From assembly GCA_902570525.1 (NCBI GenBank), contig CACFYN010000006.1:1-34303 (forward strand): a stretch of 34,303 nucleotides of DNA, given 5' to 3'. The DNA is from an uncultured Pelagibacteraceae bacterium (GTDB taxonomy: Bacteria; Pseudomonadota; Alphaproteobacteria; Pelagibacterales; Pelagibacteraceae). Each line of letters begins with the position of its first letter. Positions within the stretch are counted from its first letter, which is position 1. A program made the position numbers and the translations under genes. Positions 1 through 34,303 of the stretch are shown one piece after another. Under the pieces are notes generated by a model, which saw only the letters and a program-made list of their open reading frames with translations, was not told where the DNA came from and did no database searches.

Positions 1-1920
1 GTTTTGGAATTTGATTTAACAGTAGGTTTTGACGTCTCAACAGCTACGAAAAATTCTAACGAATGTGCCCATTCAGACGAAGATGAAGATGTAATTGGTT
101 TAAAATTAAGTTCAGATGGAACTAAAATGTTTTTAATCGGTTCAGACTCTGAAGCAGAAGGAATAGAAGAGTATAAATTAGATACTGCTTATGATGTCTC
201 ATCTTGTGACTTTGTGACTACACACTTTGAGGGAGAAATGGACATAAGAGATATTGCATTTAACAATAGTGGAACAAAATTATTTATCTATGATGGAACT
301 GGGAATGACTTTATTAAAAAATATTCACTTACTAGCTCCTTTAATATTTCAAACGCTACTTTTGAACAACAATCTACCGGAACAAGTAGTAAAACCTTTT
401 CACAACTTGAAGGTAATCCACAGGGATTAGCATTCAGTTCTGATGGTTCTAAAATGTATATAACAGGACATGGAAAAGATAAAGTTCAAGAATTCAATTT
501 AAGTACACCATTCGATTTATCTAATGTAAAAAAAGAAGGGGGTTACGATGTTTCAGGTGAAGCTGATCAAGTTTCAGGTATAGCATTCAGTTCAGATGGT
601 TTAAAAATGTTTGTTTTAGATTTTAAAACAGGCAATAAAACTGTTAGTGAATATAACTTAACTTGTGGTTTTGGAGTGATCAATTGTATTGATCCAACAG
701 CAAATAAAGATGATGTAGCTTCTATTGAAACACAATCAGAGACAACAAAAAAAATTATACAGCATACAACATTCCCAGTTATCAACCGTATGGAATGGTT
801 AAGACGAAATAGTGGAAGAGTTAATTTGACTAATCAAAACATTAAGATTCAGTTTAATAATGCAATTTTGAATTCCTTAACAGATGCTTTAGTTCCAATT
901 TATTTTTCCAATGATGGTAATAGCGGGTCGGATTATCAAAATTCAAGCTGGTCTTTTTGGAGCGAAGGAACTATCAGCATCGGAAGCACGGGTGACACTA
1001 GTCAATCTTCATCAAAAAGTATTAATACTTCTGCAATTACTCTTGGAGCAGATAAAAAAGGTCAGGATAATATTATAAGAGGTATTGCTTTAAGATTTGG
1101 TACTGATGATGTTGATGTTGGTGACCTTGGAAGTGCTTTAGATATGAATTCTTTTAGTTTAACTTTTTATGAAACAAAGCCAAAAGGAGAACAAAGATTT
1201 ACAGATCACTTACTAGGCATGAGTTTTATAAATTCAAATTTAATAAATAGTAGCGGATCTCAATCAACAAATGGTGACAGATATGGCGAACAATTATATG
1301 GATCATTAAGTTTGAGAGATACATTTTCAAAAAATAGATTAAATTTTACTCCTAAATTAAAAATTAATTATGGAATAACACATTTAGGTGCATATAAAGA
1401 AACAGGATCTGAGGGATTAAATCTAGAATATGATGATCAATATATTGGAAATTTTACATCTTCTGTAGGAACAAGTTTGGATAACACTTATGATTTTGAA
1501 GTTGGCTCATTTATTCCGTATTTTGATTTTGAATATTATGCCGATATGAGTCCAGCCTCAGAACAGACATTCTCTTACGTTTCTAATGGTGAGGAATTTA
1601 CTTTGAAAGGTATAGAAAACTCTACTCACAATTTTATAGGTGGTATTGGATTTGATTTTGTGTCGGAGACTGGTTTAACTTTAATGACCAAGTACACCAG
1701 GGATCAGGCTCAAAATAGTAAGAATGATAGCTTTAATATTGCTTTAGATTACAGAGGTTCCCAAAGGTCTTCTTATGCCATGTCCATTCAGGATACATCA
1801 GCTAAGTTTTCACATGATAAAGAACTAAATAATTTCAAAGTTAACATAGATAGTCATTATGATTTTTTAAAAGACGACCCAGATTATGGGCTTTATTTAA
1901 AAATTTCGAATATAAATTAA
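1..1920 (+). CDS. Autotransporter-type protein with beta-propeller-like repeat passenger (5' end missing)
   Basis: The frame is open to the left window edge, so the true start and any signal peptide lie outside; a TTG at position 4 is only the first possible start codon inside. About the first 230 visible residues hold repeats of roughly 50-60 residues built on a pattern like FSSDGxKMF followed by EYxLSTPFDLSN, typical of beta-propeller-like repeats in marine bacterial and phage surface proteins. A hinge with NRMEWLRRN (about residue 261) leads into a C-terminal domain from about residue 316 (FWSEGTISIG, TLGADKK, ALRFG) that looks like an autotransporter beta-barrel. Predicted role: surface display or secretion of the propeller across the outer membrane; ligand unknown. 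Unlike its downstream paralogue it ends ...SNIN, without the usual terminal aromatic residue. Family call is good; function is unknown. Confidence 0.72.
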   Translation, partial: VLEFDLTVGFDVSTATKNSNECAHSDEDEDVIGLKLSSDGTKMFLIGSDSEAEGIEEYKLDTAYDVSSCDFVTTHFEGEMDIRDIAFNNSGTKLFIYDGTGNDFIKKYSLTSSFNISNATFEQQSTGTSSKTFSQLEGNPQGLAFSSDGSKMYITGHGKDKVQEFNLSTPFDLSNVKKEGGYDVSGEADQVSGIAFSSDGLKMFVLDFKTGNKTVSEYNLTCGFGVINCIDPTANKDDVASIETQSETTKKIIQHTTFPVINRMEWLRRNSGRVNLTNQNIKIQFNNAILNSLTDALVPIYFSNDGNSGSDYQNSSWSFWSEGTISIGSTGDTSQSSSKSINTSAITLGADKKGQDNIIRGIALRFGTDDVDVGDLGSALDMNSFSLTFYETKPKGEQRFTDHLLGMSFINSNLINSSGSQSTNGDRYGEQLYGSLSLRDTFSKNRLNFTPKLKINYGITHLGAYKETGSEGLNLEYDDQYIGNFTSSVGTSLDNTYDFEVGSFIPYFDFEYYADMSPASEQTFSYVSNGEEFTLKGIENSTHNFIGGIGFDFVSETGLTLMTKYTRDQAQNSKNDSFNIALDYRGSQRSSYAMSIQDTSAKFSHDKELNNFKVNIDSHYDFLKDDPDYGLYLKISNIN

Positions 1921-1984
1921 ATTTAATATAGATAGTAAAATCAGCACACAAGAACCTAAGAGTATTTCTAGGAATTTCTCATAT

Positions 1985-2013
1985 AAATTTGCCTTTTAAT
2001 CTGTAGCAAATTT
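1985..2013. other. Inverted repeat between the two autotransporter-like genes
   Basis: Eight-base arms AAATTTGC (1985-1992) and GCAAATTT (2006-2013) enclose a 13-base loop, starting about 65 bases after the upstream stop and ending 18 bases before the next start codon. The T-run after it is short, so it is a weak terminator candidate; it could instead be an mRNA hairpin or protein-binding site in the leader of the downstream gene. Confidence 0.3.
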
Positions 2014-2031
2014 TGGATATAAAAGGTCTTT

Positions 2032-4302
2032 ATGAAATTTCTGAGAATAATTGTACTGACATTAATTTTTTTACTCCCAGTTTCCAATTCATTCGGAGCA
2101 ATGATAACTCATAATCAAACAGTAAGCATCGATCCTGGTACTCTTATTACTGGTGTTGCCTTTAATTCAGATGGAACAAAAGTATTTACAGGTTCTGCAA
2201 ATTCACCCGATAGTCAATTTATAAATGAATTTAGCTTATCTATACCATACGATGTTTCATCAAAAACTTATACAGGTGACAGCGAAAGATGTGATATGGG
2301 AGGCCGTATGGAAGCTACTCCATATGACTTAGAATTTAGTAGCGATGGAATGCGTTTTTTTATCGTGACAAGAAATGCAGGTAATGATACAGCGGACGGT
2401 GATAAGGCTTATGGATTTGATTTAACTTCACCTTATAATGTTTCAACTTGTACATTTGCTTCACAAACTACAGATTTAGACTCTCCTACCTTTACAAGTG
2501 GAAGTCTAGCAGGAAATTTTGATCATGATGGCATAAGAAATAGAAAACATAGACTACAAGGTATAGAAATTAATAATGATGGCACTAAGTTATTTTTAAT
2601 TTGGTTTGATGCTGACGATGCGGATGTAGGTGCTAGATTATTAGAATATACACTCTCAACCCCATATGATTTGACAACATTGTCACTAGTTACCTCAGCA
2701 GGTATCTCGTTTGCTACTCCCGCTGCATCATCAATCTATGTAAACAATCCAGCAAGTATGCGTTTTAGCCCTAACGGAAAAAGAGTTTTTATAACAAGTC
2801 ATGATGAGGGTACCGCTGGTGTAACCCAAGTTTCATTTACAAATTCCTTTGACACATCATCATTTGTTATAGATGGAACAGTGAATGTAAATAATTTAAC
2901 TCCTAGTAATAACGAACCAAGAGGACTGGCTTTTGGGGCAAATGGAATAAAACTGATTATTGCTAATGATTTTAACCAATATAGTGCAGATAATTTAATG
3001 GAGTATGATTTGGTTTGTCCTTATAATCTTTTTGAAGGTAAATGTGATGCTATAACAGAGGGTGATCGAACTGGTATGGCAGAAGCACAAATGGAACTTG
3101 CTAGAAGAACGATTGACCATTCAACAAATTCAGCTTTAAACAGATTAAAATGGATTAGAAGAAACAAAGATAAACAAGATTTAACAAATTTACAGATTGA
3201 TATTAACTTTTCAAATCAAATGCTAGCTTCTCTTACAGAAGCAGTAAAGACGGCAGCTACTAAAAAAAATAAACCTTTAAAAGATAAAAACGTATTTTAT
3301 TGGAGCGAGGGAAGTATTTCAGTTGGAAAAATGGGGGACACCAATGTTTCAACTTCAAAAGAAATTAATGCAAACTCACTAACGATTGGTGCAGATAAAT
3401 TTATCGATAATAATGGTATTATTGGATGGGCTCTTCGATATGGAAACGATCATACTAAAGTAGGTTACAATGGTAGCAATATGAATGCAGATACATTTAA
3501 CCTTACACTTTATAACACCAGACCCTCATCTATTGACAATAAATATATTGATACAATCTTTGGAGTTGGAAAACTTAATTTGGATATTCTAAATTTACTT
3601 GATGGTGAAAATTTAGTTGCCAAAAGATCCGGAAGACAAATGTATGGAACAGTTAAGCTTAAAGATGAAATTATTAAAAATACATTAACAATAATTCCAT
3701 CTGCTCAAATTGATTTTGGTCACACAATATTTGATTCTTATAAAGAAACTGGAACTTCTGCAATGAGCTTTAAAAAACAACATGTAAAATCTAGAAACAT
3801 TAGAGCAGCAATTGCAGCGGTAGATAAAATAGAAAATGAAAAATATTCAATTAAAAGGCATGGAAAATTAGAATATCAGGCTAATTTAAAACGCTCATCA
3901 AATATTAAATATACATATGTGGATGAACCTTCAAAAGTATTTAATACAAAACTACAATCTGGATCCTTACATAATATTAATGGTGAAGTTGGAATTGATA
4001 TAATTTTTCCTGAAAATTACAGCCTTTTTATAATCTATGAAAGAAAACAAGCTATCAGTCATGGTAACTTTAATAAAGGACATAGCACAGGATATACCGA
4101 TAATCTTTATATTGCGCTTGGATATCTTCCTGGCAAAAATACCGAATACGCATTTATATTAAATGGCTCAGAAAATTTAATGTCAAAACTTGAGGTTAAA
4201 AAAGACATAAAAGGATTTGATTTAATATTTAATTTGAATGATGATTTAACAAATATAGGCGATGCAAGAGAAGCTTATATTGAACTAAATAAAGTCTTTT
4301 AA
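2032..4302 (+). CDS. Autotransporter-type protein with beta-propeller-like repeat passenger (complete paralogue)
   Basis: A 756-residue protein with a clear Sec signal peptide (basic start, hydrophobic residues 7-20, cleavage near residue 23). Residues about 24-340 carry the same propeller-like repeats as the upstream gene (FNSDGTKVF, FSSDGMRFF, LSTPYDLTT, FSPNGKRVF). The hinge NRLKWIRRN lies near residue 370, and the barrel starts near 421 (YWSEGSISVG, TIGADK, ALRYG) and runs to a terminal Phe, the classic outer-membrane sorting signal. It is co-oriented with its paralogue 111 bases upstream, so the pair is a tandem duplication with considerable divergence. A basic stretch with an Ala-rich helix-like segment interrupts the barrel around residues 583-620 and has no counterpart in the first copy. 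Function of the displayed propeller is not deducible. Confidence 0.78.
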   Translation: MKFLRIIVLTLIFLLPVSNSFGAMITHNQTVSIDPGTLITGVAFNSDGTKVFTGSANSPDSQFINEFSLSIPYDVSSKTYTGDSERCDMGGRMEATPYDLEFSSDGMRFFIVTRNAGNDTADGDKAYGFDLTSPYNVSTCTFASQTTDLDSPTFTSGSLAGNFDHDGIRNRKHRLQGIEINNDGTKLFLIWFDADDADVGARLLEYTLSTPYDLTTLSLVTSAGISFATPAASSIYVNNPASMRFSPNGKRVFITSHDEGTAGVTQVSFTNSFDTSSFVIDGTVNVNNLTPSNNEPRGLAFGANGIKLIIANDFNQYSADNLMEYDLVCPYNLFEGKCDAITEGDRTGMAEAQMELARRTIDHSTNSALNRLKWIRRNKDKQDLTNLQIDINFSNQMLASLTEAVKTAATKKNKPLKDKNVFYWSEGSISVGKMGDTNVSTSKEINANSLTIGADKFIDNNGIIGWALRYGNDHTKVGYNGSNMNADTFNLTLYNTRPSSIDNKYIDTIFGVGKLNLDILNLLDGENLVAKRSGRQMYGTVKLKDEIIKNTLTIIPSAQIDFGHTIFDSYKETGTSAMSFKKQHVKSRNIRAAIAAVDKIENEKYSIKRHGKLEYQANLKRSSNIKYTYVDEPSKVFNTKLQSGSLHNINGEVGIDIIFPENYSLFIIYERKQAISHGNFNKGHSTGYTDNLYIALGYLPGKNTEYAFILNGSENLMSKLEVKKDIKGFDLIFNLNDDLTNIGDAREAYIELNKVF

Positions 4303-4331
4303 TTTCAATAATTAAGATTAAACTGATCATT

Positions 4332-4337
4332 GAGGAG
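4332..4337 (+). promoter_or_regulatory. Strong ribosome binding site of the adenylyltransferase gene
   Basis: GAGGAG lies five bases before the ATG at 4343. Most genes in this window lack an obvious Shine-Dalgarno sequence, so this marks the first gene of the following operon and fixes its start. Confidence 0.6.
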
Positions 4338-4342
4338 TACCG

Positions 4343-4717
4343 ATGAGTTATAAGTGGGATAACAAAAAACCAACCGCGCAAATGCTGGGAAGATGGCAAC
4401 CTTTTCACGATGGCCACTATGCATTATTCAAAGAAATAATTAAAAAAACAGGACAAGTTTGTATTCAAATAAGAGATGTACAGGGAGTAGATGATAACCC
4501 ATTTGATTTTGAAACAGTAAAGAAAAAAATAGAGGAGAGATTAAACCCTGAATTTGAAGGAAGATTTAAAGTGATATTGGTACCAAACATAACTAATATT
4601 TGTTACGGCAGAGGAGTAGGGTATAAAATTGAGGAAATAGTGTTATCTGAAGAAATACAAAAGATATCTGCAACAAAAATTAGAGCTAAAATGCGAGAAG
4701 ATGGAGATTTAAAGTGA
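4343..4717 (+). CDS. Small nucleotidyltransferase of the HxGH (NMNAT/cytidylyltransferase) superfamily
   Basis: A 124-residue single-domain protein with the two superfamily hallmarks: HDGH at residues 22-25 (nucleotide alpha-phosphate binding) after GRWQPF, and ISATKIR at 108-114. Such enzymes transfer AMP or CMP from a nucleoside triphosphate to a phosphorylated acceptor; similar short versions occur in marine phages and pelagic bacteria without an assigned acceptor. The gene starts after a strong Shine-Dalgarno sequence and overlaps the next gene by four bases (GTGA), so it is very likely translated together with the 2-oxoglutarate oxygenase. NMN adenylylation is possible but the protein is shorter than typical NadM/NadD. 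Substrate remains open. Confidence 0.7.
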   Translation: MSYKWDNKKPTAQMLGRWQPFHDGHYALFKEIIKKTGQVCIQIRDVQGVDDNPFDFETVKKKIEERLNPEFEGRFKVILVPNITNICYGRGVGYKIEEIVLSEEIQKISATKIRAKMREDGDLK

Positions 4718-5565
4718 ACGAAAGACTTAAATCAATTGTAGATTTAGAAAAATATCCAATTCACGACTTAAACTCACCAATAATAAAAAAATTAATTGAA
4801 AAATGTAAAAAAGAATTAGACGAAGATAGTTGTTCAACAATTCCAAATTTTATTTTGCCAAAGTCACTAGCAATAATGAATACAGAATTAGAAAAGCAAC
4901 TCGATGAAGTTTATATGTCTAAAGAAAAAATCAATCCATATTTATACGCTAAAGATGATCCAGAGTTACCAAAAGATCATCCTAAAAGAACCTTCATGAA
5001 AAGATTTAACGGATATTTGAATTCAGATTGTTTTTTAAAAGGTTCTGAAATGAAGTTTTTGTACGAAACTGAAGAACTTTTAAAATTTGTTTCATTATGT
5101 TTAGGAGTCTCACCAATATATAGATGGGCAGATCCTTTAGCTTGTCATGCTTATAATGTCATGGAGCCAGAAGGAATTTTGCCTTGGCATTTTGATAGTT
5201 GTGAATTTACATTAAGTTTAATGATCCAAAAACCTGAGAAAGGTGGAATATTTGAATACTGCCCAAATATAAGAGAACCTGGTAATGAAAATTTTGATGA
5301 AGTAAAAAAAGTTTTAAACGGAGACAGATCAAGAGTTAGACAATTAAAATTAGAGCCGGGAGATTTGCAAATATTCAAAGGGAGATTCACATTACATAGA
5401 GTAACTAAAGTAGAAGGAAACAAATCTAGATATATGTGTATTCCTGCTTATGTTCTTGATCCTTGGAGAGTAAATACACCAGAGCACTCAAAAGCAATTT
5501 ATGGAAAAGTTCTACCTATACATTTAGAGAGAAATGTTGCTCGATCAGATGGTTTAACAGATTAA
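4714..5565 (+). CDS. 2-oxoglutarate/Fe(II) oxygenase of the HalD/BesD-like family, hydroxylase-type facial triad
   Basis: 283 residues; GTG start overlapping the upstream stop by four bases. The core holds an intact iron site: H159-x-D161 and H228, with R239 as the likely 2-oxoglutarate-binding arginine. Surrounding motifs (FEYCPNIR at 180-187, LEPGDLQIF about 213-221, then the LHRV turn) resemble the family that contains the amino-acid halogenases HalD and BesD. Those halogenases replace the Asp by a small residue; here the Asp is kept, so hydroxylation is expected rather than halogenation. The stop abuts the start of L-carnitine dehydrogenase, which suggests a substrate related to carnitine or another small amine, but this is inference. 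Known relatives act on free amino acids such as lysine. Confidence 0.7.
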   Translation: MNERLKSIVDLEKYPIHDLNSPIIKKLIEKCKKELDEDSCSTIPNFILPKSLAIMNTELEKQLDEVYMSKEKINPYLYAKDDPELPKDHPKRTFMKRFNGYLNSDCFLKGSEMKFLYETEELLKFVSLCLGVSPIYRWADPLACHAYNVMEPEGILPWHFDSCEFTLSLMIQKPEKGGIFEYCPNIREPGNENFDEVKKVLNGDRSRVRQLKLEPGDLQIFKGRFTLHRVTKVEGNKSRYMCIPAYVLDPWRVNTPEHSKAIYGKVLPIHLERNVARSDGLTD

Positions 5566-6504
5566 ATGATTAAAAAGATTGCCGTAATTGGTACTGGAGT
5601 TATAGGTACTGGTTGGATTATTAGATGTTTGGCTCATAATTTTAAGGTCATTGCCTATGACAAAGATCCAAAATTAAAAAAAAAAATAATTGAAGAGATA
5701 AGAAGAGCCTCGCCATTTGTTAAAAAACTCTTTAATAAAAAAAAAATTAATCTTAAAAATTTTCAATATGTAACTTCCTTAGAAGCAGCACTTAAAGATG
5801 CAGACTTTATTCAGGAAAATGCTACAGAAAATTACAAAATTAAAACCAAGTTAATGAACCTTATTGGAAAATATTCAAAAAATAATGCGATTATTTCATC
5901 TAGTTCTTCTGGCTTACTTCCTACAAAAATTTATTCAAAATGTAAAAATCCAGCAAGAACTATGATTGGACATCCATTTAATCCAGTTTATTTATGTCCC
6001 GGAGTTGAAGTTGTTGCCGGTAAAAAAACTAAAACGAAATTTTTAAATAAAGCTAATAAATTTTATAAATCTATTTCTATGAATCCAATTATTGTTAAAA
6101 AGGAATTACCTGGATATTTAGCGGATAGATTACAAGAAGCACTATGGAGAGAAGGTTTGCATATTATTAATGAAGGTTATGCAACTACTAAAGATTTAGA
6201 TAGAGCTATAGAGGATGGACCAGGACTTAGATGGTCTTTGATGGGAACATTTTTAACTTTTCACTTAGCAGGTGGTAAACTCGGAATGAAACATATGCTA
6301 GAACAATTTGGACCAGCATTAAAATTACCATGGACAAAATTAAAAGCTCCGAAACTATCAAAAAAATTATCTAGTAGAGTTATTAGTGGCACAAAATTAC
6401 AAGCAAAAGGTAAGTCTGTGGCAATGATCTCCAGCATTCGAGATGAATATCTAGTTAATCTACAAAAGCTCAGAAAGAAATATGAAGACAAATTAAGGAA
6501 ATGA
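5566..6504 (+). CDS. L-carnitine 3-dehydrogenase
   Basis: 312 residues of the 3-hydroxyacyl-CoA dehydrogenase fold. It oxidises L-carnitine to 3-dehydrocarnitine with NAD+, in the cytoplasm. Seen: the Rossmann glycine motif GTGVIGTG at residues 9-16, SSSSSGLLPT at 111-120, the catalytic-histidine block HPFNP at 136-140 with E148 shortly after, ADRL near 186-189, and C-terminal blocks LRWSLMGTF and FGPALKLPW characteristic of carnitine dehydrogenases rather than hydroxybutyryl-CoA dehydrogenases. Many alphaproteobacterial homologues carry a fused C-terminal betainyl-CoA thioesterase; here the protein stops after the dehydrogenase part and a separate thioesterase gene lies at 10874-11344 on the opposite strand. 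The start follows the oxygenase stop with no gap, so it is translationally linked to it. Confidence 0.85.
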   Translation: MIKKIAVIGTGVIGTGWIIRCLAHNFKVIAYDKDPKLKKKIIEEIRRASPFVKKLFNKKKINLKNFQYVTSLEAALKDADFIQENATENYKIKTKLMNLIGKYSKNNAIISSSSSGLLPTKIYSKCKNPARTMIGHPFNPVYLCPGVEVVAGKKTKTKFLNKANKFYKSISMNPIIVKKELPGYLADRLQEALWREGLHIINEGYATTKDLDRAIEDGPGLRWSLMGTFLTFHLAGGKLGMKHMLEQFGPALKLPWTKLKAPKLSKKLSSRVISGTKLQAKGKSVAMISSIRDEYLVNLQKLRKKYEDKLRK

Positions 6505-7293
6505 TTGTACTTAAATATCATGACCGTATTAGTAAAAAATCTAGGAAACGGAATTAAGAATATAAAAATTAATGATCCAAAGTCATATAATTCATTAACT
6601 TTTGCAACTCTAAACCTACTTTTAAAAACCTTTCAGAAAATGGATAAAGATAATTCTACAAGAGTAATTATCTTAGAAGGAGCTGGTAAAGGATTTAGCG
6701 CAGGTCATAATCTTAAAGAAGTAAGAGGACTTAAAAAAAGATCAAAATATTTAAAGTTATTTAACCTTTGTTCAAAGCTCATGATACAAATTGTAGAAGG
6801 ACGTAAACCTGTAATTGCCAAGGTTCATGGTGCAGCTTATGCGGCTGGATGTCAATTAGTTGCAAGTTGTGATCTAGCTTATAGTACTAATGATGCAATA
6901 TTTGCAACACCAGGTGTTAATATTGGATTGTTTTGTAGCACACCTATGGTTGCAGTAAGTAGAAAAGTTACAAGAAAAAGGATGATGAAAATGCTTCTCA
7001 CTGGAGAACCAATTAAAGCAAACTACGCTAAAGAAGTTGGATTGATAAATGATCATTTTTCAAAAAAAAATTTAAACAAAGAAGTTATGAAAATCGCTAA
7101 AACAATTTCTTCAAAATCAAATTTAACGATTAAAATTGGAAAACAAGCTTTCTATAAGCAGTTAGAGATGCCATTAAAAAAAGCTTATGATTTCACTGCA
7201 AAAATGATGACACTCAATATGATGTCAATTGATGCTAAAGAAGGTATTCAGGCATTTTTAGAAAAAAGAAAACCTAAATGGAAAAATAGATAA
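6505..7293 (+). CDS. Crotonase/enoyl-CoA hydratase-fold protein, catalytic glutamates missing (ECHDC3-like)
   Basis: 262 residues from a TTG at 6505 (with AGGA five bases upstream) or 257 from the ATG at 6520; the choice is open. The crotonase fold is clear: FSAGHNLKEV forms the first oxyanion-hole strand and HGAAYAAGCQL the second. In true enoyl-CoA hydratases two Glu residues act in catalysis; in this protein the corresponding sites read Gln (117 in the TTG numbering, in AAGCQL) and Gly (137, in ATPGVNIG). This matches the ECHDC3-like subgroup, whose reaction is not well defined. It sits between carnitine dehydrogenase and a CoA-binding protein, so a CoA-thioester role in amine or fatty-acid breakdown is likely. 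It should not be called CaiD: no CaiB or CaiC partner is visible. Confidence 0.72.
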   Translation: MYLNIMTVLVKNLGNGIKNIKINDPKSYNSLTFATLNLLLKTFQKMDKDNSTRVIILEGAGKGFSAGHNLKEVRGLKKRSKYLKLFNLCSKLMIQIVEGRKPVIAKVHGAAYAAGCQLVASCDLAYSTNDAIFATPGVNIGLFCSTPMVAVSRKVTRKRMMKMLLTGEPIKANYAKEVGLINDHFSKKNLNKEVMKIAKTISSKSNLTIKIGKQAFYKQLEMPLKKAYDFTAKMMTLNMMSIDAKEGIQAFLEKRKPKWKNR

Positions 7294-7760
7294 TGACTGA
7301 CGACCAGATTAAAAATATTTTAGAAAAGTCAAAAACAATTGCAATGATTGGTATTAGCTCAGAAAAAAAAGGTGAAGATCCAAAAAATTTAAAAAGAAAA
7401 CCTGCAAATGTAGTGATGAAATATATGCAAGATTTTGGTTACAAAGTGTATCCAATCAATCCTTTTGCAGAAGGTGAAATAGTCAATAATGAAAAAGTCT
7501 TAGCTGACTTAAAAAATGTTCCAGAAAAAATTGATATTGTTGATGTGTTTAGACCTTCAAAAGAAACACCAGGCATTGCCCAACAAGCTAAAGAAATTGG
7601 ATCAAAAGTTTTATGGTTGCAATACGGAATTCATAGTGACGAAGCAAAAGCAATTGCTGAAAGTTCGAATATGGAGTTTATATCTAATAGATGTATTAAG
7701 CAGGAATACCAAAAGATTTTCCAAAAGTCTAATCCTGTTTTTCCAGCACTGAAAAATTAG
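7293..7760 (+). CDS. CoA-binding Rossmann-fold protein (YccU family)
   Basis: 155 residues, starting one base inside the previous stop (TAATG). The sequence is a single CoA-binding domain of the succinyl-CoA-synthetase-alpha type: an N-terminal TIAMIGISS strand and loop, a central VYPINPFAEGE segment, IVDVFRP, and LWLQYGIHSDEA. Members of this family bind CoA or a nucleotide but have no established reaction. Its place directly behind carnitine dehydrogenase and a crotonase is consistent with handling of CoA in the same pathway. No catalytic histidine-phosphorylation partner subunit is encoded nearby, so a ligase activity is not supported. Confidence 0.72.
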   Translation: MTDDQIKNILEKSKTIAMIGISSEKKGEDPKNLKRKPANVVMKYMQDFGYKVYPINPFAEGEIVNNEKVLADLKNVPEKIDIVDVFRPSKETPGIAQQAKEIGSKVLWLQYGIHSDEAKAIAESSNMEFISNRCIKQEYQKIFQKSNPVFPALKN

Positions 7761-8332
7761 TGAAAAATTTTTTATTGATAAGTTTTATTTTTTTTTATGC
7801 AACGAATGTTGTTAAATCTGAAATATCAAGAGCTTATTTTGCTGGTGGATGTTTTTGGTGCATGGAAGAGGTTTTTGAAAAGACAGAAGGAGTGATTGAA
7901 GTAGTATCAGGATACTCAGGTGGAACCTCAAAAAATCCTACTTATAAAGAAGTTACATATGGTGACACAGGACATTTCGAGGTTGTTGAAGTTGTTTATA
8001 ATAAATCAAAAATAAATTTTGAAAACCTAGCAAATATTTTTTGGAAAAATATTGATCCTTTCGATAAGGCAGGTCAGTTTTGTGATAAAGGATACAGTTA
8101 TAGGTCTGTTGCGTTCTATACAAATAATGACGAAAAAAAACTTATAAAGGATGATATTCAAGAAATTGAGAAAAAATTTAATCAAAAAGTAGTTACATAT
8201 GTTAGGAAATTTGAAATATTTTATAAAGCAGAGGAACATCATCAAGATTATTATAAAGAGAAATTTTTAAATTATTTGTTATATAAAGAGGGATGTGGAA
8301 GACAAAGAAAATTAGATAATATTTGGCAATGA
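7760..8332 (+). CDS. msrA: Peptide methionine-S-sulfoxide reductase MsrA, exported form
   Basis: 190 residues from a GTG that overlaps the preceding TAG by one base. The first about 20 residues are a hydrophobic signal-like segment (FLLISFIFFYATNVV), so the enzyme probably works in the periplasm or is membrane-tethered. The active site GCFWC places the catalytic Cys at residue 31 and a second Cys at 34; YSGG, GDTGHFEVVEV and AEEHHQDYY are the standard MsrA blocks, and a C-terminal GCGRQR gives another possible resolving Cys. It repairs S-methionine sulfoxide in oxidised proteins. A second, cytosolic-looking MsrA is encoded at 22236-22691. The gene overlaps the next start by four bases. Confidence 0.88.
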   Translation: MKNFLLISFIFFYATNVVKSEISRAYFAGGCFWCMEEVFEKTEGVIEVVSGYSGGTSKNPTYKEVTYGDTGHFEVVEVVYNKSKINFENLANIFWKNIDPFDKAGQFCDKGYSYRSVAFYTNNDEKKLIKDDIQEIEKKFNQKVVTYVRKFEIFYKAEEHHQDYYKEKFLNYLLYKEGCGRQRKLDNIWQ

Positions 8333-8898
8333 AAAATATTTTTTTAGTATATGGACATTATAATGATAATTCATTTAATGCGGCGATAAGAGAAACCTTT
8401 TTAGAAGAAGCAAAAGAAAAAGGATTTTCTGTAGATTGTGTAGATCTATACAAAGAAAAATTCGACCCAGTATTTGCAGGTGAAAAACCAGATAACACAG
8501 TCCTAGATCACCAAAAGCGAATTGAAAAATCAAATATAATTGTTTTGATTGCACCTATTTGGAATTTTAGAATGCCAGCAATTGTTGAGGGATGGATAGA
8601 CAAAGTTTTATCTCCGCCTTGGGCATTCAGATTTAAAAAAATAATTGGTAATTATGGATATCCTATTGGAAACTTAAAAGGAAAAAGAGCAGTAGTATTT
8701 TGTACCTATGGATCACCTCAATTTGCAATTAGAACTTTTTTTTTAAATATGCCAACCAAAAGATTAAGACGAGGTGTATTTAACATATGTGGAATAACTG
8801 ATGTAATATATAAAAGGTATTTTGCAGTTCCTTTTGTTTCTGATCAAAAGAGAAAAAAATTTTTAGAAGATGTTAGAAAAACTGTAAGAAGTTTATAA
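8329..8898 (+). CDS. Flavodoxin-fold NAD(P)H dehydrogenase/quinone reductase
   Basis: The ATG at 8329 overlaps the msrA stop (ATGA) and is preferred over the in-frame TTG at 8323. About 189 residues with the flavodoxin_2 layout: FLVYGHYNDNSFN as the phosphate-binding loop region, APIWNFRMPAIVEGWIDKVL as the FMN-contacting segment, and a YGSP loop later. Relatives (NQO1, MdaB, KefF) are FMN or FAD enzymes that reduce quinones or similar acceptors with NAD(P)H. It ends the seven-gene plus-strand operon and converges on the next minus-strand operon with a five-base gap. Its link to carnitine metabolism is unknown; partnership with MsrA in redox defence is equally plausible. Confidence 0.72.
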   Translation: MKNIFLVYGHYNDNSFNAAIRETFLEEAKEKGFSVDCVDLYKEKFDPVFAGEKPDNTVLDHQKRIEKSNIIVLIAPIWNFRMPAIVEGWIDKVLSPPWAFRFKKIIGNYGYPIGNLKGKRAVVFCTYGSPQFAIRTFFLNMPTKRLRRGVFNICGITDVIYKRYFAVPFVSDQKRKKFLEDVRKTVRSL

Positions 8899-8903
8899 TT
8901 AAT

Positions 8904-9872
8904 CTATCTTGTATACTCAACAAACTTCCTAAGAGATTTATTTATAAAACTTTCATAAGAAATAGATTGTTTTTTTGAATTAATTCCATTTAAAAATGAT
9001 TTAGACATTTTAAAATCGTAAGAGGGCTCAAAAAAGAAAGGAACCGAAATTCTTTCTGATTTATTCCAAAGAACTCTATGGTTTGTAGCCTTAAACTTTC
9101 CTTTACTTAGATATTCTAAGGCTCTTCCAGTATTAACAACTAGAGCATTTTTATTAAAAGGTACATCATACCATTTCTTGTTTTTTCTATTTTGAACTTG
9201 AAGTCCTCCTACTTTATCTTGATATAAAACTGTAAATATCCCGCTATCCACATGCGTTTCACAACCCAATGCAACGCCGTCCTGTTTTGAAATTTCCACA
9301 GGTTTACTTTGAATTGGATAAAAATTAAATCTTAAGGTACTTAGTGTTTTAAATCTTGAAAAAGCTTTACCGGATAATAAAGGATCTTTTTTGTATAGTT
9401 TGATAATACTTTTGAAAAGTAGTTCGCTTAATAGATAAATATCATCATAATAATTTGATAAATGATTTATTGAATCTTTTTGGAAACATTTTTCCAAATC
9501 TAAGCATTCTATATATTGATTTTTAATCTTCTGTGAAAAATTTTCAGATACTCTTAAGTCTCCAATATCCAAACCTTCTTTTCCATTTACGTCACTTGGA
9601 AAGTAGCCTCTATAAAAGTTTTTATTTTTTTTATTCCATTTATTTGGAGAAAGTTTAATTTTTTCTTTTTTACTAAGTTTAAAAAATTTTTCTCCAATTT
9701 TTACAATTTTTTTAATTTTCTTATGGTTAATACTATGACCAATGACTTGAAAAAAACCAACCTCAACACAAGCTTTCTCAATCTTTTTAATTATTTTAAG
9801 CGATTCTTTGGAATCCAGATCTTTGTTAACTAATGATGAAATATTTATAGTTGGTATATATTTTTGTTTCAT
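8904..9872 (-). CDS. Isopenicillin-N-synthase-like 2-oxoglutarate/Fe(II) oxygenase
   Basis: 322 residues with the DIOX_N-like N-terminal part (VGFFQVIGHSI near residues 38-48) and the catalytic C-terminal part: H207-x-D209 and H265 bind iron and R275-x-S277 binds 2-oxoglutarate. VGGLQV and VVNTGRALEYLSKGKFKATNHRV are the family blocks, which also appear in ethylene-forming enzyme and gibberellin or flavonoid oxygenases. The bacterial substrate cannot be read from the sequence. It is the last gene of the minus-strand operon SDR - thioesterase - EamA exporter - oxygenase, with a one-base overlap (TAATG) with the exporter. It is the second of three 2-oxoglutarate oxygenases in the window, each from a different subfamily. 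Confidence 0.78.
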   Translation of the reverse strand: MKQKYIPTINISSLVNKDLDSKESLKIIKKIEKACVEVGFFQVIGHSINHKKIKKIVKIGEKFFKLSKKEKIKLSPNKWNKKNKNFYRGYFPSDVNGKEGLDIGDLRVSENFSQKIKNQYIECLDLEKCFQKDSINHLSNYYDDIYLLSELLFKSIIKLYKKDPLLSGKAFSRFKTLSTLRFNFYPIQSKPVEISKQDGVALGCETHVDSGIFTVLYQDKVGGLQVQNRKNKKWYDVPFNKNALVVNTGRALEYLSKGKFKATNHRVLWNKSERISVPFFFEPSYDFKMSKSFLNGINSKKQSISYESFINKSLRKFVEYTR

Positions 9873-10819
9873 TATCTGTTTGGTGTATCTGTTGCTATCA
9901 TCTGACCTCTTACTTTTTCTCTAAAGTAAATATAGAACCCAGCTGCAATAATGATTGCTGCACCTAAAAAAGTTCTAGGCACTGGAATCGTTTCGAAAAG
10001 AATATAACCGGCTAGCATAGCCCAAACAATATATGAGTATTCAAACAATGATACAATTGATGGAGATGCAATACTGTAAGCAGAGAAAACACAAAAGAAT
10101 GATATAGATGCAACAATGCCCATAACAAGAACGTATGGCCATGAAGCTAAAGGATTAGTAAACCACTCTCTTATAATAAATTGCATTGTTGGATCTGTAA
10201 AAGTATTAAATTTTCCATCCCCAGTTATTAAAAATATCATCAAACCTGCAAAGGTTGCAAAAATATAAAGCCAAGTCATCTGAGTATAAATACTGTCTTT
10301 GTCAGATGTATACTTTGTTATTGTCATTGAACATGAGTAGCAAATAGCACAAGCAACTGGTGCTAGCTTAAAATAATCAAAGTCTTCCCAGTTTGGGTCT
10401 AAAACTATTATTACACCAATAAATCCCACTACAATCGCGGACCATCTTCTAATACCAATTTGTTCTTTTAAAAAAAATTTAGCAAACATTGACATAAAAA
10501 AAGGACAGGAGAAGAATAGTGCGCTCGTCATAGCAAGCGTCATAAAAGTTAAAGATATATAAAAAAAACTAAATCCAAAAAAGAAACAGATTACTCTTAA
10601 AAGAGTTAAAAAAGGGTAGTGTGTTTTTAAAGTAATATGTTTTTTTGTTATTATTACAAATGCCAAAAGTATAGTCGCTTGGATTAGTGTTCTACCAAGG
10701 TATAACTCAAATAATGCAATATCTTCAAAAATAAATTTAATAAGTGAATCCTGAATGGAAAAAAAAGCCATGCCAGTCATTATAAAAAAAATACCTTTTG
10801 TATTATTATTTGCTTCCAT
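9872..10819 (-). CDS. EamA-family (DMT superfamily) transporter
   Basis: 315 residues with about ten hydrophobic segments arranged as two EamA repeats: the first around residues 8-140 ending in WSAIVVGFIGVIIVLDPNW, the second around 165-300 ending in a short basic tail. EamA carriers are usually exporters of amino acids or small metabolites by proton exchange; the substrate here is unknown. It belongs to the minus-strand operon with the SDR and thioesterase genes and overlaps the oxygenase start by one base. Two further EamA genes are present at 16578-17510 and 20165-21070; this copy is most like the 16578 copy (both have RWSAI followed by GFxGVxxxLxP). Confidence 0.8.
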   Translation of the reverse strand: MEANNNTKGIFFIMTGMAFFSIQDSLIKFIFEDIALFELYLGRTLIQATILLAFVIITKKHITLKTHYPFLTLLRVICFFFGFSFFYISLTFMTLAMTSALFFSCPFFMSMFAKFFLKEQIGIRRWSAIVVGFIGVIIVLDPNWEDFDYFKLAPVACAICYSCSMTITKYTSDKDSIYTQMTWLYIFATFAGLMIFLITGDGKFNTFTDPTMQFIIREWFTNPLASWPYVLVMGIVASISFFCVFSAYSIASPSIVSLFEYSYIVWAMLAGYILFETIPVPRTFLGAAIIIAAGFYIYFREKVRGQMIATDTPNR

Positions 10820-10873
10820 GTCCTGTACCTACAACAAAAAAAAACTTATCTTTTTAATTTGAAAAGAATGAAA

Positions 10874-11344
10874 CTATTTTTTTAGTTTATTTGAGAATAT
10901 TAGATTTTCGCTCTTGAAGGAATGTTTATTTTCACTGATGAATTTTGCCATAAGGTCTACTTTTTCTTTTTCAAATTCAGCAACTTTTCTCTCTTTTAAA
11001 TCAACATAAAGGGCTAAAACTTCAATTGTTGATGCTAAATATTTTTTTTCTTTATGCACCATTTCAAACTTGTACTGTATTCTTTTTTTATCGTGGTCAA
11101 AGTGTATAAGGTTTAATTCAACTTCATCCCCTTCAATCAATTCTTGGTTGTAAGTAATGTGAGACTCAACTACCATTGTACTTTTATTAGTTTCTAAAGC
11201 AGATTTTTCACCCATATCAAGTTTTGTCATTAAAGTTTCCGCTGCATTTTGATCAAAAATTAAAATGTAATAAGCCACATTCATATGACCATTATAGTCA
11301 GTCCACTCTTTTTTAATTTTTGCTGTCGAAATTTTTATTGTCAT
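10874..11344 (-). CDS. Hot-dog thioesterase, probable betainyl-CoA thioesterase
   Basis: 156 residues of the 4HBT hot-dog fold. The N-terminal block EWTDYNGHMNVAYY (about residues 13-26) and ITYNQELIEGDEV match the thioesterase domain that is fused to carnitine dehydrogenase in many proteobacteria and releases glycine betaine from betainyl-CoA. Asp16 and the conserved NGH at 18-20 are the usual active-site region. It lies 33 bases behind the SDR in a minus-strand operon. Carnitine dehydrogenase (5566-6504) and the beta-keto acid cleavage enzyme (26216-27100) supply the preceding steps from elsewhere in the window. The hot-dog fold is certain; the substrate rests on family resemblance plus context, and a generic acyl-CoA thioesterase remains possible. 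Confidence 0.75.
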   Translation of the reverse strand: MTIKISTAKIKKEWTDYNGHMNVAYYILIFDQNAAETLMTKLDMGEKSALETNKSTMVVESHITYNQELIEGDEVELNLIHFDHDKKRIQYKFEMVHKEKKYLASTIEVLALYVDLKERKVAEFEKEKVDLMAKFISENKHSFKSENLIFSNKLKK

Positions 11345-11377
11345 TAAATAATTATTACCTCAAAATTAATTACAGAT

Positions 11378-12166
11378 CTAATGTAATCTAATAGCATCTC
11401 CATCGACACCGATTACTTGTCCAGATACTCTTGCTGCATCATCAGAAATCAAAAAGCCACACATTTTCCCAATATCACTCTCATAAATCCAACAATTCAT
11501 GGATGCCATTGATATAAATTCTTTTTCAATAGATTTTTTTGAAACTCTTAAAAGTTTAGCTTTATCTTTTGCAACTCTAATCATTCTATCACCTTTTATT
11601 GTTCCTGGACATAACGCATTCACACGTATTTTAAATTTACCAAGCTCCATAGATAAAGTTTTTGTCATTCCTACAATTGCCCATTTACTTGCAGCATAAG
11701 GTGATCTTAAAGGAAAGCCCATTATTCCAGCACCTGATGAAATATTTATAATTGATCCACCCTTATTTTTTTTTAACATTGGTATTGCTAGTCTAGTGAA
11801 ATAATAATGACTAAATACATTTACTCTCATTGTATTTTCCCAATCGTCTGTTGATATATTTTCTATCGTTGCAGTTGGACCTGCTATACCAACGTTATTA
11901 ATCAGGCAATCAATTTTGGATGTCTTTTTCTTTATTTTTTCAAATAATTCATTTACTTGGTACTCGTCTGAAGCATCGCAATTAAAAACAAAGAGTTTTT
12001 TATTTATTTTTGAATTTTTTTTTAATTTATTGATATATTTTTCATTTATATCACTTACAAATACTGTCGCACCTCTATCTAAACAAACTTTAACTGTGGC
12101 TAACCCAATTCCAGATGCTCCAGCTGATATTATGATTTTTTTGTTTTTTAAAGTTTGATTTGCCAT
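11378..12166 (-). CDS. Short-chain dehydrogenase/reductase
   Basis: 262 residues of the classical SDR family: cofactor motif SAGASGIG at 14-21, NNVG near 90-93, catalytic Ser at 143-144, and Tyr157/Lys161 in the YAASK motif. An Asp at 39 after the second strand suggests NAD rather than NADP. It oxidises or reduces an alcohol/ketone in the cytoplasm; the substrate is not identifiable. First gene of the minus-strand operon leading into the thioesterase. Its start codon is only seven bases beyond a perfect terminator hairpin that follows proX, so no room remains for a separate promoter with a leader; expression may depend on read-through. A role in the carnitine/betaine pathway is suggested by context only. 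Confidence 0.78.
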   Translation of the reverse strand: MANQTLKNKKIIISAGASGIGLATVKVCLDRGATVFVSDINEKYINKLKKNSKINKKLFVFNCDASDEYQVNELFEKIKKKTSKIDCLINNVGIAGPTATIENISTDDWENTMRVNVFSHYYFTRLAIPMLKKNKGGSIINISSGAGIMGFPLRSPYAASKWAIVGMTKTLSMELGKFKIRVNALCPGTIKGDRMIRVAKDKAKLLRVSKKSIEKEFISMASMNCWIYESDIGKMCGFLISDDAARVSGQVIGVDGDAIRLH

Positions 12167-12201
12167 AATAAAAAAAGGCCCTTTTGTAAAAAAGGGCCTT
12201 T
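12167..12201 (-). terminator. Rho-independent terminator after proX, abutting the SDR start codon
   Basis: A perfect 12-base-pair stem (12174-12185 paired with 12190-12201; core GGCCC/GGGCC) with a four-base loop at 12186-12189. On the minus strand it is followed by a U-rich run (seven T, then ATT) that leads directly into the ATG of the SDR gene at 12166. It lies 22 bases behind the proX stop. It should end most proX transcripts and, because it also occupies the SDR leader, would hide or replace any ribosome binding site there. Confidence 0.85.
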
Positions 12202-12223
12202 GATTTTAATTATTTAAAAAGTA

Positions 12224-13231
12224 TTATTTTAGCCAAGGCTTCCATTTATCTGGATTGTTGTCTAACCACTCTTTAACAACTTCTTTTACAGGTCTTTTCT
12301 TAATATCAACTTCAACTAACATTTTAGCTTGATCAATATTTTGTAAAGACATGTTTTCGAAGAATTTTTTAGCATCAGCATGTTCAGCTTTTGCAAAAGT
12401 GGCTGGATTACCATAGTTCATTGTATAATCCTTAGCCCAACCAGTTGCTGGCCAACCTTTTGTTCCACAGTCTTTCCAGTTGTTTGCTTCAGTAAACGTA
12501 TCTGGGTCGCAAACTTTGTGGTCTGGAAGTTGAACTCCTACCATCTCATACTCACCAAAAAACCAATGCGGTGACCATAGGTATAATAAGAAAGGTTCTT
12601 TTCTCATATAAGCTGCTTTTGCTTCTGCAATAGCTGCTGCTTCTGTACCAAGTTCATCAGCTTGGAAATCAATTCCTAAAAGATCAAGTCTTTTTTGGTC
12701 ATGACAATTCCAACCAGCCACCGGACAACCAATAAGTCTACCTTTGCTTCCAGTTTCAATAGTTGCAAATTTTGCTTTGTGTTTATTTAGGTCTTTCCAA
12801 GTTTTAATACCTAGTTCATCAGCTGCATATTTTGGTATCCAGTAGTCAGACATACCAATTATTCCTGCTGTTCCAAGTAAATCTACGCTTCCATCTCCGC
12901 TGTAAGATCCTACGACTTTACCCTCGTAAATTAGATCTTCATTTAACATCACAGAGTCTGCTTCAGCATAACTTGGCCAACTTTCACAAGCAAAATCAAG
13001 TTCGCCTGCTGCAATTGCTTCCCATAAACCAGTTCCTGATGGAAATACCGTTTGCTTAATTTTATATCCATATTCTTTTTCAAGAATTGCTACAGCAACT
13101 TCACAAGTGATAATACCACCTGTCCAGTCAGCAATAGCTGCGTGTAGTCTTTTAGCATGAGCTTGCCCTAAACTACCCACTAATAGCACCAATGATAAAA
13201 ATAGTGCCGATATTGTTTTTGATAACTTCAT
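12224..13231 (-). CDS. proX: Glycine betaine/quaternary amine ABC transporter substrate-binding protein
   Basis: 335 residues with a Sec signal peptide ending near Ala26 (AHA), giving a periplasmic OpuAC/ProX-type binding protein. Several Trp residues suited to the aromatic cage that holds trimethylammonium groups are visible: W36 (DWTGG), W85 (CESWPS), W131, W219 and W223 (YLWSPHWFF). Cys pairs (169/176 and two near residues 242 and 257) may form disulfides. The gene has its own strong Shine-Dalgarno (GGAGGG, 13238-13243 on the minus strand), a plausible private promoter in the 105-base gap after proW, and a strong terminator behind it, so it is probably expressed well above the permease. 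Ligand could be glycine betaine, carnitine, gamma-butyrobetaine or a related amine. Confidence 0.88.
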   Translation of the reverse strand: MKLSKTISALFLSLVLLVGSLGQAHAKRLHAAIADWTGGIITCEVAVAILEKEYGYKIKQTVFPSGTGLWEAIAAGELDFACESWPSYAEADSVMLNEDLIYEGKVVGSYSGDGSVDLLGTAGIIGMSDYWIPKYAADELGIKTWKDLNKHKAKFATIETGSKGRLIGCPVAGWNCHDQKRLDLLGIDFQADELGTEAAAIAEAKAAYMRKEPFLLYLWSPHWFFGEYEMVGVQLPDHKVCDPDTFTEANNWKDCGTKGWPATGWAKDYTMNYGNPATFAKAEHADAKKFFENMSLQNIDQAKMLVEVDIKKRPVKEVVKEWLDNNPDKWKPWLK

Positions 13232-13237
13232 TATTTT

Positions 13238-13243
13238 CCCTCC
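13238..13243 (-). promoter_or_regulatory. Strong ribosome binding site of proX
   Basis: On the minus strand GGAGGG lies six bases before the proX ATG. It is one of the best Shine-Dalgarno matches in the window and supports high translation of the binding protein. Confidence 0.65.
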
Positions 13244-13263
13244 AATGAATTAATTAAAAACTT

Positions 13264-13293
13264 ATTTTAGTTCAAAAGTTATATAAATGTAAA
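13264..13293 (-). promoter_or_regulatory. Candidate sigma-70-type promoter for proX
   Basis: On the minus strand TTTACA (13288-13293) and TAAAAT (13264-13269) are separated by 18 bases, each matching the consensus at five of six positions. It lies within the 105-base gap between proW and proX. In such AT-rich DNA chance matches are common, so this is tentative. Confidence 0.4.
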
Positions 13294-13336
13294 CCCCTCG
13301 AAAAAACGCACTAATTACTTGCAATATTGAGTGAAT

Positions 13337-15451
13337 TTAAAGGCCTAATGCTTCTCTTTGTTTTCTCGTCCAAGCCAAAGTAATTCTGTCTATTATTATA
13401 GCTAAAAGAACAATACCGATCCCTGCTGCTAGACCTCTCCCAGTGTCAGATCTTGCTAATCCATTAAACACCTCTAAACCTAGACCCTTACCACCAATCA
13501 ATGGTGTAACTATTTGCATTGCAAAGGCCATTATTACTGTTTGGTTAAAGCCTATAACTAAACTTGGAACCGCTAGTGGAAATTTTATTTTTCTTAAAGT
13601 CTGAATTAACGTTCCACCAAATGATCTTGATACTTCTGAGTAAGTTCCTGATACCTGTGTTAAACCCAAACAAGTTAATCTTACTATAGGTGGTATCGAG
13701 TAAATAACAGTAGCTAAAACAGCAGAAACAATTCCACCACCAAAAAACATTAGAACTGGTATTAGATAACAGAAATAGGGAAGAGTTTGCATCGCATCTA
13801 ATACAACGTTTTGAATATTCCTAAATCTTTCACTATAAGATGCTATTATTCCTAAAGGTACTCCAACTACAAAACATAAAGCAACTGAAACCAAAACAGA
13901 TGATAGAGTAATCATTGATTGAGACCAGATTCCACAGGCACCGATAAAAAGCAATAATATAGCAGTTATGATTGCAAATCTTACTCCAACAGTTATGTAA
14001 CCCAAAGCAACAAATACAGCCATAGTGTACCACCAAGGTATGTGAGTTAAGAAAACATCTAATGGACGCAATAAATTAAGATAGACAAAAGCCCTTAAAC
14101 TTTTTGTAAAAGCAATAAAACCTGGATTCACAGTTAAACTTTCCACAGCATTTGTAATTGGTTGTCTTATAGATAGTTTCCATTCTTCTGGAAAAGAACC
14201 AAAGCTAACTAAATATGTGTCGATTAAACTAATTAGAAAAAAAACTATAAATGACGGTATTATATAATATCGTTTACTTATAAATTCTTTAATATCATTT
14301 GCAGTTCTTTTATTAAATATTGAAATTAAAAACTGAAAAAAATAGGCAATTAAACCAGTAACAAATAAACAGACATATTTAATCACATCATGAGAAATTT
14401 TTATAGGTTGCTCTATAATTCTTGCTAAAGAATATTTAGCCCAACTTTGTGGTAAAAAATAAAATTTCTGCACATCATCTGGAATTCTTTCTTCGGTTTT
14501 ACTGAATGACATGCTGAACCTATCAAACATTATTGCCATAAACAAAATACAAAGCCCACCTTCCATAGCCCATCCAACATCGAGCCTTCTAATAGCCTGC
14601 CAAACCTGTCCACCAATACCTTCAGCTCCAATGAAACATGCAAGAACAACGAGGGCCAGAGCCATCATAATTACCTGATTGATACCCATCATGATACTAG
14701 GCAATGATAAAGGAATTTTAATTTTAAATAAAAGCTGTAATTTATTTGAACCAAATGCAGTCGCGCTTTCTATGGTTTGTGCTGGAACTTGTCGTATTCC
14801 TGAATTTGTTAATCTTATAATTGGAGGCATTCCATAAATCATAGTTGCAAGAATTGCTGGTGCACCACCGATACCAAAAAAAAATAAAGCAGGAAATAAA
14901 TATACAAAAGCTGGCATCACCTGCATGGTATCTAAAACTGGTTTCATAAAATTTTCAAACCGGTCACTTTGAGAACATAACACTCCAAGAATAAATCCAA
15001 AAAATACACAAAGTAAAACTGATAAACCCATTAAAGCAACGGTTTGAAGAGAAGGTTCCCACATACCTGTTGCACCCCAAAAATAAACTACAAATAATGA
15101 GTAGAGACCAAGTCTTAAACCACCTGCAATCAAACATGGTAAAAATATTATAGTAGCGATTAATAACCATGGAGAATCAAGTAAAAAATCTTCTACAAAA
15201 TAATAGCAAGCCTTAATATATCCAGCTACAATTTTTGTCATCCATCTGTAGTTTTTTTTTAAAAAATCTTCTCCCTCATTTACCCATGCAGTAAAAGTAA
15301 ATTGATCTGTTACATACTTTGGAAACTTTGATGGGCCTTCGTTTTGAGTAGAAAGCCATAGAGCAACTAAAAATACTAATCCAACTATTAAATAAGTTAT
15401 GATATTTTTTGATTGGCTTGATTTTTTTATAATTTCAGTGCTGGAAGACAT
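13337..15451 (-). CDS. proW: Glycine betaine-type ABC transporter permease, fused double-domain ProW
   Basis: 704 residues, about twice the usual ProW length, because two complete permease domains are joined in one chain. The first core (about residues 135-315) has its EAA cytoplasmic loop near 229-247 (SATAFGSNKLQLLFKIKIP); the second (about 510-695) has a matching loop near 606-625. Each core has the same order of motifs: DTMQVMPAFVYLFP versus DAMQTLPYFCYLIP, MIYGMPPIIRLT versus VIYSIPPIVRLT, FIGAEGIG versus LIGGKGLG. Extra membrane segments precede each core. The fusion means a single polypeptide can form the whole membrane channel. It is divergent from proV across 78 bases and upstream of proX. 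Confidence 0.88.
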   Translation of the reverse strand: MSSSTEIIKKSSQSKNIITYLIVGLVFLVALWLSTQNEGPSKFPKYVTDQFTFTAWVNEGEDFLKKNYRWMTKIVAGYIKACYYFVEDFLLDSPWLLIATIIFLPCLIAGGLRLGLYSLFVVYFWGATGMWEPSLQTVALMGLSVLLCVFFGFILGVLCSQSDRFENFMKPVLDTMQVMPAFVYLFPALFFFGIGGAPAILATMIYGMPPIIRLTNSGIRQVPAQTIESATAFGSNKLQLLFKIKIPLSLPSIMMGINQVIMMALALVVLACFIGAEGIGGQVWQAIRRLDVGWAMEGGLCILFMAIMFDRFSMSFSKTEERIPDDVQKFYFLPQSWAKYSLARIIEQPIKISHDVIKYVCLFVTGLIAYFFQFLISIFNKRTANDIKEFISKRYYIIPSFIVFFLISLIDTYLVSFGSFPEEWKLSIRQPITNAVESLTVNPGFIAFTKSLRAFVYLNLLRPLDVFLTHIPWWYTMAVFVALGYITVGVRFAIITAILLLFIGACGIWSQSMITLSSVLVSVALCFVVGVPLGIIASYSERFRNIQNVVLDAMQTLPYFCYLIPVLMFFGGGIVSAVLATVIYSIPPIVRLTCLGLTQVSGTYSEVSRSFGGTLIQTLRKIKFPLAVPSLVIGFNQTVIMAFAMQIVTPLIGGKGLGLEVFNGLARSDTGRGLAAGIGIVLLAIIIDRITLAWTRKQREALGL

Positions 15452-15493
15452 ATTTATAAAATTAGAATAATTAAATTTACTTTTAAAGCAAAA

Positions 15494-15513
15494 TATTGTC
15501 TATTTTGACAATA
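15494..15513. promoter_or_regulatory. Palindromic operator candidate between divergent proW and proV
   Basis: A perfect inverted repeat TATTGTC - six bases - GACAATA sits in the 78-base divergent intergenic region, 17 bases before the proV start and 42 bases before the proW start. The right arm includes a TTGACA-like hexamer (15505-15510), but no -10 element stands at normal spacing behind it. Size and position fit a dimeric regulator site that could control both transporter halves; the regulator is not encoded in the window. Confidence 0.45.
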
Positions 15514-15529
15514 AATTATAATTTTAAGC

Positions 15530-16576
15530 ATGAATAAAGACCAAAAAATCACCTGCTCAAACATTTGGAAGTTGTTTGGACCAGATGAAAAAAGAATAAT
15601 AAAGAATTTAGATAAAAGTCTGTCTATTAAAGAAGTACAAGAAAAAACAGGGCATGTTGTAGCTGTAAAAGATGTAAGTTTCTCAATTCAAAAAGGAGAA
15701 ACATTTGTGGTGATGGGCCTCTCTGGTAGTGGAAAATCAACATTGGTAAGATGCATTTCAAGATTAATTGAACCTACATCAGGCACTGTAAAAATGGATG
15801 ATGTTGATGTTACTAAAATGAGTTCAAAAGATTTATTAGAATTAAGAAGAAATAAAATGAGCATGGTCTTCCAGCATTTTGGACTTTTTCCACATAGAAC
15901 TGTTGTAGAAAATATTGGATACGGATTAGAAGTTAGAGGTACAAAAAAAGAAACAAGATTAGAAAAATCCATGGAAGTTTTAAAAATGGTTGGATTAGAT
16001 GGGTGGCAAAATAATTATCCTAGAGAGCTATCAGGAGGTATGCAACAAAGAGTTGGATTAGCAAGAGCACTTGCAGTTGATCCTGAAATTTTAATTTTTG
16101 ATGAACCATTCTCAGCTTTAGACCCACTAATAAGAAGAGAGATGCAAGACGAACTTTTAAAAATTCAAGAAAAACTCCAGCGAACTATGGTTTTTATTAC
16201 TCATGATTTTTTAGAGGCTATTAAGATGGGAGATCACATTGCAATTATGAAAGATGGTGAAGTTTCTCAGGTTGGAACACCTGAAGAAATTGTTGCTAAT
16301 CCTAAAGACCAATATGTCAAAGACTTTTGCGAGGATGTTCCAAAATATAAAGTTTTAAGTGCAGGTAAAGTAATGAGAAAAGATTGTAGCAATCAATCAA
16401 AAGAATTATTTAAAAATAAGTCAGATTGCATTTTAGATAATTCAAAAATTGAAACTTTAATTGATAAATTAGTTGAGTCAGATAAAATTTATCCAGTAGT
16501 ATGCTCAGAGACTGGAGAACTTCTAGGAGAGATAGACCGTTCTATAGTAATGAGGTCAATGAAATCAAAAACATAA
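15530..16576 (+). CDS. proV: Glycine betaine-type ABC transporter ATPase
   Basis: 348 residues of the ProV/OpuAA type: the N-terminal family-specific segment (WKLFGPDE, EVQEKTGHVVAV), Walker A GLSGSGKST at 63-71, Q-loop near 115, ABC signature LSGGMQQR at 167-174, Walker B with DE at 191-192 (IFDEPFSALDP), H-loop THDFLEA, and a short C-terminal region of about 80 residues where ProV proteins have CBS domains; only about one CBS-like unit fits. It energises import by the divergent proW/proX products. Separation from proW onto the other strand is unusual for proVWX operons. It converges on the next gene with a one-base gap. Confidence 0.87.
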   Translation: MNKDQKITCSNIWKLFGPDEKRIIKNLDKSLSIKEVQEKTGHVVAVKDVSFSIQKGETFVVMGLSGSGKSTLVRCISRLIEPTSGTVKMDDVDVTKMSSKDLLELRRNKMSMVFQHFGLFPHRTVVENIGYGLEVRGTKKETRLEKSMEVLKMVGLDGWQNNYPRELSGGMQQRVGLARALAVDPEILIFDEPFSALDPLIRREMQDELLKIQEKLQRTMVFITHDFLEAIKMGDHIAIMKDGEVSQVGTPEEIVANPKDQYVKDFCEDVPKYKVLSAGKVMRKDCSNQSKELFKNKSDCILDNSKIETLIDKLVESDKIYPVVCSETGELLGEIDRSIVMRSMKSKT

Positions 16577-16577
16577 A

Positions 16578-17510
16578 CTAGTAAAATTTCTTATTAGCTT
16601 TAACTGTTTTTGTTTTTTGAGAATCTCTCCATATAATTATGAAACCAGCAGAAACAATTAATAAAACACCTGGAAATAATTGTTGCCACGGAGCTTCATT
16701 AAAAAAAATCCAACCTAATAAAAATGAAGATGGAATACCAAAATATTCAAAGGAGGCGAGCTTACTTAGTGAAATTAGTCTATATGCGTATACAAATAAT
16801 ATTGCTGCTGTCCCACCAAGTATTCCTGTTAAAACCATTAATAGTAAATCTCTTAGATTATTAACTGTAAAATCGTTTGATAAAATAACAAATAAAAAAA
16901 ATGCACCTATCACATTAAACATCAACGTATAAAATTGTATTTTGGACGTTGAGAAGTTTGAAGGAATAAACTTAAGTATTATAACCGTTACTCCCCAAGC
17001 AAAAGCTGTTAGTATTGAATATATAGAATAATAATTAAATATATCACTTGTTGGCCTTAAAATTAATACCACACCTAAAAATCCAATTATAATTGCAGAC
17101 CATCGATATATACCGACTTTATCTTGTAAAAATATAATCGAAAGTATTACTATAAAAAATGGAGATGAAAAAGTTAAAGTCATTGCTGTTGCAAACTCAA
17201 CATTAATTACAGAGATAAAAATAAATATATTCATTGCAAGAAAACTTAATCCTCTAAAACAACAGAGAGATAAAAATTTCCTATTTACATTCTTAAAAAC
17301 AGAGTTGTATTCCCCTGAAAAGAAAAGCAGAACAAGCAATGGTATTACCGCAAAAAAATTTCTAAAAACAGCTAATTTAAACACTGAATAGTCGTTTCCT
17401 ATAAATCTAATTACTACTAAATACAAATCTACGCAAACTACACCTAATAGCATTGTAAGTATTGCGATTAAAGTTTTCCTAAGATCTACTTTTTCTTTTG
17501 CGATTTTCAT
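16578..17510 (-). CDS. EamA-family (DMT superfamily) transporter
   Basis: 310 residues, about ten hydrophobic segments in two EamA repeats; the first repeat ends in RWSAIIIGFLGVVLILRP, the second ends in VLLIVSAGFIIIW followed by a basic tail. The N-terminal basic stretch is cytoplasmic by the positive-inside rule. Predicted small-metabolite exporter with unknown substrate. It stands alone on the minus strand, convergent with proV and divergent from the iron alcohol dehydrogenase across only 36 bases, so the two promoters must overlap. Confidence 0.78.
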   Translation of the reverse strand: MKIAKEKVDLRKTLIAILTMLLGVVCVDLYLVVIRFIGNDYSVFKLAVFRNFFAVIPLLVLLFFSGEYNSVFKNVNRKFLSLCCFRGLSFLAMNIFIFISVINVEFATAMTLTFSSPFFIVILSIIFLQDKVGIYRWSAIIIGFLGVVLILRPTSDIFNYYSIYSILTAFAWGVTVIILKFIPSNFSTSKIQFYTLMFNVIGAFFLFVILSNDFTVNNLRDLLLMVLTGILGGTAAILFVYAYRLISLSKLASFEYFGIPSSFLLGWIFFNEAPWQQLFPGVLLIVSAGFIIIWRDSQKTKTVKANKKFY

Positions 17511-17546
17511 TTATTTTTGTAAGTTAGTATAAATTTTTAAATAAAT

Positions 17547-18740
17547 ATGCAAAATTTTAAACTCAATAAAGATGATTTATTAGGCAAACAAGATTGGACC
17601 TTTCCAACATTTACAGCTTATGGACCAGGAAGATTTAAAGAAATTGGAAAATTTTGCAAAGATTTCAATATTAAAAATCCTTTAATCGTAATAGATAGTG
17701 GAAGCACAAAACTACCTTTTATAAGTGAATTACAAAATCTGCTTTCTGATACAAAAATTAAATCAAATATTTATTCTAATATATCTCCCAACCCTAGAGA
17801 TGATGAAATCGATGGTGGCTGCAAAGCATTCAAAGACGGTAATCATGATTCAATAATCGCAATAGGAGGTGGTAGTGCTATGGATGGAGGAAAAGCTATA
17901 TGCTTAACTGTTAATAGCGGAATACCTTTGTGGGATTTTGAATTTTTAGATAAAGTTCCAATAGATCTAAAAGGTAAAAACCCTTTTCCAAAACTCATAA
18001 CTATACCAACAACTGCTGGTACAGGTGCAGAAACAGAAATAACTGCAATGGTTACTGACACAAAAAAAGGTATGAAATTTTGTATATGGCATCCAGAAGC
18101 TAGACCCTGCTTAGCATTAGTTGATCCAGAATTAACCTTAAAGTTACCAGCAAACCTAACAGCTTGGACTGGTATTGATGCAATGATACATGCTATTGAG
18201 GGTTACAGTGTTCCTATGTTTCATCCGTTATGTGATGGTTCAGCTTTAGAAAGTTTAAATTTAATTTCTAAGTCACTTAAACTGGCAGTAAATGAACCAG
18301 ACAATTTAGTTGCAAGGGGAGGAATGATTGTAGGTTCTTATTTAGGAGGAGTAGCTTTTTTAAAAGGCTTAGGTTTAGTACATGCCATCTCTCATATGGT
18401 TGGTGCAGAATATAATACTCATCATGGACTTACAAATGCAATAATTCTTCCAACAGTAATGGAATATAATTTACCTGGTTTAGAGGAAAAAGTTCAGCGA
18501 ATGTCAGAAGCAATGCAATTTGATGACCACTCAATTAAAGGTTTTAAAGAAAATTTAAATAAAATGTTAGATGAACTAAATATACCAAGAGGATTAAACG
18601 AAATTGGTGTACCTGAGGATTCATTCAAAAGAATTGCAAAAAAATCTATGCTCGATCAGGCCTATGGCCAAAATCCTAAAAAAGCAACTTTAGAAGAGGT
18701 TGAACAATTAACTTTAAAAAGCATTAAAAAAGCTCGTTAG
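17547..18740 (+). CDS. Iron-containing (group III) alcohol dehydrogenase
   Basis: 397 residues with a dehydroquinate-synthase-like N-terminal nucleotide domain (GGGSAMD at 107-113, TIPTTAGTGAE near 152-162) and an all-helical metal domain. The four expected metal ligands are present: D211 and H215 (GIDAMIHAIEGY), H279 and H293 (LVHAISHMVG...THHG). It reduces an aldehyde or oxidises a primary/secondary alcohol with NAD(P); the specific substrate is unknown. It is followed after five bases by an amidase and then an EamA exporter, so the three form an operon. Family members act on 1,3-propanediol, lactaldehyde, phosphonoacetaldehyde or 4-hydroxybutyrate; none can be chosen from sequence alone. 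Confidence 0.83.
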   Translation: MQNFKLNKDDLLGKQDWTFPTFTAYGPGRFKEIGKFCKDFNIKNPLIVIDSGSTKLPFISELQNLLSDTKIKSNIYSNISPNPRDDEIDGGCKAFKDGNHDSIIAIGGGSAMDGGKAICLTVNSGIPLWDFEFLDKVPIDLKGKNPFPKLITIPTTAGTGAETEITAMVTDTKKGMKFCIWHPEARPCLALVDPELTLKLPANLTAWTGIDAMIHAIEGYSVPMFHPLCDGSALESLNLISKSLKLAVNEPDNLVARGGMIVGSYLGGVAFLKGLGLVHAISHMVGAEYNTHHGLTNAIILPTVMEYNLPGLEEKVQRMSEAMQFDDHSIKGFKENLNKMLDELNIPRGLNEIGVPEDSFKRIAKKSMLDQAYGQNPKKATLEEVEQLTLKSIKKAR

Positions 18741-18745
18741 GGCAA

Positions 18746-20158
18746 ATGCTAGAAAACAAAAAAGTATCTGAAATTATTAAATTAATTCGGACAAAACAGA
18801 TATCAGTAAAAGAAGTAGTAGAATTCTATTTAGCAAGGATTGAAAAGCATAATCCAAAATTAAATGCAATTGTTCTTTTAAAAGAGACTGAGAAAATTTT
18901 AGAAGAGGCTAAAAAAAAAGATAATCAAGAGAATAAAAATAAATCTTTGTTTGGTTTACCGTTAGCTGTTAAAGATTTAAGTGATGTCGTTGGAATTCAA
19001 ACAACATACGGTTTTAAAGGTTACAAAGATTATTTTCCAAAAAAAAATTCTTTTTTTGTGGATAAACTAATTGAAAACGGCGCAATAATAATTGGAAAAA
19101 CTAATACAGCTGAACTCGGAGTTGGAGGACATACAATTAATAGACTTTTTGGTCCAACTTCAAATGTTTATGACTTAAGCAAGTCTTCTGGTGGTTCAAG
19201 CGGAGGCGCAAGTTCTGCTGTTGCTGCTCAATTAGTTCCCTTTGCTGATGGTACAGATCAAATGGGTTCATGTAGGAATCCCGCTGCATATTCTAATATA
19301 TATGGTTTTAGACCAACCCCAGGAGTTATTGCTTCTGCTAGATCAGACAACCAAAAAAATATTCCTATTTTAACTACTCCTGGTTTTTTATCTAGAACAC
19401 CAGATGATATGACAATTATTTTAGATAGCGTAACTGGTAAAAATAATTTGGATCCATATTCTTTAGAATTAAAATCTAATTTTCAAAATTTTGAAATAAA
19501 AGATTCAGAAATTAAAAATATTAAAATAGGATGGTTATCCGATATAAATGGTAATTATAAATTTGAAAATGAAATATTAGAAATTTGTGAAAAAAAATTA
19601 AGCGAATTAAATAACCAAAATGTAAAAATAGATTATTTGAAATCAGGAATTAATACTGACGAATTATGGGACTCGTGGTTAACATTCAGATCAAAAAGTA
19701 TATTTATGGATATTGGAAGTATGAGTATTAAAAATATTAATGAAATGACTTTTCAGGCAATTTGGGAGTACAATAGGGGAAAAGATATTAAAGATAATGA
19801 CATTGATATTGCATTAGAAAAAAGAAAAAAGTCTATAAATGATATAAATCAGATATTTAAAGATTACGATTTTTTAGCTTTGCCATCAGCGCAAGTATTT
19901 CCATTTAAAAAAGAATTAAATTATCCAGAAAAAATAAATGATTTTAATTTAGATACTTATCATCGATGGATTGAAGTTTTTATATTATCAAGCCTTTTAG
20001 AATTACCAACTATAACAGTTCCAGTTGGTTTTAATAAAAATAAACTACCAATGGGTATGCAAATAATAGGAAAAAAGAACGACGATTTAAAAGTACTTGC
20101 ATTTGCAAGAAAATACGAACAAATGTTCAATTATTCAAAAATAAAACCAGAAATATAA
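18746..20158 (+). CDS. Amidase signature family hydrolase
   Basis: 470 residues of the amidase signature family with a complete Ser-cisSer-Lys triad: K76 (LPLAVKDL), S151 in the GGSSGG loop (149-154), and nucleophile S175 in DQMGSCRNPA. It hydrolyses a C-N amide bond of a small molecule. Architecture resembles stand-alone amidases and GatA, but gatB and gatC are absent here and the usual GatA context is missing, so a tRNA amidotransferase role is unlikely. The start is five bases after the alcohol dehydrogenase stop and the exporter follows after six bases. Hydrolysis of an amide of a compound processed by the neighbouring dehydrogenase is a reasonable inference, not shown. Confidence 0.8.
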   Translation: MLENKKVSEIIKLIRTKQISVKEVVEFYLARIEKHNPKLNAIVLLKETEKILEEAKKKDNQENKNKSLFGLPLAVKDLSDVVGIQTTYGFKGYKDYFPKKNSFFVDKLIENGAIIIGKTNTAELGVGGHTINRLFGPTSNVYDLSKSSGGSSGGASSAVAAQLVPFADGTDQMGSCRNPAAYSNIYGFRPTPGVIASARSDNQKNIPILTTPGFLSRTPDDMTIILDSVTGKNNLDPYSLELKSNFQNFEIKDSEIKNIKIGWLSDINGNYKFENEILEICEKKLSELNNQNVKIDYLKSGINTDELWDSWLTFRSKSIFMDIGSMSIKNINEMTFQAIWEYNRGKDIKDNDIDIALEKRKKSINDINQIFKDYDFLALPSAQVFPFKKELNYPEKINDFNLDTYHRWIEVFILSSLLELPTITVPVGFNKNKLPMGMQIIGKKNDDLKVLAFARKYEQMFNYSKIKPEI

Positions 20159-20164
20159 TAATTA

Positions 20165-21070
20165 ATGCAAAGACATCCTCATCATTTTAAAATTGCACTT
20201 GCTTTAGCATTTTCTGCTGGAGCTTGGGGAATTTATTGGCTCCCTCAACGCACACTGGAGGCTGGAGGATTAACTGGCGGATGGGGTACAATTGCCCAGA
20301 TGGTAATTGGAGTGTTATTGCTGTTACCAATCGCTCTCTGGAGAGTTTATAAAAAAAAAGGAAGTGGCTTCGAGCTTCCATTAACAGGATTATTGGTTGG
20401 CGGTGGTTTTATTTGTTATGCACTAAGTTTTCTATTAACAGATGTAATAAGAGCTTTAATACTTTTTTACATGACTCCTATTTGGACTACTATTTTTGAA
20501 ATCTTATTTTTAAAAAGAAGACCTGGCTGGCAAAGAGCCGTTACACTTTCACTAGCTCTAGCTGGCTTATGGATAGTTTTTAGTAAAGATGCAATTATAC
20601 CTTTACCTCAAAATGCCGGGGATTGGATAGCTCTAGCTGGAGGAGCAATTTTTGCAGGAGGAATGATAAGACTTGAGGTTGTAAAGACTGATGGAGTATT
20701 TCCAATTATATTTTCATTTTTCTTCTATGGAACATTATTTAATATTGTGGCTGGTTTTTTATTAGTTGATTATTTGGGCGAAACACCGCCAATAGAGTCT
20801 TTTATTCCAATGGCAATGTTCTTAATTATTTTGTCATTATTTTATTTCATTCCTACAGGAATTGTTATTCTTTGGGCACCAAGCAAACTAGGTGCTGGAC
20901 TATGCTCAATTCTTTTTCTAACAGAAATAGTCGTTGGAGTTGTAAGCTCCAGTATTTTAACCGACGAACCTTTTGGATGGAGAGAAATAGTTGGAAGTTC
21001 AATGATTATTTTAGGTGGAATTTTAGCTGTTGTTCTTGCTCCAAAAGAGGATAAAAAAATTACCGCTTAA
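20165..21070 (+). CDS. EamA-like (DMT superfamily) transporter
   Basis: 301 residues with about ten hydrophobic segments. It differs from the two other EamA genes: the N-terminus begins AWGIYWLPQRTLEAGGLTGGWG, the loops are short and Gly/Trp-rich, and the last repeat reads LTEIVVGVVSSSILTDEPFGWRE. The latter, an acidic-Pro motif after a helix, is a usual EamA feature. Substrate unknown; co-transcribed with the amidase and alcohol dehydrogenase, it may export their product or import their substrate. Its 3' end overlaps the convergent serine hydrolase gene by four bases. Confidence 0.76.
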   Translation: MQRHPHHFKIALALAFSAGAWGIYWLPQRTLEAGGLTGGWGTIAQMVIGVLLLLPIALWRVYKKKGSGFELPLTGLLVGGGFICYALSFLLTDVIRALILFYMTPIWTTIFEILFLKRRPGWQRAVTLSLALAGLWIVFSKDAIIPLPQNAGDWIALAGGAIFAGGMIRLEVVKTDGVFPIIFSFFFYGTLFNIVAGFLLVDYLGETPPIESFIPMAMFLIILSLFYFIPTGIVILWAPSKLGAGLCSILFLTEIVVGVVSSSILTDEPFGWREIVGSSMIILGGILAVVLAPKEDKKITA

Positions 21071-22224
21071 TATTTGGTATCCACTAAATCAATTAACATA
21101 TTAATCATATCTACTTTGTAACTTTCTTTTGTTGCAGATTTAGTTTCTAAAACAGAAAAAAATGCAGCAACGTTTCCAGTTTTTAAATTTATAGCTAAAA
21201 ATTGACCACCATAACCTGAATGGCCGATCATATTTCCAGATACCATAGTAGAGTTAGAATAATATAAATATTTATTATTTGATAAATTCATATATTTTGG
21301 ACCAACATTCTTTAAAGTTCGGTTTAAAAAAGAGCTTGAGCCAATCTTCCTATTTCCTACTCCTTTACCTTTTCTTGCAAATAAAAGACCCATTCTTAAA
21401 AAATCTCTTGTTATCAAACATCCTCCCCCTGACATCCAAGGCATACCATATCTGTCAGATGCAATATAAAGCCCATCTTCAAACCCAGCCGCCTCAACTG
21501 CTCTTAACATCCAATGTCTTAATGATTTACCGCTGATCTTTTCAACTATTAATCCTATAACATCGGTATTTGCAGATTTATAAAAAGCTAAATTACTTTT
21601 GTTTTCTAAATTTTTATTTTTTTTTGATTTGATAGAATTTAAATAACTTTCCTGACTTAAATGCATATCACCACTTTTTGGCAGTCTCCATCCACCAACA
21701 GGCTCATGTAAAAAAGATGAAGAGTATGCCTTGGTGTAATCTTCTGTGTAGGCATTTATCACATTCATATTTAATACGTCTTGCACTTTAGCATTGGCAT
21801 AGCCACTCCCAATTTTTGGAAGGTAGTAAGATACTTTTTTATCAAGATTTATTGAATTATTATTCAATAGTTCTCCCACGAAAAGATTAACAAACATTTT
21901 TGTTATAGACATTATCGTTTGAGGTTGATTTTTTGGAAAATCTTTGGCGTATTTTTCAAAATAAATATTTTGTTTATTTCCAACTATTAAAGAGCAAAAA
22001 GACTTTTGTTTAGTAATTTTTTTTACCAGTGGTTTTTTATAGATTGTATTTTTGTATTTCTTTTTTAATTTTAAAACCAAATCTGATCTTAAAAATAATC
22101 CATATCTATTTATTTTGTGAAGATTTCTATAACCATGTCTTCTAGTTCTAGGTAGATTCCATACGGCTTTATTATCTTTGACCGTTGCTAATTCAGGATT
22201 CTTATATGATATTATTTTAGTCAA
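21067..22224 (-). CDS. Serine hydrolase of the beta-lactamase/penicillin-binding-protein-like family
   Basis: 385 residues with the class C beta-lactamase-type active site: S106-x-x-K109 (MSITKMF), Y215 in the YKSANTD motif, and H335-S-G in the third position. Such proteins include esterases, 6-aminohexanoate-dimer hydrolases and peptidases; true beta-lactamase activity should not be assumed. No signal peptide is visible, so it is probably cytoplasmic, unlike most penicillin-binding relatives; that fits small-molecule amide or ester hydrolysis (the nylon-oligomer hydrolase EstB type). It is the last gene of the six-gene minus-strand operon that includes homocysteine methyltransferase and aldehyde dehydrogenase. 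Confidence 0.74.
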   Translation of the reverse strand: MTKIISYKNPELATVKDNKAVWNLPRTRRHGYRNLHKINRYGLFLRSDLVLKLKKKYKNTIYKKPLVKKITKQKSFCSLIVGNKQNIYFEKYAKDFPKNQPQTIMSITKMFVNLFVGELLNNNSINLDKKVSYYLPKIGSGYANAKVQDVLNMNVINAYTEDYTKAYSSSFLHEPVGGWRLPKSGDMHLSQESYLNSIKSKKNKNLENKSNLAFYKSANTDVIGLIVEKISGKSLRHWMLRAVEAAGFEDGLYIASDRYGMPWMSGGGCLITRDFLRMGLLFARKGKGVGNRKIGSSSFLNRTLKNVGPKYMNLSNNKYLYYSNSTMVSGNMIGHSGYGGQFLAINLKTGNVAAFFSVLETKSATKESYKVDMINMLIDLVDTKY

Positions 22225-22235
22225 ATTAAATAAAG

Positions 22236-22691
22236 TTAATCAAATTTCAAAGATTTTTTTTGTTCATATTTTTGATGATAACCTTCAGCCTTACAATAAT
22301 TTTTCTCTTTTGAAACTTTGGTAGAAACTTTACCACCAAGTTTATTATTCATTTCCCCTAAAACTTTTTCCGCAATTTTTTTTTCTTCATCATTATTATA
22401 AAAAATTTCAGATCTATATTGAATTCCCACATACGTACCTTGGCGGTTTACTTGAGTAGAATCGTGTAATTTAAAAAAAAGTCTCACCATATCTTCATAT
22501 GATTTAACTTTTTCATCATACTCTACTTTAACAACTTCAATATGACCAGTATCTCCACCACATACTGCTTTATAAGTGACGTTTGGTTCGTCTCCGCCGC
22601 AATAACCACACTCAGTAGAAATTACTCCTTCAATACCTTCGTACTTAGTTTCATCCCAAAAGCAGCCAATACCACCAATAAACGTCTTCAT
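22236..22691 (-). CDS. msrA: Peptide methionine-S-sulfoxide reductase MsrA, cytosolic short form
   Basis: 151 residues without a signal peptide. The catalytic Cys is residue 10 in GIGCFWDE; unlike the exported copy, the residue two after Trp is Asp-Glu rather than a second Cys. GYCGGDEP, GDTGHIEVVKVEYDE and CKAEGYHQKYEQKK follow the MsrA pattern; Cys residues in the GYCGG and YCKAE segments could serve for resolving the sulfenic acid. It follows the homocysteine methyltransferase after 15 bases. Placing a methionine-sulfoxide repair enzyme in an operon that makes methionine is sensible. It repairs oxidised Met in cytosolic proteins or possibly free methionine sulfoxide. Confidence 0.85.
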   Translation of the reverse strand: MKTFIGGIGCFWDETKYEGIEGVISTECGYCGGDEPNVTYKAVCGGDTGHIEVVKVEYDEKVKSYEDMVRLFFKLHDSTQVNRQGTYVGIQYRSEIFYNNDEEKKIAEKVLGEMNNKLGGKVSTKVSKEKNYCKAEGYHQKYEQKKSLKFD

Positions 22692-22706
22692 ATTTTTTAT
22701 TTTATA

Positions 22707-23618
22707 TTAATTTTTTAGAATTGAAATTGCTTTTATCTCTTCAACTCCAATACCACAACAACCACCAATAATTTGTGCCCCACTATCAATCCATTTTTTT
22801 GCACTTTTAACATAATCACTTGGCTTAATATCATCAGTAAACTTCCATTCTGGTTTAACAAAGTGTCCTCTGTTTGGATAAGCGCCAACTGTATTATTAT
22901 GATTATTTTTTAGTATGCTGACGGCTTCTTCAGTTACACTCATATTTGAGTGTGCAACAAGTATTGGTCCTGAATGAAATTTTTTAAATCTATGTAATGA
23001 AATTTCAAGTTCCTCATAAACTTGAGGATCTTTATGAGACACATCATCATCATATCCAAGATGAATATTTTTATTTTTATCAAATACACAAGATATTGAT
23101 AACCACGTTGGTAATTTTAAATTACTTGAACATTCAACTAAAGTTTCAACAATGTCAGCTTGTGAAGACATAGCTTCAAGAATAATTAAATCTACTCCTG
23201 TATCTGACAAAATTTTTAAGTGTTCATCAAAACTTGGTTTCATTTTAGCAACACCATCTTTCATAAAATAACCGTAAGTAGAGACAGATCCAGCAACTAA
23301 AACATTTTTACCTGACACGGCCTCTTTTGCAATTTTGATACTTTTATGATTACATTCTTGAATCAGATCTTCATAACCATATTTTTTCATTGATATAGGG
23401 GTTGAAGCATAAGTATTTGCGGTTATTACATCAGCACCAGCTTTAATATAATTTTGGTGAACTTTTAAAAGTTCATTTGGACTATCTAAAGAACATCTCC
23501 CACACCACAGTCCTTCATCCATTTTTGCTCCAACTTTTTGTAATTCTCCTCCTATTCCCCCATCAAGAATTATTATTTTTCCTTCAGCTAATCGCTTTTC
23601 AATTGATGAATAAGACAT
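22707..23618 (-). CDS. Homocysteine S-methyltransferase, candidate betaine-homocysteine methyltransferase
   Basis: 303 residues of the Hcy methyltransferase barrel family. The zinc-binding thiolates are present: C177 (LSISCVF) and C287-C288 in GGCCGIG, and the N-terminal LDGGIGGELQ block binds homocysteine. It methylates homocysteine to methionine. The donor could be glycine betaine (BHMT), S-methylmethionine (MmuM) or another methylated osmolyte; sequence alone does not decide. Context favours betaine: a betainyl-CoA route, a betaine transporter and a dimethylglycine dehydrogenase are encoded in the same window, and this would be the only visible step from betaine to dimethylglycine. No space exists upstream for a riboswitch; the VOC gene ends five bases before it. 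Confidence 0.75.
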   Translation of the reverse strand: MSYSSIEKRLAEGKIIILDGGIGGELQKVGAKMDEGLWCGRCSLDSPNELLKVHQNYIKAGADVITANTYASTPISMKKYGYEDLIQECNHKSIKIAKEAVSGKNVLVAGSVSTYGYFMKDGVAKMKPSFDEHLKILSDTGVDLIILEAMSSQADIVETLVECSSNLKLPTWLSISCVFDKNKNIHLGYDDDVSHKDPQVYEELEISLHRFKKFHSGPILVAHSNMSVTEEAVSILKNNHNNTVGAYPNRGHFVKPEWKFTDDIKPSDYVKSAKKWIDSGAQIIGGCCGIGVEEIKAISILKN

Positions 23619-23623
23619 TTAAT

Positions 23624-24007
23624 TTATTTGTTATTTGTAAAAGCGCAGATTTTATTTCCATCTAAATCGCGAATATATGAATAATATACACCAGAACCTT
23701 CTGGTCTTTCTCCGCCGCTTCCTTCGCTGCTACCGCCTGCTTTTAAACCGATCTCATGAAATTTATCAACTATCTCTCTTGATGAAACAATAAAAGAAAC
23801 TTGTGTTCCATTTCCGAAAGTAGCAGTTTTACCATTTGCTGGTTTTGTAACATAAAATTCTATAGCTCCATCGCCATCTTTTCGCGTATATCCAGCACAA
23901 AATTCATCAGTATCTTTTCTTTTTAAATTTATAATTTGTAAAACTTCATCATAAAAATTAATGGCTTTATCTAGATTATTTGTGCCTACCATTACATACC
24001 CAATCAT
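23624..24007 (-). CDS. VOC-superfamily (glyoxalase/bleomycin-resistance-like) protein
   Basis: 127 residues in the two-module beta-alpha-beta-beta-beta VOC fold: MIGYVMVGTNNLDKAINFYDEVL opening the first module, and a second around VYYSYIRDLDGNKICAFT. The first-strand metal His found in glyoxalase I is replaced (MVGT), so a metal-dependent glyoxalase activity is doubtful. Many short VOC proteins of this type are of unknown function. It is tightly packed between aldehyde dehydrogenase (one-base gap) and the methyltransferase (five-base gap), which suggests a role with them, possibly isomerising or binding a small acid or ketone. Confidence 0.7.
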   Translation of the reverse strand: MIGYVMVGTNNLDKAINFYDEVLQIINLKRKDTDEFCAGYTRKDGDGAIEFYVTKPANGKTATFGNGTQVSFIVSSREIVDKFHEIGLKAGGSSEGSGGERPEGSGVYYSYIRDLDGNKICAFTNNK

Positions 24008-24008
24008 C

Positions 24009-25442
24009 TTAATTTTTCCATTCAGTGATAGTTTTCACTTCCAAATATTCATGCAAACCCCAGGTACCTCCCTCACGTCCATTTCCAGACTGTCTATAAC
24101 CACCAAATGGAGTGCCAGAGTCCGCAGGTTTATGATTTACGTACACTATTCCAGATCTTAATTTTTTTGAGACTCTTTTTGCTTTTTCTTTGTCTTCAGT
24201 TTGCAAATAGTTTCCAAGACCATATTCAGTGTCATTTGTAATTTTTATTGCCTCTTCTTCATTCTCAAAAGGAATTATAGATAAAACTGGACCAAAAATT
24301 TCCTCTTTAGCAATTCTCATATCATTATTTACATCTGTGAACACTGTTGGCTTTATAAAATATCCTTTTTTGAAATCTTCAGGTTTCTCAGGTCCACCAG
24401 CTACTAAAGTTGCACCCTCTTCAATTCCACTCTTGATTAAACTTTGAATTTTATCGTATTGCGTTTTAGATATCACCGGACCTATATGTTCGCCAGCTTT
24501 TGATGCAAGATCTACTTTAATTTTATTAGCTTCATCAGCAGCTTCTTCTACTGCTCGTTTGTATATTGATTTTTCTACTAACATTCTTGTTGGTGCATCA
24601 CATGATTGACCAGAGTTACTCATGACGTTTCGTATTCCATCTCTAACTGCATCAGGATAAGCATCAGCAAATACAATATTTCCACCTTTACCTCCAAGCT
24701 CTAAACAAACTCTTTTAATTGTATCAGCTGCATTTTTTGTAATTAACTTTCCAGCTCTTGTCGATCCAGTAAAGGAAACCATATCAACATCAGGATGTCC
24801 TGATAAATCTGTACCAACACCTGGCCCATTTCCGTTTACTAAATTAAACACACCTGCAGGAAATTTTGCTTCATGAATCATTTCTGCAAAAAGCATTGCT
24901 GATAAAGGAGCTATCTCAGAAGGTTTCAAAACCATTGTACAACCAGTTGCAAGTGCTGGCACAACTTTAAGAGCTATTTGATTAATTGGCCAGTTCCAAG
25001 GTGTAATTAAACCACATACACCAATTGGTTCATATACAATGTGATTAACAGATCCTTTGTCAAAACCAGGTTCAAAATTAAATTCTTTTAATCTTTTTAT
25101 AAAATCTTCAATGTGACCCGCGCCAGATGCAGTTTGATTAGCTGAACACCAATCTTTTGGACAACCAAGCTCAGTTGATATGGCATCAGTCATTTCATCC
25201 CATCTAGATTTATAGATTTCTAATAATTTTTCTAAAAGTTTTATTCTTTCTTGCTTTGAAGTTTCTTTCCAAGTTTCAAAAGATGACTTTGCAGATTTTA
25301 CAGCAAGATTAGTATCTTCAGAGCTGCCTAGAGAAATTATTGCGCAAACTTCTTCAGTAGAGGGATTAATTACATCAAAATCTTTTGCTTTAATTGGATT
25401 GACCCATTGTCCATTTATATAAAATTTTTTTTTATCTTTCAT
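24009..25442 (-). CDS. NAD(P)+-dependent aldehyde dehydrogenase
   Basis: 477 residues of the ALDH superfamily. Catalytic C281 sits in NSGQSCDAPTR; general-base E248 in LELGGKGG; the cofactor block PWNWP is at 148-152, FTGSTRAG near 224-231, and EEIFGPVL near 388-395. It oxidises an aldehyde to an acid in the cytoplasm. Betaine aldehyde, trimethylaminobutyraldehyde (which would give gamma-butyrobetaine), or a semialdehyde from the class II aldolase-like partner are candidates suggested only by the neighbourhood. Second gene of the minus-strand operon, 11 bases after the aldolase-like gene. Confidence 0.86.
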   Translation of the reverse strand: MKDKKKFYINGQWVNPIKAKDFDVINPSTEEVCAIISLGSSEDTNLAVKSAKSSFETWKETSKQERIKLLEKLLEIYKSRWDEMTDAISTELGCPKDWCSANQTASGAGHIEDFIKRLKEFNFEPGFDKGSVNHIVYEPIGVCGLITPWNWPINQIALKVVPALATGCTMVLKPSEIAPLSAMLFAEMIHEAKFPAGVFNLVNGNGPGVGTDLSGHPDVDMVSFTGSTRAGKLITKNAADTIKRVCLELGGKGGNIVFADAYPDAVRDGIRNVMSNSGQSCDAPTRMLVEKSIYKRAVEEAADEANKIKVDLASKAGEHIGPVISKTQYDKIQSLIKSGIEEGATLVAGGPEKPEDFKKGYFIKPTVFTDVNNDMRIAKEEIFGPVLSIIPFENEEEAIKITNDTEYGLGNYLQTEDKEKAKRVSKKLRSGIVYVNHKPADSGTPFGGYRQSGNGREGGTWGLHEYLEVKTITEWKN

Positions 25443-25453
25443 AATTTATTTTT

Positions 25454-26182
25454 TTAATTTTGATAATCAGGTTCTTCTTTATCTAAAATTAATCTGATTT
25501 GATCTAAATGTGCTCTCCCCATATCAGAAGGATAGTTTGACCACTCTTGTGCTGTTTTTTCTGCCACTTCGTGTGATGCTACATTTAATTCTTTTCCAGT
25601 TGCTAAAGCAGTTAAATATGTTTCTGCAGATTTTTCAAAATAATATAATGCATCAAATCCATCCGAAACAGTTTCACCAGTAGTTAAAATTCCATGATTT
25701 GACATTAACAGATTCTGTTTATTTCCCAATGCAGCTGCCATTTTAAGCGACTCTTCTTCAAAACCCATACCACCATACTCATTATATATAGATACTCGGT
25801 TATAAAACCTCATCGTATTTTGATCTATTGGAGGAAGAGTAGGGTTTTTCAAAGCAGAAAGAGCTGTTGCGTATTTTGAATGAACATGAAATATGCATTT
25901 TGCATGAGGTACTTTTTGGTGAATTGTCCCATGAATATTTATTGCAGTAGCATCCACAAGGTCGGGTTTTTTTTTTAATTCCTCGATATTTTCTTTGTTA
26001 ACCAAAATTAAATCGCTTACTTTCATTTGGCTAAAATGAACACCTGATTTATTAACTAAAAATTCATCAGTCGAACCGGGCACACATGCGCTAAAGTGGT
26101 TTGCAACCCCCTCATTCATATTCAATCTAGCAGTCCATCTAAAGGTAGCTGCTAAATCTTTTTTTAATTCTGTTATTTCCAT
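25454..26182 (-). CDS. Class II aldolase/adducin-domain protein
   Basis: 242 residues with the zinc site of the FucA/AraD fold: H99-x-H101 (FHVHS) and H163 (SNHGIL). The catalytic Glu of fuculose-phosphate aldolase (in a SSE-type motif before the HxH pair) is replaced by Ala-Thr-Ala around residues 78-80, so a standard sugar-phosphate aldol cleavage is doubtful; many adducin-like members of this type have unknown or decarboxylase-like activities. It is the first gene of the six-gene minus operon and divergent from the beta-keto acid cleavage enzyme across 33 bases. Likely role: metal-dependent C-C bond or carbonyl chemistry feeding the following aldehyde dehydrogenase (inference). Confidence 0.77.
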   Translation of the reverse strand: MEITELKKDLAATFRWTARLNMNEGVANHFSACVPGSTDEFLVNKSGVHFSQMKVSDLILVNKENIEELKKKPDLVDATAINIHGTIHQKVPHAKCIFHVHSKYATALSALKNPTLPPIDQNTMRFYNRVSIYNEYGGMGFEEESLKMAAALGNKQNLLMSNHGILTTGETVSDGFDALYYFEKSAETYLTALATGKELNVASHEVAEKTAQEWSNYPSDMGRAHLDQIRLILDKEEPDYQN

Positions 26183-26215
26183 TTTAATTATAATAAACTA
26201 TATCATTAATAAATT

Positions 26216-27100
26216 ATGAACAATAAAGTATTTATCTCCTGTGCAGTTACTGGATCTGGTGATACTGCTAAAAAACATCCTGATTTACCAAAGACACCAG
26301 AACAAATCGCAAAATCTGCAATCGAAGCAGCAAAAGCAGGTGCAGCGATTGCACATATACATGTTAGAGAGGAAGATGGAACACCAAGTAGAAGATTAGA
26401 GTTATACAAAGAAGTTGTCGATAGAATCAGATCATCAGACACAGATGTAGTTCTAAATCTTACAACTGGAATGGGTGGTGATTTAGATATAGGAGAAAAT
26501 AGTCCACTTCAATTTGGTCCATTAACTGATATGGCGAATGTAATGGAAAGAATTGCAAATGCCGAACAGTTCTTGCCTGAGATTTGTACTCTTGATTGCG
26601 GGACTTTAAATTTTGGAGATGGATCTGTTATTACAATTAATACCCCAAGAGATTTAAGAAAAGCAGCAAAAAGACTTCAAGAAATAAAAGTTAAACCAGA
26701 GATAGAAGCTTTTGATTTAGGGAATATGTGGTTTGGAACTCAGTTATATCAAGAGGGATTACTCAGTGATCCCCCAATGTTCCAAATGTGTTTAGGTATT
26801 CCTTGGGGCGCACCCGCTACACCTTTAGCAATGCAAGCAATGAAAGATATTATGCCGAAAGAGGCAGTATGGAGTGGTTTCGCAATTTCTAAAAATGAAA
26901 TGCCTTATGTTGCTCAAACAGTAGTAATGGGTGGAAACCCAAGAGTAGGGCTTGAGGATAATTTATATATTTCAAAAGGAAAGTTAGCTACAAATGCTCA
27001 ACTAGTTGAAAAAGCAAGAAGAATTGTTGAGGACTTAGGAGCTTCAGTAATGACGCCTGCCGAAACTAGAGAAAAGTTAAAACTAGTAAAGCATAAATAA
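26216..27100 (+). CDS. Beta-keto acid cleavage enzyme (BKACE, formerly DUF849), probable 3-dehydrocarnitine cleavage
   Basis: 294 residues of the BKACE family, which condense a beta-keto acid with acetyl-CoA and release acetoacetate and a new CoA thioester. Zinc ligands are visible: H47 and H49 (AHIHVRE) and E247 (RVGLEDNLY), plus LTTGMGG near 82-88 and GIPWGAP near 194-200. BKACE enzymes with 3-dehydrocarnitine as substrate give betainyl-CoA. Carnitine dehydrogenase and a betainyl-CoA-type thioesterase in the same window make that the best-supported substrate here, though other cationic beta-keto acids are possible. Short divergent gap to the class II aldolase-like operon; the pseudoazurin gene follows after 78 bases. 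Confidence 0.86.
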   Translation: MNNKVFISCAVTGSGDTAKKHPDLPKTPEQIAKSAIEAAKAGAAIAHIHVREEDGTPSRRLELYKEVVDRIRSSDTDVVLNLTTGMGGDLDIGENSPLQFGPLTDMANVMERIANAEQFLPEICTLDCGTLNFGDGSVITINTPRDLRKAAKRLQEIKVKPEIEAFDLGNMWFGTQLYQEGLLSDPPMFQMCLGIPWGAPATPLAMQAMKDIMPKEAVWSGFAISKNEMPYVAQTVVMGGNPRVGLEDNLYISKGKLATNAQLVEKARRIVEDLGASVMTPAETREKLKLVKHK

Positions 27101-27178
27101 ATCTTTCAAACTATATCCTGTGGCAACTTGCTCCAATATTAGAGTTGATAAGATAACTTTTAATATTAAATAACCATC

Positions 27179-27622
27179 ATGAATTTAAAATCTATAATCA
27201 AAAAATCGTTCATAACCATATCAATTACTTTATTACCAACTTTGTTGAATGCAGCAGATGTAACAATTGAGATGCTTAACAAACTAGGAAAAGAGAGTAT
27301 GGTTTACTCACAAAAAATTGTAAAAATAAATTCAGGTGATACAGTTTTTTGGAAAGCGACAACCAAAGGTCATAATGTAGAGTTTATAAAAGGTGGGTTT
27401 CCTACTGGTGTTGAAAAATTCAAATCTAAAATGAACAAAGATGCTGAATATAAATTTACTGTGCCAGGTATTTATGCTTATTGGTGCACACCTCATAAAA
27501 GTATGGGAATGATTGGATTTGTTGTTGTAGATGGAGATAAATCAAATTTAGAGGCTATAAAAGCACTCAAATTTTTTGGAAAATCAAAAAAAATTGCTCC
27601 AGATTTAATAAATCAATTATAA
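27179..27622 (+). CDS. Pseudoazurin-type blue copper protein
   Basis: 147 residues with a Sec signal peptide (cleavage near Ala25-Ala26). The type 1 copper site is complete: H65, C103, H106 and M111, with spacings of 38, 3 and 5 residues identical to classical pseudoazurins. Periplasmic one-electron carrier. In denitrifiers pseudoazurin feeds nitrite and nitrous oxide reductases, neither of which is in the window; here its partners may be a cytochrome oxidase or another periplasmic dehydrogenase. The nearest neighbours are the beta-keto acid cleavage enzyme upstream and convergent proV; no operon partner is evident. Confidence 0.87.
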   Translation: MNLKSIIKKSFITISITLLPTLLNAADVTIEMLNKLGKESMVYSQKIVKINSGDTVFWKATTKGHNVEFIKGGFPTGVEKFKSKMNKDAEYKFTVPGIYAYWCTPHKSMGMIGFVVVDGDKSNLEAIKALKFFGKSKKIAPDLINQL

Positions 27623-28675
27623 TTAATTAGTTTTAACTGCTTCTTTTAAATGTTCTTTGGCAAGTGCTTTAGATAACTCTTTTTGGGTTAGATAACCCTT
27701 AGTATTTCCACTTTTATCTACAACCTCACAGTTTGCATTTGAACAAACTACTTGTGGTAGGAATTCCTCTATAAATTGATCTTCATTTATTTTAACAAGA
27801 TTTGATTTGTCAATATTATCAACCTCATTTACTGATTTCATTATTATTTTGGCCTTTATAACTTTTGCTCTATTTACATCTTTAACAAATGCTGAAACAT
27901 AATCATCTGCAGGTTTCATTATTATTTCTATTGGGGTTCCGACTTGAACTAATCTTCCTCCATTTAAAATTCCAATATGATCACCTAATTTTAAAGATTC
28001 ATCTAAATCATGGGTAATAAAAACTATCGTTTTTTTTAATTCGCCTTGTAAATCAAGCAACTGTTTTTGCATGTCACTTCTTATTAAAGGGTCAAGTGCA
28101 GAAAAAGCTTCATCCATTAATAATATGTCAGTGTCAGTAGCAAGCGCTCTTGCTAAACCAACTCTTTGTTGCATACCTCCAGATAGTTGGTTTGGGTATT
28201 GGTTTTCAAAGCCACTTAAACCAACAGCTTCTATTTTTTCCATAGCAACTTTATTTTTATCTTCAGGTTTTTTACCCTGAACCTCAAGTCCGTAACCAAC
28301 ATTTTCTAAAACAGTTTTATGTGGAAATAGCCCAAATCTTTGAAAAACCATGCTCATTTTATGTCTTCTAAAATCTATTAATTTATTTTTGTCTAAACTC
28401 ATCACGTCAGTACCTTCTACAGAAACCACACCTGATGTTGGGTCGATTAAACGATTAATATGTCTTATTAAAGTAGATTTACCTGAACCAGATAAACCCA
28501 TACATACAAATGTTTCACCTTCATCAATCTTAAGTGACACATTATCTAAACCTACTGTATGTCCTGTTTTTTCTAAAACTTCTTCTTTAGTAGCACCTTC
28601 TTGTACCATCGGTAGGATCTTCTTTGGAGAGGGACCAAATATTTTATAAACGTTATTAATTTCAATTTTACTCAT
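27623..28675 (-). CDS. proV: Second glycine betaine-type ABC transporter ATPase (orphan)
   Basis: 350 residues of the ProV/OpuAA type, with Walker A GLSGSGKST at 60-68, ABC signature LSGGMQQR at 164-171, Walker B and DE at 188-189 (LMDEAFSALDP) and a C-terminal CBS-like stretch from about 265 to 350. It resembles the proV at 15530 but has a different N-terminal insert and signature-adjacent Ala instead of Pro after DE. No permease or binding protein lies next to it: the downstream neighbour is pseudoazurin on the other strand and upstream is the divergent gamma-butyrobetaine dioxygenase. It may serve the proW/proX system of 12224-15451 or a distant one. Confidence 0.83.
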   Translation of the reverse strand: MSKIEINNVYKIFGPSPKKILPMVQEGATKEEVLEKTGHTVGLDNVSLKIDEGETFVCMGLSGSGKSTLIRHINRLIDPTSGVVSVEGTDVMSLDKNKLIDFRRHKMSMVFQRFGLFPHKTVLENVGYGLEVQGKKPEDKNKVAMEKIEAVGLSGFENQYPNQLSGGMQQRVGLARALATDTDILLMDEAFSALDPLIRSDMQKQLLDLQGELKKTIVFITHDLDESLKLGDHIGILNGGRLVQVGTPIEIIMKPADDYVSAFVKDVNRAKVIKAKIIMKSVNEVDNIDKSNLVKINEDQFIEEFLPQVVCSNANCEVVDKSGNTKGYLTQKELSKALAKEHLKEAVKTN

Positions 28676-28704
28676 TTTTTATAAAGTTTTAACAGTTGTC
28701 CAAG

Positions 28705-28723
28705 TTTGTTGCAAAGTAACAAA
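28705..28723. promoter_or_regulatory. Inverted repeat in the proV / gamma-butyrobetaine dioxygenase divergent region
   Basis: Six-base arms TTTGTT (28705-28710) and AACAAA (28718-28723) flank a seven-base centre, 30 bases before the proV start. The position suits an operator acting on proV and perhaps on the divergent dioxygenase gene. Short AT-rich palindromes arise easily by chance here, so this is low confidence. Confidence 0.3.
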
Positions 28724-28771
28724 TTTTATTTTTGATATTATTAAAAAAAACAATAATTTATCAACTATAAA

Positions 28772-28799
28772 TTGCATTGAAAATGTAAATAAGTATAAT
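28772..28799 (+). promoter_or_regulatory. Candidate promoter of the gamma-butyrobetaine dioxygenase gene
   Basis: A perfect -10 hexamer TATAAT (28794-28799) is preceded by TTGCAT (28772-28777, four of six matches to the -35 consensus) with a 16-base spacer. Transcription would start only a few bases before the ATG at 28811, giving a very short leader or a nearly leaderless message, consistent with the lack of a Shine-Dalgarno there. Confidence 0.5.
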
Positions 28800-28810
28800 A
28801 AATTTTAACC

Positions 28811-29935
28811 ATGTTTAGTATTTCAAAACTTGAAAAAAATGGAACTTACCTAAGAATTCTTTGGAGCGATGGAGAAGAAAGTAAATTTAATTATTTATGG
28901 TTAAGAGATAATTGTCCAACGGCTCACGACAAAGATTCTAGGCATAGAATGTTTGATATATTAAACGTTTCTAAAAATTTAAATCCAACAACATATAAAG
29001 TAAATGATGAGGGTAAACTAGAAATAGTTTGGAGTGAGGGAAATCATACAAGTTTTTACGACATTAATTGGTTAAGAAAAAACTGTTACACAATCAAAAA
29101 TAAACAAAAATATATTTCTCCATACCAACTTTGGGATAAATCGATTGAAAAAAATATTCAGTCTATAAGCATTAATTGCGATGAAATCATGTCTTCAGAG
29201 GAAGGTTTAATAAAGTGGTTAAAACTTCTTCACTATAAAGGAATAGCTTTAGTAAATAACGCACCAACAAAAGAAAAGTCAGCTTTTGAAGTTTTAAATA
29301 GAATTAGCCACACAAGAGAAACTTTTTTTAAAACACCTTTTGAAGTTATAAATATACCTAAACCAAATAACTCAGCCTATACAGCTCACGCATTGAAAAA
29401 TCATATGGATTTACCCTGGTTTGAAAATCCACCAGGCTATCAGTTTTTACATTGTCTTATAAATTCTGCTAATGGAGGAGATTCTTCAGCAGTTGATGGT
29501 TTTGCTGTTGCAGATTACTTAAAAAATAATGAAAAGGATATTTTTGATACTTTGGTAAATGTACCGTTAAAATTTAGAGATAAAGATTATACCCAGCAAG
29601 CTCACAGAAGTTTTTATGCTCCTGCAATAAGTTTAACTAAAGATGGTGATTATAATGATATTAGATTTAGTGTTGCAACTATGGATGCATTAGATTGTCA
29701 TCCAGATGTAATGGACCAAGTTTATTTCGCGCATCATAGATTTGGCAATCTGTTACATGATGATAGATTTGTTATTAAGTTCAGACTAAATCCAGGGGAT
29801 ATATACTCTTTTAATAACAGAAGAGTTTTGCACGGCAGAACAGCATTCGATCCTAACTCAGGACATAGACACTTACAAGGTTACTATATGGATCGTGATG
29901 AAATAATAGGAAGACTTAGTTATCTTTCACAATAA
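28811..29935 (+). CDS. Gamma-butyrobetaine dioxygenase (2-oxoglutarate-dependent, TauD family)
   Basis: 374 residues with the two-part layout of BBOX1 homologues: an N-terminal DUF971-type domain (about residues 8-105, block WLRDNCP) and a TauD/TfdA catalytic domain. Fe(II) ligands H198, D200 and H341, and R353 for 2-oxoglutarate, stand at the expected spacing (HMD, HGRTAFD). It hydroxylates gamma-butyrobetaine to L-carnitine in the cytoplasm. The N-terminal zinc cluster of the animal enzyme (three Cys and a His) is reduced to one Cys (C35) with His residues at 39 and 45, a state seen also in other proteobacterial-type members. Trimethyllysine dioxygenase is the nearest alternative. Divergent from proV, so uptake and first oxidation could be co-controlled. 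Confidence 0.83.
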   Translation: MFSISKLEKNGTYLRILWSDGEESKFNYLWLRDNCPTAHDKDSRHRMFDILNVSKNLNPTTYKVNDEGKLEIVWSEGNHTSFYDINWLRKNCYTIKNKQKYISPYQLWDKSIEKNIQSISINCDEIMSSEEGLIKWLKLLHYKGIALVNNAPTKEKSAFEVLNRISHTRETFFKTPFEVINIPKPNNSAYTAHALKNHMDLPWFENPPGYQFLHCLINSANGGDSSAVDGFAVADYLKNNEKDIFDTLVNVPLKFRDKDYTQQAHRSFYAPAISLTKDGDYNDIRFSVATMDALDCHPDVMDQVYFAHHRFGNLLHDDRFVIKFRLNPGDIYSFNNRRVLHGRTAFDPNSGHRHLQGYYMDRDEIIGRLSYLSQ

Positions 29936-30589
29936 TTATAAATTTTCAATAATAAGATTTTTTCCTAAAAATTTTGTTCTAACTTTTTTATCTTTTAGTG
30001 TGTAAAAATAAATTGGTTTTTTTATTTTTATAAGTTTTTTATTAGTAAGAAATTTTTTTTCTAAAACTAATAATCTAAGGTACTTTAATTTACTTTTTTG
30101 TAAAATTAGTTTTATTGAAGTGGTCGAAGAAAAAACTAGCCCTAAATTTAGATTTTTTTTAATTTTATTTAAATTTGAAATATTTTTTTCATTAAAAGAG
30201 GTTATGCTATAATGTTTTAATCTCTTTATAATAGGAATAAGATTTAAAAAATTTTTTTTTGAAAATTTTGATTTAATTTCTAGCATTAAGTAATTTTTTT
30301 TCGAAATTTTGATTACCTCATTCAAAGTTGGAATATGCATTTTATATTTTGATGCTATTTTATTTATATCTTTATATTTTAAATTTTTTATTAACTTTTT
30401 ACTCTTAAATCGTTTTAGGCTAAAATCATGATAACATACAATTTTATTATCTAAAGTTGTATGTAAATCAGTTTCAATTCCATATTTTTTTTTAAAGCAA
30501 AACTTGAAGGCTTTAATTGAATTTTCTTTGAAAGTTTTATTTGCGAGCCCTCTATGAATAATATTATGACCTTGTTTGTTAAATCTCAT
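29936..30589 (-). CDS. Glycerophosphodiester phosphodiesterase
   Basis: 217 residues, a compact GDPD barrel. The catalytic set is present near the N-terminus: H12-R13 (HRG), E39-x-D41 (IETDLH) and H54 (YHD). It splits glycerophosphodiesters such as glycerophosphocholine into glycerol-3-phosphate and the alcohol. No signal peptide, so cytoplasmic. The coding region is unusually AT-rich with long A/T runs and the product is dominated by Lys, Leu and Ile. The start overlaps the upstream beta-hydroxyacid dehydrogenase stop by 11 bases, implying co-translation. If it acts on glycerophosphocholine it would supply choline, which fits the methylated-amine theme, but no choline or betaine-aldehyde dehydrogenase is clearly present. 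Confidence 0.82.
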   Translation of the reverse strand: MRFNKQGHNIIHRGLANKTFKENSIKAFKFCFKKKYGIETDLHTTLDNKIVCYHDFSLKRFKSKKLIKNLKYKDINKIASKYKMHIPTLNEVIKISKKNYLMLEIKSKFSKKNFLNLIPIIKRLKHYSITSFNEKNISNLNKIKKNLNLGLVFSSTTSIKLILQKSKLKYLRLLVLEKKFLTNKKLIKIKKPIYFYTLKDKKVRTKFLGKNLIIENL

Positions 30590-31520
30590 AACCTTTCTTT
30601 TCAGGCTCTTTATCTATAAGTTCGGTTGGAAAACCTTTTGCTCTAAATTCTATTTTATTTTTATCCTCCATTCTTTTAACTATCATTGAAGACCAGGCAC
30701 GAGGACCATAGCTTTTCAAACCTTCCTGAAAAATTTTTACAATCATTGGTGATATTTCTAAAGATGAATTAAGTTTTTTTGCTAAATTATCAAATAAGGA
30801 AGTATCCTTTAAAACTAAATCCATTGTAAAATTTATATTATAGGAACCATTTAATATTACTTGGCTTTCTGTTTCATGCACAAATGAATTTCCAGAGGAA
30901 ATAGCAATTCCCTTAAAAGTTTTTTCTAAATCCAAATTAGATTTTTGTGCAACAGTCCAAGCTTCACCTAACGCAACTAAATGAACTGATGCTAAGTAAT
31001 TCGTTATAACTTTTAAAACAGAGGCAGAGCCCAATTCTCCAGTATGAAGAATTTTTTCACCCATCGCCGAAAGAGCAGAAAAAATTTTTTCAAATGCAGA
31101 TCTTTCTCCACCAACGAATATTGCTATATTTCCTGTATCAGCTCTATGGCACCCACCACTTACAGGTCCATCAAGAGCAAATGCTTTTTTTTGTTTAACT
31201 AACTTTCCAATTCTTTTTACCTCGTTTTCATCCGTTGTACTCATTTCGAGCCATATCTTATTCTTTGACAATCCATTAATTACACCGTTTTTAGACTCCA
31301 TTACTTCTCTACATATTTTAGGCGAGGGTAAGCATGTAATAATTAGATCAGAGTCTTGAGTAAGTTCTTTTGGATTTTTTGAAATACTTGCTCCTTTTGA
31401 ACTTAAATTGTCCATTGTTTTTGGGTCAAGATCGTAAACAGTCAATTTGAAGTTGTTTCTCAATAGACTGCCTGCAAGTTTCCCACCAACGTTTCCTAGG
31501 CCTATAAAACCAATTTTCAT
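30579..31520 (-). CDS. NAD-dependent beta-hydroxyacid dehydrogenase (3-hydroxyisobutyrate dehydrogenase family)
   Basis: 313 residues with the Rossmann motif GLGNVGG at 7-13, substrate-binding DGPVSGG at 117-123, and catalytic K170 with N174 (LKVITN). The family includes 3-hydroxyisobutyrate dehydrogenase, tartronate semialdehyde reductase and 6-phosphogluconate-like enzymes. The exact substrate is unclear. It is divergent from the DUF4864-like small gene and precedes the glycerophosphodiesterase in a two-gene minus-strand operon. Tartronate semialdehyde or a related C3/C4 hydroxyacid is as likely as 3-hydroxyisobutyrate. Confidence 0.8.
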   Translation of the reverse strand: MKIGFIGLGNVGGKLAGSLLRNNFKLTVYDLDPKTMDNLSSKGASISKNPKELTQDSDLIITCLPSPKICREVMESKNGVINGLSKNKIWLEMSTTDENEVKRIGKLVKQKKAFALDGPVSGGCHRADTGNIAIFVGGERSAFEKIFSALSAMGEKILHTGELGSASVLKVITNYLASVHLVALGEAWTVAQKSNLDLEKTFKGIAISSGNSFVHETESQVILNGSYNINFTMDLVLKDTSLFDNLAKKLNSSLEISPMIVKIFQEGLKSYGPRAWSSMIVKRMEDKNKIEFRAKGFPTELIDKEPEKKGYEI

Positions 31521-31577
31521 TTGCGTCCTTATTGTAAAGTTAATTTATTTTTCACATGTTATATTGTTTAAGTAAGA

Positions 31578-32051
31578 ATGTATTTATATAAAAACAAACT
31601 TGTAATATTAATTTTTTTAAGTTTTTGTTTTCAGTCTATTTGCAATGCTGAGTTGATCAAACCAAAAAACTCAATTAAACCGTTAGAGGTTGTAGAGATA
31701 CAATTAAATGGGTTAAAAAATAATAATGAACCGTACGAAGATTTTGGTATTGAGCAAACATGGGAGTTTGCACACCCAAATAATAAAAAATATACAGGTC
31801 CACTTGAGAAATTTAAGTCAATGCTCAAAAGTGATATGTATCAAATGTTAATAAATCATCTCGAAAATAAAATAGATATTATCTCTGCTTCAGAAAACAG
31901 TGCAATCTATAGAGTTACAGTTTTGGATGATAAGAAAAAATATTATCAATTTGAATGGGTAGTTAAAAAATATGACAAATCTGGTCCACTTAAAAACTGT
32001 TGGTTAACAAGTGGTGTCTCACAACCAATGCCACTAGGATCGTCAATTTAA
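31578..32051 (+). CDS. Small exported protein, DUF4864-like
   Basis: 157 residues beginning with a signal-like segment (LVILIFLSFCFQSICNA, cleavage near residue 24). The rest is soluble-looking: WEFAHPNN, GPLEKFKSML and YQFEWVVKKYD followed by a CWLTSGVS end resemble DUF4864 proteins, a family without known function and with a steroid-isomerase-like (SnoaL/NTF2) outline. Periplasmic location is predicted. Stop and next start are adjacent (32051/32052), so it is likely co-translated with the small membrane protein. The family assignment is from motif resemblance only. Confidence 0.5.
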   Translation: MYLYKNKLVILIFLSFCFQSICNAELIKPKNSIKPLEVVEIQLNGLKNNNEPYEDFGIEQTWEFAHPNNKKYTGPLEKFKSMLKSDMYQMLINHLENKIDIISASENSAIYRVTVLDDKKKYYQFEWVVKKYDKSGPLKNCWLTSGVSQPMPLGSSI

Positions 32052-32258
32052 ATGAAGAAAAAACCTTTTTATGAAAGAATTCCAATTTTAATGTTAATTT
32101 TATGTGTACCAACAATAGGCTCTACTCAACTTGGTTGGTATTTCTTTGGTAAGCAATTTGGCCTCAACTTAGGCATGATTGTAGGATGTATAAGTGTAAC
32201 TGTGGCCGCGTATTTGATGTATATAAAAGGATGGAGAGATGAGGATGATGACTATTAA
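32052..32258 (+). CDS. Small two-helix membrane protein of unknown function
   Basis: 68 residues with two predicted membrane helices (about 10-31 and 38-58), a basic N-terminus (KKKPFYER) and an acidic C-terminus (WRDEDDDY). It begins immediately after the preceding stop, in the same frame series, and is followed by a 44-base gap to the dimethylglycine dehydrogenase. No recognised family. A real gene is supported by its contiguity and hydrophobic architecture; function unknown. Confidence 0.55.
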   Translation: MKKKPFYERIPILMLILCVPTIGSTQLGWYFFGKQFGLNLGMIVGCISVTVAAYLMYIKGWRDEDDDY

Positions 32259-32302
32259 AATTTTGTTTCGTTCAAACCAAAAATCTAGTAGGAATCGGTT
32301 TT

Positions 32303-34303
32303 ATGAAATCAAAAGCTAAAGTAGTTATTGTTGGAGGTGGAGTAGTTGGTGTAAGTGCTTTATATCATTTAGCAAAAAAAGGCTGGTCTGACGTTGTATT
32401 AGTTGAGAGAAAAGAGCTTACCTCTGGTTCAACATGGCATGCTGCAGGTTTACTGCCACTCTTTAATATGAGTTACTCGGTTGGCCAATTACACAAATAC
32501 GCTGTTGACCTTTATAAAACTCTTGAAGAAGAGACAGGTAAAAATGTTGGCTTTAGTGTTGTTTCAAATATTAGACTTGCAAGTACAAAAGATAGAATGG
32601 ATGAATACCATCAGTACGCTGGTGTTGCACAAACAATAGGTGTAGATGTAAAATTTTTAACACCAGATCAAGTAAAAGAAATTTGGCCTTTATGTAATAC
32701 AAGTGATTTGGTTGGAGCAATTCAACACCCAGAGGATGGATACATTCAACCTGCTGATCTTACTCAAGCTTTAGCTACTGGTGCAAGAAATAGAGGAGCA
32801 GAGATTTACAGAAATACAAACGTAGTTGGAATTAAACAAACAAAAAATGGCTGGGTCGTTGAAACTGATAAAGGGAGTATTGAATGTGAACATGTTATGT
32901 CATGCTCAGGAAACTTTGCAAGACAAACAGGAAAAATGGTTGGATTAGAAATACCAGTAATACCAGTTGAACATCAATATATTGTTACAGAGCCTCATCC
33001 TGAAATTCAAAAAAGAAAAAAAGAAGGTTTACCTGAAATGGGAGTATTAAGAGATAGTGATAGCAGATGGTACATGAGGGAAGAAGCTGGTGGTCTTATA
33101 CTTGGACCTTATGAAGATGGTGCTCCATGTTGTTATGTTGATGGACCATCAAAAGATTCTGAATACGAATTATTTCAAGAAGATTTAGACAGATTAGCTC
33201 CACATATTGAAGGTGCAATTCACAGAGTTCCTGCTTTTGGAGAGGTAGGAGTGAAGAAAGTTTATAATGGAGCAATTTGTTATACTCCAGATGGGAATCC
33301 AATTGTTGGACCTGCATGGGGACTTAAAAACTTTTGGATAAACGAAGGTCATAGTTTTGGAATAACTGCGGCTGGAGGAGCAGGTTGGCAATTAGCAGAA
33401 TGGATTGTAGATGGCGAACCTACAATTGACATGCTTGGTGTTGAACCTAGAAGATATGGTGATTATTGCTCTAAGTCCTATTTAAAAGAAAAGAATGAAG
33501 AAGCTTATAGAAATGTATTCATAATTCATTACCCTGATGAAGAAAGAGAAGCAGCAAGACCATTAAGAACAGCACCGTGTTATGACAGAATGAAAAAATT
33601 AGGAGCTGTATTTGGTCAAAAATTTGGGTGGGAAAGACCTAATTTTTTTGCAACTGATGGTATGGAACAAAAAGACGACTGGTCCTTTAGAAGATCAAAA
33701 TGGTTTAAAGCAGTTGAAAAAGAATGTAAGAACGTTAGAGAAAATGTCGGACTTTTAGACATGACAGCATTTGCAAAATGTAGAATAAAAGGTCCAAAAG
33801 CAGAAGAATTTTTAGATAATTTGGTTGCAAATAAACTTCCAAAAAAAGTAGGTAGAGTAAATTTATGTCATGCTTTAAACACAAAAGGCGGCGTGCATTC
33901 AGAATTTACAATCTTAAGAGAAGCCGAGGATAGCTTCTATTTAGTTTCTGCTGGGGCTTTTCAAAGACTTGATCATGACTGGATCCATAAATGGATGCCT
34001 AAAGATGGAAGTGTGATATTTGAAAATTTAACTAATAGTACAGGAGTGTTAGTAGTTGCAGGTCCAAAATCAAGAGAGCTAATGCAAAGAGTTTCTAAAG
34101 ATGATTTTTCTAATGAGAATTTTAAATGGTTGAGTGCGAAAAATGTAGATGTTGGTTATGCACCTGTAAATGCTATGAGAGTAAATTTTGTTGGTGAGCT
34201 AGGCTGGGAACTCCATCACCCAATTGAATATCAAAACCATATATTTGACAAGTTAATGGAGGCGGGAAAAGATTTAGGTTTAAAACCTTTTGGAATAAGA
34301 GCG
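32303..34303 (+). CDS. Dimethylglycine dehydrogenase (FAD oxidase / folate-type fusion), 3' end beyond window
   Basis: ATG at 32303 with an AGGA-type site eight bases upstream; the reading frame runs open to the window end (667 codons), so the stop lies outside. Domains in order: FAD-binding DAO fold with GGGVVG at residues 11-16, covalent-FAD histidine H46 in GSTWHAAG, FAD domain end near 370 (EGHSFGITAAGG), a middle FAO_M region about 375-430, then a GCV_T/aminomethyltransferase-like part from about 450 with GELGWELHHP near residue 633. This architecture matches dimethylglycine dehydrogenase: it demethylates dimethylglycine to sarcosine, passing one-carbon units to tetrahydrofolate. Sarcosine dehydrogenase has the same layout and is the main alternative. 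It completes the betaine branch encoded in this window. Confidence 0.87.
   Translation, partial: MKSKAKVVIVGGGVVGVSALYHLAKKGWSDVVLVERKELTSGSTWHAAGLLPLFNMSYSVGQLHKYAVDLYKTLEEETGKNVGFSVVSNIRLASTKDRMDEYHQYAGVAQTIGVDVKFLTPDQVKEIWPLCNTSDLVGAIQHPEDGYIQPADLTQALATGARNRGAEIYRNTNVVGIKQTKNGWVVETDKGSIECEHVMSCSGNFARQTGKMVGLEIPVIPVEHQYIVTEPHPEIQKRKKEGLPEMGVLRDSDSRWYMREEAGGLILGPYEDGAPCCYVDGPSKDSEYELFQEDLDRLAPHIEGAIHRVPAFGEVGVKKVYNGAICYTPDGNPIVGPAWGLKNFWINEGHSFGITAAGGAGWQLAEWIVDGEPTIDMLGVEPRRYGDYCSKSYLKEKNEEAYRNVFIIHYPDEEREAARPLRTAPCYDRMKKLGAVFGQKFGWERPNFFATDGMEQKDDWSFRRSKWFKAVEKECKNVRENVGLLDMTAFAKCRIKGPKAEEFLDNLVANKLPKKVGRVNLCHALNTKGGVHSEFTILREAEDSFYLVSAGAFQRLDHDWIHKWMPKDGSVIFENLTNSTGVLVVAGPKSRELMQRVSKDDFSNENFKWLSAKNVDVGYAPVNAMRVNFVGELGWELHHPIEYQNHIFDKLMEAGKDLGLKPFGIRA

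What the first reader, a model, noticed from the sequence alone, without database searches (positions are those of the whole stretch)
5566..34303. Scattered but near-complete gamma-butyrobetaine/carnitine-to-sarcosine pathway
Sequence motifs support: gamma-butyrobetaine dioxygenase (28811), L-carnitine dehydrogenase (5566), BKACE (26216), betainyl-CoA-type thioesterase (10874), homocysteine methyltransferase (22707), dimethylglycine dehydrogenase (32303), with a betaine-type ABC importer (12224-16576). The known pathway runs exactly in this order, yet the genes lie in at least five transcription units on both strands over about 29 kb, interleaved with unassigned enzymes. A streamlined marine cell that draws carbon, nitrogen, methyl groups and one-carbon units from quaternary amines is implied.
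Basis: partly seen in the sequence, partly recalled or inferred. Interest (0 to 1): 0.8.

Follow-up and report, generated by a model that had tools for sequence, protein, structure and literature searches.

The report
Carnitine-to-betaine genes in SAR11 bacterium
A tiny ocean bacterium of the SAR11 group carries, in one island of genes, what looks like a set for turning gamma-butyrobetaine and carnitine into the nutrient glycine betaine; the island was reported in 2025, but in some relatives two of its key genes appear to be exchanged for a single different enzyme.

Summary
The genes are real and sit at the stated coordinates. The window is a whole contig of a SAR11 (Pelagibacteraceae) genome. 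BKACE (26216), carnitine dehydrogenase-like (5566), a 4HBT thioesterase (10874) and a butyrobetaine-dioxygenase-like protein (28811) match proteins encoded together in Pseudomonas, Burkholderia and rhizobial clusters; in 101 relatives CDH occurs in 55 of 59 genomes with BKACE and 0 of 42 without. Core route butyrobetaine -> carnitine -> dehydrocarnitine -> betainyl-CoA -> glycine betaine: supported by homology and linkage, not shown. Corrections: the 22707 methyltransferase is not BHMT (a BHMT-like gene lies elsewhere, in two relatives upstream of this locus); CDH looks scattered because this lineage carries it 21 kb from BKACE, whereas 16 of 21 same-genus genomes with both have them side by side. 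The island itself is prior art (mBio 2025, PMC12421898). New here: in a 397-genome order sample, 25 genomes pair the same dioxygenase with a class II aldolase-fold protein, never with BKACE (0 of 25; CDH 0 of 28), with shared flanks. That suggests a second, undescribed way of handling the dioxygenase product; its chemistry is open, and the exchange rests on few evolutionary events.

The parts
28811..29935 (+). gamma-butyrobetaine-dioxygenase-like Fe/2-oxoglutarate oxygenase (BBOX-like)
   Evidence: TIGR02409 312.1 bits (cut-off 414.75), GBBH-like_N + TauD; Fe-ligand positions H202/D204/H347 (human numbering) kept, Y177F W181F Y205L N292S
5566..6504 (+). L-carnitine 3-dehydrogenase-like (CDH)
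   Evidence: NF005471 342.7 bits (cut-off 414); 42-47% to CDHs next to BKACE in Caballeronia, Burkholderia and Novosphingobium, 37-38% in Sinorhizobium, Leisingera and Paracoccus
26216..27100 (+). [quoted passage not shown]
   Evidence: PF05853 315.6; identity
10874..11344 (-). 4HBT-fold thioesterase, predicted betainyl-CoA thioesterase
   Evidence: matches C-terminal domain of fused CDH model NF005716 and cluster thioesterases; retained in 11 of 15 readable aldolase-variant loci, which weakens a role tied to BKACE alone
12224..13231 (-). ProX/OpuAC-type substrate-binding protein
   Evidence: PF04069 145.6
13337..15451 (-). 704-aa permease with two BPD_transp_1 stretches
   Evidence: TIGR03416 420.8 over cut-off 363, 2 stretches
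15530..16576 (+). ProV-type ATPase
   Evidence: TIGR01186 364.8 over cut-off 326.6
27623..28675 (-). second ProV-type ATPase, next to BBOX
   Evidence: TIGR01186 353.8 over cut-off 326.6; in some relatives followed by its own permease/SBP
11378..12166 (-). SDR dehydrogenase conserved beside BKACE/CDH in relatives
   Evidence: PF13561/PF00106; position
24009..25442 (-). aldehyde dehydrogenase, betaine-aldehyde-type similarity
   Evidence: TIGR01804 424.7 (cut-off 668.6); beside BBOX or BKACE in relatives
25454..26182 (-). class II aldolase/adducin-fold protein, PRK07490 type
   Evidence: NF005689 316.2 over cut-off 260; homologues lie next to BBOX-like genes in rhizobial and rhodobacteral plasmids
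17547..18740 (+). iron-type alcohol dehydrogenase (choline-DH-like GbsB similarity)
   Evidence: NF053866 242.3 (cut-off 550); next to BKACE-CDH-BBOX in G063
29936..30589 (-). GDPD-family phosphodiesterase
   Evidence: PF03009 60.3
30579..31520 (-). beta-hydroxyacid dehydrogenase (HIBADH-like)
   Evidence: PF03446/PF14833; found near BBOX/ALDH in both island variants
22707..23618 (-). homocysteine S-methyltransferase-like, not BHMT
32303..34303 (+). dimethylglycine/sarcosine dehydrogenase-type protein, cut by contig end
   Evidence: DAO + FAO_M + GCV_T; full length 810 aa in G026/G037

Best explanation
The window holds a variable quaternary-amine catabolic island of a SAR11 (Pelagibacteraceae) cell. 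Betaines enter through ProXWV-type importers. The BBOX-like oxygenase (28811) hydroxylates gamma-butyrobetaine to L-carnitine; CDH (5566) oxidises carnitine to 3-dehydrocarnitine; BKACE (26216) cleaves it with acetyl-CoA into betainyl-CoA and acetoacetate; the thioesterase (10874) frees glycine betaine. Acetoacetate is reactivated by an acetoacetate-CoA ligase encoded elsewhere in this genome. Glycine betaine is demethylated by a BHMT-like enzyme encoded outside the window, then by DMGDH-type enzymes, one of which begins at 32303. Shown: the genes, their conservation, clustering and co-occurrence. Inferred: every substrate and the direction of flux, and the presence of BHMT in this very genome.
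For: Co-occurrence in 101 relatives: CDH in 55 of 59 genomes with BKACE, 0 of 42 without. BKACE-CDH adjacent in 16 of 21 same-genus genomes with both and in 68 of 78 named loci with room, from SAR11 to Pseudomonas, Burkholderia and Nocardiopsis. BKACE-CDH-BBOX contiguous in the three genomes of the second family f2 that I read, G061, G063 and G072. All 15 Pseudomonas and all 5 Burkholderia loci of the scan have CDH and a thioesterase near BKACE; 8 of 15 and 4 of 5 also have BBOX, in Pseudomonas 0.4-0.65 kb after CDH. Acetoacetate-CoA ligase, over its cut-off (741 vs 520.9), is next to the ALDH beside the f2 cluster, is annotated beside BKACE-CDH in Leisingera, and in family f1 it is found in 22 of 24 genomes with BKACE, the window's own (G000:C9) included, against 10 of 37 without. 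In the 397-genome order sample BBOX and BKACE go together in 150 genomes, of 184 with BBOX and 159 with BKACE. PMC12482172 (passages) describes carnitine -> dehydrocarnitine -> betainyl-CoA -> glycine betaine in P. aeruginosa (naming DhcAB for the last step) and an S. meliloti dehydrogenase that also turns betainyl-CoA into glycine betaine, in line with the thioesterase resembling the C-terminal part of fused CDHs.
Against: CDH and BBOX fall below the curated NCBIfam cut-offs. Two residues that I recall as binding the butyrobetaine carboxylate in human BBOX1 are changed (Y205L, N292S), although the cluster-linked Burkholderia enzyme has L and A there. Twelve of the 80 scanned BKACE loci have no CDH in the stretch held, among them the nearest ones outside the genus (L107, L108, L114, 76-77% identical). 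The thioesterase is kept in 11 of 15 readable aldolase-variant loci without BKACE. BBOX occurs without BKACE in 34 of 184 genomes of the order sample (25 with the aldolase, 9 with neither). Acetoacetate-CoA ligase also occurs in genomes without BKACE. No activity or growth data; genome G000 is 65% complete.
Confidence: 0.74

Rival explanations
1. The same three-step chemistry acts on a different onium acid, for example delta-valerobetaine/homocarnitine (giving beta-alanine betaine) or the sulfonium gonyol (giving DMSP). BBOX would hydroxylate the beta carbon, CDH oxidise it, and BKACE plus thioesterase remove two carbons.
For: Changed residues in the presumed carboxylate end of the BBOX pocket, uniform in the SAR11 sequences examined. 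A DddP DMSP lyase, over its cut-off (788 vs 600), is directly downstream of BBOX in the f2 genome G061. PMC11773067 (abstract and passages) shows mammalian BBOX hydroxylates delta-valerobetaine to homocarnitine. Gonyol is made by marine phytoplankton (PMC7221440, title and abstract start in a listing only).
Against: The reference clusters with the nearest named CDHs and BKACEs are annotated as carnitine dehydrogenase clusters. BHMT-like and DMGDH-type genes beside the cluster in G061, and near the CDH slot in G025, point to glycine betaine as the product. Gonyol already bears the hydroxyl group and would not need BBOX (chemistry recalled).
Confidence: 0.13
2. The island mainly supplies glycine betaine from choline and glycerophosphocholine (GDPD, alcohol dehydrogenases, ALDH, ProXWV) for osmoprotection in the cold; the carnitine genes are accessory. 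This is close to the reading of the mBio 2025 paper.
For: GDPD, iron-type ADH and ALDH are in the window, and many relatives have a GMC choline dehydrogenase (over the cut-off of NF002550, 750 vs 605, below that of TIGR01810, 683 vs 732). [quoted passage not shown]
Against: The GMC choline dehydrogenase is not among the 34 window genes scanned. The contiguous core shared by both families read is BKACE-CDH-BBOX, not the choline genes. BKACE is present in 159 of 397 genomes of the order sample.
Confidence: 0.1
3. The genes are unrelated enzymes that happen to lie together.
For: Eleven strand blocks and several genes without an obvious place (amidase, MsrA, beta-lactamase fold, pseudoazurin).
Against: Co-occurrence and adjacency counts.
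Confidence: 0.03

Closest known systems
Arctic SAR11 genomic island (mBio 2025, PMC12421898; section 7 and passages read)
   Same: Same gene kinds: glycine betaine ABC transporter, ALDH, ADH, CDH, BBOX, BKACE, class II aldolase, thioesterase, GDPD, lactoylglutathione-lyase type, 3-hydroxyisobutyrate DH type, DMT transporter; SAR11 host; variable presence.
   Different: The paper reports 17-20 genes in conserved order, with a choline dehydrogenase; the window lacks the GMC choline dehydrogenase and has CDH 21 kb from BKACE. The parts read do not assign the stepwise route or mention an aldolase-for-CDH/BKACE exchange. The supplementary tables could not be read.
Aerobic carnitine catabolism of Pseudomonas/Burkholderia/Sinorhizobium (CDH, BKACE, betainyl-CoA hydrolysis)
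   Same: BKACE-CDH order in relatives, thioesterase, nearby BBOX in 8 of 15 Pseudomonas and 4 of 5 Burkholderia loci.
   Different: No GlxA-type regulator among the window genes scanned; CDH unlinked from BKACE in this window; importers and extra enzymes differ.
Gamma-butyrobetaine dioxygenase / TmpA family
   Same: GBBH-like N-terminal domain, TauD fold, Fe-ligand positions kept.
   Different: 36% identical to the Burkholderia cluster BBOX; pocket residues differ from human BBOX1 and from TmpA; below both curated cut-offs.
BHMT of SAR11 (SAR11_1173 in PMC12478193, passages read)
   Same: A BHMT-like gene is in the near-identical genome G017.
   Different: It is not gene 22707 and is not in the window; not found in the incomplete G000.

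Membership tests
Aerobic carnitine-to-glycine-betaine pathway (CDH/BKACE/thioesterase) | BKACE close to the CDH-linked ones | tested here: met
   53-66% identity to CDH-adjacent BKACEs outside genus g1 vs 49, 43 and 33% to solved 3c6c, 9zsc, 2y7d; deep branches are unresolved and 3c6c/9zsc are not excluded from the group; the 77% relative L107 has no CDH in its stretch
Aerobic carnitine-to-glycine-betaine pathway (CDH/BKACE/thioesterase) | carnitine dehydrogenase: curated model cut-off | tested here: not met
   NF005471 is the best family but 342.7 vs cut-off 414; so 'CDH-like'
Aerobic carnitine-to-glycine-betaine pathway (CDH/BKACE/thioesterase) | CDH linked to BKACE | tested here: met
   Adjacent in 16 of 21 same-genus genomes with both; not in this window, where both are present 21 kb apart
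Aerobic carnitine-to-glycine-betaine pathway (CDH/BKACE/thioesterase) | betainyl-CoA thioesterase domain | tested here: inconclusive
   Resembles the fused CDH C-terminal domain but 25-31% identity only, and kept in 11 of 15 readable loci that lack BKACE
Aerobic carnitine-to-glycine-betaine pathway (CDH/BKACE/thioesterase) | means to use acetoacetate | tested here: met
   acetoacetate-CoA ligase homologue at G000:C9:22169-23746; not specific, 10 of 37 f1 genomes without BKACE have one too
Aerobic carnitine-to-glycine-betaine pathway (CDH/BKACE/thioesterase) | activity on carnitine | not testable with these tools
   needs enzymes or cultures
Gamma-butyrobetaine dioxygenase | curated model TIGR02409 cut-off | tested here: not met
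   312.1 vs 414.75 bits; so called BBOX-like, not filed as a member
Gamma-butyrobetaine dioxygenase | Fe/2OG residues | tested here: met
   positions H202, D204, H347, R360 the same in the 43 SAR11 sequences aligned
Gamma-butyrobetaine dioxygenase | human pocket residues (roles recalled) | tested here: not met
   Y177F, W181F, Y205L, N292S; N191 and Y194 kept; the Burkholderia cluster enzyme also differs
Betaine-homocysteine methyltransferase (gene 22707) | closer to BHMT than to other homocysteine methyltransferases | tested here: not met
   compared
Dimethylglycine dehydrogenase | DAO + FAO_M + GCV_T architecture | tested here: met
   DMG versus sarcosine not resolved, gene truncated
Arctic SAR11 glycine betaine island | gene set as listed in the paper | tested here: met
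   the GMC choline dehydrogenase is missing here, and an SMR transporter was not seen (three EamA transporters were)
Arctic SAR11 glycine betaine island | gene order and insertion site | not testable with these tools
   supplementary tables not available

The most novel reading that the evidence does not exclude
SAR11 has a second, undescribed way to cut the carnitine carbon chain. At this locus some strains carry, instead of CDH and BKACE, a class II aldolase-fold metal enzyme coupled to the same BBOX. The dioxygenase product would be cleaved directly, for example to betaine aldehyde plus a C2 unit, and the neighbouring aldehyde dehydrogenase would turn the aldehyde into glycine betaine, with no need for NAD-linked carnitine oxidation or acetyl-CoA. 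A related BBOX-aldolase pair recurs in rhodobacteral and rhizobial plasmids, in two of those read beside carnitine genes.
Probability: 0.3. Interest if true: 0.75.

Novelty: new member of a known kind. Interest (0 to 1): 0.5.

Why it matters
SAR11 cells are among the most abundant in the ocean (recalled), and carnitine and butyrobetaine are little-studied betaines there. A gene-level route from them to glycine betaine tells which SAR11 strains could draw carbon, nitrogen, methyl groups and glycine from these compounds, and gives marker genes (BKACE-CDH-BBOX). The mutually exclusive BKACE and aldolase versions of one locus turn an open question, whether there is more than one way to break carnitine aerobically to glycine betaine, into a test of a few genes.

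Tried and rejected
Rejected: 22707 as the betaine methyltransferase. Rejected: BBOX as a TmpA orthologue; its TmpA model score is lower (269.9 vs 312.1), no HD-domain family was found among the 34 window genes scanned, and the tree separates them (one short row, L144, was dropped there, and several branches are long). No Rfam match in the window at E up to 0.1; no tRNA or tmRNA.

Considered and weakened: reading the class II aldolase as a classical retro-aldolase. Nearest solved chains are adducin and uncharacterised or FucA-type aldolases, and further down the decarboxylase NovR and TqaM; by eye, and against FucA residues recalled rather than fetched, the FucA catalytic glutamate seems absent, so I claim only a metal-binding C-C-cleaving or decarboxylating fold.

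Caveats on the exclusivity: a BBOX tree of 43 sequences needs only 2 changes of variant, so the genome counts reflect few evolutionary events. In that tree and, three of the 25 'BKACE-type' rows (G111, G127, G351) come from genomes without a BKACE match and were classed by island layout. They are three of the nine BBOX genomes with neither BKACE nor the aldolase; in all three the contig ends on the side where BKACE would be expected. The other six (G097, G137, G307, G397, G413, G434) were not read.

No structure was predicted or compared. The paper searches aimed at an aldolase route were (open-access PMC only): they listed just the mBio 2025 paper and three papers on human subjects. Gonyol degradation was searched for once, by listing, and no paper was opened.

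Full report
What the window is. The window is contig C6 (1-34303, whole) of genome G000, 722 kb, 65% complete. Single-contig same-genus genomes are 1.2-1.5 Mb. GC is 27-36% in 2-kb steps.

The observation. NCBIfam and Pfam give: CDH-like 5566, enoyl-CoA hydratase 6505, thioesterase 10874, SDR 11378, ProX-type binding protein 12224, double permease 13337, ProV 15530, iron ADH 17547, amidase 18746, homocysteine methyltransferase-like 22707, glyoxalase-fold 23624, ALDH 24009, class II aldolase-fold 25454, BKACE 26216, pseudoazurin-like 27179, second ProV 27623, BBOX-like 28811, GDPD 29936, beta-hydroxyacid dehydrogenase 30579, and a DAO-GcvT protein at 32303 running off the contig. CDH and BBOX score below the curated cut-offs of their best models (342.7 vs 414; 312.1 vs 414.75), so the names are 'like'.

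Tests of the carnitine reading. Plasmid records gave reference clusters: Caballeronia BKACE-CDH-thioesterase, Novosphingobium and S. meliloti BKACE plus CDH with a thioesterase-like part, Leisingera acetoacetate-CoA ligase-BKACE-CDH, Paracoccus, and Burkholderia arboris BKACE-CDH-thioesterase followed by BBOX, unannotated and read by tblastn. The window BKACE is 53-61% identical to these and to the f2 homologues, and 66% to an uncultured alphaproteobacterial one next to CDH (L111), against 49, 43 and 33% for solved chains 3c6c, 9zsc and 2y7d. The deep tree is poorly resolved. The 12 without CDH include seven SAR11 loci and the nearest outside the genus, L107, L108 and L114 (76-77%); some of these stretches are short.

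Co-occurrence. In 101 relatives BKACE is present in 59 (the tally of 61 at E<=0.001 includes two weak matches, G023 and G047), CDH (E<=1e-50) in 55, and all 55 lie within the 59. The four BKACE genomes without CDH are G009, G020, G026 and G069; most relatives are incomplete. In 16 of the 21 same-genus genomes with both, the genes are side by side; the exceptions are G000 (the window), G017, G053, G025 and G055. In G000, G053 and G025 the CDH follows a halogenase-like gene in another conserved slot; in G017 it lies at the same distance from BKACE as in the window, its left neighbours not read.

Acetoacetate. Cleavage by BKACE would make acetoacetate. Acetoacetate-CoA ligase is next to the ALDH beside the f2 cluster and over its cut-off. 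A homologue 54% identical over the part present, cut short near a contig end, is in G000. In f1 it is found in 22 of 24 genomes with BKACE and in 10 of 37 without, so it is associated but not specific.

BBOX. The Fe-ligand positions are kept, but Y177F, W181F, Y205L and N292S (human numbering; pocket roles recalled) differ from human BBOX1. In a tree the SAR11 proteins group with the Pseudomonas/Burkholderia proteins encoded in BKACE-CDH clusters and four other bacterial ones, apart from TmpA and human BBOX1, with 90/94 support and several long branches.

Downstream of glycine betaine. Gene 22707 is not BHMT: it scores 54.8 bits to human BHMT, while a 346-aa protein of G017 scores 159. In G025 and G034 the BHMT-like gene and a second DMGDH-type gene lie upstream of the slot that holds the halogenase-like gene; by analogy they would lie beyond the left end of this window, which is not shown. 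In G000 itself only one PF02574 gene, 22707, was found, which in a 65% complete genome decides nothing. PMC12478193 (passages) says SAR11 has a human-like BHMT, not experimentally validated.

The unexpected part. The BBOX orthologue also occurs without BKACE and CDH. In G034, G040, G042 and G058 it overlaps or abuts a 243-aa class II aldolase-fold gene. I therefore sampled the order: of 397 genomes, 184 have the BBOX orthologue (E<=1e-80), 159 BKACE (E<=1e-40), 150 both; 25 have the 243-aa protein at 71-100% identity (75 genomes matched at E<=1e-30; the other 50 have only 32-37% matches and were not counted). All 25 have BBOX and 0 of 25 have BKACE; for 24 of 25 the listed coordinates put the two genes within about 25 bp (for G278 the BBOX place was not listed). 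CDH is absent (E<=1e-40) from 28 of 28 such genomes searched, the 25 and G040, G042, G058, among them one single-contig genome of 99% completeness (G110); the same query rang in 55 of 101 relatives. Of 20 human positions checked, 17 are invariant and alike in both variants, 203 and 207 differ in one aldolase-type row, and 293 varies within both; only two N-terminal positions separate the 15 aldolase-type from the 25 BKACE-type sequences. The flanks are those of the window: G263 reads 4343-type gene, halogenase-like, enoyl-CoA hydratase, CoA-binding, MsrA, flavodoxin, 2OG oxygenase, EamA, ProV, aldolase, BBOX, ALDH, HIBADH-like, D4864, DMGDH, with small extra genes, and G034 the same order. Outside SAR11, BBOX-like genes lie beside a class II aldolase related to that of the window (PRK07490 type) in at least 9 of 39 plasmid records with BBOX (coordinates; only 40 of 320 aldolase records were listed, so this is a floor); in three further records of one strain group they are about 3 kb apart, with an IS66 element between them in the one read. 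In Sulfitobacter W027 the pair sits beside carnitinyl-CoA dehydratase, CDH and BKACE; in Palleronia beside a CoA ligase, an acyl-CoA dehydrogenase and carnitinyl-CoA dehydratase, without CDH or BKACE in the stretch read; in Paracoccus seriniphilus beside a NAD(P)-dependent oxidoreductase, ALDH, a GMC oxidoreductase and a betaine importer, with CDH and BKACE some 30 kb away; in Pseudooceanicola no carnitine gene is annotated nearby.

What it may mean. If BBOX makes the same product in both contexts, that product is taken either by CDH+BKACE or by the aldolase-fold protein. Both could end in glycine betaine, the second through betaine aldehyde and the ALDH that adjoins BBOX in 13 of the 15 aldolase-variant loci where this could be read. 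Against this: the thioesterase is retained in 11 of 15 readable aldolase loci; relatives of the fold in the PDB include non-aldolases such as NovR and TqaM; carnitine lacks the usual carbonyl group for a retro-aldol (recalled chemistry); and the BBOX tree needs only 2 changes, so the exclusivity rests on few events. The window itself carries both a class II aldolase-fold gene of another type and BKACE. I give the new route 0.3.

Prior art and novelty. [quoted passage not shown] So the island is known. This work adds the stepwise assignment with tests, the correction on BHMT, the distribution (BKACE in 159 of 397 genomes of the order sample, 61 of 151 of the more complete ones), and the BKACE/aldolase exchange, which I did not find in two searches of open-access papers.

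Noticed in passing
G034:C4, G110:C1, G263:C6 and 22 others; compare window 25454-28675: A 243-aa class II aldolase-fold gene beside the BBOX orthologue stands in for CDH and BKACE in 25 of 397 genomes.
   Followed up: partly
window 4714-5565: Halogenase-like Fe/2OG oxygenase (PF23169 HalD 44.3 bits, cut-off 26), 79-90% identical in relatives next to CDH or beside the SDR; with 8904-9872 and 28811-29935 it makes three 2OG-type oxygenases in 25 kb.
   Followed up: no
L059:1573-2943 (G061, family f2): DddP DMSP lyase over its cut-off (788 vs 600) lies directly downstream of BKACE-CDH-BBOX; some f1 genomes have a 411-aa DddP-like protein below cut-off (355) upstream of the halogenase-like gene.
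   Followed up: partly
window 1-4302: Two tandem genes with autotransporter beta-domains at the left end of the contig.
   Followed up: no
window 7760-8332 and 22236-22691: Two MsrA methionine sulfoxide reductases within one island.
   Followed up: no
L058:13993-15087; G017:C11 16612-17715: A second TmpA-like dioxygenase (347 and 330 bits, cut-off 400), beside acetoacetate-CoA ligase in f2 and elsewhere in f1.
   Followed up: no
L026:6950-10738 (G037): Relatives carry a GMC choline dehydrogenase, a taurine-dioxygenase-like and a CitE-like lyase between EamA and BKACE that this window lacks.
   Followed up: partly
L166:12051-13226 (G034): Rieske oxygenase weakly like GbcA (118 bits, cut-off 670) between a DMGDH-type gene and the DddP-like gene.
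   Followed up: no
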